Of a stretch of DNA of 57,645 bases, positions 1 through 57,645 are shown in pieces. Within the stretch, counting starts at the first letter, position 1, and each line of letters starts with the position of its first letter. The DNA is from Desulfobacteraceae bacterium. Its GTDB lineage: Bacteria > Desulfobacterota > Desulfobacteria > Desulfobacterales > JAABTS01. The position numbers were made by a program, and so were the translations under genes. The stretch spans positions 1-57,645 of the forward strand of contig JAABTS010000015.1 in the NCBI GenBank assembly GCA_011389735.1, in the 5' to 3' direction. The notes under the pieces are model-generated. The model saw nothing but the letters and a program-made list of their open reading frames with translations, was not told the origin of the DNA and did no database searches.

Positions 1-50
1 GCCGGAACGTCCTTGCTTTCGTTGTTTTGTTTTTTGCGCTTAAACATCAT
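1..50 (-). CDS. possible 5' end of a gene leaving the window
   Basis: An ATG on the minus strand at 50-48 (a second one at 47-45) is preceded by a purine-rich AGAGAGA and opens a frame that stays open to the window edge. The 16 visible residues are very basic and polar (MMFKRKKQNNES...). Too little is visible to name a product. It could be a short exported or membrane protein with a basic N-terminus, or a chance frame. Confidence 0.3.
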   Translation of the reverse strand, partial: MMFKRKKQNNESKDVP

Positions 51-61
51 TCTCTCTAAAA

Positions 62-249
62 GGTTAAAGGGTTCAGGTGTCAGGGGGCAGGTGTCAGGGG
101 GCAGGTGTCATTTGAATCCAAATCGGGATCGGGATCGGGATCGTTATCGAAGGATTAAATTTCGATCCCGATCCCGATCCCGATAAGGAGGCAAGATTAG
201 AACCGGAATTATGAGAAACACTGCGCCCTGCCCCCTGCCCCTTTAACGG
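62..249. repeat. family A palindromic repeat, copy 1
   Basis: The centre (about 126-184) reads AATCGGGATC with three GGGATC units, then a short spacer GTTATCGAAGGATTAAATTT, then the complementary CGATCCC units, so it can fold into a long hairpin. Outer arms also pair: GTTAAAGGGTTCAGG on the left against CCCTGCCCCTTTAAC on the right, with the left arm partly duplicated (CAGGGGGCAGGTGT twice). The element lies between the possible gene at 1-50 and the acyl-CoA synthetase gene. Related copies are near 2842, 3952, 13784, 14124 and 20066. Confidence 0.8.
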
Positions 250-255
250 GAAAAG

Positions 256-2016
256 CTATTTCCTGGAGCTCAGTTCCGGGAATTGATGATAATAGTATTC
301 GTCAGGCGACTCCCCTTTTTCTTTCTTTCTGTTTATTTCATGTTCACGGAGTTCCACTCGCCTGATTTTGCCGCTGATGGTTTTGGGCAGTTCATCCACA
401 AATTCAATGATTCTGGGGATTTTAAACTTGGCCAGCAAGCCAATAGTGTGTTTAAACAGGTCCAGGGCCAGTTCCGAAGAAGCTCGATGGCCTTCCGCTA
501 GAATGACATAGGCTTTGACCAGTTGATACCGTTTTGGATCGGGGCTGCCCACAACGGCCGCTTCCATGACGGCGGGATGTTCGACCAGGGCGCTTTCCAC
601 TTCAAAAGGGCCTACCCGGTAGTCGGACGACTTGATTACATCGTCGGATCTGCCGACAAACCACCAGTACCCGTCTTTGTCAAAGGACGCCTTATCTCCG
701 GTGTAGTACAGGTTATTCGTGAAGGCGTTCCGGGTTTGTTCCGGGGCGTCGATATATTCCTGAAAAAGACCGATGGCCCGCCAGTTGTCCAGCCGGACGG
801 CGATATGGCCGGTTTCGCCGAACTCCGTAATTTCATTTCCTTCGTCGTCAACCAGAATGACATCGTACATACTTGAAGGATACCCAAAGGAACCGAATCG
901 CATTTTACCTTCCATCCAGGGGGGATTGCCGATCATGGCGGTCGATTCCGTTTGACCGTAAAAGTCTCTGATTTCAGTGCCGGTCGCCTTTTTCCACTGC
1001 TCAATCACTTCCGGATTCAGCGGTTCCCCGGCGCTCAAGGAATACTTCATGGATCTGAAATCATACCGGCTCAAATCCATGCCGACGAACGCACGCCATG
1101 CTGTGGGCGGAGCGCAGAAGGAATTGACTTTGTATTTGGCGATAGCCTCGATATATTTTTGGATGTTCAACGCCGTAAAGGCAAAACCGCTTGCCGTCGC
1201 TCCCAAATTCAGAGGCGCGAAAAAGCTGCTCCACGCCCATTTGGCCCATCCCGGAGCGCTTAAATTGTGATGTATGTCACCAGGTTCGAGTCCCTGAATA
1301 ACGGCTGTCGATAAATGGCCGACAGGATATGAAACCGCACTGTGGCCCACCCTTTTCGGAAGACCGGTGGTTCCGGATGTAAAAAAGCAGAACAGAACAT
1401 CGTCCTTGCCGATATCCGCAGGTTCAGCTTCGGCTGATTGTTTTTCGATCTCGGAATAAGGAGTCCAGCCCTCCTTGACGCCCAAAACGATCCTGGCCTT
1501 GGGCTCGCAATTCGCTTTCTTCAATGCATCGTCAACCAGATCCGTCAGGCTTTCCAAAGCGATGATCACATTCGGCTTGTAGGCTTCGAACCGGAACCGG
1601 ATTTCTCTTTCAGTCATGCCGGCCGCCGTGGGCACAGACACCAGACCGCCCTTGACACCGGCAAGAGACGCAAACCATGTTTCAGGAACAATCGGCGTCA
1701 GCATATACAGGTTGTCGCCTTTTAGAACTCCATTGTTTCGTATAAAATTCAGAAACTTATTACCGTTTTCGGCCATTTCGGCATAGGTGAACTTACGTTC
1801 GGCGTCCGTTTCCAGATCCGTCCAGATCAAAGCCGCTTGATCGCCTCGTTCCTTCACATGTAAGCCTTCAAAGATTTCCGACGCCCAGTTGAACTTCTCA
1901 GGTAATGGGGTTTGATTCAGTTTCTTGAAAAATGTTTCCGACGCAATTTTCCGTTTTTCCATGTCTTTGATGGTGTTCAGTTCCATCGCCTCTCTATAAA
2001 AATTTGCCAGGGACAT
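256..2016 (-). CDS. AMP-forming acyl-CoA synthetase
   Basis: 586-residue member of the ANL superfamily, which activates a carboxylic acid with ATP to an acyl-adenylate and then forms the CoA thioester. The P-loop TSGTTGLPK is at residues 213-221. The adenylate-binding YGQTES follows, then YTGD and GRSDDVIK near the domain hinge, and PKTISGKIRR near the C-terminus carries the adenylation lysine (about K550). Length and the medium-chain-type hinge resemble acetate or medium-chain acyl-CoA ligases (ACSM-like), but the acid substrate cannot be read from sequence. GGAGG lies just upstream of the ATG at 2016. It stands alone, divergent from nothing obvious, with repeat A at its 3' side. A fatty-acid or aromatic-acid catabolic role fits a sulfate reducer; that part is inference. 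Confidence 0.9.
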   Translation of the reverse strand: MSLANFYREAMELNTIKDMEKRKIASETFFKKLNQTPLPEKFNWASEIFEGLHVKERGDQAALIWTDLETDAERKFTYAEMAENGNKFLNFIRNNGVLKGDNLYMLTPIVPETWFASLAGVKGGLVSVPTAAGMTEREIRFRFEAYKPNVIIALESLTDLVDDALKKANCEPKARIVLGVKEGWTPYSEIEKQSAEAEPADIGKDDVLFCFFTSGTTGLPKRVGHSAVSYPVGHLSTAVIQGLEPGDIHHNLSAPGWAKWAWSSFFAPLNLGATASGFAFTALNIQKYIEAIAKYKVNSFCAPPTAWRAFVGMDLSRYDFRSMKYSLSAGEPLNPEVIEQWKKATGTEIRDFYGQTESTAMIGNPPWMEGKMRFGSFGYPSSMYDVILVDDEGNEITEFGETGHIAVRLDNWRAIGLFQEYIDAPEQTRNAFTNNLYYTGDKASFDKDGYWWFVGRSDDVIKSSDYRVGPFEVESALVEHPAVMEAAVVGSPDPKRYQLVKAYVILAEGHRASSELALDLFKHTIGLLAKFKIPRIIEFVDELPKTISGKIRRVELREHEINRKKEKGESPDEYYYHQFPELSSRK

Positions 2017-2319
2017 TATCCCACCTCCGTTTTAATGGTTCGCAATTATAAAAAAACAGGCGTTTTCGATTCTATGGATGATATCTGAAAAATACTGCTG
2101 AATTTGTTATAGCCTTCAGAAATTTTATGTCCGGCAACCTGCGGGAAAGTCTCGCCGGATTCCGAACGAGCGCTCAATCAATTATTTTGTCACGCCTGGT
2201 TTTGGATTGTCAACAATTTTTTGAACATTCTAGAATTCCGTAGATTTGCGGAAACGGGCGGAGTCCTGTTGGGATTCATTGTTTTTGAGAATTCGTTTGA
2301 CCCGGGGCGTTGAACTCTC
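2017..2319. repeat. intergenic stretch with a half family B element
   Basis: No gene is apparent. Around 2108-2135 the sequence TATAGCCTTCAGAAATTTTA matches the left end of family B elements seen elsewhere in the window, followed by a GTCCGGCAACCTGC stretch that resembles their GC-rich core. No matching right end was found, so this is a decayed or partial copy. Confidence 0.45.
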
Positions 2320-2829
2320 TCACCGCGACGTCGCCCCGGAATGTAATGTTTCGTTTAACGTCAGTTTTATGGCGGTTAATACGGCTTCGTACTCATTTTT
2401 CAACCTTTTGGTCAGTTCCGGATCTATATCGCCGATTCCCTTGGAACCGGCCTGTTCGATCTCAGCCGCTGTCCTTAGCAGCCGTTTCGCCGTGATATTT
2501 GCGCACATGCCTTTTAAAGTATGCGCGCGCCGGTTGATATCTTCCGCGTTTTTTTCCCTGATCGCGGTTTCCAGTGATTCCATGAGCCCGGATAGATGCC
2601 GGGGGGCATCGTTGAGAAGCCCAATCATAATATCTTCGTCGCCGATCAGTTCAAGAAATTCATTTTGGTCGAATATGGGAAGATCGTTTGGCGGCGCATC
2701 TTTGATTTCAGACCTTACCAGTCTTTCTTCTACAACAGTTTCTTTCTTTGTCATGAGAGTGTTTTTCAACGTGTTCATCAGCGGACAGGCCGGGATATAT
2801 GAATACAGGCTTTCATAGGCGTCCTTCAT
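2320..2829 (-). CDS. orphan histidine phosphotransfer (Hpt) protein
   Basis: 169-residue protein with a single Hpt domain over about residues 55-155. The phosphoacceptor motif is AHTLKGMCANI with His at residue 103, in the usual amphipathic helix context. Hpt proteins relay phosphate between a hybrid kinase receiver and a final response regulator in the cytoplasm. No kinase or regulator is directly adjacent; the closest hybrid kinase is about 9 kb away (11799-13724) and could be a partner, by inference only. The N-terminal 50 residues are low-complexity linker. The start is uncertain: the ATG at 2829 has only AAGAAAGAA upstream, and in-frame ATGs follow at residues 18 and 26. Confidence 0.8.
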   Translation of the reverse strand: MKDAYESLYSYIPACPLMNTLKNTLMTKKETVVEERLVRSEIKDAPPNDLPIFDQNEFLELIGDEDIMIGLLNDAPRHLSGLMESLETAIREKNAEDINRRAHTLKGMCANITAKRLLRTAAEIEQAGSKGIGDIDPELTKRLKNEYEAVLTAIKLTLNETLHSGATSR

Positions 2830-2841
2830 TTCTTTCTTGTT

Positions 2842-2900
2842 CTAATCGGGATCGAAATCGAAATCGGGATCGTAATAATTCGATACCTATCCCGATTGGG
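2842..2900. repeat. family A palindromic repeat, copy 2 (degenerate)
   Basis: AATCGGGATCGAAATCGAAA followed by TCGGGATCG, a short AT-rich loop and CGATACCTATCCCGATT. It keeps the hexamer phase of family A but two units have become GAAATC on one arm and the pairing is incomplete. It lies just upstream of the Hpt gene. Confidence 0.6.
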
Positions 2901-3202
2901 GAAGTGTAAACCATTTATCGGCATTTATGAAAGACGCCCTTTCATATATTTAATTTCAGTGTGTTATCGGTCAAAAGCATACGACTTGTATTATCCCCTT
3001 CATCTATCCTTACTGAAATGTAATATTTGGAAACCTATACTTTTCAGGACATAATTTGTCAACCGCATGTTTTTTTCTTGTATCGTTTCGTTTCAGGTGT
3101 TATGGATTTATGCAAAAAATTGCGGGGTGGTTAAAACCGCTTTTATTACAGGGACTTAATGTGTAATCAAGAGGTAGGGACACAGATAAAGGAGAATTTA
3201 TT
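2901..3202. other. upstream region of upp, no gene
   Basis: AT-rich stretch with no open frame of note. A GGAAACCTATACTTTTCAGG near 3030 resembles a right-end fragment of family B. I see no convincing -35/-10 pair or riboswitch-like fold, although the upp-uraA promoter must lie here or close by. Confidence 0.4.
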
Positions 3203-3829
3203 GTGGCCGTATATGTTGTAGATCATCCGCTGGTGAGGCACAAATTGGGATTTCTCAGGGAGGACGGCCTTTCAACCAGGGATTTCAGAGATTTTTCTTC
3301 CGAAGTAGCCCGGCTTTTAACCTATGAGGCTACAAAAGACCTGAAAACGGAAAAACGAACTGTTCAAGGATGGGCCGGGACTGTGGAGGTGGAGCGAATA
3401 GAAGGCAAAAAGATCACAGTCGTGCCGATACTGAGGGCGGGATTAGGATTAATGGACGGGGTGCTGGATCTAATTCCATCCGCAAAAGTCAGCGTTGTCG
3501 GATTTTACCGGAATGAAGAAACCCTCCGGCCGGTGGAATATTACGTCAAAATGGCGGGAAACATGCAAGAACGAATGGCGCTGATACTTGATCCCATGCT
3601 GGCCACCGGCGGAACTCTGGCGGCGACTGTCGACCTTTTAAAAAAGGCCGGCTGCCGTGTTATCCGGGGCCTTTTTCTCGTTGCAGCGCCCGAAGGTATC
3701 CAAAAGCTGGAAGAATCCCACCCGGATGTCGATATTTATGTTGCGGCGGTCGATGAAAAATTAAACGACGTGGGATATATTCTCCCCGGTCTCGGCGATG
3801 CGGGCGACAGGATATTCGGAACCAAATAG
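3203..3829 (+). CDS. upp: uracil phosphoribosyltransferase
   Basis: 208 residues, the normal family length. It condenses uracil with PRPP to give UMP in pyrimidine salvage. The PRPP-binding loop is [12 protein letters not shown] at about residues 129-140, preceded by [16 protein letters not shown] (the PPi loop region), and the C-terminus has the typical [17 protein letters not shown] uracil-binding and closing segment. The start is GTG at 3203, seven to eight bases after GGAG. The uracil permease gene follows at 4127 on the same strand, so the two form a salvage unit, although a 300-base composite of repeats separates them and may uncouple their expression. Confidence 0.96.
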
Positions 3830-3851
3830 AAACACTGGATCGAGGAGGCTA

Positions 3852-4086
3852 TAGTTTTCCAGAAATTAATTTCTGAAAAACCCCATATATAGCGGCTGAA
3901 CGAAAACCTCCTCACGCTCCAAAGGTTAAAGGAGTCAGGTTAAAGGGTGCAGGTTTCATTTGAATCCAAATCGGGATCGGGATCGTTATCGAAGGATTCA
4001 ATTTCGATACCGATCCCGATCCCGATAAGGGGGCAAGATTAGAACCGGACTTATGAAAAAGCCTGTCCCCTGAAACCTGCACATCT
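3852..4086. repeat. composite of family B, C and A repeats between upp and uraA
   Basis: Three repeat families lie end to end. 3853-3882 is a collapsed family B core: CCAGAAATTAATTTCTG is a short palindrome made of both B ends without the middle. 3892-3918 is a family C left end (GCGGCTGAACGAAAACCTCC then TCACGCTCC). About 3920-4086 is family A copy 3: GTTAAAGG arms, TTGAATCCAAATCGGGATCG, a loop, GATCCCGATCCCGAT, then AAACCTGCAC. No gene is present in the 297-base gap. Confidence 0.75.
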
Positions 4087-4126
4087 GTATTATTGTTATA
4101 AATATTTGAATTGACAGGAGAAAACA

Positions 4127-5377
4127 ATGAATTCAAGCCTTTCAGGCACGGAATACGATTTCAGGCTCAAGGACGGGTTGATCGGCGCGCAAATGCTGTT
4201 TGTCGCGTTCGGCGCTCTGGTGCTCGTTCCTTTGTTGACCGGACTTGACCCTAATGTGGCTTTGTTTACGGCCGGCGTCGGAACTCTTATTTTTCAAGGG
4301 ATTACCAAAAGAAGGGTGCCGATATTTTTGGCGTCGTCATTCGCCTTTATCGCTCCAATCATGTACGGCGTTCAAACCTGGGGAATTCCTTCGACAATGT
4401 GCGGGCTTATGGCGGCCGGTTTTGTTTATATTCTGTTGAGCCTGCTGATCAAATGGAAAGGATCGGATATTATTTTAAGGGTGTTGCCGCCGATAGTGAC
4501 CGGACCGGTGATCATGGTTATCGGCCTGATACTGGCTCCCGTGGCGGTGAACATGGCGCTGGGGAAGACCGGAGACGGTTCGGCCGTTCTGGTTCCTCAA
4601 AATACGGCTGTTTTTATTTCCATGGCGTCGCTGGCGGTGACCGTTCTGGTGTCTTTGCTGGGACGCGGGATGTTGCGCCTGATTCCGATTCTATGCGGAA
4701 TTATCGCGGGGTATCTGTTGTCCTTGCCGTTCGGCCTTGTTGATTATTCGCCGGTCGCAAAGGCCGCCTGGGTAGCTGTTCCCAATTTTACAACGCCTCA
4801 ATGGAACTGGCGTGCTATTCTTTTTATCATGCCGGTGGCGATTGCTCCGGCGATCGAACATTTCGGCGACATTATAGCCATCGGATCGATCACCGGGAAA
4901 AATTATCTGGATGACCCGGGGATTCATCGCACCATGATGGGGGACGGGATCGCCACATCGTTTGCATCATGTCTGGGAGGGCCTCCCAATACAACCTATT
5001 CTGAAGTGACCGGGGCAGTCGCCTTGATTAAAACGTTCAACCCGGCGATCATGACATGGGCCGCGATATTTGCTGTGGCGCTGGCGTTTATCGGTAAAAT
5101 GGGCGCCTTGCTTCAGACGATTCCGGCGCCGGTGATGGGCGGGATCATGCTTCTGTTGTTCGGCGCGATTACGGTGGTGGGTTTGAACAGCCTGGTGAAA
5201 GCCGGGGAAGATCTGATGGTTCCACGCAATATGACCGTGGTTGCGCTCATTCTTATTTTCGGAATCGGGGACATGACCCTTTCCATGGGGGAGCTTTCGA
5301 TTCAGGGAATCGGTCTTGCGGGCCTGTTAGGCGTTTTCCTGAACCTGGCGCTGCCGGGAAAAAACAAGAAATCGTAA
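4127..5377 (+). CDS. uraA: uracil permease (NCS2 family)
   Basis: 416-residue polytopic inner-membrane protein of the nucleobase-cation symporter 2 family, importing uracil with protons. About 14 hydrophobic segments are visible. Family signature segments include AIAPAIEHFGDI with the substrate-binding Glu-His pair, followed by GDGIATSFASCLGGPPNTTY, and near the end APVMGGIMLLLFG. It follows upp, which supports uracil rather than xanthine as substrate. The start ATG at 4127 has GACAGGAGAAAAC immediately upstream. It converges on the kinase gene at 5384 with only six bases between stop codons and no clear terminator. Confidence 0.93.
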   Translation: MNSSLSGTEYDFRLKDGLIGAQMLFVAFGALVLVPLLTGLDPNVALFTAGVGTLIFQGITKRRVPIFLASSFAFIAPIMYGVQTWGIPSTMCGLMAAGFVYILLSLLIKWKGSDIILRVLPPIVTGPVIMVIGLILAPVAVNMALGKTGDGSAVLVPQNTAVFISMASLAVTVLVSLLGRGMLRLIPILCGIIAGYLLSLPFGLVDYSPVAKAAWVAVPNFTTPQWNWRAILFIMPVAIAPAIEHFGDIIAIGSITGKNYLDDPGIHRTMMGDGIATSFASCLGGPPNTTYSEVTGAVALIKTFNPAIMTWAAIFAVALAFIGKMGALLQTIPAPVMGGIMLLLFGAITVVGLNSLVKAGEDLMVPRNMTVVALILIFGIGDMTLSMGELSIQGIGLAGLLGVFLNLALPGKNKKS

Positions 5378-5383
5378 AAAGGG

Positions 5384-6679
5384 TCAGGTCTTTTTAAACC
5401 GGATATAAAACGCGGTTCCGTTTTCAACTTGGACTTCCACAGAGGCGTTGAGCTGTTTTTGGGCCAGGTTGAAAATGATCATAAGTCCCATTGTTTTAGG
5501 GGACTCCAGGTTGACCGTATCCGAAATTCCCGAGCCGTTGTCGCGAACCATGAAAGTCAATTCGCCGTTTCCGTCTTCCCTCACTGAAATTATGATTCGG
5601 GCGTCCCGGCAATCCGGCGGAAAAGCGTATTTCAGCGCGTTGGATATCAATTCGTTCATGATCAATCCGCAGGGGATCGCCTGATCAATGACCAGGGTGA
5701 CATCCTGGACATCGACATCGATTTGAACCATGAACCCCGGAGACGAATACACTCGCGCCAAAGTGTACGAGAGCCGTTTCAGATAGCTTTTCAGGTCGAT
5801 ATTTACAAACGCCTCCTGCTGGTAAAGCGTTTCATGAATCATGGCCATGGCTTGAATGCGATTCCGGCTCTCAGTGAAAACTTCAGCCACCTCTTCATTT
5901 TCTATCCGCCTGCCGTGCATCCTCAGCAAACTTATGATCACCTGCAAATTGTTTTTGACCCTGTGATGGATTTCTTTGATCAACACTTCCTTTTCTTGCA
6001 GGGAATCGGCGATTTTTTGCTCGGATTGTTTTCGCGTTTCGATTTCATCATATAGCTTCAGATTTGTTGATTCGAGTTCTTCGGTTCGCTGTTGCACCAG
6101 TTTTTCGAGATGGTTTCGGTAGGTCACCAGTTCCTGCTCGGCGGATTTCATATCGGAAATATCCGTAATGGCGCAGAGGATTTTATGGGGCTGGTTTTCT
6201 GAATTTTGCTCCCATAACGTCAGATCCAGCCTCGCCCAGAACTTACCGCCGTGCCTGGAAACGAATTCCGCTTCCAGGGTTCGGCTTTCTTTAGCGGATT
6301 TCAGCCGTTCATAATGAAGCTTGAAATCGATTCCCGGCGGGAATGTAAATGCGTTCAATTTCGATTTGATCAAATGTTCCCTGGACAGGTGGAACAATTC
6401 GGCGCCTTTTTTATTGAGCTGCATGATAACGCCGTCATGAGTCAAGACGGCGTATCCGATGGGCGCGTATTCGAACAGGTTGAAAAATTCCCTTTGAGAT
6501 TTGGTCAGAGCCGATTGGGTTTCTCTGATTTCTTCGTTCTGGATTTCAAGTTCGATCCGGAAAACTTCGATTTCTTCGATCAGTTTTAAAATATCTTGCT
6601 TTTGTAAGTCGATGTCCGTTTGAACATCCTTTGTCAAAAGGGCTTCCGCTTTTTTTCTGAGATTTTGAAATTTATCCAT
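5384..6679 (-). CDS. PAS sensor histidine kinase, HisKA_2 type
   Basis: 431 residues, apparently cytoplasmic. An N-terminal coiled coil (about 1-65) leads to a PAS domain (about 65-185), a second coiled coil with the LEKLVQQRTEELE pattern, then a HisKA_2 dimerisation region with the phosphoacceptor motif IKEIHHRVKNNLQVI, and a HATPase_c domain with NELISNALKYAF (N box) and VRDNGSGIS (G1 box). HisKA_2 kinases often work with single-domain or RNA-binding regulators. It starts six bases after the MASE3 kinase stop, so it is the last gene of the minus-strand signalling cluster. Confidence 0.9.
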   Translation of the reverse strand: MDKFQNLRKKAEALLTKDVQTDIDLQKQDILKLIEEIEVFRIELEIQNEEIRETQSALTKSQREFFNLFEYAPIGYAVLTHDGVIMQLNKKGAELFHLSREHLIKSKLNAFTFPPGIDFKLHYERLKSAKESRTLEAEFVSRHGGKFWARLDLTLWEQNSENQPHKILCAITDISDMKSAEQELVTYRNHLEKLVQQRTEELESTNLKLYDEIETRKQSEQKIADSLQEKEVLIKEIHHRVKNNLQVIISLLRMHGRRIENEEVAEVFTESRNRIQAMAMIHETLYQQEAFVNIDLKSYLKRLSYTLARVYSSPGFMVQIDVDVQDVTLVIDQAIPCGLIMNELISNALKYAFPPDCRDARIIISVREDGNGELTFMVRDNGSGISDTVNLESPKTMGLMIIFNLAQKQLNASVEVQVENGTAFYIRFKKT

Positions 6680-6685
6680 AACGAA

Positions 6686-8356
6686 TCATTCCATTTTATC
6701 GGGCAGAGTGAAATAAAAAACGCTTCCTTGTCCCGGGACTGAATCCACCCATATACGTCCCTGATGGTGTTCGATAATTTTTTTGACGATTGTCAATCCG
6801 GAACCGCTCCCGCCGCCGTATTCATGGGGCTCGTGTACTCGGGTGAACATTCTGAAAATCAGACCGTAATCTTCGGAGTCGATCCCCAGGCCGTTGTCCC
6901 GGCAGAACAATTCAACCATATGGTCTTTTCTTTGATATCCGATTTCAACCCGTTTCTTTTCTTTATCATTATATTTCAATGCGTTGTTTATCAGGTTCGT
7001 GAAAACGACGGATATGAGATTCCGGTCGCATGTCACGGCCGGCAAAGTATCGACCACCCGGATTTCAGCGCAAGCGTCGTCGATTAAAAACCGTAAGTCT
7101 TCGATCACGTCTTCCAGCACTTTGCTTAAATCCGTATCGACCGGTTTGGGATCGGCTAGATCGATTCGGGAGTATTGAATGACCGCTTGAATCCGTTCTT
7201 CCTGCCGTCCGGCGAGTTCCGCGATATCTTCCAGCAGGGAACAGCCTTCGGGATTCAATCGGTCCGAGAAATCTTTTATCATGAGCCGTGTGTAATTGTA
7301 AATGCCTCTTAGCGGCTCCCGGAGATCATGGGAAATAATACGGGTGAAATCGTCCAGCCGTCGGTACATGGCTTCAAGTTCTTCATTACGGCGTTTCAAC
7401 AGGCTTTCGGTTTCGTGGTGTTCGCAAATTTCGTTGGACAATTGAATATTGGCGGCCTGAAGTTCTCTGGTGCGAATATCGATAATTTCTTCCAGTTCTT
7501 CGGTGGCCGCCCTCAGGGATCTGCCCGCCGTTTCCAGTTCCATTTCCCTGCTTTTCAATTTTCGGAACAAAATGTCGGTGGGCTGTGATATTCCGGTTTC
7601 TACGATGGCCTTGTATATAAAGAAGAAGGATATAACCATCAGATAATGGCCGATGAGATTTGAAAGGCCGTAAACATCCACATAAAAAATAAACGCGGTC
7701 TTTCCGCCCGCCGCCGCTAAAAGACCGTAGGTGGTCATTTTTATCACCTTTCGGGAAAACAGATGCGAAGATCGCCATAGCGGAATCAGGGATGCGAGGA
7801 TCACCACGGATGTCAGAATCTCAGTGATTTTTTTAAAGGGCGTCAAACCGGCGCCTTCGATAAAACAATGCGGAAACCAGCCTTTGAATATAAACAGCAC
7901 CAGAAACGAACAAACAATGGCGTACAGCGTTACAACGGCTTTTTCATCGAATTGGTGTTTCATGTACGCCGGCGCTGCGGCAAAGGTGAAAGCGAGTAAA
8001 ATCTGCCAGGCGATCCATAATTGGGTTGGAAGATCGGCGTCATACCCCTTGAAAATGGGCATCCCTTTATAGGCCAGAACATGAAGAAAATCGATCGCTC
8101 CGATGAACAGAAACCCGATTCCCATAAACAGGAAATAAGCGTTGTCCATAACATGCCGGGAGTTCCATGTGATGACGAATATGCTCCAGGCGACCACGAT
8201 CGCAAAAAATTCGACAATGGCGTGAAACAGCAAGTAATTGTATTCGCTGCTGAAAAACAGAAGAATGAGAGCGGCGGCGGGGAACAGCGCCCTGTTTATT
8301 TTTCGGATACGTTCAAATACGGCTGAATTATAGATATCGTCGAATGCAGTCAACAA
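6686..8356 (-). CDS. MASE3-domain membrane histidine kinase
   Basis: 556 residues. The first 250 residues hold eight or so hydrophobic segments with the MASE3 hallmarks HAIVEFFAIVVAWSIF and DFLHVLAYKGMPIF, an integral-membrane sensor of unknown ligand. A long coiled coil (about 265-335) links to HisKA (FTRIISHDLREPLRGI, phosphoacceptor His) and HATPase_c (TNLINNALKYNDK, DNGLGI, GGGSGSGLTIVKKI). No receiver is attached. Its start overlaps the 3' end of the response regulator gene by 29 bases, which implies translational coupling and a likely kinase-regulator pair. Confidence 0.92.
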   Translation of the reverse strand: MLTAFDDIYNSAVFERIRKINRALFPAAALILLFFSSEYNYLLFHAIVEFFAIVVAWSIFVITWNSRHVMDNAYFLFMGIGFLFIGAIDFLHVLAYKGMPIFKGYDADLPTQLWIAWQILLAFTFAAAPAYMKHQFDEKAVVTLYAIVCSFLVLFIFKGWFPHCFIEGAGLTPFKKITEILTSVVILASLIPLWRSSHLFSRKVIKMTTYGLLAAAGGKTAFIFYVDVYGLSNLIGHYLMVISFFFIYKAIVETGISQPTDILFRKLKSREMELETAGRSLRAATEELEEIIDIRTRELQAANIQLSNEICEHHETESLLKRRNEELEAMYRRLDDFTRIISHDLREPLRGIYNYTRLMIKDFSDRLNPEGCSLLEDIAELAGRQEERIQAVIQYSRIDLADPKPVDTDLSKVLEDVIEDLRFLIDDACAEIRVVDTLPAVTCDRNLISVVFTNLINNALKYNDKEKKRVEIGYQRKDHMVELFCRDNGLGIDSEDYGLIFRMFTRVHEPHEYGGGSGSGLTIVKKIIEHHQGRIWVDSVPGQGSVFYFTLPDKME

Positions 8357-8714
8357 TCCGCTCCATGTCGAAAGGTTTGGTGATATAGTCTCGGGCTCCC
8401 ATTTCGAGGGCCTTCTCGCGGCTTTCAGCGTTTTCCAGAATGGTGAACATAATCACCGGGATGGATTCCAGTTCCGGATCGTTTTTGATATGCTCGAGAA
8501 TTTCGAATCCGTTTTCGCGGGGCATGATCACATCGAGCAGAATTAAATCGGGTTTCCGCCGACGCGCCATCGAAAGGCCGGTTTTTCCATCTTTGGCCGT
8601 CATCGGAAGGAAGGATGCGTCTTTCAGCACCCGTTCGATAACCCGGCGGTTGGCGACATCGTCGTCGATCACAAGCACTATGTTGACTGAATCTTGCTGT
8701 TTTTCAGCTTGCAT
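8328..8714 (-). CDS. single-domain response regulator
   Basis: 128 residues, only a receiver domain. Acidic residues DD at about 17-18, the phosphoacceptor Asp at about residue 61 (LILLDVIMPRENG), the conserved Thr in MFTI, and Lys in TKPF are all present, so it should be phosphorylated. There is no output domain, so it acts by protein contact or as a phosphate shuttle. It sits between the CheB/CheR fusion (3 bases away) and the MASE3 kinase (29-base overlap). CheY-like use at a motor is possible but there are no other motility genes in the window. Confidence 0.92.
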   Translation of the reverse strand: MQAEKQQDSVNIVLVIDDDVANRRVIERVLKDASFLPMTAKDGKTGLSMARRRKPDLILLDVIMPRENGFEILEHIKNDPELESIPVIMFTILENAESREKALEMGARDYITKPFDMERIVDCIRRYL

Positions 8715-8717
8715 CCG

Positions 8718-11699
8718 TTAGTCCTCCCTTGAATGTTTGCTCGCCAGTTCCTCCAATTTCAATATGGCGCCTGAAATCTGATTATCCGAATCAAAAACCG
8801 GATTTCCACCCACTGAAAAGATGATTTCTTTACCGTCCTTGCAACAATGACACATGATGAATTTGTTTATCCCTTTGCCCGTTTTTCGAATGGCGGCCAT
8901 AGGCCCGCTTTCGAAAGTGACCTGAACTCCGTCCAGATCAGTGAACGTCAAATCCGAAAAAGGTTCTCCCGGGGTTTTCGATAGTGCCGATTCCAGCCCC
9001 AGAACGGACGCCGCCAGCTCGTTGGCGAAAACGACCGCTCCGTTTTCGTCTAACATTAACTGGGCTGACGGGCTTTTTCCCAGTATGTTTTCGAGCGCGT
9101 CCTTTTTGGATTGGAGTTCTTTTTCAATTTCGGTTTGAGCGCTGATATCGATGAGGTTGATGACTATCCCGTCAAATTCGTTTTTGTCGTTTCTGAAAGG
9201 GAGAAGTCGTAATAAAAAGAAGGTGGATTGATGGTTGATTCGTTTTTCCACGGGGCCCAGGACGGATTCGACCCTCCTGATATCTTCCATGATATCCCCG
9301 AAAATCGGGACCGACAGATCGCTCAACGGCCTGCCGATATCCTGGTCAAGAAGGTTGATGGCCTTTCGAATCGCAGGCGTGAATTTTCTGATCCGGTAGT
9401 CCTTGTCCAGAAACAACGTGCCGATATCAGTGCTTTCCATGAGATTGTTCATATCGTTGTTGAGATCCGTCAATTCCTGGTTTTTCATTTGATATTCAGC
9501 GTTGACGGTGTTCAATTCTTCATTCAGGGATTGCAGTTCCTCGTTGGTGCTTTGCAGCTCTTCATTGGCCGCAAGCAGTTCTTCGTTGGTCGCCTGAAGC
9601 TCTTCGTTCGCCGTCTGAAGTTCTTCGATGGTCGCCTGAAGGTTTTCGCGAGTGAATTGAACTTCCTGCTCCAGCGAATTGACCCGCTGTTCCATGAATT
9701 CGTCCGAACCGCCGCCTTTCCATTCCGACGCCGATGTTTCCATGATCGGTTTGTAGGGGGATATTTTCAGAACATAAAAGGCGGACCCGGCTTTGACCTC
9801 CTGAATGAGATCGACCGTCAAATCGACTGATTCGACCTCTTCTCCCCGCTTGATCCGAATATCTTTGTATTCGACGGTTTCTTTGGTTTTGCCGGCTTTA
9901 TGGATGGACGAGGACACCGCCAGGGATAACTCCCTTGGCAGCATCGTGATTAAATCGAGGCTCATATTGCCTTCCGGGATATTGATATACCGGCGGGCGT
10001 CTCCGAAAGACTGAATCAGTTCCCGCTCTTCGTTGATCACCAGCACCGCCGGCGCCAGAACCCGGATCAGGGAATGATAATAATGCTCCTCGGCCGCCGC
10101 GCGATTCTGGTTCATGTTCACTTTGAATTCTTTGGCGTGAGTGACGGGCCGGTAGTTCAGCGTTAAATTTTTCCCGACCGGGGGAGGGCCTATTTCATCG
10201 TTTTTTATGGGGATGGCTCCTTTGAGCGGATGTCTGTAAATCCGATGGGCGTTGTCGAACGGATGAAACACGTCGTTCAAATCTCCGATGGTCTCACTGT
10301 TTCCCAAAAACAGAAACCCATTGGGAATCAGCGCATAATTGAAAATGGAAAGGACTCGTTTTTGAAGTATCGGCTGCAAATAGATCAACAGGTTTCGGCA
10401 GGTAATCAGGTCGACTTTGGTAAACGGCGGATCCTTGATGAGATTTTGGACCGCGAACACGATCATCTCACGAATGGAACGATGAACCTGGTATCCATTG
10501 GTGCGTTTTTCAAAAAACCGGTTTAAAAAAGTCATGTCCACATCCGCCACGATACTTTCCGGATAGTAGCCCAGCCCCGCGAATTCGACGGCTCTTCGAT
10601 CTATATCGGTCGCAAACACCTTGACATCGAAATTCGTTTTCAAGGTTTCCATGTAGTCGCAAAGCAGCATGGCCATGGAATAGGCTTCCTCACCCGTTGA
10701 ACATCCCGATATCCACACCCGGATACTCTTGATATTCTTTTGTTCCGCATTGTTAAACATTTCCGGAATCACTCGCTCGCGTATCGCCCGGAAAGCCTCC
10801 TGATCCCTGAAAAATTTGGTTACGCCGATCAATAAATCCTTGAAGAGATTCGTCACTTCTTTGGGGTTTCGGTGAAGAAAAACCAGATATTCTTCAAAGC
10901 TGTGCGCCTGGACGATTCCCATCCGACGTTCGATTCGCCTCACCATGGTCGATGGCTTGTAATATGAAAAGTCGACATTGGTCTTTTTGTTGATGGCCCG
11001 GAAAATTTTGGTGAACGTGTCTTCCTGGGAAATGATGACGTCGTTGAGTTCTTTTTTTTCGGCTATATGGGGATGATGGATAAAATTGAGCAGTTCGTCG
11101 GGCATGGCGTTCGGCGGGAGTATGAAGTCGGCCAGGCCGGTGGAAACGGCGCTTCTGGGCATACCGTCGAATTTTGCGCTCTCTTCGGTTTGCACAATGA
11201 CGGTTCCGCCTTCTTCCTTGATGGCCCGAACGCCTCTGGTCCCGTCGCTTCCTGTTCCCGACAAAATGATCCCGATAGCCTTTTCCCCCTGATCTTCCGC
11301 CAGGGAACAAAAAAAGGAATCGATCGGAAGGTTCAGGTGGTCGCGTTCCGGCTTTTCGGTTAGATAAAGGTTGCCTTCATTTATCGTCATGTTTTTTTTG
11401 GGCGGTATCAGATACACCTTGTCGGATTGAATCCGCATCCCGTCTTCAACTCTTTGTACTTCCATTTCCGTGTATTTGGAAAGCAATTCCACCATCAGGC
11501 TTTTATAATCAGGGGATAAATGCTGAACCACAACAAAGGCCAGTCCGCTTTTATGCGGCATATTGGTGAAAAAAAGCTGAAGCGCTTCCAGTCCTCCGGC
11601 GGACGCTCCCATTCCCACATAATACATCGGTTTGTCCGCGTTCACATCGGCATGTGAATTCATTCCCGGCGCATTATTTCCGGTGTTGCGATTTTCCAT
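8718..11699 (-). CDS. CheB/CheR fusion protein with PAS domain
   Basis: About 993 residues. N-terminal CheB methylesterase domain (GASAGGLEAL with the nucleophilic Ser, VVQHLSP, LSGTGSDGTRG), then CheR N-terminal and SAM-methyltransferase domains (WISGCSTGEEAYSMAML, DLITCRNLLIYL), a very regular coiled coil of EELQATNEELL-type heptads at about 665-745, and two PAS-like regions to the C-terminus. Free-standing CheB-CheR-PAS fusions are common in complex bacteria and are thought to take part in sensory pathways outside classical chemotaxis. An ATG at 11714 lacks a ribosome site; the in-frame ATG at 11699 follows GGAG by nine bases and is preferred. No chemoreceptor gene is nearby. Confidence 0.92.
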   Translation of the reverse strand: MENRNTGNNAPGMNSHADVNADKPMYYVGMGASAGGLEALQLFFTNMPHKSGLAFVVVQHLSPDYKSLMVELLSKYTEMEVQRVEDGMRIQSDKVYLIPPKKNMTINEGNLYLTEKPERDHLNLPIDSFFCSLAEDQGEKAIGIILSGTGSDGTRGVRAIKEEGGTVIVQTEESAKFDGMPRSAVSTGLADFILPPNAMPDELLNFIHHPHIAEKKELNDVIISQEDTFTKIFRAINKKTNVDFSYYKPSTMVRRIERRMGIVQAHSFEEYLVFLHRNPKEVTNLFKDLLIGVTKFFRDQEAFRAIRERVIPEMFNNAEQKNIKSIRVWISGCSTGEEAYSMAMLLCDYMETLKTNFDVKVFATDIDRRAVEFAGLGYYPESIVADVDMTFLNRFFEKRTNGYQVHRSIREMIVFAVQNLIKDPPFTKVDLITCRNLLIYLQPILQKRVLSIFNYALIPNGFLFLGNSETIGDLNDVFHPFDNAHRIYRHPLKGAIPIKNDEIGPPPVGKNLTLNYRPVTHAKEFKVNMNQNRAAAEEHYYHSLIRVLAPAVLVINEERELIQSFGDARRYINIPEGNMSLDLITMLPRELSLAVSSSIHKAGKTKETVEYKDIRIKRGEEVESVDLTVDLIQEVKAGSAFYVLKISPYKPIMETSASEWKGGGSDEFMEQRVNSLEQEVQFTRENLQATIEELQTANEELQATNEELLAANEELQSTNEELQSLNEELNTVNAEYQMKNQELTDLNNDMNNLMESTDIGTLFLDKDYRIRKFTPAIRKAINLLDQDIGRPLSDLSVPIFGDIMEDIRRVESVLGPVEKRINHQSTFFLLRLLPFRNDKNEFDGIVINLIDISAQTEIEKELQSKKDALENILGKSPSAQLMLDENGAVVFANELAASVLGLESALSKTPGEPFSDLTFTDLDGVQVTFESGPMAAIRKTGKGINKFIMCHCCKDGKEIIFSVGGNPVFDSDNQISGAILKLEELASKHSRED

Positions 11700-11798
11700 A
11701 TCAATAATCTCCAATATTATTTATGTTGAATGCTAAATGTCCGCCTGCTCGGGATCGGGATAATGCACGCAATGAAATTAATTATCTGAAAAGCTGTA

Positions 11799-13724
11799 TT
11801 ATAGAGCGTTCAAGATCGAAAGCAGTTGTTCGTAATGAACCGGTTTTGCCAGGAACGCATCCATGCCTGCCGCCAGACAGGTTTTTTTATCGGTTTCGGA
11901 TTCGTGCGCCGTCAATCCTATAATCGGGATATGTCCGCCTTTTTCAGCTTCTATCGCCCGGATTCGGCGGGTGGTTTCGGCTTGGTCCGTCCCTGGCGTG
12001 ATTATGTCCAGCAACACCGCATCAAACGGTTCCGCCGCCAGAAGTTCGATGGCCTCTTTCCCGTTTAACGCGGTTTTCATCGTGTGGCCGCAATTGGTCA
12101 AAAACGCCTCCAGTATTTTTTGATTGAACTGGTTGTCGTCCACCGCCAGGATCTTCATGCCTCCGGCGGATGAACCGTTTTTCCGGTTATTTTTCGGGGA
12201 CGCCCCCTCTTCTATATCTTTGTTCCGTTGTCTTCGCTTGAAAGGAATGGTGAACGAAAAGACGCTTCCCCGGCCTTCCTCGCTTTCCACCCACATCTCG
12301 CCCCCCATTAATTCCACCAGCTTTTTGGATATCGCCGTTCCCAGGCCCGTGCCTTCATACCTGCGGGTGATTGACCCGTCCACTTGAGTGAAGCTGTCAA
12401 AAATTCTATCCAGTTTTTCGGACGGAATGCCGATTCCCGTGTCGGACACCGAGACCATGAGAACAACGCGTTCGTCAGACCGTTCATTGATTTTGATTTT
12501 CAGGGACACATGTCCGTGTGGAGTGAATTTGACGCCGTTTTCCACAATGTTGCGTATGATTTGTTGAAACCGGTCAGGATCGCCTCGAAGATAAAACGGA
12601 ACGTCCGGATCGATTGAATGGCTTAGATGTACGCCTTTTTGATCGGCCTCCACAATAAGCGTTTCCAGGGTTTGTTTCACGGTGTTCCGGATATTGTATT
12701 CAGTTTCGACGGGCTTCAGTTTTCCGGCTTCGATTTTTGAAAAATCGAGTATGTCGTTGATGAGCGCCAGAAGCCGGTTTGCCGATTGCGAGGCAATTTC
12801 CAGATGATCGCGCTGTTCCTCTGTTAATTCCGACATCAACACCAGGTCGGTCATCCCGATTATGATGTTCATGGGAGTCCGGATTTCATGGCTCATATTG
12901 GCGAGGAATTGGGTTTTAGCCCGGTTTGCATCTTCCGCCCGGCGGCGCGCCCGCACCAGTTCCGTGACGTCAATGACATTCAACAAAATGCCGTCATAGA
13001 CGCCCTTTCTGTAAATCGGGCGGCAGCGCAGCATAAATTCATTTTCTCCAATGGTTTTTTCAAACACCTCTACCGAAGAATTCGGATCACTTTGAAAACG
13101 GCGGATCAAATTCAAAACCCGGTTTTTTGATTCCTGATCATGGAACAATTCAAGCGGCTTGCCGATTATCGACTCCCGTTCCATACCCAAAAATTTGCAG
13201 AACCAGGCGTTTACATTTTCGACATTATTGTTTTTATCCGCGAACACCACGCCTTCTTCCATGGATTCGATCATTGCCGCAAGCCGGGAGCTTTCCTTTT
13301 CGGCCTCTTTTTTAGCCCGGCTGGTTTCCTGTCTGGCGCGCCGCAGTTCCTGCTCGATTTTGGATCTATGGAGAGCCATCATGATGGTGGTTTGCAGATC
13401 CCGTTCATGAAAAGGTTTTAACAGGTAGCCGTAAGGCGCGGCCTCCCGAGCCGATTCCAGGGTTTCGGTATCCATATAAGCCGTCAGAAATACGATCGGC
13501 GATTCTGAAAATTCATTGATGATTTTTGACGCCTGTACCCCGTCGAGTTTCCCGCCCAGGGAAATGTCCATCAAGATCAAATCGACGGTTGACCGCCGGC
13601 AGTATTCGACGGCGGCTTCACCGGTCGATACGATACTAACGACATTATACCCCATTTGTTCCAGGGTGTCCTTGACATCTTCGGCGACGAGGGCTTCGTC
13701 TTCGACAATCAGTATATCGGCCAT
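11799..13724 (-). CDS. hybrid sensor kinase: receiver-PAS-HisKA-HATPase-receiver
   Basis: 641 residues, no membrane segments. Receiver 1 (residues 1-120, phosphoacceptor Asp about 53 in [10 protein letters not shown]), short coiled coil, PAS (about 145-265), HisKA with [14 protein letters not shown], HATPase_c ending in [18 protein letters not shown], and receiver 2 (about 525-641, [11 protein letters not shown] with phosphoacceptor Asp, KPVHYEQ). Receiver 2 lacks a fused Hpt, so a separate Hpt such as the one at 2320-2829 could complete a relay; this is inference. It is the first gene of the minus-strand signalling cluster, 84 to 99 bases before the CheB/CheR gene. Only a weak AGAGAATC precedes its ATG. 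Confidence 0.92.
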
Positions 13725-13743
13725 AACGATTCTCTATCATCCG

Positions 13744-13856
13744 CTTATAAAGTCTTCCGGAAATTCAATTTCACTGCGTTCATTTATCGGGATCGGGATC
13801 GGGATCGAAGGATTCAATTTCGATCCCGATCCCGATACCGATACCGATTTGGAAAC
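13744..13856. repeat. half family B element joined to family A copy 4
   Basis: 13745-13783 is a family B left end (TATAAAGTCTTCCGGAAATT, then CAATTTCACTGCG). It changes abruptly into family A: TTATCGGGATCGGGATCG, loop AAGGATTCAATTT, then CGATCCCGATCCCGATACC and CGATACCGATTTGG. The A hairpin has five units on the right arm and three on the left, showing that unit number differs between arms. It lies upstream of the hybrid kinase gene and may overlap its promoter region. Confidence 0.7.
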
Positions 13857-14002
13857 TCCATATCATGAAAACCAGTTTGAAAAAAGCTGATTTATTTTCC
13901 GTCGGCGTATTAAAGATTGAACACACTTAACTCAAAATCCTTGAAACGCGTTTAAAAATGGGATAACCATGTATTTATTTTTTTTAACATCGGAGAATCG
14001 AT

Positions 14003-14107
14003 ATGGAACTCTTAAGAAGCCGCAAAGCGTTTATCAGCGTGATGCGCAACGCATTGAAACGTCTGGGATGCGACGCTGAAGACGGCCTTATCGTCGGAAG
14101 CCATTGA
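14003..14107 (+). CDS. possible 34-residue small protein
   Basis: ATG at 14003 follows GGAG (13992-13995) by seven bases and opens 34 codons ending in TGA. The peptide is basic at the N-terminus (MELLRSRKAF...) with an acidic patch, and has no recognisable motif. It is the only candidate gene in the 585-base gap between the hybrid kinase and the reductase gene at 14310. It could be the 5' remnant of a larger gene cut by the family A repeat that starts 17 bases later, or chance. Confidence 0.25.
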   Translation: MELLRSRKAFISVMRNALKRLGCDAEDGLIVGSH

Positions 14108-14123
14108 CGGCGCGTTGACGTAC

Positions 14124-14180
14124 GTTATCGGGATCGGTATCGAAGGAGTCAATGCCGATTCCGATCCCGATCCCGAGCAG
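14124..14180. repeat. family A palindromic repeat, copy 5
   Basis: GTTATCGGGATCGGTATCG, loop AAGGAGTCAATG, then CCGATTCCGATCCCGATCCC. The arms are shorter than in other copies and carry mismatches. It lies 130 bases upstream of the reductase gene; the sequence between shows nothing else I can name. Confidence 0.65.
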
Positions 14181-14309
14181 GCGGGGCCGTAGCCGGAACA
14201 CTGTCTTAATTACAAACAGTCTGCGGCGTAGGCGATATAGCCGATTGACCTCGTTCGCCAATCATTTGTTCAGCGGCAATTTTTTAATCATGACGCAAAA
14301 GGAGATCTC

Positions 14310-15305
14310 ATGGACGCAAAACGTTTTAAAGCAATGGTAGTGGAAGAAACGGACGAAAAAAAGTATCTCCGGAAAATCACCGAACGGTCTACGGATGATT
14401 TGCCGGACGGCGACGTACTAATCCGGGTCGAGTATTCCTCTTTAAATTACAAAGACGCTCTGTCGGCGACGGGCAACAAGGGCGTGACCCGAAAATTTCC
14501 CCATACGCCGGGGATCGACGCCGCCGGCGTTGTCGAAGAATCCGCCGTTGAAAAATTCAAACCCGGCGATCAGGCGGTCGTGACCAGTTATGATCTGGGG
14601 ATGAACACATCCGGCGGGTTCGGGCGGTATATCCGCGTTCCTTCAGATTGGGTGATTCCGCTTCCTGACGCCATGACCTTAAAAGAAAGCATGGTATTCG
14701 GAACCGCCGGCTTGACCGCGGGCATGTCCGTATCCGAACTCCAAAAACACGGCGTTACCCCCGATTCCGGAGAGGTGCTGGTCACCGGCGCCACCGGCGG
14801 AGTGGGAAGCATGGCCGTGGCCATACTAGCCAAAGCGGGCTACAATGTCTCGGCGGTCACAGGTAAAACCGATCAAACCGGATTTCTTGAAAAACTGGGC
14901 GCATCCAGGGTCATATCCCGCGACGACGCAGTCGATACGAGCAAACGGCCCATGCTCAAGGCGAGATGGGCGGGCGTTATCGACACTGTCGGAGGCCCCA
15001 TTCTTTCCACGGCGTTAAAATCGATCAATCCATTCGGCGCCGTCACCTGTTGCGGCCTTGTGGCTTCCCCCGAATTCGAAATCACCGTGTTTCCTTTTAT
15101 TTTGCGAGGCGCCGCACTGATCGGTATCGATTCCCAGAACTATCCTTATGATCGACGCGTCGAGATCTGGAATAAGCTAGGAAGCGTCTGGAAACCGGAT
15201 CATATGGAGGATATGTGGGAGGAAATTCCGCTTGAAGAAGTTGATCCCAAAATCGACCTGATTTTGAAGGGGGGCGTGAAGGGGCGTGTTGTTGTCAAGC
15301 TGTGA
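14310..15305 (+). CDS. acuI: YhdH/AcuI-type NADPH-dependent acryloyl-CoA reductase
   Basis: 331 residues, zinc-free medium-chain dehydrogenase/reductase of the YhdH/YhfP (AcuI) family, usual length about 330. The family reduces acryloyl-CoA to propionyl-CoA with NADPH and protects cells from acrylyl-CoA. Visible are the GroES-like N-terminal fold (SLNYKDALSATGNKG, PHTPGIDAAGVV), the nucleotide-binding VTGATGGVGSMAV at about 151-163, and the C-terminal GRVVVKL. The ATG at 14310 follows GGAGATCTC. The CoA-transferase gene begins 42 bases downstream, so the pair may process acrylate or lactate/propionate CoA esters. Substrate assignment rests on family and context; other quinone-oxidoreductase relatives are possible. 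Confidence 0.8.
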   Translation: MDAKRFKAMVVEETDEKKYLRKITERSTDDLPDGDVLIRVEYSSLNYKDALSATGNKGVTRKFPHTPGIDAAGVVEESAVEKFKPGDQAVVTSYDLGMNTSGGFGRYIRVPSDWVIPLPDAMTLKESMVFGTAGLTAGMSVSELQKHGVTPDSGEVLVTGATGGVGSMAVAILAKAGYNVSAVTGKTDQTGFLEKLGASRVISRDDAVDTSKRPMLKARWAGVIDTVGGPILSTALKSINPFGAVTCCGLVASPEFEITVFPFILRGAALIGIDSQNYPYDRRVEIWNKLGSVWKPDHMEDMWEEIPLEEVDPKIDLILKGGVKGRVVVKL

Positions 15306-15347
15306 TGTTTGAATTCCGGGGAAATTGCAATCAAAAGGAGGTCATTA

Positions 15348-17351
15348 ATGGCGGCGTCGGCGGGACCATTGCAAAACGGCGATCATCCGATGTTATCTCA
15401 GTTAACGCCCGATCGGGCGAAAAAAGGAAAAATCGTTACGGGCGAAGAGGCGATTCGGTTAATCAGAGACGGCGACACACTGGCCACAGGGGGATTTGTG
15501 GGTATCGGATTTCCCGAAGGCCTGGCGGTAGAGTTGGAAGAATACTACCTTAAAACAGGGAAACCCAAAAATTTGACTCTGATTTATGCGGCGGGGCAGG
15601 GGGACGGCGTATCAAAGGGACTCAATCATTTGGGCCACGAGGGTCTGGTCGCAAAGGTGATCGGCGGCCACTGGGGACTGGTCCCCAAACTCCAGAAACT
15701 GTCGTTCGAAAACAAAATCAAGGCCTACAATCTTCCACAGGGCGTGATTTCTCACATGTACAGGGATATTGCCGCTAAAAAACCGAGAACCATCACGACG
15801 GTCGGGCTGGGCACTTTTGTAGATCCCCGCAACGACGGCGGCAAGCTCAATGAAATCACGACCGAAGATATTGTCGAACTGGTCAATTTCGACGGGAACG
15901 AATATCTCGCTTATAAAACCCTTCCTGTTCAGATTGCATTTTTAAGGGGAACGACAGCGGATACGGACGGCAATGTCACCATGGAAAAAGAAGCTCTGAC
16001 GCTGGAATCCCTCGCCATAGCCACAGCAGCCAAGAATTCGGGCGGATTTGTCATTGTTCAGGTCGAACGGGTGGCTCAGCGCGGCGCGCTAAACGCCAGG
16101 CAGGTTAAAATTCCCGGCGTCATGGTGGATTGCGTGGTGGTTTCGGCTCCGGAACACCACTGGCAGACATTCCACGAAATTTACAATCCGTCGTTCAGCA
16201 GTGAAATAAAGATACCCATGCAGTCCATTGCTCCCATGGCCCTGACCGATCGGAAAATCATTTCCCGGCGCGCCGCATTCGAATTGCAGCCCAACAGCGT
16301 CGTGAACCTCGGAATTGGAATGCCCGAAGGAATCGCCGGCGTGGCGAACGAAGAACAGATTATCGATTATATTACGCTGACTGCTGAACCCGGCGTTATC
16401 GGCGGAATACCGGCTGGAGGCTTGAATTTCGGGGCGGCCACGAACACCGACGCCGTAATCGACCAGCCCAGCCAGTTTGATTTTTATGACGGCGGGGGCC
16501 TCGATGCAGCGTTTCTAGGGATGGCCCAGGCTGATGAACACGGCAATCTGAACGTAAGCAAATTCGGCCCCAAGCTGGCGGGGGCAGGCGGGTTTATCAA
16601 TATCAGCCAGAACGCCAAAACAGTGGCCTTTTTGGGCTCGTTCACCGCCGGAGGCCTGCAAACGGAAATCCGAGACGGACAACTGAACATCGTCCGGGAA
16701 GGAAGATCCAAAAAATTCGTCAAACATGTAGAACATGTCACCTTCAGCGGCCGATACGCCTTGCAAAAACAGCAGCCGGTGCTTTATATCACTGAACGAT
16801 GCGTCTTCCGGTTGACGGAGGAAGGCATGAATCTCATTGAAATCGCGCCCGGAATCGATCTTGAAAAAGATGTTCTCGCCCACATGGATTTCAAACCGGT
16901 TATCCACTGCGCGCCTGGTCTCATGGACGCTCGAATCTTCCAGGCTGAACCGATGGGGCTGAAAGACGATTTGTTGGCGTTGTCACTCGAAGAACGGCTC
17001 TCCTACAATCCGGATGAAAACATTTTCTTTGTCAATTTCGAAGGATATATCGTGCGCAGTGAAACCGACGTTCGCAATATTGAAAAGGCCGTCGAAAAAA
17101 TGCTGGAGCCCCTAAGCCATAAAGTATACACCATCGTCAACTATGATAATTTTTCCATTGTTCCCGAACTGGTGGACTCATACACCGACATGGTAAAAAG
17201 GCTTGTAGATCGTTTCTATACCGGCGTGACTCGCTATACGACCAGCGCTTTTCTACGGATGAAAATCGGGGACGCATTGAAAAAACGTGATGTATCGCCG
17301 CGAATATTCGAAAATCGGGATGAGGCTCAAAAAGCCCTGAAAAGTGAATAG
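15348..17351 (+). CDS. propionate/acetate CoA-transferase family protein with C-terminal extension
   Basis: 667 residues in one chain containing both halves of a family I CoA-transferase, as in Pct and YdiF, which move CoA between short-chain acids through an enzyme-glutamyl-CoA intermediate. The alpha half holds GDTLATGGFVGIGFPEGL; the beta half holds NLGIGMPEGIAGV and the catalytic Glu at about residue 347 in AEPGVIGGIPAGGLNFG. Classical Pct is about 520 residues; here about 130 extra C-terminal residues follow (YTIVNYDNFSIVP, RYTTSAFLRMKIG). A TTG is in frame at 15309, but ATG 15348 follows AGGAGG by six bases and is the better start. It is probably co-transcribed with the AcuI-like gene. 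Confidence 0.85.
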   Translation: MAASAGPLQNGDHPMLSQLTPDRAKKGKIVTGEEAIRLIRDGDTLATGGFVGIGFPEGLAVELEEYYLKTGKPKNLTLIYAAGQGDGVSKGLNHLGHEGLVAKVIGGHWGLVPKLQKLSFENKIKAYNLPQGVISHMYRDIAAKKPRTITTVGLGTFVDPRNDGGKLNEITTEDIVELVNFDGNEYLAYKTLPVQIAFLRGTTADTDGNVTMEKEALTLESLAIATAAKNSGGFVIVQVERVAQRGALNARQVKIPGVMVDCVVVSAPEHHWQTFHEIYNPSFSSEIKIPMQSIAPMALTDRKIISRRAAFELQPNSVVNLGIGMPEGIAGVANEEQIIDYITLTAEPGVIGGIPAGGLNFGAATNTDAVIDQPSQFDFYDGGGLDAAFLGMAQADEHGNLNVSKFGPKLAGAGGFINISQNAKTVAFLGSFTAGGLQTEIRDGQLNIVREGRSKKFVKHVEHVTFSGRYALQKQQPVLYITERCVFRLTEEGMNLIEIAPGIDLEKDVLAHMDFKPVIHCAPGLMDARIFQAEPMGLKDDLLALSLEERLSYNPDENIFFVNFEGYIVRSETDVRNIEKAVEKMLEPLSHKVYTIVNYDNFSIVPELVDSYTDMVKRLVDRFYTGVTRYTTSAFLRMKIGDALKKRDVSPRIFENRDEAQKALKSE

Positions 17352-17354
17352 ATA

Positions 17355-18515
17355 ATGGTAGATATCCGATTGGTTTTCGTTGATCGAAAAATTGTGTCGA
17401 AGTTTGTTCGAAAGAGCGCTTTGGGGATTCGGGTCGCTTTGCTGATTGCGTTTCTGTTTCCGTCCGCCGCCGTTTTCGCCGGCGATGTCATTCTGTTTAT
17501 TGGAGACGGCATGGGCGCAGAACATGTCAAGGCCGCGGGGATGTATTTAAACGGATCTCCTGGAACCCTGGCGTTCGAATCCTTCCCGCATCAGGCGCAT
17601 GTGCTGACAGCCTCGGCGGACAACGACGTCACCGATTCAGCCGCCGCCGCAACAGCGATGTCCACCGGCCGGAAAGTCAACAGAGGCGTCATATCGAAGG
17701 CGATTCCGGGCGGCGGCGAGAATCTTGAAACTCTCGTCGAATACTTTGCCGGGAAAGGAAAACGAACCGGGCTCGTCACCACCACCTTTATCACTCACGC
17801 CACTCCCGCCGCCTTCGCGGCTCACACCGGTAACCGTTCAAATTACAACGATATCGCCGATGATTATCTGAACAATACGCGCCCCGATGTGCTGTTCGGC
17901 GGGGGCGGGCGCGGGATGAATCGTGATTCGGAGGTTTCCGCGGAGTATACCGTCGTTGATGACCGCACATCGTTAACGGCGCTGAAATCGAAACCGGGGC
18001 TGCGCGTTTCCGGACAATTCGGCCGGGGACATACGCCCTTCGTTATTGACCGGAAAAATACATACCCCGATCTTCCCGAGATGACGAAGAAAGCGCTTCA
18101 AATACTTGACAACGGAGAAAACGGTTTTTTTCTGATGGTCGAAGGCGGTCTCATCGACCATGCAGCTCACGCCAACCATATCCACCGGGTGGTTACGGAA
18201 ATCATCGAATTTAGCGAAGCCGTTGAAATTGCGCTCAAATGGCGCGGAGACCGTTCAGACATCTTGATCCTGGTTACCGCGGATCATGAAACCGGCGGGC
18301 TCAAAGTAATCAAGAATAACGGCAAAGGCAAAACGCCGGTTGTCGAATGGGCGACCAATCATCATACCAGTGCGCCGGTTCCTGCATACGCGGTCGGCAA
18401 AAATTCGGAACAGGCTCATGGAATTCTGGACAACACCGATATCCATGACATCCTGAAATTGGCGTCGGAGCCCTTGAAACGGCCGGATAAGTCCGCCGCC
18501 GATACGTCGCGGTGA
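17355..18515 (+). CDS. alkaline phosphatase, exported
   Basis: 386 residues. A signal peptide ends near AVFAGD (about residue 43), so the enzyme is periplasmic. It has the alkaline phosphatase metal site FIGDGMG (Asp about 51), the phosphorylated Ser at about 95 in DVTDSAAAATA, LVTTTFITHATPAA, EGGLIDHAAHAN and TADHETGG, all zinc or magnesium ligands. It hydrolyses phosphomonoesters. It begins four bases after the CoA-transferase stop without a visible ribosome site, so it may be translated by re-initiation. No Pho-box was recognised. The metabolic link with the two preceding genes is unclear. Confidence 0.92.
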   Translation: MVDIRLVFVDRKIVSKFVRKSALGIRVALLIAFLFPSAAVFAGDVILFIGDGMGAEHVKAAGMYLNGSPGTLAFESFPHQAHVLTASADNDVTDSAAAATAMSTGRKVNRGVISKAIPGGGENLETLVEYFAGKGKRTGLVTTTFITHATPAAFAAHTGNRSNYNDIADDYLNNTRPDVLFGGGGRGMNRDSEVSAEYTVVDDRTSLTALKSKPGLRVSGQFGRGHTPFVIDRKNTYPDLPEMTKKALQILDNGENGFFLMVEGGLIDHAAHANHIHRVVTEIIEFSEAVEIALKWRGDRSDILILVTADHETGGLKVIKNNGKGKTPVVEWATNHHTSAPVPAYAVGKNSEQAHGILDNTDIHDILKLASEPLKRPDKSAADTSR

Positions 18516-18537
18516 AAATCGGCGTAGGGGCTTGTTT

Positions 18538-18846
18538 TTATTTTAACCGTTCCAACGCTTTCTCAAACAGTTTGCTGATAGAATGAGTCGCGTTGACGGC
18601 TTCGAACAATAAATCCGCCGTGGGGGAATCCCCCTGGTCCTTGATCCGGCGGGCCCACTGGTCATAAGTATCCGCATGGCTTTGATTATGTGCGATCCAG
18701 TGGTTGAGCAGCCTGGCCAGTTTTTCCGTTTCCGTAAGTTCCGATCGGATGTCATGGTGATGATCCTGGTCCTGGTCGTGGTTATGGTTATGGTCGTGCG
18801 AGTGGTCATGGTTGTGGTTGTGGTTGTGGTCATGGTGATGGTTCAT
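18538..18846 (-). CDS. small metal-binding protein with His-rich N-terminus
   Basis: 102 residues. The first 32 residues hold 15 His alternating with Asn and Asp, a likely nickel, zinc or cobalt binding tail, encoded by near-tandem CAC/CAT and GAC/AAC codons. The rest is a helical domain with LARLLNHWIAHNQSHADTY followed by an amphipathic helix ending in LFEKALERLK; similar small domains occur in other anaerobes but I cannot name a proven function. It is the last of three tightly spaced minus-strand genes with a CGGC-domain protein and an M50-like protease, suggesting a metal-handling operon. Confidence 0.75.
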   Translation of the reverse strand: MNHHHDHNHNHNHDHSHDHNHNHDQDQDHHHDIRSELTETEKLARLLNHWIAHNQSHADTYDQWARRIKDQGDSPTADLLFEAVNATHSISKLFEKALERLK

Positions 18847-18864
18847 ATGAATTAACCTTCCATT

Positions 18865-19281
18865 TTATAATTGATAAATTCCGTTTTCTCGTCTTTTTTC
18901 CGACAAATCGCTGATACGCGTCCCGCGCCGAAAGTCCAGTTGTATTTTTTCGCCGATAATTGTTTCGATATAATCCAGGTGAGGGCATACCGGGCCGTGA
19001 TAGTTATCATGAGTGATACAGGTGGCCAGGTGTACCATGATTCGGTCGCGCTGGATTCCTTCCTTTTTTTCAGAATACCGGATCAGATCCAGAAGTTTTC
19101 GATGGACGGCGAGTCCGCAGCATGCGCCGCAGGTCATGGCGATCATTCGTAACGGCCGGTCGGCCGGATAGTCGCTGAAAAGCCCTGAACGTTCATGAAA
19201 CGCTTTTTCACAAAAATAGCCGGAACATCTTTCCATGACTATATGGCATTGGATGACGGCGATGTAGTCTTTTTCAATCAT
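18865..19281 (-). CDS. CGGC-domain putative metal-binding protein
   Basis: 138 residues matching the CGGC domain pattern: an N-terminal beta strand AVIQCHIVMERCSGYFCEKA, a central MTCGACCGL in place of TCGGCPG, then VHLATCITHD and a late VCPHLDYIETII. Eight or nine cysteines are arranged as in the family, which is predicted to bind a metal; its function is unknown. AAGGAAAAGG precedes the ATG at 19281. It lies 12 bases after the M50-like gene and 18 bases before the His-rich gene. Confidence 0.78.
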   Translation of the reverse strand: MIEKDYIAVIQCHIVMERCSGYFCEKAFHERSGLFSDYPADRPLRMIAMTCGACCGLAVHRKLLDLIRYSEKKEGIQRDRIMVHLATCITHDNYHGPVCPHLDYIETIIGEKIQLDFRRGTRISDLSEKRRENGIYQL

Positions 19282-19293
19282 TGGACCTTTTCC

Positions 19294-19986
19294 TTATTCC
19301 GAAGCGACACTCCATTTGATGGTGAACCAAAATATAATCAAGGACAGGGCGATCCATAACGCCCCCCACATCATCGTGAATCCGCCGAATTCCTGAGCGA
19401 GCATTCTGGCGTCGGACATCAGGTGGGAGCGGGATATGGTGTCGCTGAAAATATCCAGAGGCACATAGACCATGCTGGCAAGTCCGATTACCCGCAGTAT
19501 CACGTCATTGATTTTTTCAGGAGCGCGAATTCCGAGGACGATTAAAACAAGGCCGGTTCCGACGGCGAAGAAAAATCCGAAGGTGTTGCGGACTACCATC
19601 AGGGCGATTATGATCATGATACATCCCAAAATAAACATGGCTTGCTTGTCCTTCCGGGTTTTAGCCGCGATAAGGTAAATGAGGGCCCCCCACAGCAATG
19701 ACCCCAAATATCCCGCCGATAATGTCAAAAAGCGGTTCCCGCCTCTGGATATAACATGTCCGCCCTGAAACTGGTTGACCTCGAGTTCGATAACATCCCC
19801 GCCGGTCGCCACGGTCATGATCGCGTGAGAAGATTCATGAAAAAATACGGTCAGCAATTTCAGCGGGTAAATGATTCTTGTATTCCATAGGAAAAACAGC
19901 GCCCCCAGAACAATGATAAGAAGCACAGTGTGGGAAAGAAGGGCTTTGTCTTTTTTATTTAATCGGGGTTTTTGTGTTTTTTCCAC
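19294..19986 (-). CDS. M50B-like membrane metallopeptidase
   Basis: 230 residues with about six hydrophobic segments. The zinc motif HESSH is at residues 50-54, inside FFHESSHAIMTVATGGDV, followed by the family-typical GGHVISRGGNRFLTLSAGYLG. These features match the M50B-like group (PF13398), small intramembrane metalloprotease-like proteins without a PDZ domain. The substrate is unknown. It is the first gene of the three-gene minus-strand set with the CGGC and His-rich proteins, which suggests that its partners supply or sense metal. Confidence 0.85.
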   Translation of the reverse strand: MEKTQKPRLNKKDKALLSHTVLLIIVLGALFFLWNTRIIYPLKLLTVFFHESSHAIMTVATGGDVIELEVNQFQGGHVISRGGNRFLTLSAGYLGSLLWGALIYLIAAKTRKDKQAMFILGCIMIIIALMVVRNTFGFFFAVGTGLVLIVLGIRAPEKINDVILRVIGLASMVYVPLDIFSDTISRSHLMSDARMLAQEFGGFTMMWGALWIALSLIIFWFTIKWSVASE

Positions 19987-20065
19987 TTTCCACCTCGGTT
20001 CAGTCTCGATGTCATTTCAGGCGCCGGGGGCGAAGGCGTTTAAGTCCTTAAGATCCTTCCTGATA

Positions 20066-20296
20066 CCTGAACCCTTATCGGGATCGGTATCGGTATCGGT
20101 ATCGGGATCGAAATTGAATCCTTCGATAACGATCCCGATCCCGATCTCCCAGTAGGGTTGCAATCCCATACGCATCAAGCCAAGACCTTGTTCCCATGCT
20201 CCGCGTGGGGGAACCCATCCCGGACGCTCTGCGTCCTGCGCCGGGACAACAAAGCCGTTCAGGGCCGTATTTTGAGGCTTTTCGTTCCAGCACTAT
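20066..20296. repeat. family A copy 6 joined to a family C-like element
   Basis: 20067-20146 is family A: TTATCGGGATC, three GGTATC units, GGGATCG, loop AAATTGAATCC, then CGATAACGATCCCGATCCC. Immediately after (20152-20296) is a family C-like block containing GGGTTGCAATCCC, TGCTCCGCGTGGGGG, CCCGGACGCTCTGCGTCC, then GGCCGTATTTTGAGGC and TTTTCGTTCCAGCACT, which match the right end of family C copies at 22226 and 45574. No gene lies in the 311 bases between 19986 and 20298. Confidence 0.65.
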
Positions 20297-20297
20297 A

Positions 20298-20942
20298 TTA
20301 TAATTTTCCCTGGTTCCCGGCTTCGATCATGGGCAGATAATCGCCCATATCGACCTGAACCGATTTGAAATTCTCGAATGTCAAATCCGTGAACGAAAGG
20401 TTCCTGCGCTTCCGGATCAAGTCGAAGATACCAAGATAATTTGTCCTGATACGCTTTTTCCAGTCCATTCCGATTATTTCAGCCATATCGAGGATATCGT
20501 CTTCGCACGGGCCTTCGATTTCGAGAAAATCACCGAACGGCATGGTATCGATACAAATTTCCACGGTGTTCAGAATGAATGTTTCCCGGTATTTTTCATA
20601 CACCTGTTCCCGGGTGTACCCCAAACCGTGAATGATTTCACGCATTAAATCGAAATCATTCAGTTCGACCTCCAGTTCACGGCGGATTTTGGATTGGCTG
20701 CTTTCAACGGAGGCTCTGGATTTATAAGTCAGCCGGATACGCTCGTCTTTTCTGAGCCGTAACAGAGATCCTTTATTCAAAAGACTCGATATTCCGTCGT
20801 CGAAACGGATGTTGCTTTCAAATACACGCCCTTTCAGGGTCGGGTCAAGGGAAAGTATCCGCCTGCGAACAATTTCTTTCTCCGGAAGATAAAATTTGAC
20901 TTCGATTTCAAGATTTTTTTCCGTGTTCATGGTAACTTTCAA
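20298..20942 (-). CDS. CYTH-domain protein (class IV adenylate cyclase/thiamine triphosphatase-like)
   Basis: 214 residues. The CYTH signature EIEVKFYL is near the N-terminus, followed by alternating charged strands LLRLRKDERIRLTYKSR, ELEVEL, YRETF and FGDFLEIEGP that line a triphosphate tunnel. The family hydrolyses or cyclises triphosphates (CyaB adenylate cyclase, thiamine triphosphatase, inorganic triphosphatase). CyaB-type proteins are about 180 residues and share the EIEGP ending, so a CyaB-like label is reasonable but the reaction is undetermined. Cyclic-AMP production would fit the cyclic-nucleotide-binding protein at 40311; that is inference. Start is uncertain between ATG 20942 and ATG 20930. 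Confidence 0.8.
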   Translation of the reverse strand: MKVTMNTEKNLEIEVKFYLPEKEIVRRRILSLDPTLKGRVFESNIRFDDGISSLLNKGSLLRLRKDERIRLTYKSRASVESSQSKIRRELEVELNDFDLMREIIHGLGYTREQVYEKYRETFILNTVEICIDTMPFGDFLEIEGPCEDDILDMAEIIGMDWKKRIRTNYLGIFDLIRKRRNLSFTDLTFENFKSVQVDMGDYLPMIEAGNQGKL

Positions 20943-21083
20943 TTATGTGTATTGATGTTAAACAATTCAATCGGGCGGCAAGCTTTCAGCAATATGATAT
21001 TTGAAATTCCGTATTTTTTCATTATCTCTTTATTCGCCTGGAAAGTCAAATTGGAATTTTATAATGTCCATTTCACTTTTCTC

Positions 21084-21112
21084 TTGACATGCGTTTGGTT
21101 TTCTCTTAATAA
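21084..21112 (+). promoter_or_regulatory. sigma-70-type promoter for rplM
   Basis: TTGACA at 21084-21089, a 17-base spacer, and TAATAA at 21107-21112. This lies 33 bases upstream of the preferred GTG start of rplM and fits a strong housekeeping promoter. Confidence 0.6.
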
Positions 21113-21144
21113 TCTCTGTTTATTTCATTGATAGGAGATTGGCT

Positions 21145-21579
21145 GTGAAAAAATATACAATTAGCGCAAAACCAACGGATAGAGTAGAAAAGTGGTATGT
21201 TGTCGACGCCCAGGACAAGGTTCTTGGCAGACTGGCGAGCCAAATCGCAAGCCACTTGAGGGGAAAAAACAACCCCATGTTTACGCCTCATGTGGACACC
21301 GGTGAAAGCATTATCGTCATCAACGCCGATAAGGTTAAATTGACCGGTAGAAAATGGAGCAATAAATGTTATTACAGGCATAGCGGCTATGTAGGCGGAT
21401 TGAAGACCACTACGGCAAAAGATATGCTTCAAAAGAAACCCGAAAATTTGATCAAGTTCGCCGTTAAAGGCATGTTGCCGAAAAATCGGCTTGGCCGGCA
21501 ATTGTTCAAAAGGCTGAGAGTTTACGCGGCTGACAGTCATCCTCACGAGGCGCAGCAGCCTGAAGTGTTGGAGATTTAA
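21145..21579 (+). CDS. rplM: 50S ribosomal protein L13
   Basis: 144 residues, typical length. Conserved segments: [38 protein letters not shown] with [10 protein letters not shown], and [18 protein letters not shown]. It is a primary rRNA-binding protein of the large subunit. A TTG at 21139 is in frame but only one base from AGGAG (21133-21137); the GTG at 21145 sits seven bases away and is preferred. rpsI follows on the same strand but after an unusual 243-base spacer. Confidence 0.97.
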
Positions 21580-21822
21580 AGTCTGTTTTATAAACCCTGA
21601 GTGAAAAAATCGTTATGGATAAACGTTTCAGAGCGTCAGATTGAGGGAAGCGAAGCGAATACCGGTTTCAGTGAACTATGAAACATTTATGGCCTTTTCA
21701 AGCACTGGTTGCAGTGGGTGGCCGGACAGGTTTCCTCATTGAACCGATAAAAGGCTCTAATTTTTTATTCAGCGGCGATTATCAACCCAAAAAAGGAACA
21801 TCAGTCAACAATAAGGAAGAGT
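21580..21822. other. unusually long spacer between rplM and rpsI
   Basis: In most bacteria rplM and rpsI are separated by a few to a few tens of bases. Here 243 bases lie between them. The segment holds CTATGAAACATTTATGG and CTTTTCAAGCACTGG, which resemble the right end of family C repeats, so a decayed repeat insertion is a likely explanation. No convincing promoter or terminator was seen. Confidence 0.5.
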
Positions 21823-22218
21823 ATGGAAAAACAACCGACCTATTACGCCACCGGAAAGCGGAAGACCGCAATCGCCAGAACCTGGATAACGCCCGGATCA
21901 GGTAAGATAACCGTCAACAATCGAGAAGTGGAAGACTATTTCCCCATTGAATCTTCACGGCGAACATTGGCGCAACCTTTGGTGTTGACCAATAACAGGA
22001 ATAATTTTGATGTCAAAATTCGAGTGTTGGGCGGCGGGACTACAGGCCAGGTGGGCGCGATCCGTCATGGGATTACAAGAGCCTTGATGGAGGCCGATCC
22101 TGATTTGAGAGTTGTTTTAAAACGAGCCGGATTCGTAAAGCGCGATCCAAGAGCCAAAGAACGGAAAAAATACGGACAGAGAGGCGCGCGAGCGAGATTC
22201 CAATTCTCGAAACGTTAA
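21823..22218 (+). CDS. rpsI: 30S ribosomal protein S9
   Basis: 131 residues, standard length. It has the YYATGRRK-like start ([14 protein letters not shown]), [25 protein letters not shown], and the basic C-terminal tail [16 protein letters not shown] ending FSKR that reaches the ribosomal P site. The ATG at 21823 follows AAGGAAGAGT. It is probably still transcribed from the rplM promoter despite the enlarged gap. Confidence 0.97.
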
Positions 22219-22225
22219 TCCTTCG

Positions 22226-22350
22226 GTGATGACCGAAAACCTCCTGACGCTCCCAACGGATTTGTTGCAATCCCCGTTGACCACGAGAAGGAACACGCGG
22301 GTTACAAACCTTCTCAGAGCCGTATTTTGAAACTTTTTGTTCAAGCACTG
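22226..22350. repeat. family C repeat, reverse copy
   Basis: Starts GACCGAAAACCTCCTGACGC and contains TTGCAATCCCCGTTG and CGCGGGTTACAAACC, then GAGCCGTATTTTGAAAC and GTTCAAGCACTG. Compared with the copies at 37795 and 42770 it is in opposite orientation, and its right end abuts a family B element. It follows rpsI by eight bases and its stem may act as a transcription stop. Confidence 0.7.
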
Positions 22351-22352
22351 TA

Positions 22353-22480
22353 CAGGTTTTCAGAAATTGAATTTCACAAAGTGGCAGGCCCGGAATAATA
22401 CGGAATAATGCGGAATAATACTAATACAGTTTGTGTATCCCGGGCCGGCGACACAGTGAAATTTAATTTTCGGGAACGAG
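22353..22480. repeat. family B repeat with internal GGAATAAT duplications
   Basis: Left end GGTTTTCAGAAATTGAATTT, core GGCAGGCCCGGAATAATA, then three CGGAATAAT units in a row, GTGTATCCCGGGCCGGCGAC, and right end GTGAAATTTAATTTTCGGG. The two ends and the two GC cores pair, so it can fold into a hairpin with an AT-rich loop. Confidence 0.75.
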
Positions 22481-22510
22481 ACTATATGCCCGCTAATAGA
22501 CCGGTCCAGA

Positions 22511-23713
22511 CTACAAAACGATAACCGATTCCTCATAATTTGTAAGCTGTTCCAGACCGGAACCGTCGACCAGATAGGTGTTTTCTACGCCCACCACTCC
22601 TTTTCCGGGAAAAATCAGTTTAGGTTCAATCGCCACAATCATTCCGGATTCGAGCAGCATATCCTGCCCTTTAGCGATAAACGGGTATTCGTCCAACTCC
22701 AGTCCTACTCCGTGGCCGATAAATTTGACCCGTTCATGATCCGAACCCATGAAGTAGTCAGCATATCCCGAGTTTTTCACATATTCCACGGCTGTTTCAT
22801 AAAGAGCGCCTGTCCGCTTGCCTGGGGCGGCCTCTGTTTTTATGATTTCCTGAAGGCTCAGCATGGCCTCATGAGCGGCCGTCAATTCATCCGGCAATTC
22901 GCCGATCGAAAATATCCGGGTTTCATCGGAAATATACCCGTTCCAGGCAAACGTGTAATCGAAAAGCACGGGTTCGTGACGCCTGATAGGCCTGAAACTC
23001 GATCCTTGAGCGACCGCCGGACTCAGGCCTGCGCCTCCTGTTGGAGAGGCCAAATAGCTGGGAACGGCCGCAGCGGGGCCGGCCATGAGATGTCCGTAGA
23101 ATAGCTCGGCGCCCCATAATCGCATTTTGACCACGCCCTGATGTCCCAATTCACGCGCCCTGGCTTCCATTTTTCCCGCCAGTGCGACTTCCGAAATCCC
23201 TTCGCGGAGCACCTCCTTCATGTAATCCGCCAGCATGTCTGAAAACTTCGCCGCCTGTCTGACGACGTCGATTTCGTAGCTTGATTTCACCGCCCTGATT
23301 CTTCGAATAGGATCGGACACATCAATGATTTCAGTATCCTTGAATATTTTTTTAAACCGGAAATACATATCCGTGGGTAAAACATCGAGTTCCATGCCCA
23401 GAGCGGCGGGCCTGTCATGGCCGTTTTGTTCGATCAGATCCGGAATTGTCGACGCGCTTTTCAATTCCGTGATATAGGGGAGCGGGGATTCGGTTTTGGC
23501 TCTTGCCGAACTTTTTTTGACCATCAGCAACGGGTCTCCTTGAGGCGGGACAAAAAGATAACCCTGCTGAGAAGTACCGGTGAAATAGTATAGATCGGTG
23601 TTTTGAGCGATTAACGCTGCAATTCCGCCTTCGCCGGCCAAATAATGTTGCAGCTTCCGGATTCTTTGTTTTATTTCTTCTTCGGGCGTTTTATTTTGGA
23701 TCGTATCCATCAT
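22511..23713 (-). CDS. M24-family Xaa-Pro aminopeptidase-like protein
   Basis: 400 residues. The N-terminal creatinase-like domain (1-140) is followed by the pita-bread metallopeptidase fold. All five metal ligands appear: Asp in VLFDYTFAW, Asp in YISDETRIF, His in FIGHGVGLELDEYP, Glu in AIEPKLIF and Glu in VGVENTYLV. It should remove N-terminal residues before proline, or act on a related small substrate. Its ATG overlaps the nadE stop by four bases (ATGA), so it is translationally coupled to NAD synthesis genes, a link that has no obvious biochemical reason. Confidence 0.9.
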   Translation of the reverse strand: MMDTIQNKTPEEEIKQRIRKLQHYLAGEGGIAALIAQNTDLYYFTGTSQQGYLFVPPQGDPLLMVKKSSARAKTESPLPYITELKSASTIPDLIEQNGHDRPAALGMELDVLPTDMYFRFKKIFKDTEIIDVSDPIRRIRAVKSSYEIDVVRQAAKFSDMLADYMKEVLREGISEVALAGKMEARARELGHQGVVKMRLWGAELFYGHLMAGPAAAVPSYLASPTGGAGLSPAVAQGSSFRPIRRHEPVLFDYTFAWNGYISDETRIFSIGELPDELTAAHEAMLSLQEIIKTEAAPGKRTGALYETAVEYVKNSGYADYFMGSDHERVKFIGHGVGLELDEYPFIAKGQDMLLESGMIVAIEPKLIFPGKGVVGVENTYLVDGSGLEQLTNYEESVIVL

Positions 23714-24576
23714 GGCCGTTCCATCGTATTCATTACCATGTCATTCTTTTGCGGAGCAGATTCTCCGGGCAATTTCCCCGACGCATCCCTCAATTGCACC
23801 ACATAAGGGGCTTCATGTTTGTGTTTATGAGCCAGATGCCGATCCCAAACAAATTTGCCGATGTCGGACAAGGTGTTTCGATCCACGTTGTCGTAATCTT
23901 TCAAAATTCGCCTGATTTCCGGTTCCATTTCATCGTATGAATATCCGATTTCCGCTTCGTCGGTCTGGGATTCCCACAAGCCGGCGGAGGGTTTCCGGTT
24001 GATCATCGATTCAGTGATCACGCCTTGATCCCGATAGTGTTCCAGAAGGCGGTACACTTCGGATTTAAATAATTGGCCGATCGGGAAAATATCCGCCAGC
24101 GCGTCCCCGCCTTTGGTGTCGTATCCGATAAAGTCTTCAGAAAGATTGCCGGTTCCCATAACCCTGGCGCGTTTTTTCAAGGTGTCGCTCAAGTGATGCG
24201 CCAGGCCGTATAGCACGCACATACGCGCTCTCGCTCTCGCGTTGCCGGAATTCACCATCGAGAGCGAATCGGCGGAATCAATATTCAATCCGGATGCGAC
24301 GGCGCCGTTGATCGAGTCGGCCGCGGCTTTTACGGAAATGATGCGGTGGCGCAGGCCAATATGGGAGGCGTATAACTCACTTTTTCGGTTGAAGGTTTTA
24401 AGATCCGTGTCCGAATAAGGCAGACTGAAGGTATAAACGGATTCCTTGCCGAGCGCGTCCTGGGAAAGCAGCGCGGTCAGAAGCGAATCCGCTCCCCCGC
24501 TCAACCCGATCACCGCCACATCGACATGGGCTTTGATGTCCTTTATGATGATTTGTTTGACTCTTTCCACATCCAT
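23710..24576 (-). CDS. nadE: NAD(+) synthetase, ammonia- or separate-glutaminase-dependent
   Basis: 288 residues. It adenylates nicotinic acid adenine dinucleotide and amidates it to NAD. The ATP pyrophosphatase loop SGGADS is at residues 26-31. RARARMCVLYGLAHHL and GTGNLSEDFIGYDTKGGD are the NaAD and ATP-binding segments, and KPSAGLWESQTDE matches the conserved KxPSAxLWxGQTDE region. The nitrilase-like glutaminase domain found in long NadE is missing. It follows pncB by ten bases and overlaps the M24 peptidase gene, giving a pncB-nadE salvage operon. Confidence 0.95.
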   Translation of the reverse strand: MDVERVKQIIIKDIKAHVDVAVIGLSGGADSLLTALLSQDALGKESVYTFSLPYSDTDLKTFNRKSELYASHIGLRHRIISVKAAADSINGAVASGLNIDSADSLSMVNSGNARARARMCVLYGLAHHLSDTLKKRARVMGTGNLSEDFIGYDTKGGDALADIFPIGQLFKSEVYRLLEHYRDQGVITESMINRKPSAGLWESQTDEAEIGYSYDEMEPEIRRILKDYDNVDRNTLSDIGKFVWDRHLAHKHKHEAPYVVQLRDASGKLPGESAPQKNDMVMNTMERP

Positions 24577-24586
24577 ATTTCAACTC

Positions 24587-25750
24587 CTATTGTGTAAATA
24601 CACTTCTTAAATAATCGAGATAATGATTGTCCTTACACATTTGTTTTCCAGGCGAATCCGATATCTTGGCGACCGGAGCGTTCTGGCATCGGGTCATCTT
24701 GATGACGATCTGAATCGGTTCGCCGGCGACGACATCGTTGGTTAGATTCGTTCCGATACCGAAACCGGTCATAATCCTGCCCTGGAAATATTGGGCGAGT
24801 TCACGCGCCTTTTCGAATGTAAGGCCGTCGCTGAACACCGCCGACCTGGTTCGCGGATCGATCTTCATGTTGCGGTAGTGTTCGATCAGTTTGTCTCCCC
24901 ATTCAAAAGGTTCGCCGCTGTCATGACGGCATCCGTCAAAAAGTTTGGCGAAATACATGTCGAAGTCGTCCAAGAAGGCGTCAAATCCCACGACGTCCGA
25001 CAAAGCAATCCCCAGATCGCCTCGATATTCCTGCGCCCAGTGTTCAAGCATGAATCGCTGGCTGTACGCCAGGCGAGGCCCCAGAGCCTGGCCGGCCATC
25101 AGCCATTCGTGCGCCATTGTGCCGATGGGGCGAATACCCAGCTTTTTGGCAAGAAAAACATTACTGGATCCTCGGAAATTTTGGGGAAGGCTTTCTTTGA
25201 GCCGGGTTGCGACTTCTTCCTGCCAGTTTTTCGAAAACCGCCGTCGGGTTCCAAAGTCCGAAAACTTAATGGAAACGCCGTCTTTGTTGGCGGCCTCGAC
25301 AATGGCGATTTTTTTATCAAGCCGCCGACGGGCCTCCGCAAAATCAGGATTCGGATATAATCGCCGATAGTATAGCTCGTTTACGATGGCAAGCACCGGG
25401 ACTTCGAATAAAATGGTGTGAAGCCAGGGCCCTTTGATGGTAATGGCGAGCCCGTTTTTAGCCGTTACTTCGATAAACTCACGGTTCAACTGAAACAATC
25501 TCAGAAATTGGATAAAATCGGGTTTGATAAACCGTAACTGCCCGAAATATTCAAGTTCCTCTTTTGTAAACCGTAAGCTGCATAAATGATCGATTTCATC
25601 GCGAACCGCATCGGCGACAGGGGAAAGGTCAATTGTTGCGTCCCGGCATGTGAACTCATAGGCGACTTCCGCCCAGGGAAATTGATGCAAAACCCCTTGC
25701 ATCATGGTGAGCTTGTATAGATCCGTGTCCAACAAGGAAGAAATGATCAT
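24587..25750 (-). CDS. pncB: nicotinate phosphoribosyltransferase
   Basis: 387 residues from the preferred start. It makes nicotinate mononucleotide from nicotinate, PRPP and ATP, the first step of NAD salvage. Signatures: SLLDTDLYKLTMMQG at the N-terminus, KFSDFGTRRRFS, GTMAHEWLMAGQAL with the phosphorylated His, and FSDGLTFEKA with GFGIGTNLTND for phosphate binding. An ATG at 25783 is also in frame but the ATG at 25750 has AAAAGAGG five bases upstream and gives the usual N-terminus. First gene of the pncB-nadE-M24 peptidase set. Confidence 0.95.
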   Translation of the reverse strand: MIISSLLDTDLYKLTMMQGVLHQFPWAEVAYEFTCRDATIDLSPVADAVRDEIDHLCSLRFTKEELEYFGQLRFIKPDFIQFLRLFQLNREFIEVTAKNGLAITIKGPWLHTILFEVPVLAIVNELYYRRLYPNPDFAEARRRLDKKIAIVEAANKDGVSIKFSDFGTRRRFSKNWQEEVATRLKESLPQNFRGSSNVFLAKKLGIRPIGTMAHEWLMAGQALGPRLAYSQRFMLEHWAQEYRGDLGIALSDVVGFDAFLDDFDMYFAKLFDGCRHDSGEPFEWGDKLIEHYRNMKIDPRTRSAVFSDGLTFEKARELAQYFQGRIMTGFGIGTNLTNDVVAGEPIQIVIKMTRCQNAPVAKISDSPGKQMCKDNHYLDYLRSVFTQ

Positions 25751-26122
25751 GGCGGCCTCTTTTGATTGAGTTGAATGTAACATCCCTCAGCATTTTTCAA
25801 AATGAATTTCCGGAAATCCGATAGTTGAAAAAATTTCCTGAGAGATAATAATTTATAGAATCATGATGAAAAGGAAGTCAAGAAAAACAACGTCTGAACC
25901 GGATTGATATTTTGGGTTAAAGCCAATTGATTGAATAGAATTCATAATATTTATAATGATTTGTCTTGATTCGAATCATTAAATCCGATATTTTTCAATC
26001 ACATTTTTTTCGAGCTGTAAAAAATGTGACGCAGGTTGATTTGATGGTTTGAATATTTAAAAATCGATAAAATTCTCCCGTAGCCGTTGTGGAATTTTTT
26101 CGAAGGCCGTTGCGAGGTGAAA
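25751..26122. other. AT-rich divergent region between pncB and ppdK
   Basis: No gene. Promoters for pncB (leftward) and ppdK (rightward) should lie here. TATAAT at 25952-25957 has TTGATT 19 bases or TTGAAT 15 bases upstream; neither spacing is ideal. A perfect ten-base palindrome GATTCGAATC lies near 25968-25977 and could be an operator or chance. Confidence 0.35.
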
Positions 26123-28852
26123 ATGGATGTAAAATGGGTTTTCATGTTCGAGGAAATCGGAGAGGTGGTTAAGCTCGCCGGTTCCGAGTGGGATAATGTC
26201 AAAGGGCTTTTAGGAGGGAAGGGGGCCAACCTGGCGGAAATGACCCGGATCGGCATTCCGGTGCCCCCTGGGATGACGATTACGACGGAAGCCTGTATCG
26301 AGTATCAGAAGCTGGGGGGACATTTTCCAGCCGGCATGTGGGAGCAGGTGGAGGCCGCTCTTGCGAAAGTAGAGGCGCAGGCCGGTAAAACGTTTGGGGA
26401 CAGAGAAAAGCCGTTGCTGGTTTCATGCCGTTCAGGGGCCAAATTTTCGATGCCCGGCATGATGGATACAATCCTCAATATCGGCCTCAATGACGATACC
26501 GCGGAAGGCATGGTTAAGCTAACCGGAGATTCGAGATTCGTATATGACGCATACAGACGCTTGATTCAAATGTTCGGCGGGGTTGTCATGGGAATTCCGG
26601 ATGAACGGTTTGAGGATTTGATCGAGAGTGTCAAAAAGAAGACCGGGTTTGAAAGCGAGGCGGACTTTAAGGCGGAACACTGGATGGATATCACGGAACA
26701 ATTCAAGCATATCTTCGGCCGTTATTCTCACCACCATTTTCCCCAGGATCCGGTCATTCAATTAAAGATGGCGACCGAAGCCGTATTCAAGAGCTGGAAC
26801 AGCAAGCGGGCCATTGATTACCGAAACGCCGCCGGCATTTCCCACGAACTTGGAACCGCTGTAAATATTGTGGCCATGGTGTTCGGGAATATGGGAAAGA
26901 CCAGCGCCACCGGCGTCGCCATGACCCGAAACGGATCGACCGGTGAAAAACAGATTGAAGGCGATTATTTGAACAATGCTCAGGGTGAGGACGTGGTTGC
27001 AGGCATTCGCATGACCAAAGATCTATCCGAAATGAAAACGGAAATGCCGGAAACCTATCAGGAATTCGAGGCCGTGGCGTTGAAGCTGGAGAAGCATTAT
27101 CGGGAAATGCAGGATGTTGAATTCACGGTGGAAAACGGAAAATTGTGGATGCTGCAAACCCGGGACGGCAAGAGGACGGCTCAGGCCGCCGTGCGGATCG
27201 CCGTCGAAATGGCGAATGAAGGCTTAATCTCGAAAGAGGAAGCCATTATGAGGGTGACGCCGAGCCAGGTCGATTTTTTTCTTCATCCTCAATTTGATCC
27301 GGATTCCATAAAAGAGGCGGAAGCCGGAGATTCATTTTTAGCGACGGGTTTGAATGTATCGCCCGGCGCGGCTGTGGGAATGATTGCTTTTGACGCGGAT
27401 CTGGCCGAATCATGGGGAAAATTGAATGGTAAACCGGTGATCATGGTGCGCCCGGAAACCAAACCCGACGATGTCCACGGCATGCTCGCGGCTCAAGGAA
27501 TCGTCACCAGCCGAGGAGGCCGCACCAGCCATGCGGCTCTTGTCGCCCGGCAATTTGGAAAACCCGCCGTGGTCGGCGTTTCGGAATTAAAGATCGATAT
27601 GAACAAACGCCGGATGACGATAAAGGATACGGTTATAAAAGAAGGGGAAAGCATTTCCATCGACGGAACCACCGGCAAGCTGTTCAAGGGCGAATTAAAA
27701 ACCAGGGAGCCCGATATCAAGGATCCCTGGCTGATCGAATTGCTTGGATGGGCCGATGAGCATCGAAAGCTCGGAGTATGGACAAACGCAGATTATCCGG
27801 ACGACGCAAAACGCGCGATTGAATATGGAGCTGAAGGAATCGGCCTGTGCCGGACGGAACATATGTTCCTTAAAGAAGAAAGGCTGCCGTTTGTTCAAAA
27901 GATGATCATGGCGGATCTTCCGGTTATCCGGACCGAGGCCATCAACGCTCTGCTGCCCTTTCAGCGAGCCGATTTTGAGGGGCTGTTCCGCGTCATGGAC
28001 GGAAAGCCCGTCGTGATCCGGTTGATCGACCCGCCTCTTCATGAGTTCCTGCCCGATCATGTCGATCTGTTAAAAGAGCTGGCCGATTTGAAGATTCGGG
28101 TACAGCACGCATCCAATTTAAAGGATATCGATGAACTCCTGCAAGAAATCAAGGTCAAAGAACGGGTTTTAAAGCGAGTCGAAATGATACGGGAAAGCAA
28201 TCCGATGCTGGGTTTGCGAGGGGTTCGGCTGGGCAATCATATTCCGGAACTCACTCAAATGCAGGTGCGGGCCGTCATAGAAGCCGCATGCACGGTCGCC
28301 AGAGAAGATATCGACGTAAAACCGGAAATCATGATTCCTCTCACATCCCATGTCAATGAACTCATCCGTCAAAGAAAACTGCTCGAAGACGAAGCCAGAG
28401 TCGTTATGATGGAACAGGACATCGAAATCAATTATAAATTCGGAACCATGATTGAAATTCCGCGAGCCGCATTGACGGCAGATCAGATCGCTAAACATGC
28501 GGATTTCTTTTCATTCGGCACCAACGACCTGACTCAAACCACTTTCGGTATTTCGAGAGACGATGCTGAAGCCGTTTTTCTGGTGGAATACATGGAAGAG
28601 GGAATTTTGCCTGAAAATCCTTTCGAAATTATCGACCGGGACGGGGTCGGCGAATTGATGCGGATCGCTGTTGAAAAAGCCAGAAAGGTAAGCCCGGATC
28701 TTAAATTCGGAATTTGCGGCGAACACGGCGGGGAACCGAAATCCATCGCCTTATGCCATGAACTTGGACTCGATTACGTATCCTGTTCGCCATACCGCGT
28801 CCCGGTGGCCCGCCTGGCCGCCGCCAGATCGGCGCTACTGGAAAAAAAATAA
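26123..28852 (+). CDS. ppdK: pyruvate, phosphate dikinase
   Basis: 909 residues, usual length about 880-910. It interconverts pyruvate, ATP and phosphate with phosphoenolpyruvate, AMP and pyrophosphate, here probably for gluconeogenesis in an anaerobe. N-terminal ATP-grasp domain (LLGGKGANLAEM, GGVVMGIPDERFEDL), swivelling domain with the phosphorylated His about 470 in GGRTSHAALVAR, and C-terminal PEP barrel (GIGLCRTEHMF, SFGTNDLTQTTFG) with the catalytic Cys about 865 in FGICGEHGG. A TTG at 26087 opens the frame upstream, but ATG 26123 follows GAGGTGAAA and gives the normal N-terminus. Confidence 0.96.
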   Translation: MDVKWVFMFEEIGEVVKLAGSEWDNVKGLLGGKGANLAEMTRIGIPVPPGMTITTEACIEYQKLGGHFPAGMWEQVEAALAKVEAQAGKTFGDREKPLLVSCRSGAKFSMPGMMDTILNIGLNDDTAEGMVKLTGDSRFVYDAYRRLIQMFGGVVMGIPDERFEDLIESVKKKTGFESEADFKAEHWMDITEQFKHIFGRYSHHHFPQDPVIQLKMATEAVFKSWNSKRAIDYRNAAGISHELGTAVNIVAMVFGNMGKTSATGVAMTRNGSTGEKQIEGDYLNNAQGEDVVAGIRMTKDLSEMKTEMPETYQEFEAVALKLEKHYREMQDVEFTVENGKLWMLQTRDGKRTAQAAVRIAVEMANEGLISKEEAIMRVTPSQVDFFLHPQFDPDSIKEAEAGDSFLATGLNVSPGAAVGMIAFDADLAESWGKLNGKPVIMVRPETKPDDVHGMLAAQGIVTSRGGRTSHAALVARQFGKPAVVGVSELKIDMNKRRMTIKDTVIKEGESISIDGTTGKLFKGELKTREPDIKDPWLIELLGWADEHRKLGVWTNADYPDDAKRAIEYGAEGIGLCRTEHMFLKEERLPFVQKMIMADLPVIRTEAINALLPFQRADFEGLFRVMDGKPVVIRLIDPPLHEFLPDHVDLLKELADLKIRVQHASNLKDIDELLQEIKVKERVLKRVEMIRESNPMLGLRGVRLGNHIPELTQMQVRAVIEAACTVAREDIDVKPEIMIPLTSHVNELIRQRKLLEDEARVVMMEQDIEINYKFGTMIEIPRAALTADQIAKHADFFSFGTNDLTQTTFGISRDDAEAVFLVEYMEEGILPENPFEIIDRDGVGELMRIAVEKARKVSPDLKFGICGEHGGEPKSIALCHELGLDYVSCSPYRVPVARLAAARSALLEKK

Positions 28853-29157
28853 ATCGCCGCCGTCCCTTAACACCGCGCGATAGAGAGCCTTCCAGAAATT
28901 AAATTTCATTATGTCGCCGGCCCGGAATATGATGTACAGCGATTTTTAAATCGCTGCTTTTCTCCCCTAATTAAAAATTCAGGGTACATCCCGGGCCGGC
29001 CGCCTTGTGAAAGTTTATTCCCGAAGATCTGTTTAATCAGAAAAAAGATATTCGGTGGTATATGCTAACCGCTTGAAATTACAATGTATCAATCGCATTC
29101 TGAAACCACTGCGCCTTCCCTGGCCCTTTTTAGAAACAAACCCCGTGCATTAAATTC
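28853..29157. repeat. intergenic region with a family B repeat
   Basis: A full family B copy spans 28886-29027: left end CCTTCCAGAAATTAAATTTC, core GTCGCCGGCCCGGAATATG, a central stem TTTTTAAATCGCTGC region, right core CCCGGGCCGGCCGCC and right end TTGTGAAAGTTTATTCCCG. The loop segment GATTTTTAAATCGC recurs at about 50822. The rest of the gap contains no recognisable gene. Confidence 0.7.
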
Positions 29158-29186
29158 TTGACAGAAACGGAATCAATCGCTAAACT
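29158..29186 (+). promoter_or_regulatory. candidate promoter for the DUF1566 gene
   Basis: TTGACA at 29158-29163, 17-base spacer, TAAACT at 29181-29186, about 97 bases upstream of the ATG at 29283. A second TTGACA lies near 29208 without a good -10. Confidence 0.4.
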
Positions 29187-29282
29187 CCGTTCATTTTTTA
29201 AAGCCCCTTGACAATGTACTTAAAATAATTCGCTGTACGCTGGCTTCAAATTCAAAAATTGGGTCGATCTAAGGATGGAACT

Positions 29283-29762
29283 ATGAAAAAGTTGATTTTC
29301 CGGGTGGCCGTCATTTTTTTTATAATCGCCGGAATTTCGAGTTTGCAAGCCGGTGAACGGTTTATCGACAACGGAGACGGCACGGTGACCGATCAAAAGA
29401 TGAAACTGATGTGGTCGAATACGGATAATCAGGGGGATATCGGCTGGAGGGAGGCTGCAAAGTGGATCGAGTACAATTTCGCTTATTCGCTCCCGGAAGC
29501 CCCCAAATATGATAATTGGCGTATGCCCTCCGTCGAAGAGCTTCAAAGCCTGTATATACAAAACAATAAGGGCTATGAAACGGATTGCGGCCAGCATGTA
29601 AAAATAGTCGATCTGATCGAACTTTCCTGCGGATGGGTCTGGTCATCCGAAAAAAAATCGATTACCGCCAGGGTTTTTAATTTTCAAAAAGGATATCATT
29701 ATACCGATCGGATTGTTCGCAAACGCGGTTACCGGGCCTTGCCGGTCAGAAATATTGAATAA
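29283..29762 (+). CDS. exported DUF1566 (Lcl C-terminal-like) protein
   Basis: 159 residues. A signal peptide covers about residues 1-22 (LIFRVAVIFFIIAGISSLQA). The mature part is one DUF1566 unit: RFIDNGDGTVTDQKMKLMWS, NWRMPSVEELQSL, WVWSSEK and the closing GYRALPVRN, with two Cys that may form a disulfide. Such units are related to formylglycine-enzyme and C-type-lectin-like folds found on cell surfaces; the function is unknown. An upstream in-frame TTG exists at 29259, but ATG 29283 gives a clean signal peptide. It is flanked by family B repeats on both sides. Confidence 0.8.
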   Translation: MKKLIFRVAVIFFIIAGISSLQAGERFIDNGDGTVTDQKMKLMWSNTDNQGDIGWREAAKWIEYNFAYSLPEAPKYDNWRMPSVEELQSLYIQNNKGYETDCGQHVKIVDLIELSCGWVWSSEKKSITARVFNFQKGYHYTDRIVRKRGYRALPVRNIE

Positions 29763-29782
29763 TGAATTCGAAGGCGTAATAG

Positions 29783-29881
29783 CAGGTTTGCAGGAATTAA
29801 ATTTTACGAGGCGGCGGGTCATGGGCATAATGTCCGTATGTCCGGGCCCGACAACGCGTTGGAATTGAATTTCCTGAGGGC
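29783..29881. repeat. family B repeat
   Basis: Left end GGTTTGCAGGAATTAAATTT, core GCGGCGGGTCATGGGCATAA, then GTCCGTATGTCCGGGCCCGA and right end GGAATTGAATTTCCTGAGGG. The ends pair well (GGAATTAAATTT with GAATTGAATTTCC). It lies between the DUF1566 gene and the TRAP binding-protein gene. Confidence 0.7.
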
Positions 29882-29941
29882 TGTAACGTCTTGGTGTTAA
29901 ATCCATATCAACCGTTTTACACATTTTTTAAAGGAGGTAAC

Positions 29942-30931
29942 ATGAAAAGAGGAGCGATTATTTGTGCGGTGATGGCGATCGGCTTTGTTCTTTGCGCGGG
30001 ATCTTTTCCGTCGGCGGTTCAGGCCAAAACGACTTTTATAACCATCGGAACCGGCGGCATTACGGGCGTTTATTATCCTACCGGAGGCGCCATCGCCAAG
30101 ATTGTCAACAACAAGCGAAAAGAATATGGAATCCGATGCACGGTCGAATCAACGGGCGGATCGGTGTTCAATGTCAATGCGATCATGGCCGGAGATCTTG
30201 AGTTCGGCGTGGTTCAGTCCGACAGACAGTATCAGGCGATTAACGGCATGAAAGAATGGAAAGACGCCGGGCCTCAGAAAGATTTGCGGGCTGTGTTCAG
30301 CATTCATCCGGAATCGGTCACTTTATGCGCCGCCGTGGATGCAGAGATTAAGACGATCAGGGACGTCAAAGGCAAAATCGTCAATATCGGGAATCCCGGT
30401 TCCGGGCAATTGGGAAATTCCAAGGACGCTCTTGATGCTTTCGGCATTGACTGGGAAAAAGATATCAAGGCGGAACAGGTAAAAGCGTCCGAAGCGCCCG
30501 GGTTGCTTCAGGACGGCCGAATCGACGCTTTTTTTTACACTGTGGGCCATCCCACCGGCGCTTTCAAGGAGGCCACCGCCGGACGCCGTAAAGTTCGATT
30601 CGTTTCTATCGCCGGCCCAGAGATCGATGCGCTTATCAAAAAATTTCCGTACTACGCCAAATCTTATGTGCCCGTGGATCAATATCCCGGCGCCGTGAAC
30701 GAGTCAAATGTGGATACGTTCGGCGTCAAGGCGACGTTTGTGACATCAGCGAAAGTTCCCGACAACGTCGTTTACGCAATTACAAAAGAAGTGTTCGAAA
30801 ATTTCGAGGATTTCAAAAAGCTGCATCCGGCCTACGCCGTACTAACCAAAGAAAGCATGCTCGAAGGTCTGTCGGCGGAAATTCATCCGGGCGCCATGAA
30901 GTATTATAAAGAAGCCGGCATGATGAAATAG
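29942..30931 (+). CDS. TRAP transporter solute-binding protein, TAXI family
   Basis: 329 residues with a signal peptide ending near AVQAKT (about residue 28); periplasmic receptor of a TRAP transporter. TAXI-family hallmarks: FITIGTGGITGVYYPTGGAI near the mature start, TGGSVFNVNAI, GEFGVVQSD-like LEFGVVQSDRQYQA, and IVNIGNPGSG. Ligands of this family include glutamate and other carboxylates; the ligand here is unknown. The ATG follows AAAGGAGGTAAC, a near-perfect ribosome site, unlike the weak one of the permease gene downstream, which fits higher synthesis of the receptor. Confidence 0.93.
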   Translation: MKRGAIICAVMAIGFVLCAGSFPSAVQAKTTFITIGTGGITGVYYPTGGAIAKIVNNKRKEYGIRCTVESTGGSVFNVNAIMAGDLEFGVVQSDRQYQAINGMKEWKDAGPQKDLRAVFSIHPESVTLCAAVDAEIKTIRDVKGKIVNIGNPGSGQLGNSKDALDAFGIDWEKDIKAEQVKASEAPGLLQDGRIDAFFYTVGHPTGAFKEATAGRRKVRFVSIAGPEIDALIKKFPYYAKSYVPVDQYPGAVNESNVDTFGVKATFVTSAKVPDNVVYAITKEVFENFEDFKKLHPAYAVLTKESMLEGLSAEIHPGAMKYYKEAGMMK

Positions 30932-31011
30932 CCGTGTTTGTTTATAGGTTTTTAAGCGAACCTGGTCCGGAAAGTAAATCAAGGAGTTGACGACCTGATC
31001 CTTTACGGAAT

Positions 31012-31040
31012 AAAAGCCGGGCGGCGATCCGGCTTTTTTT
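31012..31040 (+). terminator. terminator or attenuator between TRAP receptor and permease
   Basis: AAAAGCCGG (31012-31020), an eight-base loop, CCGGCTTTT (31029-31037) and further T residues. It lies 80 bases after the binding-protein stop and 45 bases before the permease start, so partial termination would make more receptor than permease. Confidence 0.7.
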
Positions 31041-31082
31041 CCGTTGTTCTGCTAACGCATTTAAAATGAATGTGGATTAACA

Positions 31083-33164
31083 ATGAGTACGGACAATCAA
31101 ATTGAGAGCGCCGACGGCCTTGCGCTGGCCAAACAAATGGCCGAAGAGGAAAGTGGGATCGGCAGGCGGCCGACCGGTTATTCCCGATTTATTATACCGG
31201 TCATCGCCATTTGCTGGAGTTTATTTCAGCTATATATCGCATGTCCCTTTTTTGACCCTGTTGAATCCACTTTTATCCGGTCTATCCATTTGGGCTTTGC
31301 GTTATTGCTGGTATATTTGAATTATCCGATGTTAAAAAAAGCGAGATGGGGACTGCGGTTTTTATCGGCCACGGACCGGATTCCGCTTTTCGATTTTTTT
31401 CTAGCCGTTATTGCTTGTATTTCAGCACTTTATATCGCCATTGACTACATGGGCCTGACCACTAGATACGGTGCGCCCATTTTAAGAGATTTGATTTTCG
31501 GCGCGATACTGGTCATTTTATTGTTGGAAGCGTCCCGCCGCGTGATCGGGCCGGCCCTGCCGATAATCTCCATCTTATTTACGGCTTACGCGTTCCTGGG
31601 CCCTTATATGCCGGATCTCATTGCATTCAAGGGCGTTTCCCTGAATCGATACATGGGGCAAATGACCATGTCCACGGAAGGGATCTACGGCATTCCGCTG
31701 GACGTATCCGCCACCATTGTGTTTCTGTTTGTTCTTTTCGGTTCGATGCTCGATAAGGCCGGCGCAGGCCATTATTTTATCCAGCTCGCGCTCAGCCTGC
31801 TGGGCGGTTTCAAGGGGGGCCCCGCAAAGGCGGCGGTTATGGGCAGCGGTTTGACGGGCCTGGTTTCCGGTTCGAGTATTGCAAATATCGTGACCACGGG
31901 AACATTCACGATCCCCTTGATGAAAAAAGTGGGATACCCGCCTACAAAGGCGGCGGCGGTGGAAGTCGCGGCCAGCACGGACGGGCAGCTCGCCCCGCCG
32001 ATCATGGGAGCGGCGGCGTTTATCATTGCGGAGTACGTGAACGTTCCCTACGTGGAAGTGATCAAAGCGGCGGCGGTGCCCGCCTTTGCCTCATACGCGG
32101 CTCTTTTTTACATCACCCATATCGAAGCCTCAAAATTGGGGCTAACAGGAATGTCAAGGAAAGAATTACCGGCTTTTTTCAAAACCTTTATTGCGGGTAT
32201 TCATTACATGGCGCCGCTTCTGTTTTTGCTTTACGAGCTGATTGTGGTTCGCCATTCGCCGGAACTGGCCGCCTTCAACGCTATCTGGGTGATGGCGATC
32301 ATCATGTTGGTGCAACATCCCGTAAAAGCGTTTGTCAACAAGGAGCCTTTGAAGCCGGCTTTTAAGCAGGGCGTCGTCGATTTGTTCGCGGCTCTTGCGG
32401 GAGGCGGCAGGAATATGGTTTCCGTGGCGCTGGCCACAGCGGCGGCCGGTATTATTGTCGGCGTTGTCGCTCTGGGGCTTGGCGGCCTCATTACGCAAAT
32501 TATCGATGTAATATCCATGGGCAATATCTTTCTCATGCTGTTTATCACTGCCCTGGCCAGCCTGATTATCGGCATGGGCCTGCCCACGACCGCCACCTAT
32601 ATCGTCATGGCGTCCCTGACCGCTCCGGCCATCGTCACCATCGCCGGGTTCCAGGATTTTGCCGTTCCCTTGATGGCGGCGCATCTTTTTTGTTTTTACT
32701 TCGGCATACTGGCGGACGACACGCCTCCGGTGGGGCTCGCAGCCTACGCTGCCGCAGCCATAGCAAAATCGCCGCCCATCGCCACAGGCATTCAAGGTTT
32801 CACATATGATATTCGAACGGCGATACTCCCGTTCATGTTCATTTTCAACACCGATTTGATTTTACATAATATTTATAGCTGGCCACAGGGACTTCTCATT
32901 TTCGCAATGGCCTGTGTCGGAAATTTCGCTTTTGCATCGGCGACTCAAGGCTGGTTTGTAGCCCGCACCCGGTATTACGAAATTCCGCTGTTTTTACTGG
33001 TAACATTTATCCTGATGCGCCCCGACGCTACCGCCTCATTCCTCGGGATGCCTCATGAACAGCGGTATTGGACGTATCCGATTGGATTGGCGGTGTTCGG
33101 GCTTTTGTACTTGATGCAACGGCCGAGGATACCCAAGCCGAAATTGGTGGAAGAAGCGGCTTGA
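31083..33164 (+). CDS. TRAP transporter fused permease (4TM/12TM)
   Basis: 693 residues, inner-membrane protein in which the small DctQ-like and large DctM-like subunits are fused, as usual for TAXI-type TRAP systems. About 17 hydrophobic segments. Typical motifs: GSGLTGLVSGSSIANIVTTG with GTFTIPLMKKVGYPP, EVAASTDGQLAPPIMGAAAF, and IIGMGLPTTATYIVMA followed by ADDTPPVGLAAYAAAAIA. It imports the ligand delivered by the receptor at 29942, driven by an ion gradient. Only GGATTAACA precedes its ATG. Confidence 0.94.
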   Translation: MSTDNQIESADGLALAKQMAEEESGIGRRPTGYSRFIIPVIAICWSLFQLYIACPFFDPVESTFIRSIHLGFALLLVYLNYPMLKKARWGLRFLSATDRIPLFDFFLAVIACISALYIAIDYMGLTTRYGAPILRDLIFGAILVILLLEASRRVIGPALPIISILFTAYAFLGPYMPDLIAFKGVSLNRYMGQMTMSTEGIYGIPLDVSATIVFLFVLFGSMLDKAGAGHYFIQLALSLLGGFKGGPAKAAVMGSGLTGLVSGSSIANIVTTGTFTIPLMKKVGYPPTKAAAVEVAASTDGQLAPPIMGAAAFIIAEYVNVPYVEVIKAAAVPAFASYAALFYITHIEASKLGLTGMSRKELPAFFKTFIAGIHYMAPLLFLLYELIVVRHSPELAAFNAIWVMAIIMLVQHPVKAFVNKEPLKPAFKQGVVDLFAALAGGGRNMVSVALATAAAGIIVGVVALGLGGLITQIIDVISMGNIFLMLFITALASLIIGMGLPTTATYIVMASLTAPAIVTIAGFQDFAVPLMAAHLFCFYFGILADDTPPVGLAAYAAAAIAKSPPIATGIQGFTYDIRTAILPFMFIFNTDLILHNIYSWPQGLLIFAMACVGNFAFASATQGWFVARTRYYEIPLFLLVTFILMRPDATASFLGMPHEQRYWTYPIGLAVFGLLYLMQRPRIPKPKLVEEAA

Positions 33165-33186
33165 TTTGACGGATGGAACTGAAAAC

Positions 33187-33220
33187 AAAAAGGCTCCCTG
33201 ATTAACGGCGGAGCCTTTTT
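33187..33220. terminator. bidirectional intrinsic terminator
   Basis: AAAAAGGCTCC (33187-33197), 12-base loop, GGAGCCTTTTT (33210-33220). The 11-bp stem with A and T tails serves both the TRAP permease gene and the convergent gene ending at 33223. Confidence 0.85.
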
Positions 33221-33222
33221 CG

Positions 33223-33984
33223 TTATACGATTTTTAAATCTTGGGGTTTTTTAGATGCTTTTCCGGCTTTTTCCCGGAGTTCATCCCATTCATCCAGTCT
33301 TCTTGCGGATTCCATGATGATTTCCATCGTGTTGATTTCCACGATTCCTTGTTCGACGAATTCGACCACACAATCCCGGTACTCAAATTCCCCTTCGCGC
33401 CATAGAAACATTTCCAGCACCGCTTCCTGAACCTGCTGGCGAATGACTTCTTTGAGCGTATTCTGATCGATATAATTCAGTTCCAAAAGGACTTCACCGA
33501 TCATCTTGCCGGTTTTTTTGGATTCTTCAAGAGCGAATTTCAACCGGTCATTGGAAATCATGCCGTTTTTGTAGAGGATTTGTCCCATTCTAAGGCCCAC
33601 GCTGTCGCTGGCGGCGATAATATTGCCGTCTTTCAAGCAGATGACGCTCTTGATATGGCGTCTGACCATCTGGAGGATACCGGTTTTTTGTTTAGATGAC
33701 AGCATTTGAAGCACCGTCGCCAGATCCACCGCTTGAAGGCTTCCTTTTAAATCTACGGTGTTCGATTTATTGAGGAAACGCACGGATAACCTGAACGGAT
33801 TCCAGAGCAAATGCTGGTCTCTTAAATTCCAGGCCTTTATAGCTTCCTGAAGCGTATCTTTTCTGGGCCCCATAGCGCCGCACCGGCAGCGGACAGCATG
33901 CCTGCCGGTTCCATCCGGATCGATGAACATCCAGATTCTGCCGCAAAACGGGCAATGTTTGAATTCCTTGATTGTATAGACCAT
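33223..33984 (-). CDS. Lar-like zinc ribbon fused to DUF4388 domain
   Basis: 253 residues. The first 55 residues form a zinc ribbon: CPFCGRIWMFIDPDG, then CRCGAMGPRKDTLQEAIKAW, the exact spacing and GPxxxTxxEAIxAWN ending seen in small Lar-type restriction-alleviation proteins of phages and plasmids. From about residue 75 follows DUF4388 (DLKGSLQAVDLATVLQML, TGILQM, ICLKDGNIIAA, MGQILYKNGMI, IGEVLLELNYI), a PatA-like domain tied to gliding and signalling regulation. The fusion is uncommon to my knowledge. It is monocistronic; the terminator is shared with the TRAP genes. Confidence 0.75.
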   Translation of the reverse strand: MVYTIKEFKHCPFCGRIWMFIDPDGTGRHAVRCRCGAMGPRKDTLQEAIKAWNLRDQHLLWNPFRLSVRFLNKSNTVDLKGSLQAVDLATVLQMLSSKQKTGILQMVRRHIKSVICLKDGNIIAASDSVGLRMGQILYKNGMISNDRLKFALEESKKTGKMIGEVLLELNYIDQNTLKEVIRQQVQEAVLEMFLWREGEFEYRDCVVEFVEQGIVEINTMEIIMESARRLDEWDELREKAGKASKKPQDLKIV

Positions 33985-34752
33985 TTTGTTCCGCGTATCG
34001 ATTTCAACGGATTTTAATCAGGCGGACATCCTGTTATTAACCGGTTGGTCACAGCCGTCCACCCGTCAATATTGTAATTACTCCTTTGCGGAAATCAAGT
34101 TACACTTGCTGTCGGCTCGGGATATGCCGTCAGTATGATCCAGAACCCGCCGCCTTGTGAAATTTGATTCCCGAAAATTCGATATAATCCTTTCCGGAAT
34201 GCGAAGCCGCAAAACCCGTCAGAGGCCCGTACCCTCTATAAGCGGCGTTTTTATGATCGCTTTTTTCAATAGGAAATTCGAAAAGCGACACTTTCGCGAA
34301 TCGTCAATGTCTTTGATACCTCTTTCGGCCGTGTATGTCAATATTCGTTATTGTTCAACGCTCTTTTATCGGTTTTCAGAAATTCAATCGCCGGAAGGCG
34401 AGATCATGACAAGCCTGTGTTTCCGGGAAAAAGATTAAATTTTCGGGAACGCCTCCTCCTTGTCGAAATTATCCTTGCATATACCGCCGTTCCCGAGTAT
34501 TATGAAACTTCCTGTATGTATTGCCATAGTCTTCCAGGAATCAAATTTCACTGCGTTGTCGGCCCGGGATACAACAATATTGTTATCCACAGCCCGTCGC
34601 CTTGTGAAATTTAATTTTCGAAAACCTATACTTAAAATTCAGTAAGTTGACAAATATTTGGTGTAACGGGTAAAAATTGTCCGTCCGGCTCCGGGAAAAA
34701 ACGGATTTGTTCCGGAAGGATGTTGAATGATGAAACAAGAGGATAAAAAAGT
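33985..34752. repeat. 768-base gap holding three family B repeats
   Basis: Copy at about 34087-34180 (GCGGAAATCAAGTTACAC to GTGAAATTTGATTCCCG), copy at about 34371-34455 (GGTTTTCAGAAATTCAATCG to TTAAATTTTCGGGAACG, with a shortened core) and copy at about 34527-34628 (CTTCCAGGAATCAAATTTCA to GTGAAATTTAATTTTCG with GGCCCGGGATA core). Open frames here run through the repeats and are not credible genes. Confidence 0.65.
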
Positions 34753-35241
34753 ATGTCTGTGGAAAACGAGAACGACCCGCCGAAATGGGATGATGATGAT
34801 TCCGATGAGGATATGGAATTCGAGGAAAAATCGCCGGATGATGTTCTGGCTTCCAAAATCGTCCAATATTTTGGGTATTTTGAAGAATACAGCTTAAAAA
34901 AAATTGCTAAAACGTGCGTCAAACTCATCATCAGTGAATATTACAAAGCCCTTTGCTATGGAAGCTTTCAGTTCCCGTCTCATGATGAAATGAAATCCTG
35001 GGTTCTCGAAGAAATGAAACAGAGTTTTGACGAGAAGGTAATACCTTTGATCGAACAGACTTATCCGGATTTAAGCGAAGAAGAATTCGAAGAAAAGGTC
35101 AACCTGCTGGAAGCATTGTACCAGAAAGAACATGAAGAACAGCTCAATTCGACAACCAACGCCGCTCTCAAGGAACTCCGGATCAAAGTGAAAGCGTTGC
35201 AGAAAGAATTGACGGCGCTTAAACGGAAATACACGATTTAG
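34753..35241 (+). CDS. acidic coiled-coil protein of unknown function
   Basis: 162 residues, not recognised. The first 30 residues are strongly acidic (WDDDDSDEDMEFEE); a middle helical part has Tyr- and Lys-rich segments (SLKKIAKTCVKLIISEYYKA), and the end is a basic coiled coil (ALKELRIKVKALQKELTALK). No signal peptide. GAGG precedes the ATG by about ten bases. The U32 peptidase gene follows nine bases after its stop, so the two are probably co-expressed. The charge pattern suggests a scaffold or binding partner, without further evidence. Confidence 0.6.
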   Translation: MSVENENDPPKWDDDDSDEDMEFEEKSPDDVLASKIVQYFGYFEEYSLKKIAKTCVKLIISEYYKALCYGSFQFPSHDEMKSWVLEEMKQSFDEKVIPLIEQTYPDLSEEEFEEKVNLLEALYQKEHEEQLNSTTNAALKELRIKVKALQKELTALKRKYTI

Positions 35242-35250
35242 ACGCTGAAT

Positions 35251-37233
35251 ATGCAATCTACAGATTCCAATCCGGCTCCCCTCATTCTGGCGCCAGGCGG
35301 GAACAGGCGTTCTTTTCTGGCAGCCGTTGCAGCGGGTGCGGACGCTGTGTACTGTGGCCTGAAATCGTTTTCCGCCCGCATGGAAGCGAAAAATTTTACC
35401 ATTGAAAACCTGGTTCCTATAGCGGAACTGGCCAGAGAAAACGACATAGGTCTGTATCTGGCCTTGAATTCTCTTGTCAGGCCCGCAGAGCTGTCTCAGG
35501 TCGCGGCGTGTCTGGAGGCGCTGAAGCGGCGAGTAAAGCCGGACGCCTTGATTATCCAGGACCTGGCCCTCGTATCCCTGGCGCGGAAAATCGGGTTTGA
35601 AGGCGAAATTCATTTATCTACGCTTTCAAATTTTTGTTTTCCCCAGGGATTCCGCGCATTGGAAGATGAATTCGGCGTTCGCAGGGTGGTGCTGCCTCGG
35701 GAACTGACCATTGACGAGATCAAAGCTATGGCAGCCGTATGCCCGGAAAACATGGGCCTGGAGGTGTTTGTCCATGGCGCCCTTTGTTTCGGCGTTTCCG
35801 GAAGATGTTACTGGAGCAGCTATCTTGGCGGAAAGAGCGGGCTGCGAGGGCGATGCGTGCAACCCTGCCGGCGAATCTACGAATCCGGCGGCCGCCGGGA
35901 AAGATTTTTTTCCTGCAAGGATTTAAGCCTGGACGTGCTGGTGAAGGTATTGAAACCCATATCCGGAATTCGCGCCTGGAAAATCGAGGGCAGGAAAAAA
36001 GGGCCTCATTATGTATTTTACACGGTGAAGGCATATCGCATGATGAGAGATCACGGGCATGACCCTGCCGCCAGGCGGGAGGCCGCCGCGCTTCTGGAAC
36101 GATCCCTGGGCAGGCCGGGCACGCATTATAATTTTCTTCCGCAGCGACCTCAGCCGCCGGTAGATATCGACAAGCAAGCCTGTTCCGGACTTTTTATCGG
36201 AAGGATCAAAGGCGCCGGACACAATACATCGGTCAATCCGCGTGAATCCTTGATTTCAGGGGATGTGTTGCGTATCGGAGACGAGGACGGCCCTTTTCAC
36301 GGTATTGTCCGTGTAGGACGGTCCGTTCCCAGGCAGGGGCGGTTAAACGTCAAGCTTCGCAAAGGAACGGGATCTCCGAAAGGAACTCCCGTATTTTTGA
36401 CGGATCGATGTGAACCGGAACTGGATCGATTGATTTCAGATCTGGAGGATCGGCTCCCCGCCGATCCTGTTCCCCCGGAGGTTAAGCTTAACGGCGGCGG
36501 GGGCGATCCGCTTCTTACACCGCGTCCGGCGAAAAAAGCTTTCCGCGTTTCGGTGGCAAGGACTTTGCCTGATACGGATGATCAAATGCAGGCAGGGTTG
36601 TGGATTTCGGAATCCAATGTCCAATCCTTTGGCGAAAAGAGGAACAGCGGTTTATGGTGGTGGCTCCCGCCGGTTCTCTGGCCGGAACAGGAAGATCGGT
36701 TCGCGGGACTGATCGAGAGCCTGATACAATCGGGGAATCAGCGTTTTGTGGTCAATATCCCCTGGCAGACCGCTTTTTTTTCTGAACCGGGCAGGTATAC
36801 CCTGTGGGCGGGGCCTTTCTGCAATATATCGAATCCGGAAGCCGCCCTGGTCATGCAGGATATGGGAGTAAAGGGCGTGATCGTCGGTCCGGAGCTGTGC
36901 CGGGAGGATTTGTCGGCTTTGGCGTCGTCCGTCGATGTTCCCCTTGGAATCGTGGTTCAGGGATGGTGGCCGCTATGCATATCACGGCGCAGGCCCGAAA
37001 CGGAGGAACCCCCGGCAATTTATGAAAGCCCGAAAAAGGAAATAGCATGGAACGTCCAGCATGAAAGCGATTTATGGCTGTATCCGAACTGGAAAATCGA
37101 TATCGAGGACAAGATTCCGGAATTGAAGCGTCTGGGATTTGAAATGATGGTGTACCTTAGCGAATCATTGCCTGAGAGCGTTATCCCGAAGGCTCGTCCC
37201 GGGCGTTGGAACTGGGATTTGACTCTTTTGTAG
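35251..37233 (+). CDS. peptidase U32 family protein (collagenase-like/RNA hydroxylation type)
   Basis: 660 residues. The N-terminal TIM-barrel-like U32 domain has APGGNRRSFLAAVAAGADAV and YCGLKSFSARMEAKNF, then the family signature EVFVHGALCFGVSGRCYWSS and GRCVQPCRRIY with Fe-S or metal-binding Cys. Members include RlhA and TrhP, which hydroxylate rRNA or tRNA, and YhbU/V; some were described as collagenases. The C-terminal half (about 330-660) is more divergent. Function cannot be fixed: RNA modification is the better-supported modern reading. Gene order suggests coupling with the acidic protein upstream. Confidence 0.82.
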   Translation: MQSTDSNPAPLILAPGGNRRSFLAAVAAGADAVYCGLKSFSARMEAKNFTIENLVPIAELARENDIGLYLALNSLVRPAELSQVAACLEALKRRVKPDALIIQDLALVSLARKIGFEGEIHLSTLSNFCFPQGFRALEDEFGVRRVVLPRELTIDEIKAMAAVCPENMGLEVFVHGALCFGVSGRCYWSSYLGGKSGLRGRCVQPCRRIYESGGRRERFFSCKDLSLDVLVKVLKPISGIRAWKIEGRKKGPHYVFYTVKAYRMMRDHGHDPAARREAAALLERSLGRPGTHYNFLPQRPQPPVDIDKQACSGLFIGRIKGAGHNTSVNPRESLISGDVLRIGDEDGPFHGIVRVGRSVPRQGRLNVKLRKGTGSPKGTPVFLTDRCEPELDRLISDLEDRLPADPVPPEVKLNGGGGDPLLTPRPAKKAFRVSVARTLPDTDDQMQAGLWISESNVQSFGEKRNSGLWWWLPPVLWPEQEDRFAGLIESLIQSGNQRFVVNIPWQTAFFSEPGRYTLWAGPFCNISNPEAALVMQDMGVKGVIVGPELCREDLSALASSVDVPLGIVVQGWWPLCISRRRPETEEPPAIYESPKKEIAWNVQHESDLWLYPNWKIDIEDKIPELKRLGFEMMVYLSESLPESVIPKARPGRWNWDLTLL

Positions 37234-37242
37234 GGAGCCTGA

Positions 37243-37893
37243 ATGAAAGCGAAATTTAGGAATAAATTCAAAATTTTACTTTTAATGACCTTACTTTCGG
37301 AACTGATCGTCTGGGGCCTTATTAAAGGCGATATCGAAGAAGGGCGGCAGGAAATTCATATCGCTCTGGCCTGCCCGGTGTCCGGGCCTGAAGGAGAGAT
37401 CGGAAAGTCATTTATTCGGGGCGCGAAATTGTTTTTGCAAGATCTCGAAGATCAGGACGGGATTAAAGGAATAAAGCTGATTCTCGATATTTATGACGAA
37501 CAGAATGATCCCGCCCTTGCGGCTCTTATGGCCGAAGATATCGCCAATAATCCGAAAATCAAGGCGGTCGTCGGGCATCATTTCAGCAGTTGTTCCATCA
37601 AGGCCGGGGAGGTGTACAAAAAATATCAATTACCGGCGATCACCCCCGGTTCCACGCACATCGACGTAACCAAAGAAAATCCATATTATTTGAGAACCAT
37701 TTTCAACGATAACCTTCAGAGCCGTTTTCTGGCCAATTATATGAAAAAAGTCCTTGGAAATGAAACGGTCAGCATTATTCAGGAGGACAGGGCGTATGTG
37801 AACGAAAAGCCTCAAAATACGGCTCTGAGCGGGTTTGTAACCCGCGTATCCCCACTCGCGGCAACGGGGATTGCAACCCCCCCGGGAACGTGA
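37243..37893 (+). pseudogene. branched-chain amino-acid-type binding protein, truncated by a family C repeat
   Basis: The frame codes for about 185 residues of a type 1 periplasmic binding protein: an N-terminal hydrophobic anchor, HIALACPVSGPEGEIGKS, RGAKLFLQDLED, IYDEQNDPALAALMAEDIA, AVVGHHFSSC and PAITPGSTHIDVT. It then breaks inside what should be the second lobe (EDRAYV...) and continues as translated repeat sequence from about 37797. Family proteins are about 370-400 residues, so half of the gene is lost; no 3' remainder was found downstream, which suggests recombination at the repeat rather than a simple insertion. It starts nine bases after the U32 gene. Confidence 0.8.
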
Positions 37894-37912
37894 GGAGGTT
37901 TTCGTGCAGCCG
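37795..37912. repeat. family C repeat that ends the binding-protein frame
   Basis: GTGAACGAAAAGCCTCAAAA, CGGCTCTGAGCGGGTTTG, then GTAACCCGC, ACTCGCGGCAACGGGGATTG, CAACCCCCC and right end ACGTGAGGAGGTTTTCGTGC. Nearly the same as the copy at 42770-42886 in order and orientation. Confidence 0.8.
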
Positions 37913-37938
37913 TCAAATACCATAAAAAAGGGGGAGCT

Positions 37939-40137
37939 ATGACATCATCCGTTTTTAAAAAAACAGCAGTTTTGATCCTGGCCGGTGTTTTCTTGTCAAT
38001 AGCGGCGTGTTCGGATGATTCGTCCGATTCTTCCGAATCCGGAGAACGGGAATTCGAATACACGCTTGAAGAAAAGGGCGGACTGACTCTTGTTACGCCC
38101 AAAGAATCCAATATCGTGATTGATTTGGGCGGCGGGATCAAATTGAATAAATCTTTTTATCCCCGGTTCAACAACAATCCCAGCCCGGAGCCTGTCGAGG
38201 AGGACTATTTTTTCTTATACAGGCCCGGAAGCAGCGAAAACGGAAATTCCGCCGGGAAATTGCTGATCAATTTCATGGGCGGCGGCGCTTGTTGGGAGAA
38301 CGAGAATTGCCTGGAACACAGAACCAATTATACTTGGAACACCTTGAAATCCATCGCTGAAAATCCGGAACTGTTTTATCAGGTGCAAAAAGGGATCGTA
38401 TGGAACGAGAATGACGATAATCCGTTCAAGGACTGGACTCTCGTTTTTTTACCGTACACCACAGGGGATATTCACTGGGGCTCAAACGATCAAACATATA
38501 CGGACGAAGATGGAAATCCGGTGGTCGTGCATCACCGCGGCCATGACAATTTTCTGGCGGCGCTCAGGTTCTTGAAGGAAACTCATCCGCCGGACGCGGT
38601 TGAAAAAGTGTTCGTGACAGGGCAGAGCGCCGGGGCCTATGGCGCCGTTTTCAATTTTCCCTATGTACGGGAAGTGTATAAAGAGGCAAAAGCATACTGT
38701 CTGGGCGATGGGGGCGTGGGCGCAACCACCGAATCCTTTAAAACCGCGGCGTTTGATCATTGGAAAGCCCCTGAAAACGTGTGTGAATGGGTGACCGGAG
38801 TGGATACTGCGGCATTTAGAAAAATGAGCCTCGGGGATTTTTACCAGACTCTGGCCGAATATTACCCTGAATGCCGCTTTGGCCAGTACACGACCCAATA
38901 TGACCATAATCAGCGGTTTTTCTACTATCTCATGACACAAATAAAAGACGTGTCAAAATGGAATTATATGAACCAGGACGGTTTTTTTGTTCCGGACGAA
39001 ATCAGTTGCGAATGGACCGGAATCATGCTTCGGAATCTGGAGCCTGCATTGACGCTGGACAATTACAATGTCTATGTCGCTCCGGGCGAAGTGCATACAA
39101 TCACCACGTCGGAGGATATGTACGATGTCTCCGCCGACGGCGAACCGTTCGTTAGATGGTTGAGGCGCATGGTCAATGACGATCCCGAGTGGAACGACGT
39201 CAAATGCGATGAAACGGGAAACAGTTGCGACCGCCCGGAAACATTGGATTCGCCGGCCGGGCTGGTCTGCCAGGGACTCTCCGTGTTCCCGGTCGCCGGT
39301 CGGGAAATGGTGACAGGCAAATTCAACCAGACCGAAGGACTGGCGTTTAACAGCGACGGCCGGCTTTTTGTGGGATCGGACGCCGGGATTTACGAGGTGT
39401 TTACGGACGGATCCGTGAAACCTGTCACTGACGCCTTCGATCAACCCCTGGGCATGGCTCCCGGCCCGGAGGATAAGCTTTATGTTTGCGACTTCGGGCC
39501 GACCTCTTTTTTAGACGGGAGTTTCGATAACGATGGAAAAATCATGCTTCTGTCCCCGGACGGGACGTTCTCCGAATGGGGTTCCGGAATTCCGGACCCC
39601 AATTTCGTGACGGTCGGGAAAGACGGCCGGCTGCTTGTGTCCGACGATTTCGGCGACACCATCTACGAAATACCGAAAGACGGCGGGCGTGCGGCTGAAT
39701 GGTGCGCCGGGATCGACGCTCCCAACGGCATGGCGTTTTCAAAAGACGGTAAGACCCTGTTCGTCGCTCAGACCTTCCCCGAGAAAGGCGTGATCGATGC
39801 ATTTGATTCACGGGTGTGGTCGATATCGCTGACTGGAGCCGACCGGGAGCCGGGGCGAATCCGGCTGCTGGCGACGCTCGATGAAAACGCGGCAAATGAC
39901 GGTGTGGCGGTAGATAACAACGGATTTTTATACGTTGCCGCAAATGTCTCCGGAAAACTGTTCCGGATCGATCCGGCGGACGGCTCGGCGACCCTGATTG
40001 CGAAAGATTTGCCGTTTATTGCAAGCCTTGCATTCGGGCGGGGGCGATTCAGCCGGAGGTCCATTTACGCGACTCAATTATTGGGCGGGAATATATGGGA
40101 AATTCCTGTCGGCGTTGAAGGCGCCGCGCTTTATTAA
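37939..40137 (+). CDS. lipoprotein: pectinacetylesterase-like domain fused to SMP-30-type beta-propeller
   Basis: 732 residues. A lipoprotein signal ends at SIAAC (Cys about 23) followed by a Ser/Asp-rich linker, so it is anchored to the envelope. Residues about 60-420 resemble pectinacetylesterase/Notum-type hydrolases: LLINFMGGGACWENENC (oxyanion region and Cys) and the nucleophile Ser about 230 in VTGQSAGAYGAVF. Residues about 450-732 form a six-bladed SMP-30/gluconolactonase-like propeller with repeated GLAFNSDGRLFVGS, NGMAFSKDGKTLFVAQ and DGVAVDNNGFLYVAAN blades. It may de-esterify a carbohydrate or lipid ester. GGGGGAG precedes the ATG; the gene begins 27 bases after a family C repeat. 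Confidence 0.8.
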   Translation: MTSSVFKKTAVLILAGVFLSIAACSDDSSDSSESGEREFEYTLEEKGGLTLVTPKESNIVIDLGGGIKLNKSFYPRFNNNPSPEPVEEDYFFLYRPGSSENGNSAGKLLINFMGGGACWENENCLEHRTNYTWNTLKSIAENPELFYQVQKGIVWNENDDNPFKDWTLVFLPYTTGDIHWGSNDQTYTDEDGNPVVVHHRGHDNFLAALRFLKETHPPDAVEKVFVTGQSAGAYGAVFNFPYVREVYKEAKAYCLGDGGVGATTESFKTAAFDHWKAPENVCEWVTGVDTAAFRKMSLGDFYQTLAEYYPECRFGQYTTQYDHNQRFFYYLMTQIKDVSKWNYMNQDGFFVPDEISCEWTGIMLRNLEPALTLDNYNVYVAPGEVHTITTSEDMYDVSADGEPFVRWLRRMVNDDPEWNDVKCDETGNSCDRPETLDSPAGLVCQGLSVFPVAGREMVTGKFNQTEGLAFNSDGRLFVGSDAGIYEVFTDGSVKPVTDAFDQPLGMAPGPEDKLYVCDFGPTSFLDGSFDNDGKIMLLSPDGTFSEWGSGIPDPNFVTVGKDGRLLVSDDFGDTIYEIPKDGGRAAEWCAGIDAPNGMAFSKDGKTLFVAQTFPEKGVIDAFDSRVWSISLTGADREPGRIRLLATLDENAANDGVAVDNNGFLYVAANVSGKLFRIDPADGSATLIAKDLPFIASLAFGRGRFSRRSIYATQLLGGNIWEIPVGVEGAALY

Positions 40138-40150
40138 CAATGTTATGCGC

Positions 40151-40180
40151 TTGACAATATGAGCGCATTTTTGATATAGC
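40151..40180 (+). promoter_or_regulatory. candidate promoter at the edge of a family B repeat
   Basis: TTGACA at 40151-40156, 18-base spacer, TATAGC at 40175-40180. The -10 element is the TATAGCCTTCC left end of the family B copy that follows. It would drive the cyclic-nucleotide-binding protein gene at 40311 and maybe the genes beyond. Confidence 0.4.
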
Positions 40181-40283
40181 CTTCCGGAAATTCAGTTTCG
40201 CAGCGTCGTCGGCCTGATATATACGAATATTATAATACCAGGCCCCGACGCTTCGTGAAATTTAATTTCTGAAAACCTTATAC
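40175..40283. repeat. family B repeat
   Basis: TATAGCCTTCCGGAAATTCA, core CGTCGTCGGCCTGATATATA, an AT-rich loop, CCAGGCCCCGACGCTTCG and right end GTGAAATTTAATTTCTG followed by AAAACCTTATA. The complete copy shows inverted TATA-containing ends well. Confidence 0.75.
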
Positions 40284-40310
40284 GATGCACGGCCTAAGGA
40301 GTCATCACCG

Positions 40311-41066
40311 ATGGATAATGTTCTGGAATCAATAAAACAGGTTCCGCTTTTTTTTGGTTTGCCTGCGGAAATATTAGGTAATCTCGCTGAACGTTCCAAA
40401 GTGTATCAATTGGAAAAGGACGATATTCTGTTTCGCCAGGGTTCCGTCGGCGACAGCCTGTATATTATTACAAAAGGCAAAGTCAAAGTGTTTATCGAAA
40501 ATAATATCGAAGGCGAATTGACTCTGATCCTCTTTGGTCCCGGAGAATTTATCGGTGAAATGGCGATCCTTGAACAAAAACCGAGATCCGCAAGCGTCGC
40601 CGCCATAGGCCATGTCGAACTCATTGAATTAAAAAGAGACGACCTTCTGGAAATATTGAGCGCACAGCCTGTTCTGGCGATCAGCATGATGCAGAGCCTC
40701 GCGTCGAGACTTCGATTTACTTCCACCTATTTGACCAAAACCATGGATTGGACCCGTCAAATCGCGGAAGGTCATTATAATTCGGCCATTGAACAGATCA
40801 AATCGGTCAAGTCGAGTGTCGCGGATTTGTCCCTATCCGATGAAGACAAGGCTCAAAAATTTCTTACATCGTTTTTTCAAATGATCGAGGATGTGAAAAA
40901 CCGCGAAGAAAGTTTAAAAAGTACGGTGCAGCAGCTTAGAGTCGAAATCGACGAGGTGAAAAGGGCCAAACAGGTGTCCGAAATTACCGAGACCGATTAT
41001 TTCAAGGAATTGAAAAAAAAGGTGAAGATGCTAAGGCAAAGAGGCAAGGGCGATGGGAAAACATAA
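40311..41066 (+). CDS. cyclic-nucleotide-binding domain protein with coiled-coil tail
   Basis: 251 residues. Residues about 10-130 form a cNMP-binding beta-roll with KDDILFRQGSVGDSLYII and the phosphate-binding FGPGEFIGEMAIL...RSASV cassette, with Glu and Arg in place to bind a cyclic nucleotide. Instead of a Crp-type HTH, the rest is helical with a final coiled coil (LKSTVQQLRVEIDEVKRAKQ), so it is not a standard transcription factor; it may tether or gate a partner. It opens the plus-strand run that leads into the PAAR/VgrG genes. Confidence 0.85.
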   Translation: MDNVLESIKQVPLFFGLPAEILGNLAERSKVYQLEKDDILFRQGSVGDSLYIITKGKVKVFIENNIEGELTLILFGPGEFIGEMAILEQKPRSASVAAIGHVELIELKRDDLLEILSAQPVLAISMMQSLASRLRFTSTYLTKTMDWTRQIAEGHYNSAIEQIKSVKSSVADLSLSDEDKAQKFLTSFFQMIEDVKNREESLKSTVQQLRVEIDEVKRAKQVSEITETDYFKELKKKVKMLRQRGKGDGKT

Positions 41067-41141
41067 GACTTGAAAACTGTTTCCATGAAATTTGGTTTTC
41101 GGAAGGCTGTACAACCCATATCATTTGATTAACCTTCCTTT

Positions 41142-41468
41142 TTGGAGCAAGTGAAGCGGCGAGTTGCGATCATGCAAGAAGATTTTTCAATGCTTGATTT
41201 AATGACGAAATCCGATGAATCATCCGGGATGATTTTGCGGCTGATCAAACAAAACGGGATGACCAGGGACGAATTGATCAAGGAATTCAATCTGTCTCCG
41301 GATGAAGCTCGAACCATAATTGACGGACTGATGGCGAAAGGTCTTGTGCGGGAAGTCAACGAACAGGGCGTGGTGTTGTACAAGGCCGTTGTTCGGCGAA
41401 AACCGCAAAAACGGGCGAACAAAAGCGGCAAATCGCCTTTGGACGGATTGTTCCCGCTGGATGAATAA
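41142..41468 (+). CDS. small winged-helix-like protein
   Basis: About 98-108 residues. The core has a MarR/DeoR-like winged helix pattern: SGMILRLIKQNGMTRDELIK, FNLSPDEARTIIDGLMAKGL, VREVNEQGVVLYKAV, then a basic tail. It could bind DNA or act as a protein-interaction wing. The start is uncertain: TTG 41142, GTG 41151 and ATG 41172 are in frame and none has a good ribosome site at normal spacing. It lies between the cNMP-binding gene and the MinD-like gene. Confidence 0.6.
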   Translation: MEQVKRRVAIMQEDFSMLDLMTKSDESSGMILRLIKQNGMTRDELIKEFNLSPDEARTIIDGLMAKGLVREVNEQGVVLYKAVVRRKPQKRANKSGKSPLDGLFPLDE

Positions 41469-41748
41469 CCTTTGAACACGCCTGATGACGATCATAAAAT
41501 CGACCTGGCGTTATCGCGTTTAGGATACCGGTTTTCAGAAGTCAATTTCACAAGATGGCCCGCGATCATACTGATTGGTGGTAGGCAATAGCACACTGAA
41601 TAGCTGAGATACTTTCAATAACGTCCATGATAGAAATTTATCACCCCGTATCATGAAATGAATTTCACAGTAAACTTGAAATCGAGTCAACGATACACCG
41701 TGTACCGGAGTTCGACAACATATTCAAAAACAACGAAAGAGGTGATCC
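41469..41748. other. intergenic region with family B fragments
   Basis: A B left end (GGTTTTCAGAAGTCAATTTC then ACAAGATGGCCCGCGATC) lies at about 41529-41565. GAAATGAATTTCACAG near 41656-41672 may be a remnant of the other end. The TTGTCG..TATTC region just before the next gene has no strong promoter match. Confidence 0.45.
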
Positions 41749-42504
41749 ATGCCTAAAATATTTTCCATTCATTCCTTCAGAGGGGGCACCGGTAAGTCTA
41801 ACACCACCGCCAATATTTCTTCTTTGTTGGCTTCAAAAGGGTTGCGTGTCGGCGTGATCGACACGGATATTCAATCTCCCGGCATCCATGTGCTGTTTGG
41901 GCTGGAACCCGATGAAATGGGAAACACCCTGAATGATTTTTTATGGGGAAAATGCCGGCTTTCCGATACGGCTCATGATATGACATCCCGTCTTGGAAAA
42001 CAGATCAAAGGCAAACTTTTTTTGATTCCGTCGAGCATGAGGGCCACGGAAATCGCCCGTGTTCTCAGGGAAGGCTATGATGTCGGCCTTTTGAATGAAG
42101 GATGCCACGAGCTGATCGATAAACTAGATCTGGATGTCCTTCTGATCGACACCCACCCGGGGCTAAATGAAGAAACGCTCGTGTCCATAGCGATTTCCGA
42201 CGTCCTTGTTCTGATTATGCGGCCCGATCAACAAGATATTCAGGGAACCGCGGTCACTGTAGACGTGGCCCGCAAGCTGAACGTCAACAACATGTATCTG
42301 ATCGTCAATAACACTCCGGAAACCTTTGATTTCAATCAGATCAAGAGGGACATGGAGAACGTGTACAATTGTTCGGTGGCCGCGATTTTATCCCATTCTC
42401 CGGAAATGATGGTGCTTGGCGGAAAAGGCGTTTTCGCCCTCAATTATCCGGATAGCGAATTGACGGGCAAGCTCCAAAAAGTCTCGGAAATGCTCATGAC
42501 CTGA
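41749..42504 (+). CDS. MinD/ParA-like ATPase
   Basis: 251 residues. A deviant Walker A motif FRGGTGKSNTTANI is at residues 10-23, with the signature Lys preserved, then VGVIDTDIQSPGIHVLFG and LLIDTHPGLNEETL as Walker B. The C-terminus lacks the typical MinD membrane-targeting helix. MinD/ParA-like proteins position cargo or complexes in the cell; here it may position the spike apparatus encoded downstream, by inference from the neighbourhood. AGAGGTGATCC precedes the ATG. Confidence 0.88.
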   Translation: MPKIFSIHSFRGGTGKSNTTANISSLLASKGLRVGVIDTDIQSPGIHVLFGLEPDEMGNTLNDFLWGKCRLSDTAHDMTSRLGKQIKGKLFLIPSSMRATEIARVLREGYDVGLLNEGCHELIDKLDLDVLLIDTHPGLNEETLVSIAISDVLVLIMRPDQQDIQGTAVTVDVARKLNVNNMYLIVNNTPETFDFNQIKRDMENVYNCSVAAILSHSPEMMVLGGKGVFALNYPDSELTGKLQKVSEMLMT

Positions 42505-42527
42505 ACCTTTTCATCACATTGTGTATA

Positions 42528-42690
42528 AGGGAAGTCACAGAAAATAAACTACCCATCTTGCTTGCCTTTTGGCCCGTATTCCGTATTGCGTCAAGAGGTG
42601 AATATTTCAATATGCACGCTCTTGACACAACACGGAATACGAACCAAAATTCAGCGCAATATTGGGTAGTTTATTTCCAGTAACTTCCCT
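42528..42690. repeat. 163-bp near-palindromic MITE-like element
   Basis: The two ends are inverted copies: AGGGAAGTCACAGAAAATAA on the left against AGGGAAGTTACTGGAAATAA read from the right, each followed by ACTACCCA. A second inverted pair lies inside: CGTATTCCGTATTGCGTCAA and, from the right, CGTATTCCGTGTTGTGTCAA, both continuing with GAGC or GAGG. The centre is TGAATATTTCAATATGC. No open frame. It resembles a non-autonomous IS derivative; no parent element with these ends is in the window. Confidence 0.75.
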
Positions 42691-42691
42691 A

Positions 42692-42921
42692 AGTTTTCAG
42701 AAATTAGATTTAATCAGCCGGCAAAACCGGGATAATATCATCCGTATATCCGGGGCGGACAAATCGTGACTGAACGAAAAGTCTCAAAATACGGCTCTAA
42801 GCGGGTTTGCAACCCGCGTCTACCCTCTCGCGGCAAACGGGGATTGCAAATCCCCTTGGAGCGTGAGAAGGTTTTCGTTCAGCCACTAACTCAGTGTAAT
42901 TCAATTTCCGGAAGACTACAA
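42692..42921. repeat. family B repeat split by a family C repeat
   Basis: B left half at 42693-42768 (GTTTTCAGAAATTAGATTTA, GCCGGCAAAACCGGGATAAT, CCGTATATCCGGGGCGGACA). B right half at about 42889-42918 (TCAGTGTAATTCAATTTCCG then GAAGACT). Between them lies a full family C copy (listed separately). The MITE-like element at 42528 abuts the left edge, so three different repeats are stacked. Confidence 0.75.
42770..42886. repeat. family C repeat nested in family B
   Basis: CTGAACGAAAAGTCTCAAAA, GGCTCTAAGCGGGTTTGC with AACCCGC, CTCGCGGCAAACGGGGATTG with CAAATCCCC, and GGAGCGTGAGAAGGTTTTCG ending TTCAGCC. The outer ends are inverted (GCTGAACGAAAA against TTTTCGTTCAGC), with two inner hairpins. 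Confidence 0.85.
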
Positions 42922-42943
42922 AAGGAGATATAAGTTCGACGCC

Positions 42944-43702
42944 ATGATGCAATGCCGTAAATGTGGAAAACAAGTCGATGACCGGGATGTAAAAAAAGTT
43001 GCTGAATGGTCGTTTTGTTCCGAATGCTTCGATCTGCTGCTGGATAAATCCGCCGAAACGGACGATTCAGGATCCGCGGACGTCGATCTGTCTATGGACG
43101 AGAGCGCCGTTCCGGCATCTGAAGATGCAATGAAATGCCATACCTGTTTACGGCAAATCGAAAGCGATAATTACAAGGCATTGGGAATCTGGAAATTTTG
43201 TCCCGAATGTTATGAAAACCTGACCGCCAGACCTCCCGAGCCGGAAAAGCCGGAGCCTGATGAAGATCCACACGAATCGCCCGAACCGGCGAAAAAAGAA
43301 GATGAGGTCGAACCGGTTGATTACACCCAGTCTATTCGGTGCGGCGCCTGCGACAGAATCATTCCTCTGGGAGGCGCAAAGCCTGCGGGCGACCACCTCC
43401 TTTGCCCGGATTGTTATTATGAACTGGCCAAACGAATTCAGGTACAGATCAGAACCAGTATCGTTCCGGGAGAAGGTGTCGCCGGTAATCATTACGATAT
43501 CGCCGGCCCGCCTCCCGATTCTCACGTATCGGAAGTCTGCTCAAGCTGTGGGAAAAAGGCGTCGTCTTCCGGCTTGAGCGAAATTGACGGGTTTATGATT
43601 TGTAAAGCCTGCCTGTCCGCTGACCGGGAACTCGCTCTGGAAATCGCCAGGGAACGCCATCAACAATATTTACGACGCCTTAAACGAAAATTGAGCGATT
43701 GA
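42944..43702 (+). CDS. protein with four zinc-ribbon/LIM-like Cys pairs
   Basis: 252 residues. Four similar modules, each a CxxC pair about 15-20 residues before a second CxxC: CRKCGKQ...CSECF, CHTCLRQ...CPECYENL, CGACDRI...CPDCYYEL and CSSCGKK...CKACLSA. Acidic, Pro-rich linkers separate modules 2 and 3, and the end is a basic helix (ARERHQQYLRRLKRKL). Such modules usually bind zinc and mediate protein or nucleic acid contacts. Function is unknown. Its stop overlaps the possible TTG start of the radical SAM gene, so the two are coupled. Ribosome site AAAGGAG is 16 bases from the ATG, longer than usual. Confidence 0.75.
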   Translation: MMQCRKCGKQVDDRDVKKVAEWSFCSECFDLLLDKSAETDDSGSADVDLSMDESAVPASEDAMKCHTCLRQIESDNYKALGIWKFCPECYENLTARPPEPEKPEPDEDPHESPEPAKKEDEVEPVDYTQSIRCGACDRIIPLGGAKPAGDHLLCPDCYYELAKRIQVQIRTSIVPGEGVAGNHYDIAGPPPDSHVSEVCSSCGKKASSSGLSEIDGFMICKACLSADRELALEIARERHQQYLRRLKRKLSD

Positions 43703-43707
43703 TATTG

Positions 43708-45042
43708 ATGCGGGCGCTCTTCCTCGAAATCGAGCTGGAAAGAGCCTGGGCCGTAGCCTCGATCGGCCCCGCCTTTATCGCCGCCTTTATCCGGAAACAC
43801 GGCCATGAAGCCGTATTTTTGAAAGTCCCTTTCAATTCGGCCGCTGAAGATATCATTCTTCAAATTGAATCCCTTGAGCCGGACATTATCGGTGTTTCCC
43901 TGACCATGCGCCAGTGGCTTCGAGCCAGGGAACTGATCCGCGATATCCGACGTCGGATCGATATCCCGGTCATTGCCGGAGGGCTTTTGCCTTCCTTTGA
44001 ACCTGAAGCCGTTCTGGCGTCAGGCGGATTCGATATGGTCTGTATCGGAGAAGGCGAACGGCCTATGCTGGAACTGCTCGACCGGCTTGAAATCAAAGGC
44101 GGTATCGGTTCAAAGCCCATCGACAACATTATGGACCAAGGAGATCCCCGACCCCGGTTAGGGCCGGTTATCGCGGACATCGATAAATCCCCGTTCATGG
44201 CCAGGGATCTATTGAACGAATCCCACGGCGTGTTTCATATGGTCATGAGGAGGGGCTGCCCCTTTTCATGCCGCCATTGCGCCGCCCTGTCCCTCAGGAA
44301 TCTTTACGGCCCCGAATATTTGAGGCGACGTTCCGTTGAAAACGTTATCGCCGAACTTATCGAGCTTCGGAGCAGCCGGGAATGCAATTATATCATTTTT
44401 CTGGATGACAGTTTTATTGACGACTCAGCCTGGGTCAAGTCCTTTGCCGAAAAATACGCAAAGCATATCGGCGTCGGTTTTTCCGTTCACGCCAGGATCG
44501 AATCCATGCGACCCGAAATCCTGGAAATGCTCGTTGAGGCAGGGCTCAAGCATGTGGTCTACGGTGTTGAAAGCGGCAGCGAACGGATTCGGCGAGTCGT
44601 CCTGAACAGATCGATGACGGATGATCGCATCGTCGAAACCTTTGACCGGTCCAAACGCGCGGGAACCATTGTCACAGCCGATTATATGCTTGGAATTCCG
44701 GGCGAAACCAGAGACGACATAGAAATGACCCTCGACCTGAACGACCGGCTTGATCCTCACGATTTCGGTTATTTCGTTTTCTATCCTTATCCCGGCACGC
44801 CCCTATTTCATGAATGCCGGAAAAACGGAATGATGCCTGATGACTATATGAACCGGCCCGCAAATCATAGGGAAACGATTTTGAACTTGCCGCACCTTTC
44901 CAAAGATGATATTCTTCTATATTACCAACGATTCACCGAAGCTCGGATAAAAACGTTCATCAAAAAATACAGCGGCCCTATAGATGATGATAAAACCGCT
45001 GAAATCGAATCAATGGTCGTTCAAAGCGCGGACCTGGGATAA
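43708..45042 (+). CDS. B12-binding-domain-type radical SAM protein
   Basis: About 444 residues. The N-terminal Rossmann-like domain (AFIRKHGHEAVFLKV, PDIIGVSLTM, VIAGGLLPSFEPEAVL, GEGE) matches the cobalamin-binding-like fold of this family. The 4Fe-4S/SAM motif GCPFSCRHC has Cys at about 184, 188 and 191. FLDDSFIDD, YGVESGSERIRR and LGIPGETRDDIEM are typical of the Elp3/MiaB-like barrel. It may methylate or rearrange an unreactive carbon; the substrate is unknown. In-frame TTGs at 43699 and 43705 precede ATG 43708; no ribosome site decides. Confidence 0.85.
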   Translation: MRALFLEIELERAWAVASIGPAFIAAFIRKHGHEAVFLKVPFNSAAEDIILQIESLEPDIIGVSLTMRQWLRARELIRDIRRRIDIPVIAGGLLPSFEPEAVLASGGFDMVCIGEGERPMLELLDRLEIKGGIGSKPIDNIMDQGDPRPRLGPVIADIDKSPFMARDLLNESHGVFHMVMRRGCPFSCRHCAALSLRNLYGPEYLRRRSVENVIAELIELRSSRECNYIIFLDDSFIDDSAWVKSFAEKYAKHIGVGFSVHARIESMRPEILEMLVEAGLKHVVYGVESGSERIRRVVLNRSMTDDRIVETFDRSKRAGTIVTADYMLGIPGETRDDIEMTLDLNDRLDPHDFGYFVFYPYPGTPLFHECRKNGMMPDDYMNRPANHRETILNLPHLSKDDILLYYQRFTEARIKTFIKKYSGPIDDDKTAEIESMVVQSADLG

Positions 45043-45065
45043 TCTTGACGGAGTTGTTCCTAAAT

Positions 45066-45122
45066 GGTTTCAGGAATTAAATTTTTTTAGGTTTTCAGAT
45101 ATTATATTTCAGAAAGCTATAT
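45066..45122. repeat. family B fragments
   Basis: GGTTTCAGGAATTAAATTTT then AGGTTTTCAGATATTATATT and TCAGAAAGCTATATA: two left-end-like pieces and one right-end-like piece without a GC core. Located 20 bases after the radical SAM gene. Confidence 0.5.
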
Positions 45123-45147
45123 AATAAACAGTGAAAGGCCGATTGAC

Positions 45148-45540
45148 ATGTCCAAACAAGCGCCGATAATCAAACTAAACCCTGAATTGGGCGATAATTC
45201 GAATTTGAATGCAAAGGAAATCAAACTGCCCTCCGGCCGCCGAATCGAAACGAGTTCCCATCAAACCGAAGATCTGGTGGAAATTTCCGAACCGGACGGA
45301 CGGATCTCCATTACGATTAGATTGACCGAAGCAGGACCCGTAATGACCGTGGAAGGAGCCCGGCTTGAACTTAAATCCGCCGAATCCATTTCCATGAAAG
45401 CTCCAAAGGTTAAAATAGAGGCCGAAGAGGAGGCCGTGATCGACAGCAGAGGGAAACTGAAAGTCAACGCCGGGGATGAAATGGCTATCCATTCGGAAAA
45501 AGACCTGGTAATGACCGGCGACCTCATTCATTTGAATTAA
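45148..45540 (+). CDS. stand-alone beta-helix spike protein (VgrG C-terminal/DUF3540-like)
   Basis: 130 residues. After a Pro/Asn-rich start (APIIKLNPELGDN) it has repeating short beta strands with a period near 8: ISITIRLTEAGPVMTVEGAR, LELKSAESISMKAPKVKIEA, EEEAVIDSRGKLKVNAGDEM, AIHSEKDLVMTGDLIHLN. This is the pattern of the trimeric needle in VgrG and phage gp5 C-termini, which pierces membranes and ends under a PAAR tip. Here it is a separate chain, not fused to the hub at 47357. AAAGG precedes the ATG. Assignment rests on pattern and the PAAR and hub neighbours. Confidence 0.6.
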   Translation: MSKQAPIIKLNPELGDNSNLNAKEIKLPSGRRIETSSHQTEDLVEISEPDGRISITIRLTEAGPVMTVEGARLELKSAESISMKAPKVKIEAEEEAVIDSRGKLKVNAGDEMAIHSEKDLVMTGDLIHLN

Positions 45541-45843
45541 AATGCGTCGGCCCCTCCTGATTCTTTTGTATTTAGAGGCTGAACGAAAACCGCCTCACGC
45601 TCCCAGGGGATTTGCAATCCCCGTTGTACACGGCAAGGGAGACGCGGAATGCAAACCAGCTCAGAACATTATTTTGAAACTTGATATTCAAGCACTATTC
45701 AGATATATTTCAAGCCGTTATGCAATGCGTACCATAGTAAAAAAGAGTGTTCCCGCGCACTCTGCGGGAAAGTCGCTGGACGCATTGCTTCAATTTAAGC
45801 CCTGGAGCCCGGAAATCGAGGGGCGTAACAGAAAGGAGATATT
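45541..45843. repeat. gap with a family C repeat between spike and PAAR genes
   Basis: Family C copy at about 45574-45700, reverse orientation: GAGGCTGAACGAAAACCGCC, GGGGATTTGCAATCCCC, then AGCTCAGAACATTATTTTGA and TATTCAAGCACTATTC. From 45740 to 45835 lies GTTCCCGCGCACTCTGCGGG, a hairpin, and further sequence without a gene. AAAGGAG of the PAAR gene follows. Confidence 0.7.
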
Positions 45844-46227
45844 ATGCCGGCGGCCGCCAGAGTAGGAGACATGGCCAAACAGGACGCGCCCCATTGCCAC
45901 GCGCCGATTCATCCAGCAGCCCCAACCCCCACGCCGGTGGCTCATCCGGCGCTTCCGCTCGCCATTTTAAGCGGTGTCAACACCGTGCTGATCGGTAATC
46001 AGCCTGCGGCGACCGTATCCAGCCAGACGGCTCCCTGCGCATTGCCCGGATGCGTCCCGAACGGCCCTGGAATCGTATCCAAAGGATCTTCCAAGGTGAT
46101 GATCGGCGGGCTGCCGGCGGCCCGGGTCAATGACCTGACCAGTCACGCCGGATGTGTTGCGCCTATACCAAGCCCGGTCGGGAAAATCATGCCGCCGGGT
46201 TGTCCGACCGTAATGATTGGAGGATAA
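45844..46227 (+). CDS. PAAR-domain spike-tip protein
   Basis: 127 residues. It begins MPAAARVGDMAKQDAPH, has CxxxPIHPAAPTPTPVAHP, and shows repeated VLIGNQPAAT, KVMIGGLPAARVND and TVMIGG strands with the Gly/Pro-rich turns of PAAR/DUF4150 tips, with Cys and His that may bind a metal. PAAR proteins sharpen the tip of VgrG spikes in type VI and related contractile injection systems and can carry effectors. AAAGGAG precedes the ATG. The methyltransferase frame begins inside or immediately after its end. Confidence 0.85.
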   Translation: MPAAARVGDMAKQDAPHCHAPIHPAAPTPTPVAHPALPLAILSGVNTVLIGNQPAATVSSQTAPCALPGCVPNGPGIVSKGSSKVMIGGLPAARVNDLTSHAGCVAPIPSPVGKIMPPGCPTVMIGG

Positions 46228-46232
46228 AGCTT

Positions 46233-47351
46233 CTGAAACCAATTTTTTTTGAACGATTGGCTCCTGTATGCCCGGTATGCAGACGGAACAAGAGTCCGGA
46301 TTCGCTTCTTTCTCTCGGCGCCGTAATGAAACAAACCGGGGATTTGATTATCGAGGGCGTTCTTGTCTGCACTAACCGGTCATGCATGAGCGAATTTCCG
46401 ATAATTGACGGAATCCCGATTGTTATGGCGGATCTCAGACAGTACATATCCCGGAATTATCAGTGGATCATGAACCGGACGGATTTATCGGACGTTACGG
46501 AAAGCCTGATCGGCGACTGTTGCGGCCCTGAATCGACTTATGACGCACAAAGGCGGTATTTGAGTTCCTACGCCTTCGATCATTACGGCGGTATGAACCC
46601 TTATCAGGAAGATCCGTCCAGCGTTGTTCCCGGATCGATCCTGCACCTGGTTCGGGAAGGGTTGAACCGCGCCGGATCAGGGATCTCCGCCCCGGTTTTG
46701 GACATGGGCTGCGCGGTCGGCAGGTCCGCTTTTGAACTGGCGGAAAATAGCGATGATATCGTTTTAGGCGTGGATCTCAATTTTTCCATGCTCAAAACGG
46801 CTCAAACCATTTTGAGGGAAGGCATCGTGCGATATCCGTTGCGGCGGGGAGGCGTAGTGTACGACAGGCGGGAATTTCCCGTAACATTCAAAAATGCCGA
46901 ACAGGTGGATTTCTGGTGCTGCGATGTCGCCGGGCTTCCGTTCGCCGATAACACTTTCGGGCTCGCGGCAAGTTTCAATGTGATCGACTGTGTTGCTTCT
47001 CCTTACGGCCATCTGGTTGAACTGGCGAGGGTCTTATTGCCGGCTCCTCATGGAAAAGCTATAATTACAACTCCTTATGATTGGTCGGCCTCCGCCACTG
47101 CGATAGAAGCCTGGATAGGAGGGCATTCGCAACGTTCCGAAACCAGGGGGGACAGTCCGGGGCTGGTGAGATCCCTGCTGTCTTCAGGAGAGTTTCCCCA
47201 AAGCATTGACGGCGCACGGATCATATCGGAAACCGAATCCATTCCCTGGCCGGTCAGAATCCATGACCGAAGCGTCGTGCAATATGATGTGCATCTGATC
47301 GCCGCTGAATTTTATGACCAAAAGGTCAAAAGCCCGCAGAAAGAGGTCTGA
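46233..47351 (+). CDS. Trm112-like zinc ribbon plus SAM methyltransferase
   Basis: About 373 residues from 46233. The N-terminal 60 residues have CPVCRRNKSPDSLL and CTNRSCMSEFPIIDGIPIVM, a Trm112-like zinc ribbon. Residues about 150-370 form a class I methyltransferase: DMGCAVGRSAFELAE (SAM-binding motif I), GVDLNFSMLKTAQ, LPFADNTFGLAASFNVID. The target is unknown. Start is ambiguous: ATG 46152 overlaps the PAAR gene by 76 bases, CTG 46233 has GGAGG at a good nine-base distance, and TTG 46257 lacks a ribosome site. The hub gene starts six bases after its stop. It may modify the spike or its cargo. Confidence 0.75.
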   Translation: MKPIFFERLAPVCPVCRRNKSPDSLLSLGAVMKQTGDLIIEGVLVCTNRSCMSEFPIIDGIPIVMADLRQYISRNYQWIMNRTDLSDVTESLIGDCCGPESTYDAQRRYLSSYAFDHYGGMNPYQEDPSSVVPGSILHLVREGLNRAGSGISAPVLDMGCAVGRSAFELAENSDDIVLGVDLNFSMLKTAQTILREGIVRYPLRRGGVVYDRREFPVTFKNAEQVDFWCCDVAGLPFADNTFGLAASFNVIDCVASPYGHLVELARVLLPAPHGKAIITTPYDWSASATAIEAWIGGHSQRSETRGDSPGLVRSLLSSGEFPQSIDGARIISETESIPWPVRIHDRSVVQYDVHLIAAEFYDQKVKSPQKEV

Positions 47352-47356
47352 ATCAA

Positions 47357-49309
47357 ATGAACGGTAAATTATTTACGGAAAGCCTCAAAGCGAATCTCAG
47401 CCTGAAAATCAATAACAATGACCACGCCATTCCGGGCGCTGATGTCAAATATTTTCGGATTCGGCTCTATCCATACGGGTTTGAAGCCGAGGCGGAATTC
47501 TGGGTGTCGCTTAAGCAATTTCCTGATACGCTGTACCCGGATTTCGTCCTGACCGATCTGATCGAAGCGCGTCTGGCGGTCGAAGGCGTCCACAATTTGC
47601 CCGCCCCCAAGCCGGAACCGATGCTGGTTCAGGGGTTGGTCACACGAAAGTATGTTTATGAGCGCACTTATACGGAAGTAGAAGGAAATCCCATTATGTT
47701 CCGGAGATACACCATTTATTTCCGGGATGCGGCCAGCGTGTTGTGGCGACAGCATTTTCCGACAGCTCTGTGGGTTGACGCCAAAATGAGCGATGTCGTC
47801 AAGGCGCAGATTGTCAAAGGGATTTCCATGAACATGGCCTGGGATGTTCTTGAAAGCGTCCGTCCCTTGATATGTCTCAGCCTGGGCGATTCCCGAAATT
47901 CAGCGTCTTTTTACGACTTCATCCTCTGGTTTACACGGGAAAACAACGGGGTTTTCCGGTATGACTGCAATAAAAACGCTTATACTCTGACCAATCTTAA
48001 AAGCAGCGAAGAAACGGAAGTTTTTCTTATTCCGCGGGAAATAGCCGAAATCAAAGTGCTTATCCCGGAAATCGGACGCCACGATATCAATGTGCTGAAC
48101 GCCTATTCGGATTCCCCCAAGATCGAAGATGTACCCAACGAGCAGAGCGTGTTCGGGATTCGCCGGGATGTTCACCGGCGAGCCCCAATTTCCTCGGATT
48201 TCGACAGCCTCAAGGCTTTGGAAACGGCGAAACTGCAGCGATACCAAAACCAGACTCATGAAATCGAAATCACTTTCAACGAATTTCCCGCCAAAACATT
48301 CCGCCCCTGGATATTCGCCTCCCTGAAAGAAAATGAATGGAGTACTTACGTTCATTCATACGGCAAACAATACCGGGTTTATGAAACTGATGTTCGGGCA
48401 AACGCCTTGAACCCTGATCCTGAAGGGGATTTGAATCTGGACGCTACGAAATACAGCGTGGAAATGTCCGCCAAACTGGAATTGAAGGATAATCCCTGGG
48501 TTTTTTTTCCCGATTACGTTAAACCGTTTTATCCCGTGCGGGTGGAAGGGAAGGTCGTGAGCGAAATCGGCGAGCAACCGGATAAAACCTATCAGATTTA
48601 TACGGACGGAGCCACGTCTCAGGACAACTACACCATCAACGTCCCGTTGTGGAACAAAAATATACGCATTCCCTACGAACCCGGATTCTTTGCGGCCCAT
48701 TTCTACTTCCCGGCCTACAAACACACCCGGGTGCTGCTGGATTTGCATTTTGACAAAGCCGAAATTATGCGGTTTCTGGACTGGGGGCCGCGTGTACGCA
48801 TCCCAATGGATACACAGGGAAATCATCTGCTCCTTGGCAAAAACGCTACCGCGGAAACATCCATCAAACATGTGTTCGAGGACAGCAAGCCCGTAATGAG
48901 CGTAAAGCGGGTGTTCGGTAAGGACACTGAATTGATTAAAATGCAGGAAGGAACCATGATTCTCCAGACCATGGAAGAGGAATCCACGCAAACAGCCGAA
49001 GAATCCTATAACATGGTTCCCCAGGTCGAAGCGGCGCGGGCGCAACTGGCCACGGAAAACAGATCCGCGGTCGGCGGCGTGACCGCGGATTTCGAATCGA
49101 CCAAAACCAGTATAAACACTCGGATTAACGATGCTCTGGCGGGAACCGGCGCTGAACTCGAAGCGATGGATGCGGAAATCAACGGAAAGGTGAATCAAAT
49201 TAACGCCCGGATCAACGCGGCAATGAGGCAAATGACCGAAAAAACCGGAGAGGTGAAGAGTGTATCCGAACAGGCCAAAGCGGAATTGTTGAGCGCCCTG
49301 GAAATCTGA
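47357..49309 (+). CDS. VgrG/gp27-like baseplate hub protein
   Basis: 650 residues. The first 220 residues (FRIRLYPYGFEAEAEFWV, GLVTRKYVYERTY, YTIYFRDAASVLWRQHFP) resemble the gp27-type hub of VgrG and phage tail proteins. Residues about 390-550 look like an OB-fold followed by short beta strands (YTINVPLWNKNIRIPYEPGF, VRIPMDTQGNHLLLG, EGTMILQTMEEE). The C-terminal 90 residues are a coiled coil (TRINDALAGTGAELEAMDAE). It lacks the long needle of classical VgrG, which fits the separate needle gene at 45148. The assignment is by pattern; I could not compare structures. Confidence 0.6.
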   Translation: MNGKLFTESLKANLSLKINNNDHAIPGADVKYFRIRLYPYGFEAEAEFWVSLKQFPDTLYPDFVLTDLIEARLAVEGVHNLPAPKPEPMLVQGLVTRKYVYERTYTEVEGNPIMFRRYTIYFRDAASVLWRQHFPTALWVDAKMSDVVKAQIVKGISMNMAWDVLESVRPLICLSLGDSRNSASFYDFILWFTRENNGVFRYDCNKNAYTLTNLKSSEETEVFLIPREIAEIKVLIPEIGRHDINVLNAYSDSPKIEDVPNEQSVFGIRRDVHRRAPISSDFDSLKALETAKLQRYQNQTHEIEITFNEFPAKTFRPWIFASLKENEWSTYVHSYGKQYRVYETDVRANALNPDPEGDLNLDATKYSVEMSAKLELKDNPWVFFPDYVKPFYPVRVEGKVVSEIGEQPDKTYQIYTDGATSQDNYTINVPLWNKNIRIPYEPGFFAAHFYFPAYKHTRVLLDLHFDKAEIMRFLDWGPRVRIPMDTQGNHLLLGKNATAETSIKHVFEDSKPVMSVKRVFGKDTELIKMQEGTMILQTMEEESTQTAEESYNMVPQVEAARAQLATENRSAVGGVTADFESTKTSINTRINDALAGTGAELEAMDAEINGKVNQINARINAAMRQMTEKTGEVKSVSEQAKAELLSALEI

Positions 49310-49394
49310 TCGTTGCAGTCCCTCGAAAATAGGGCGGGCGCCACGATTCAATTGATTGGCCAAAACCCCAACGAAAGGCCGGGAAACAATCACG

Positions 49395-50768
49395 ATGGGA
49401 AAAATAAAAGACAAACTCGATGAATTGAGCGGTGAAATCGAATCCTTTATCGATGACGTCGGAACTGAAGTCGAAACTTTTTTAGGTGAAATTACTGCCT
49501 TCGGTCCAGATATGCTGGGTGAACTGAAGCCGATTCGTCCGGAAATCGAATCCTTGGTAGCCCGACTGATGACCGAAGCGGAAGCGCTCGAAACGGAAAT
49601 CGCCTCCGCTCAACAACGGGCTGTGGAAGCCGGACAGACTCCGGAGGAAGCGGTACATGGCCTGAATGCATATAAAAGCAGCGTGGAATCGGTGAAACAG
49701 GAAATCGATAGCAAACTGGGGGCCGCGAAATCATCTGTCGATGAGATGGAAACCGAAGTGACGGACCGGGTCGAATATATCCGGTCGAGCATCGGCGACA
49801 GCGCCGAGAACGTCAAAAACGCCATGAACGGCAACGGTGAAACCTTCAAAACCAACGTCGAAACCATGAAGGACGCAGTTGACCAGGTGGAGCGGCAGGT
49901 TCAAGAAATCGTGACCGGCGCCGTCGAGGCTCTGGACGAGCTGGTGAACAAGACGGTCGAACAGGTGGAATCCCTCCGCGCTCAAATTGAATCCGCAGTG
50001 TCCGCCGCCCGCTCGACCATCGAATCAATCAAAAGCCAGATATCCGAATTCAAGAACACGGTCATGAGTACATTCGAAACGCTTCAGACCGAGTTCATGA
50101 AGCTTCAGGAAAATTTTACGTCCGCCGTCGATCTTTTAAAATCGGTGCTTGACACGGCCATGAATTCACTGGACGCTATTCCGGCGGACGGTCTTCCCAA
50201 AATGTTGATCGATCCGACCATGTCGGCCATTCAGAAGGTGGTTCAAAAAATATCGGAACAAATCGGAAAAGCCTGTGATTCGGCCGGCGAACAGATGGCC
50301 AACGTGGAAAGCGCGATAGCCGAACAGGCCGGAACCCTGACCGCTCAGGCGTCTCAGAACATCGAAAAAATGAAAAACCAGCTTATCGAACAACTCGATA
50401 ACGTGCTGGCCCAGGTTCAACAGCAAATCGACCAGGTCAATCAGCAGATCGACCAGATCCTGGCAAAGGCCCTGGAAACGGTCATCACCATGAAAGATCA
50501 GGCGCTGGAGCAGATCGAGTCGTTGAAAACGAGAATCGAAGGTGAGGTGGATACTCTGGTGGATTCCGTAAACGGCCGGATCAGCGATCTGAAAACCCAG
50601 GCCGTGGAACAGATCGGCGGGTTCCGGGAAAGTTTCACATCGTCCAAAACACAGGTAACGGACAAAGTCGCTACGTTCCGGGAAAGCACAACAGAAAAAA
50701 TCCAGACCATCGGAAATTCAATCGCCGAACGGAACGAACAGCTCCGGACGGAAATCCAGACCATCTGA
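49395..50768 (+). CDS. long coiled-coil protein of the spike cassette
   Basis: 457 residues, almost wholly helical with few aromatic residues and no Cys except one. Amphipathic segments such as VESLRAQIESAVSAARST, VLAQVQQQIDQVNQQIDQIL and TDKVATFRESTTEKIQ repeat through the chain; the pattern recalls apolipoprotein-like or tape-measure-like rods. No signal peptide, membrane segment or catalytic motif. ATG 49395 is the likely start; an upstream in-frame start gives no better ribosome site. It follows the hub gene by 85 bases and may be a structural rod, chaperone or secreted cargo; the choice is open. Confidence 0.7.
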   Translation: MGKIKDKLDELSGEIESFIDDVGTEVETFLGEITAFGPDMLGELKPIRPEIESLVARLMTEAEALETEIASAQQRAVEAGQTPEEAVHGLNAYKSSVESVKQEIDSKLGAAKSSVDEMETEVTDRVEYIRSSIGDSAENVKNAMNGNGETFKTNVETMKDAVDQVERQVQEIVTGAVEALDELVNKTVEQVESLRAQIESAVSAARSTIESIKSQISEFKNTVMSTFETLQTEFMKLQENFTSAVDLLKSVLDTAMNSLDAIPADGLPKMLIDPTMSAIQKVVQKISEQIGKACDSAGEQMANVESAIAEQAGTLTAQASQNIEKMKNQLIEQLDNVLAQVQQQIDQVNQQIDQILAKALETVITMKDQALEQIESLKTRIEGEVDTLVDSVNGRISDLKTQAVEQIGGFRESFTSSKTQVTDKVATFRESTTEKIQTIGNSIAERNEQLRTEIQTI

Positions 50769-51411
50769 AGCCGGCCGGATAGAAACCGGCAAAGGTTTTA
50801 CATTTCGGCCTGAATGTACCGAGATTTTTTAAATCGCGATTCTCCCTTGAATTAAAATCCGGTTTTTCAAATCACGGCGTCAGACTCAAAATATATGACG
50901 ATCCTCGGGGTTTTTGGAGGATAAAATCGGTATGGCGGGGTTTTTGTTTATCCTTCTTCTTGTTCATGATGGAATTTAACTGGTAAAGCCCTAAACAGGC
51001 CTTGAATGCGCCGGCAAAGTAAGCTATAACGACATCCATGATCAATGAAAAATGGAAGCTGGAGCAGGAGCCCATATCAGGGCGCCCATTCAAAGGAACA
51101 TCCTTCCGGAAACCCGGAATACAAAAACAAACCCATAGAAATTATAAGCAATAATCGAAAACCGGCTTTGTAATCGAGGGGGACGGAGTGCGTCCGCAAG
51201 CGTCTGCAAACACCTGTCCGCTGACTTTTGCGGCGGATTTTACAACCGAGACCCTTCGCAGGAAGATTCCTTTCGATATCGTGAAACGTCAGGTCGATGA
51301 CAAAGCTTATGCCAATTTTAGGCAAATTTTTCCTCCCGAATTTGTTCCGAATCTGAGGCACAACCAAAAAGGGTATTGGCTGACCGGTAACTGATTTCTC
51401 GATCAAAATTT
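50769..51411. other. gene-poor stretch before ISAzo13
   Basis: GCCGG with an ATAGAAA loop and CCGGC at 50774-50790 may be a weak terminator for the coiled-coil gene. GAGATTTTTTAAATCGCG near 50820-50838 matches the inner loop of the family B copy at 28889. A 68-codon plus-strand frame at 51188-51394 and a 73-codon minus-strand frame at 50872-51093 have no recognisable features and could be remnants. Confidence 0.4.
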
Positions 51412-52768
51412 AGGAATGAGTTTTAAATAACTTCCCCACTTTTTAACACCCCTTTGGAACTGCACAATAATTCCACTTGGGCAAGGTTTCATCGAAGACA
51501 ATGCTCATTGCCGACTTAAAGGTTTCACTGGCTTTTCTGCCCGTTTTATAAACTTTGTCAATGATATGAACGAATATTTTCAAACCTTTTTGGGTGCTCG
51601 TCTTGGATATTAAATCCGTCACCAGATCCAGACTTGAAAAAACTACACCTTGACATGCGCGTGTTATATGTGGAAACAGTCGATGCTCAATTGGATTATA
51701 TTTTGAACAATATGGGGGATAGTGGGCGATTCGGATTTCGATTCCGATTTCATCCGCCAAAATTTGAAGATCTTGTTTGAAGATGTGATGCCGTGAACTG
51801 TTGCTGCCTCCCCCATCGCATAGAACCAGAATCGAAGTCGCATCTGGGTAGTTCTTGCAACCATAGTGACGCCACCAATGACGGAAGCTGTCGCACGCAA
51901 ATTCACTGGTGTCACGACTTGTTCCCACCTGTACGTATCCGATGTTGAGTTGTAAATCATACAAACTGTGGGGAATGACCACGCCTTCTGCAAAGCTTGG
52001 AAAATCATGATCATATACCTGCAACTCTTCAAGAGTGTAAAGACGGCCATCCCGATAAAAGTTGCCAAGATGTTCCTTTTTCTTGGTGTCCATGCTGACA
52101 ATCGGATTGCCGGCCTTCAGATACAACGATCTAAGGTTGACAATATAATCGAATTGCTCATTCCGATCCGGTACGCTTTTCTTCATAGATTTTCGTTTTT
52201 GTGCCTTACGGAGGTGATAATTATGCCTTTTGAGCAGCTGACGGACGACGTTCCGGCTCACTTTTATGTCATACTCACTTTCCAGGGCTTCGACGATCTC
52301 CCATTCACGCAGATTTGTCCACAATATCTTTCCGTTCATCGGATCGCCTGCCGTATGATCACGCAGAACCTTCAAAAACTGCTCATCTATCTCCGGATTG
52401 GAAATCCAATAAGGCTTGCGCCCACCACCGACCTTACGTATTCCGGGGAAAGCAGATGGAACTTTTCCAATACTCTTTTGTATTGTACGCATAGGCAAGC
52501 CGGTGACTTCGGCTGCGCCTTTACGCACCGTTTTTCTGCTGCATCCCAAAATTCTGGAAATATAATTTTGACCGCCATGCCCCAATTTAAAGGCTTCGAT
52601 GCCAGCGTATCTCCGGCGGTCCCGTTCATTCAGGCTTCCATAGTATCGGCGCATAGCAGTTTCTATTTCTTCAGTATATGTTTGCATGGCCGCCGACCAT
52701 ATATTATAATCCTGATTTCTGATACCCGAAAAATCAAAATGGGCATTTTATTTCGTGCTCATTCCTTA
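51412..52768. mobile_element. ISAzo13-family insertion sequence
   Basis: Both ends carry AGGAATGAG in inverted orientation (51412-51420 and complement of 52758-52767), followed on each side by four variable bases, AAATAA, and CCCA with a TTTT tract. The enclosed transposase gene fills most of the 1.36 kb. No target duplication could be seen. An IS3-type element begins 31 bases beyond the right end. Confidence 0.75.
51443..52687 (-). CDS. ISAzo13-family transposase
   Basis: 414 residues, near-full family length. The N-terminal helix-turn-helix part has YAGIEAFKLGHGGQNYISRI and GCSRKTVRKGAAEV; the middle has GGGRKPYW. The DDE catalytic core includes IVSMDTKKKEHLGNFYRDG (first Asp), ILVLCDGGGSNSSRHHIFK (second Asp) and KYNPIEHRLFPHI (Glu). 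It looks intact and may be active. The gene is read toward the coiled-coil gene. Confidence 0.92.
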   Translation of the reverse strand: MQTYTEEIETAMRRYYGSLNERDRRRYAGIEAFKLGHGGQNYISRILGCSRKTVRKGAAEVTGLPMRTIQKSIGKVPSAFPGIRKVGGGRKPYWISNPEIDEQFLKVLRDHTAGDPMNGKILWTNLREWEIVEALESEYDIKVSRNVVRQLLKRHNYHLRKAQKRKSMKKSVPDRNEQFDYIVNLRSLYLKAGNPIVSMDTKKKEHLGNFYRDGRLYTLEELQVYDHDFPSFAEGVVIPHSLYDLQLNIGYVQVGTSRDTSEFACDSFRHWWRHYGCKNYPDATSILVLCDGGGSNSSRHHIFKQDLQILADEIGIEIRIAHYPPYCSKYNPIEHRLFPHITRACQGVVFSSLDLVTDLISKTSTQKGLKIFVHIIDKVYKTGRKASETFKSAMSIVFDETLPKWNYCAVPKGC

Positions 52769-52882
52769 CTGGAACAAAAGCAGGATGAAAGGAATGAAGT
52801 GGACCCCAAAGTCAAGACAAAAATCCACTGAGTTTAAGCTATGCATTTGATGCCACCTGGGTGTGGACAGAACTATTCTGTT

Positions 52883-53824
52883 TCAGCCATTCGGTTTTGC
52901 TTCTGCGGTGGAGGTGTTCCCCTCTGTGGAGCGTAGCGGAACAGAGGGGAACACCTCCACATGGTGAAATTTATCGATAATCATCGCCCCACCACCTATC
53001 GCGGTTTGATACACAACATCCGGTGTCTTATAACCTAATGCCTGGTGAAAACGCTCACTGTTATAGAATTCGAAGTATTGCGTTAGACCTGTCCGCAATT
53101 CCTCCAGCGAGGCATATCCATTCAGATAAACGTCCTCATGCTTGACATTGCGCCAAAGCCGTTCGACGAAGATATTATCGAATACCCGCCCACGTCCATC
53201 CATGCTGATTGCAATGCTCTCCCGCTTTAGCACATTGATGAAAGCGTCACTGGTAAACTGCGAACCCTGATCGCTGTTAAAAATTTCAGGCTTTTTATGG
53301 GTGCGCAGTGCATCTTCCAGGCAATCGACACAGAATAAGGCTTCCAGGGTGTTGCTGATTCGCCAACTGAGCACCCGGCGCGAATACCAGTCAATGATCG
53401 CCACCAGGTAGGCGAAACCATGCGCCAACCTGATATAGGTGATGTCTGTGCTCCATACTTGATTGGGCCTGACCACGGAAACGCCTCGGAGCAGATAGGG
53501 ATAAACTTTGTGCTCCGGATGCGTACGGCTGGTTTTCGGCCCCGGCGCCATCCCGGCCAGCCCCAGACGTCGCATCAAACGTTGTACCCGTTTCCGATTT
53601 ATATCATGACCCATCTTCTTTAGATACACGACCATCTTGCGACTGCCATAAAACGGGCGCCGGGTGTATTCCTCGTCTATAAGGCGACAGAGCAACAAAT
53701 CGCTTTCATCGACACTACGAGGCTTGCACCTCTCATAAAAAGTGGCGCGGGATACACCGGCGAGGACGCATTGGCGGACAATTGTCATTTCAGCCTCTCT
53801 ATCGATCCATCCTTGCCGTATCAT
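52883..53824 (-). CDS. IS3-family transposase OrfB
   Basis: 313 residues with the HTH_21 region (GVSRATFYER) and rve integrase core: STDITYIRL (first Asp), NSDQGSQFTSDAF (second Asp) and DNIFVERLWRNVKHE (Glu), then FEFYNSERFHQALGYKTP. All three catalytic residues are present. The last 27 residues (FPSVPLRSTEGNTS...) are translated from a perfect 20-bp hairpin at 52908-52960 and are not part of the usual family end. It is probably made as an OrfAB fusion by frameshifting. Confidence 0.92.
   Translation of the reverse strand: MIRQGWIDREAEMTIVRQCVLAGVSRATFYERCKPRSVDESDLLLCRLIDEEYTRRPFYGSRKMVVYLKKMGHDINRKRVQRLMRRLGLAGMAPGPKTSRTHPEHKVYPYLLRGVSVVRPNQVWSTDITYIRLAHGFAYLVAIIDWYSRRVLSWRISNTLEALFCVDCLEDALRTHKKPEIFNSDQGSQFTSDAFINVLKRESIAISMDGRGRVFDNIFVERLWRNVKHEDVYLNGYASLEELRTGLTQYFEFYNSERFHQALGYKTPDVVYQTAIGGGAMIIDKFHHVEVFPSVPLRSTEGNTSTAEAKPNG
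52908..52960. repeat. perfect 20-bp hairpin inside the orfB 3' end
   Basis: GTGGAGGTGTTCCCCTCTGT (52908-52927), 13-base loop, and its exact complement at 52941-52960. It lies in the last codons of IS3 orfB near the left end of the IS. It may be a transcription stop protecting the IS, or a separate small insert. Confidence 0.8.
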
Positions 53825-54150
53825 TACAGGCTGATTCCGGACTTTTTTTTTAGCCAGTCAAGTTCCATTTTCAGCTTGCCGATCTCGCTGTATAGAAGTT
53901 CCGGTTCTTTATGTGCTTCCACCGGTTTGGGGCCTCGCTTCCCTTCAAACAAATGTTTGGCTTGTTCTTGAATCAGCTTTTTCCATTTTCCAACTTGGAT
54001 CGGGTGAACTCCATAGGCCCGACCAATCTCGTTGATCGTCTGTACCCCTCTTACAGCTTCCAAACCTACCTTCGCTTTGAACTCTGGGGAATGGACCTTC
54101 CTTTTCTTCGATTCGCTCATCACATGCTTCCTTTCTTTTTGGTTGTGCAT
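53824..54150 (-). CDS. IS3-family transposase OrfA
   Basis: 108 residues. It has the HTH_Tnp_1 pattern: KRKVHSPEFKAKVGLEAVRG, TINEIGRAYGVHPIQVGKWK, then a leucine-zipper-like helix (LLYSEIGKLKMELDWLKKK) that pairs OrfA and OrfAB. It overlaps orfB by one base; a run of A residues in AAAAAAAGTCCGG near the stop could be the -1 frameshift site. Confidence 0.9.
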   Translation of the reverse strand: MHNQKERKHVMSESKKRKVHSPEFKAKVGLEAVRGVQTINEIGRAYGVHPIQVGKWKKLIQEQAKHLFEGKRGPKPVEAHKEPELLYSEIGKLKMELDWLKKKSGISL

Positions 54151-54219
54151 AGCTTAAACTGCTGTCTTAAAAACGGGGTCCACTATACCCCTCCTTCTAA
54201 AAATGACGAGGGTAAAAAT

Positions 54220-55227
54220 TTGAATATCACTCCCGATCTCCGGAAATCAACACCTATAGAAGGAACATCCTGGATACCCGCTTTTGAGCAATTGAGTGCG
54301 GAAATCAAGCTTAGACATTATTCTCCAAAAACATACAAAGTATACGCGCATTGGCTTGCGAAGTTCCAGACATTCACAAAGTCCAAAGAATTATCGTCTT
54401 TATGCTATGAGGATATCAAGGCGTTTTTAACCTGGCCGGCCGTCAATCAAAATGTTTCGGCATCCTCTCAGAACCAGGCGTTTAATGCGCTGTTGTTCGT
54501 TTTCAGGCATGTGCTTAAAAAGGAGCCGGGCGATTTAAGGGATACGGTCAGAGCCAAACGGAAACCCTATATTCCGGTCGTGCTTTCGAAAGCCGAGGTT
54601 GATCTGGTTATAAGCCATCTTGAATACCCATATGATCTGGTTGTGAAATTCCTTTACGGGTGCGGTTTGAGGCTTTTCGAATGCCTGAATCTCAGAATTC
54701 ATAATTTCAATTTCGACGCCGGCATACTTACTATTCATGACGGTAAAGGCAAAAAGGACAGAACAGCGCCTTTGCCTGTTTCTATTTATCCGGAATTGTA
54801 TGCGCACATTGAAAAATTGAAAAATCTCCATGCAAGCGATTTGGCGGAAGGCTATTCAGGAACATTTATGCCCAAGCTTATGGATAAAAAATATAAAAAC
54901 AGTTCCAAAGAGCTCATCTGGCAATGGTTTTTTCCGGCCATTCGACTAACAACCGTCCCTGAGACGGGTGAAAAACGGCGATGGCATATTCACGAACGGC
55001 ATGTTCAGAAGGCTATTAAAGAGGCGGCTCAAAAAGCAGCTCTGTTAAAGAGAGTATCCGCCCATTCGTTTCGACATAGTTTTGCCACGGCTTTGATCCA
55101 AGATAATTATGACATCCGGACGGTTCAGTCTCTTTTAGGGCATTCGGATCTTAAAACCACTATGATGTATACGCATACCATGCAAGTTCCGACAAAAAAA
55201 GAGCCGAAAAGTCCGCTTGATTTTTAA
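54220..55227 (+). CDS. IntI-like tyrosine recombinase
   Basis: 335 residues from the TTG at 54220, which follows GAGG by eight bases; length equals that of integron integrases. Catalytic residues: Arg about 151 in GCGLRLFECL, His-x-x-Arg about 282-285 in AHSFRHSFAT, His about 308 in LLGHSD, Tyr about 317 in MMYTHTM. IntI-like features include GKGKKDRTAPLP, the WQWFFPA region before HERHVQKAIKEA, and the SPLDF end. No attC-like cassette array was seen. The IS3 element inserted immediately upstream and may have replaced or altered its promoter. Confidence 0.88.
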   Translation: MNITPDLRKSTPIEGTSWIPAFEQLSAEIKLRHYSPKTYKVYAHWLAKFQTFTKSKELSSLCYEDIKAFLTWPAVNQNVSASSQNQAFNALLFVFRHVLKKEPGDLRDTVRAKRKPYIPVVLSKAEVDLVISHLEYPYDLVVKFLYGCGLRLFECLNLRIHNFNFDAGILTIHDGKGKKDRTAPLPVSIYPELYAHIEKLKNLHASDLAEGYSGTFMPKLMDKKYKNSSKELIWQWFFPAIRLTTVPETGEKRRWHIHERHVQKAIKEAAQKAALLKRVSAHSFRHSFATALIQDNYDIRTVQSLLGHSDLKTTMMYTHTMQVPTKKEPKSPLDF

Positions 55228-55303
55228 AAATGGATTTTATCTCAAGACCGCTATCGAGTGATTTAAGGAGAATTCACACGATCTTTAACCTTTTGGCTTT
55301 GAT

Positions 55304-55738
55304 TCAATTCGCATATGTGTGGGAGTCCTCGAGATCGTAATGGTCGAGAAGATCGGCGCAGTAGTTGCGGATATCGTCCGCCAGGTCTCCGATCACGGCG
55401 TCATAATCCGCTTGCGTCATGTGCGCCGGGCGTATCCTGCCTGAATAAAAACCGCAGGTTCTTCTCATCCGGCGCTGGAGCAGGTTGTTTAGATTACGAT
55501 CATGTCTTTTCAGATCGAAACGTCCCTCGTATGTGTTCCCGTTTTCGAATTTGACGAGAAACTTTGTTTTGTCATATCCGCCGTTTTCCGGAGCCCATCG
55601 GGCCTGTTCCTGAAGAATCTTATCGGCTTCGGAATAGCTCCCCACCGTCAGTCCTTCATCGATAGCTGATTCGCTCCAAAGAAACACTATGGATTTGACT
55701 TTGATTCCGGGTTTGTTTTTCGTAATGATGATATTCAT
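55304..55738 (-). CDS. LPD25-like mobile-element protein
   Basis: 144 residues from ATG 55738, which follows AGAAAGGA. Core: IVFLWSESAIDEGLTVGSYS, EADKILQEQ, GGYDKTKFLVKFENGNTYEG and RFDLKRHDRN. This matches my recollection of LPD25, a large-polyvalent-protein-associated domain found on conjugative and phage-like elements; confidence in the family name is moderate. The C-terminal part (TQADYDAVIGDLADDIRNY) is helical. It is 36 bases from the RadC-like gene and belongs to the same minus-strand mobile cargo. An earlier ATG at 55774 is in frame. Confidence 0.55.
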   Translation of the reverse strand: MNIIITKNKPGIKVKSIVFLWSESAIDEGLTVGSYSEADKILQEQARWAPENGGYDKTKFLVKFENGNTYEGRFDLKRHDRNLNNLLQRRMRRTCGFYSGRIRPAHMTQADYDAVIGDLADDIRNYCADLLDHYDLEDSHTYAN

Positions 55739-55773
55739 GATAAATCCTTTCTTCTTGAATCGGTTAAAAATCA

Positions 55774-56343
55774 TTAAAACGCCATTTTTCTTGTAAAATC
55801 GCTGATCAGATTCTTTGCGTTCCGGTTGATTTCGCCCATCAGGCCGCTCTCGGTAAAGCTGTAATAGCTTTCGTTTTCAAGCGACACGATCACATGATCA
55901 TAAATCGATATGTTCATGAGCTGAGCCGCAGCGGCGAGCCGGCTGGTCATTGCTTTATCTTCCGTAGAAGGTTCAGTGTTTCCGCTGGGGTGGTTATGGC
56001 CAACTATCATGGCCGGCGCATTCATCAGGATGGCCGGTTTGAAAACGTTGATTGCATGAACCACCGCAGACATCACTGTTCCTACACTGGCGATGTTGCA
56101 GCCTATAATTCCGTGTTTGACGTTCAACAGCAGCACCACGAAGTGTTCCCGGTCGTTTTGCCCAAGCGCGTTGATCGTATTTCGAACAGCGTGGGCCGCG
56201 GATTTGGAATCGCTCAATGGTTCCGATTGAAATCTGATTTTCTTTTCTTTGATCATTTTCACCCGGTATGCAAACGTTTGTTTGTATACTGTTTTGTCTT
56301 CCGTGTTTTCGCCGAATAGCGATATTTGTTCCATCTGCATCAT
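55774..56343 (-). CDS. RadC-like JAMM-domain protein
   Basis: 189 residues. The C-terminal JAMM/MPN+ metal site is intact: IVGHNHPSGNTEPSTEDKAM, with two His and Asp, and the partner Glu upstream in REHFVVLLL region being less clear. The N-terminal helix-hairpin-helix part of full RadC is missing. Such short RadC-like proteins are common on mobile elements; a role in recombination or deubiquitinase-like chemistry is unproven. GGAGG lies five bases before the ATG. Confidence 0.85.
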   Translation of the reverse strand: MMQMEQISLFGENTEDKTVYKQTFAYRVKMIKEKKIRFQSEPLSDSKSAAHAVRNTINALGQNDREHFVVLLLNVKHGIIGCNIASVGTVMSAVVHAINVFKPAILMNAPAMIVGHNHPSGNTEPSTEDKAMTSRLAAAAQLMNISIYDHVIVSLENESYYSFTESGLMGEINRNAKNLISDFTRKMAF

Positions 56344-56436
56344 GTCCGCCTCCTGTTCAATGTTTCAGGAACGGACATATTTCAACCCTTCAGGGAGAGA
56401 ATATATCCGCTCCCTTTAAATAAGGATCGATATGAT

Positions 56437-57270
56437 TCATTGATTGACGCGCCGCAGCTCGATCAGGCTGTATTCGCCGTCATCAGCCGGATACAAGTGG
56501 ATCAGTTTTCCGTTTATCCGGCCTGTTCCGTTTTTCTGGTATTCGCCGATTGTTTTGTTGTTGAACATTACAATACCATTTGAGAACACGAATTGAGCGC
56601 CTGTTCCCTCGATCGTGGCGATGGCCATTTGCTTTTCAGGCATGGGTTTGACTCTTCCCCTGACCACTTTTTCCACGACAATGGTTTTTTCCCGTCCGTC
56701 GTCATCTTTAATTGTGATGGTGGTCGTCCGTTCAGGAGTGTTGTTCAAATCGTCCAGCCTGACTTCGGACCGCAAGTTCGTTTCGCCCAGATCGCCGAAC
56801 ATTTCGCCGGGCGTCTTGACGGGCGCTTTTTCTTCTCCGATTAGCGTTTTCGCCATTTTGACCATGATCGAGGCGTCGCCTTCGGCCAGCGCTGTCAGTC
56901 CGGCGTCGGACAGGTTGCCTTCGACCGCGAGCGCCACCTGCATTTTATCGGCCATCAGAGATAGAGCCGTCGCCTGAGCGGTTCCGGCGTAAGTCATGTA
57001 ATACACATGAACATCCTCCTTCTGGCCGATTCGCCATGATCTTCTCGAAGACTGGCGCAGGGTGAACGTGCTGTAACCCGTCTGAAAATAAATGATGGAC
57101 GGAAATTCCAGCAAATCCAGACCGGTTTCGATCAGCCTCGGATTGGTGATCAATACGTCGTATCGCTGTTCTTTCAGTTTTTTGGTGAGCCGGCTCGCCC
57201 TGTTCTAGGAAGATACCGTGGATTGCCTGAGAACCAGAACCGGCGTGTATTCTGGAAACACAATACTTAA
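56437..57270 (-). pseudogene. SNF2-type helicase remnant with in-frame amber
   Basis: About 238 residues after the break match the C-terminal helicase lobe and tail of SNF2-like proteins: TNPRLIETGLDLLEFPSI (motif V) and LRQSSRRSWRIGQKEDVHVY (motif VI). Reading upstream in the same frame gives VFPEYTPVLVLRQSTVSS then TAG (57207-57205) then NRASRLTKKLKEQRYDVL, so the frame is continuous except for one amber codon. It stops being helicase-like at about 57270 where the ISNCY element begins. The gene is therefore cut at its 5' end and also carries a nonsense codon. Confidence 0.85.
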
Positions 57271-57332
57271 TTAGTGTCCGTCCGATAAAAGATATATAAT
57301 TGATATTATAGGTATTATCACGCAGTTTTTTC

Positions 57333-57361
57333 TTGACAAGATTTTTTAAGTGTGCTATAAG
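57333..57361 (+). promoter_or_regulatory. promoter of the ISNCY transposase gene
   Basis: TTGACA at 57333-57338, exact 17-base spacer, TATAAG at 57356-57361. It lies 82 bases before the ATG of the transposase. Confidence 0.65.
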
Positions 57362-57442
57362 TAAGCCTGTTATTTCAACAGGTTACAGACTGTTTTGTGC
57401 GGTCACGCTCAAAAAATCACAAATCTTTTTGGAGGAAATAAG

Positions 57443-57645
57443 ATGAGATCTCGATTTGAACCCCAAATAGCACTCGGTACGTTGGCTATAGAAAATATCG
57501 AACTGGATATGAACTCCCGTCATGAACTCATGCCTATTCTTGCGGCATTGCAGTATCTTTATGTTCATCACCATGATCAGCTTTGTGAAATTTTAAGTCT
57601 GATCGAGCAAGATGTTTCGAAAGGGAAGAATACGGCATTAGGCTG
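57443..57645 (+). CDS. ISNCY-family transposase, 5' part
   Basis: 67 residues visible, continuing past the window. The N-terminus MRSRFEPQIALGTLAIENIE, NSRHELMPILAALQYLY and LIEQDVSKGKNTALG match the start of ISNCY transposases, in which an N-terminal helical part precedes a DDE core. GGAGGA lies seven bases before the ATG. Catalytic residues are outside the window. Confidence 0.8.
   Translation, partial: MRSRFEPQIALGTLAIENIELDMNSRHELMPILAALQYLYVHHHDQLCEILSLIEQDVSKGKNTALG

What the first reader, a model, noticed from the sequence alone, without database searches (positions are those of the whole stretch)
22353..42921. Family B repeats: outward TATA-like ends around a GGCCCGGGATA core
Ten or more copies or fragments (2108, 3853, 13745, 22353, 28886, 29783, 34087, 34371, 34527, 40175, 42692, 45066) share ends TATAG-CTTCCGGAAATT-AATTTC and inverted GAAATTAATTTC-GAAAAC-TATA, around a GC core. 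At 40175 the left end supplies a -10 to a TTGACA. They may act as mobile promoters or terminators, or as BIME-like sites.
Basis: partly seen in the sequence, partly recalled or inferred. Interest (0 to 1): 0.6.

Follow-up and report, generated by a model that had tools for sequence, protein, structure and literature searches.

The report
Palindromic jumping repeats of Desulfobacterales
The repeats are copies of a small, hairpin-shaped jumping DNA element that inserts at the letters TA and is scattered by the hundreds through this bacterium and occurs in many of its relatives; the kind is known from other bacteria, but this family seems undescribed and the enzyme that moves it was not found.

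Summary
The repeats are real and belong to one family. A ~106-bp imperfect palindrome, TA-[YAG...CTR]-TA, gives 141 hits (58 full-length) in 763 kb of contigs not chosen for copies and 0 in the reversed control; that extrapolates to about 1,200 copies and fragments. Relatives occur in 20 of 145 other genomes searched. It is a MITE-like mobile element: two clean empty sites in related genomes, CAAATA[TAG...CTA]TAGAGG against CAAATAGAGG and GTT-TA[...]TA-GTA against GTT-CA-GTG, show a 2-bp target duplication. Copies sit between genes (228 of 237), in random orientation, and decay evenly. Across lineages the arms change together (23 of 43 pairs with double changes), while an asymmetric core stays nearly fixed. 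The moving enzyme was not found: six of ten related genomes carrying the repeat show no DDE_3 (IS630-type) gene. The terminator and BIME readings are not supported. The promoter claim at 40175 fails (its TTGACA lies in a terminator-like hairpin), but copies carry promoter-like matches above shuffled expectation (69 against 29.9), so promoter activity stays open. Closest known kind: ERIC, Correia/NEMIS and RUP elements.

The parts
34525..34631 (+). full copy, best in the window
   Evidence: 106 bits; 87% to a typed consensus
40175..40282 (+). full copy, directly after a terminator-like hairpin
   Evidence: 86 bits; hairpin
34076..34179 (+). full copy
   Evidence: 81 bits
22349..22488 (-). full copy with enlarged loop
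   Evidence: 82 bits
29782..29888 (-). full copy
   Evidence: 66 bits
28883..29034 (+). full copy with enlarged loop
   Evidence: 33 and 34 bits for the two halves
42690..42921 (-). copy split by another palindromic repeat (family A, about 42766-42882)
   Evidence: 45 and 19 bits for the two pieces; sequence
13745..13780 (+). left half of a copy, joined to an ATCGGG-type repeat
   Evidence: 31 bits over 13745-13876; sequence
   Evidence: 25 bits
   Evidence: 24 bits
41084..41116 (-). fragment
   Evidence: 12 bits
34366..34406 (-). fragment
   Evidence: 10.5 bits, E 0.13
3846..3888 (+). looks like a mini form: both ends, no core
   Evidence: by eye; 9.6 bits, E 0.26; not matched by the strict patterns
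45088..45117 (-). doubtful fragment
   Evidence: 7.8 bits, E 0.9

Best explanation
Family B is a non-autonomous, palindromic mobile element (a MITE). A transposase supplied in trans recognises the two terminal inverted repeats (about 27 bp) and inserts the element into TA dinucleotides, duplicating the TA. Elements amplify, land or survive mainly between genes, and then decay evenly. Selection for continued movement, rather than host function, keeps the arms complementary and the asymmetric core nearly fixed in the lineages that go on spreading. SHOWN: ends, inverted repeats, 2-bp target duplication at two sites, copy number, spread over the order, even decay, arm covariation. INFERRED: a TA-specific transposase acting in trans, its identity unknown, and that mobility is what selects hairpin and core.
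For: Strong conservation begins and ends at TA-YAG...CTR-TA in 98 left and 99 right own ends; outside, no base exceeds 0.49. Clean empty sites: G048 L131:8837-8945 against G132, and G132 L065 against G048. 141 hits, 0 in control. 20 of 145 other genomes. 228 of 237 copies intergenic in DNA 81% covered by ORFs. Orientation 45 against 43; conservation 0.78 to 0.88 in all six segments of 101 own copies. Arm covariation over 25 representatives: 61 double-changed cells against 17.5 shuffled. Inside the own genome 91 double changes against 962 mismatch or wobble cells.
Against: No autonomous element was found: one DDE_3 gene in the own genome, best B match in its locus 3 bits; no DDE_3 match in 6 of 10 related genomes; no transposase recognised between B ends in the seven of twelve long end-pairs inspected. 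A simple MITE needs conserved ends and not a conserved core, yet across lineages much of the core is better conserved than the arms. Only two empty sites are clean; one is ambiguous in a TA run, one involves an older copy, one is degenerate. Promoter-like matches exceed shuffles in the copies, so some host effect is possible.
Confidence: 0.87

Rival explanations
1. REP/BIME-like element moved as single-stranded hairpin by a Y1 (RAYT) transposase.
For: Hairpin with a fixed irregular internal loop across lineages; 6 Y1_Tnp matches in the own genome.
Against: TA duplication at empty sites. In the six Y1 loci (1.7 to 3.3 kb each) there is one full copy (74 bits, L205) and weak partial matches of 18, 14 and 11 bits in three others; at the density about three hits of 20 bits or more would be expected by chance.
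Confidence: 0.06
2. A host regulatory element (promoter, terminator, or mRNA-stability hairpin) kept by selection in most places.
For: Intergenic; very stable hairpins; promoter-like matches above shuffles in own copies, 69 against 29.9, and with a 15-base spacer 50 against 12. Some copies may be co-opted, as reported for ERIC and Correia (PMC10969869, passages). I raised this from 0.06 to 0.08.
Against: Even decay over all segments and random orientation; mismatch and wobble cells far outnumber double changes in the own genome; no excess between convergent genes; absent at the same locus in relatives at the empty sites found.
Confidence: 0.08
3. The arm covariation does not reflect selection but palindrome-correcting mutation (template switching between the arms). 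This would change the reading of the hairpin, not that of the element as mobile.
For: Such a process is known for quasi-palindromes (recalled, no call) and would give double changes.
Against: The internal loop stays asymmetric in the copies aligned.
Confidence: 0.15
4. A MITE moved by a classical IS630 transposase, as proposed for RUP in pneumococcus.
For: TA duplication and about 100-bp length match RUP (PMC2229807, passages).
Against: No DDE_3 match in G048 (97% complete, 2 contigs), G045 (100%), G095 (98%), or the less complete G047, G097, G132 (82-86%); G048, G097 and G132 differ in insertions.
Confidence: 0.12

Closest known systems
ERIC (enterobacterial repetitive intergenic consensus)
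   Same: 127-bp intergenic palindromic MITE, TA at the ends, target duplication, stable hairpin; up to 711 copies reported in Photorhabdus (PMC2229807, PMC10969869, passages)
   Different: Other bacterial group; here an estimated 1,200 copies and fragments. No ERIC sequence was aligned to B.
Correia/NEMIS element of Neisseria
   Same: MITE with 24-bp inverted repeats, TA ends and RNA hairpins, 107- and 155-bp forms (PMC2229807, passages); Correia carries sigma-70-like promoters (PMC10969869, passages), B copies carry promoter-like matches
   Different: Promoter activity not shown here; IHF site not tested; sequences not aligned
RUP of Streptococcus pneumoniae
   Same: 107 bp, TA target (PMC2229807, passages)
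   Different: RUP has a proposed IS630 partner; none found here
REP/BIME and GTAG repeats
   Same: Palindromes in high copy; GTAG repeats are reported in 'D. alkenivorans' (PMC3733652, passages)
   Different: 20-40 bp (abstract), with a GTAG tag not involved in pairing (passages); here the TATAG ends pair and a TA is duplicated

Membership tests
Bacterial palindromic MITE (ERIC/Correia/RUP kind, features as in PMC2229807) | small (about 100-200 bp), too short for a transposase | tested here: met
   about 102 bp between the TAs; most paired ends in the 100-119 bp class
Bacterial palindromic MITE (ERIC/Correia/RUP kind, features as in PMC2229807) | terminal inverted repeats with TA at the ends | tested here: met
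Bacterial palindromic MITE (ERIC/Correia/RUP kind, features as in PMC2229807) | target site duplication | tested here: met
   2 clean empty sites with a 2-bp duplication
Bacterial palindromic MITE (ERIC/Correia/RUP kind, features as in PMC2229807) | movement by a transposase acting in trans | tested here: inconclusive
   no partner with matching ends found in what was searched
IS630-derived MITE (RUP-like) | IS630 copy with the same ends in the genome | tested here: not met
   one DDE_3 gene in own genome, best B match in its locus 3 bits; no DDE_3 match in 6 of 10 relatives. The DDE_3 loci of the other four relatives were not read for ends one by one.
REP/BIME | GTAG/CGTC tag outside a short stem, RAYT partner | tested here: not met
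   TATAG/CTATA ends pair with each other; TA duplicated; Y1 genes not associated
Rfam families | match at gathering score | tested here: not met
   window and five related loci: one match in all, a cobalamin riboswitch in L137
ERIC by sequence | sequence match to ERIC | not tested
   no ERIC sequence was fetched or aligned

The most novel reading that the evidence does not exclude
The folded hairpin itself, with its fixed asymmetric internal loop, is the substrate: an unknown, non-IS630 mobiliser reads the CTGCGTTATCGGTCGG / CCTTG loop as well as the ends, and the family has travelled through an order, and to at least one family outside it, by exchanging arms while keeping this core. That would be a structure-guided MITE system unlike what is described for ERIC or RUP.
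Probability: 0.17. Interest if true: 0.65.

Novelty: new member of a known kind. Interest (0 to 1): 0.42.

Why it matters
It adds a widespread, very high-copy MITE family to a group of bacteria (Desulfobacterales) for which six paper searches (listings only) showed none. The contrast between even decay inside a genome and a nearly fixed core between genomes separates selection on the mobile lineage from selection on the host, which bears on ERIC-type elements in general. It also points to a nearly closed genome (G048) with insertions that its relatives lack, in which the missing transposase can be sought. For annotation, it warns against reading these hairpins as terminators or BIMEs.

Tried and rejected
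Promoter at 40175: rejected (the TTGACA lies in a terminator-like hairpin). A promoter role in general is not rejected: matches exceed shuffles. Terminator role: rejected. IS630 partner: not found. Y1/RAYT partner: not associated. Autonomous copies: 12 long end-pairs listed in 1.22 Mb of own DNA; in the seven inspected (one of the two in L036, and L042, L125, L083, L117, L044, L034) I recognised no transposase by eye (no family search), and the long ORFs read as ordinary genes or repeats; the other five were not inspected. The same scan of the relatives' DNA listed no long pair, but its right-end model worked badly (1 hit), so that says little. A pattern for ends not followed by the usual next base gave 0 in G048 and G047, 3 in G132, 1 each in G097 and G045, and 34 in G067, where a base has changed in the lineage. 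Four of the five in G132, G097 and G045 are ordinary or nearly full copies; the fifth (L237, G097) is an end about 106 bases from the contig's end; the G067 loci were not read one by one. Repeats of 500 bp or more in 520 kb of G048 showed insertion sequences whose ends do not match B (by eye). RNA on one strand: wobble cells of the two kinds, 280 and 223, give no clear strand signal. Rfam: nothing. Viral contigs: nothing. The 20-39 bp class may count single arms twice, so I rely for mini forms.

Bias: the 54 named loci were chosen by a pattern over the left core, so conservation there is partly built in; 9 of the 25 rows of alignment A1 come from them. The right half is free of that choice. 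I chose the 25 rows by hand (23 from relatives' copies, of 89 full hits listed, and 2 own) and left out copies with a replaced apical hairpin (for example L067, L131:1559-1668, L132:11887-11996) and the longer right-arm subtype, so the apical conservation leans upwards; those copies keep the internal loop by eye. In one search the contigs were taken by number, skipping a few already fetched or known to carry copies, and only their first 20 kb. Searches scored at most 6 and 2 candidates per genome, so their genome counts are lower bounds; several matches are short (29 to 53 bases in G114, G104, G143, G132, G120, G094). Some shown relatives are one genome under two names: G097 and AUK125, G132 and G11, by identical copies and contig lengths.
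Full report
WHAT IS THERE. The window is contig C46 of a 6.5-Mb, 477-contig genome. Five clear window copies were aligned and used to search. A typed consensus gave 67 matches at E <= 0.01 (the two strands counted apart) among 1,082 raw candidates, of which only 40 were scored, in the whole genome. The best copies read TATAGTCTTCCAGAAATTAAATTTCACTGCGTTGTCGGCCTGGGATATACGAATAGTATTATCCCAGGCCTGCCGCCTTGTGAAATTTAATTTCTGAAAACCTATA. In 458 kb (the window plus 20 stretches from contigs known to carry copies) 122 hits reach 20 bits; in 763 kb of contigs taken by number 141 do, 58 of them full length. The same sequences reversed give 0 in both cases. This extrapolates to about 1,200 copies and fragments genome-wide; the hits cover 1.5% of the sampled DNA, and 44 of the 60 contigs hold at least one.

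ENDS AND INSERTION. In 98 left and 99 right ends of own copies, strong conservation starts and stops at TA-YAG...CTR-TA; outside, no base exceeds 0.49. Related genomes were searched with long stretches of G048. At L131:8837-8945 the G048 copy reads CAAATA[TAG...CTA]TAGAGG and G132 reads CAAATAGAGG. At L065, G132 reads GTT-TA[...]TA-GTA and G048 reads GTT-CA-GTG. Both show a 2-bp duplication. At L130:9130-9238 both relatives lack the copy, but in a TA run that hides the length; at L131:1559-1668 the copy sits in the end of an older one; L213/L220 is too degenerate to read. Only 3 of 32 full G048 copies (one of the 32 held twice) and 3 of 7 copies in the relatives' loci (two of the 3 the same place) had a comparable place in what I held.

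WHERE COPIES SIT. 228 of 237 copies of 25 bits or more are intergenic, although ORFs of 100 aa or more cover 81% of that DNA; neighbours are --, ++, -+ and +- in 66, 58, 45 and 29 of 198 placed cases. In 520 kb of G048, 45 of 46 are intergenic. Orientation relative to same-direction neighbours is 45 to 43.

PROMOTER-LIKE MATCHES. This result goes against a purely inert reading. The scan of 33900-43100 found 21 promoter-like matches against 9.7 (sd 3.4) in shuffles; six overlap full B copies by their coordinates. In 101 full own copies with 15-bp flanks there are 69, in 52 copies, against 29.9 (sd 5.8) in shuffles, and 0.68 per copy against 0.23 per 135-bp tile of other intergenic DNA (169 in 733 tiles); the commonest are TTCACA-18-NATACT inside and GTGAAA-17-TATANT running out of the right end. 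With a 15-base spacer there are 50 against 12 (sd 3.0). Copies share these by descent, so they are not independent. Correia elements do carry promoters (PMC10969869, passages). Whether B copies do is open.

VARIANTS. Some own copies have the loop enlarged by about 40 to 500 bases; 18 of the 19 that I printed carry TTGAATG or CATTCAAC heptamers, the window copy at 28883-29034 does not. Mini forms keep both ends and drop the core: 10 exact matches genome-wide, 0 in the control, and 3 strict ones in 1.22 Mb; 3853 in the window resembles them by eye but matched neither pattern. Each arm contains the palindrome GAAATTnAATTTC, so the two arms are also direct repeats; slippage between them would give the mini form in one step (inference). 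One copy (42690-42921) is split by another palindromic repeat, here called family A. The own genome also holds copies of the relatives' type (GGTCGGAGATA core), for example in L101 and L086.

SPREAD. With an own-type consensus, 21 of 146 genomes match at E <= 1e-5: the own one and 20 of the same order, in 13 other families; several of these matches are short. With a relatives-type consensus, 9 of 395 genomes drawn from the phylum match at E <= 1e-10: the own, 6 of the same order and 2 of one family outside it. A pattern for the left core hits 54 stretches of named genomes, 53 titled Desulfo- or Deltaproteobacteria-type and one Hyphomicrobiales, and none of the viral contigs. The order Desulfobacterales is inferred from these titles.

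STRUCTURE AND SELECTION. On 25 hand-chosen representatives (alignment A1) a 43-pair hairpin has 89.3% of cells paired (82.4 shuffled; 38 to 47 when slid), 23 pairs with double changes (10.6 shuffled) and 61 double-changed cells (17.5 shuffled); none of 500 shuffles reaches any of the five measures. Relatedness inflates such numbers, and the structure was derived from these sequences. Mean pairwise identity is 0.72 and 0.75 in the outer arms but 0.89 in the left loop, 0.95 and 0.91 in the two sides of the apical stem and 0.95 in CCTTG; the right loop as a whole (0.75) is no better conserved than the arms. Copies with a replaced apical hairpin were left out, which raises the apical figures. Inside the own genome conservation is even (0.78 to 0.88 in all six segments of 101 full copies), and mismatch or wobble cells (962) far outnumber double changes (91). 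So individual copies are not kept as hairpins; the spreading lineage is. I read this as selection for movement.

THE MOVER. The own genome has one DDE_3 gene; the best B match in its 3.5-kb locus has 3 bits. Of ten related genomes, G048, G047, G045, G095, G132 and G097 show no DDE_3 match; three of these six are only 82 to 86% complete. Six Y1 genes in the own genome are not associated with copies. Long end-pairs (seven of twelve inspected), an end pattern over six whole genomes and large repeats in 13% of G048 gave no autonomous element. The mover stays unknown.

KNOWN KINDS. A 2007 review (PMC2229807, passages) describes bacterial MITEs by size, terminal repeats, TA at the ends and target duplication; all were met here. 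[quoted passage not shown] A 2024 review (PMC10969869, passages) gives up to 711 ERIC copies, and the word start Desulfo does not occur in its main text. Six searches (listings only) showed no paper on a MITE of this order; four core strings of this repeat occur in none of the 5.39 million texts held. GTAG repeats (PMC3733652, passages) are a different kind.

Noticed in passing
window 42766-42882, 37782-37911, 45569-45702, 22219-22352, 20249-20297, 3886-3925: A second palindromic repeat family (A, about 130 bp, ends GGCTGAACGAAAACC...), 83 hits in 1.22 Mb of own DNA, 6 of them in the window (the places listed are); one copy splits a family B copy.
   Followed up: partly
window 128-185, 3970-4027, 13786-13843, 14121-14178, 20089-20146: A third repeat made of ATCGGG units facing each other around AAGGATTcAATTTC; it takes the place of the right half of the B copy at 13745.
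   Followed up: no
L105:3517-4122, L084:14708-15189, L047:153-380: B copies whose hairpin loop has grown into TTGAATG heptamer arrays with complementary CATTCAAC arrays, up to about 600 bp in all.
   Followed up: partly
L160, L161, L177, L180, L183, L188, L196, L132:13854-13984: In related genomes a longer right arm (CCTTGTGCCAATTTTTAAAATCGGATAATTA and the like) recurs, a subtype with about 13 extra bases.
   Followed up: no
101 full own copies, on the strand opposite to the consensus: A TTCACA and a GATAAT-like hexamer 15 to 18 bases apart recur inside the copies; whether this is a promoter is untested.
   Followed up: partly
L170:18-43: One core match near the end of a contig titled Hyphomicrobiales; mis-binning or a real transfer, not tested.
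   Followed up: no
L137:7276-7462: A cobalamin riboswitch match that overlaps the start of a B copy (7433-7542) in a relative's genome.
   Followed up: no
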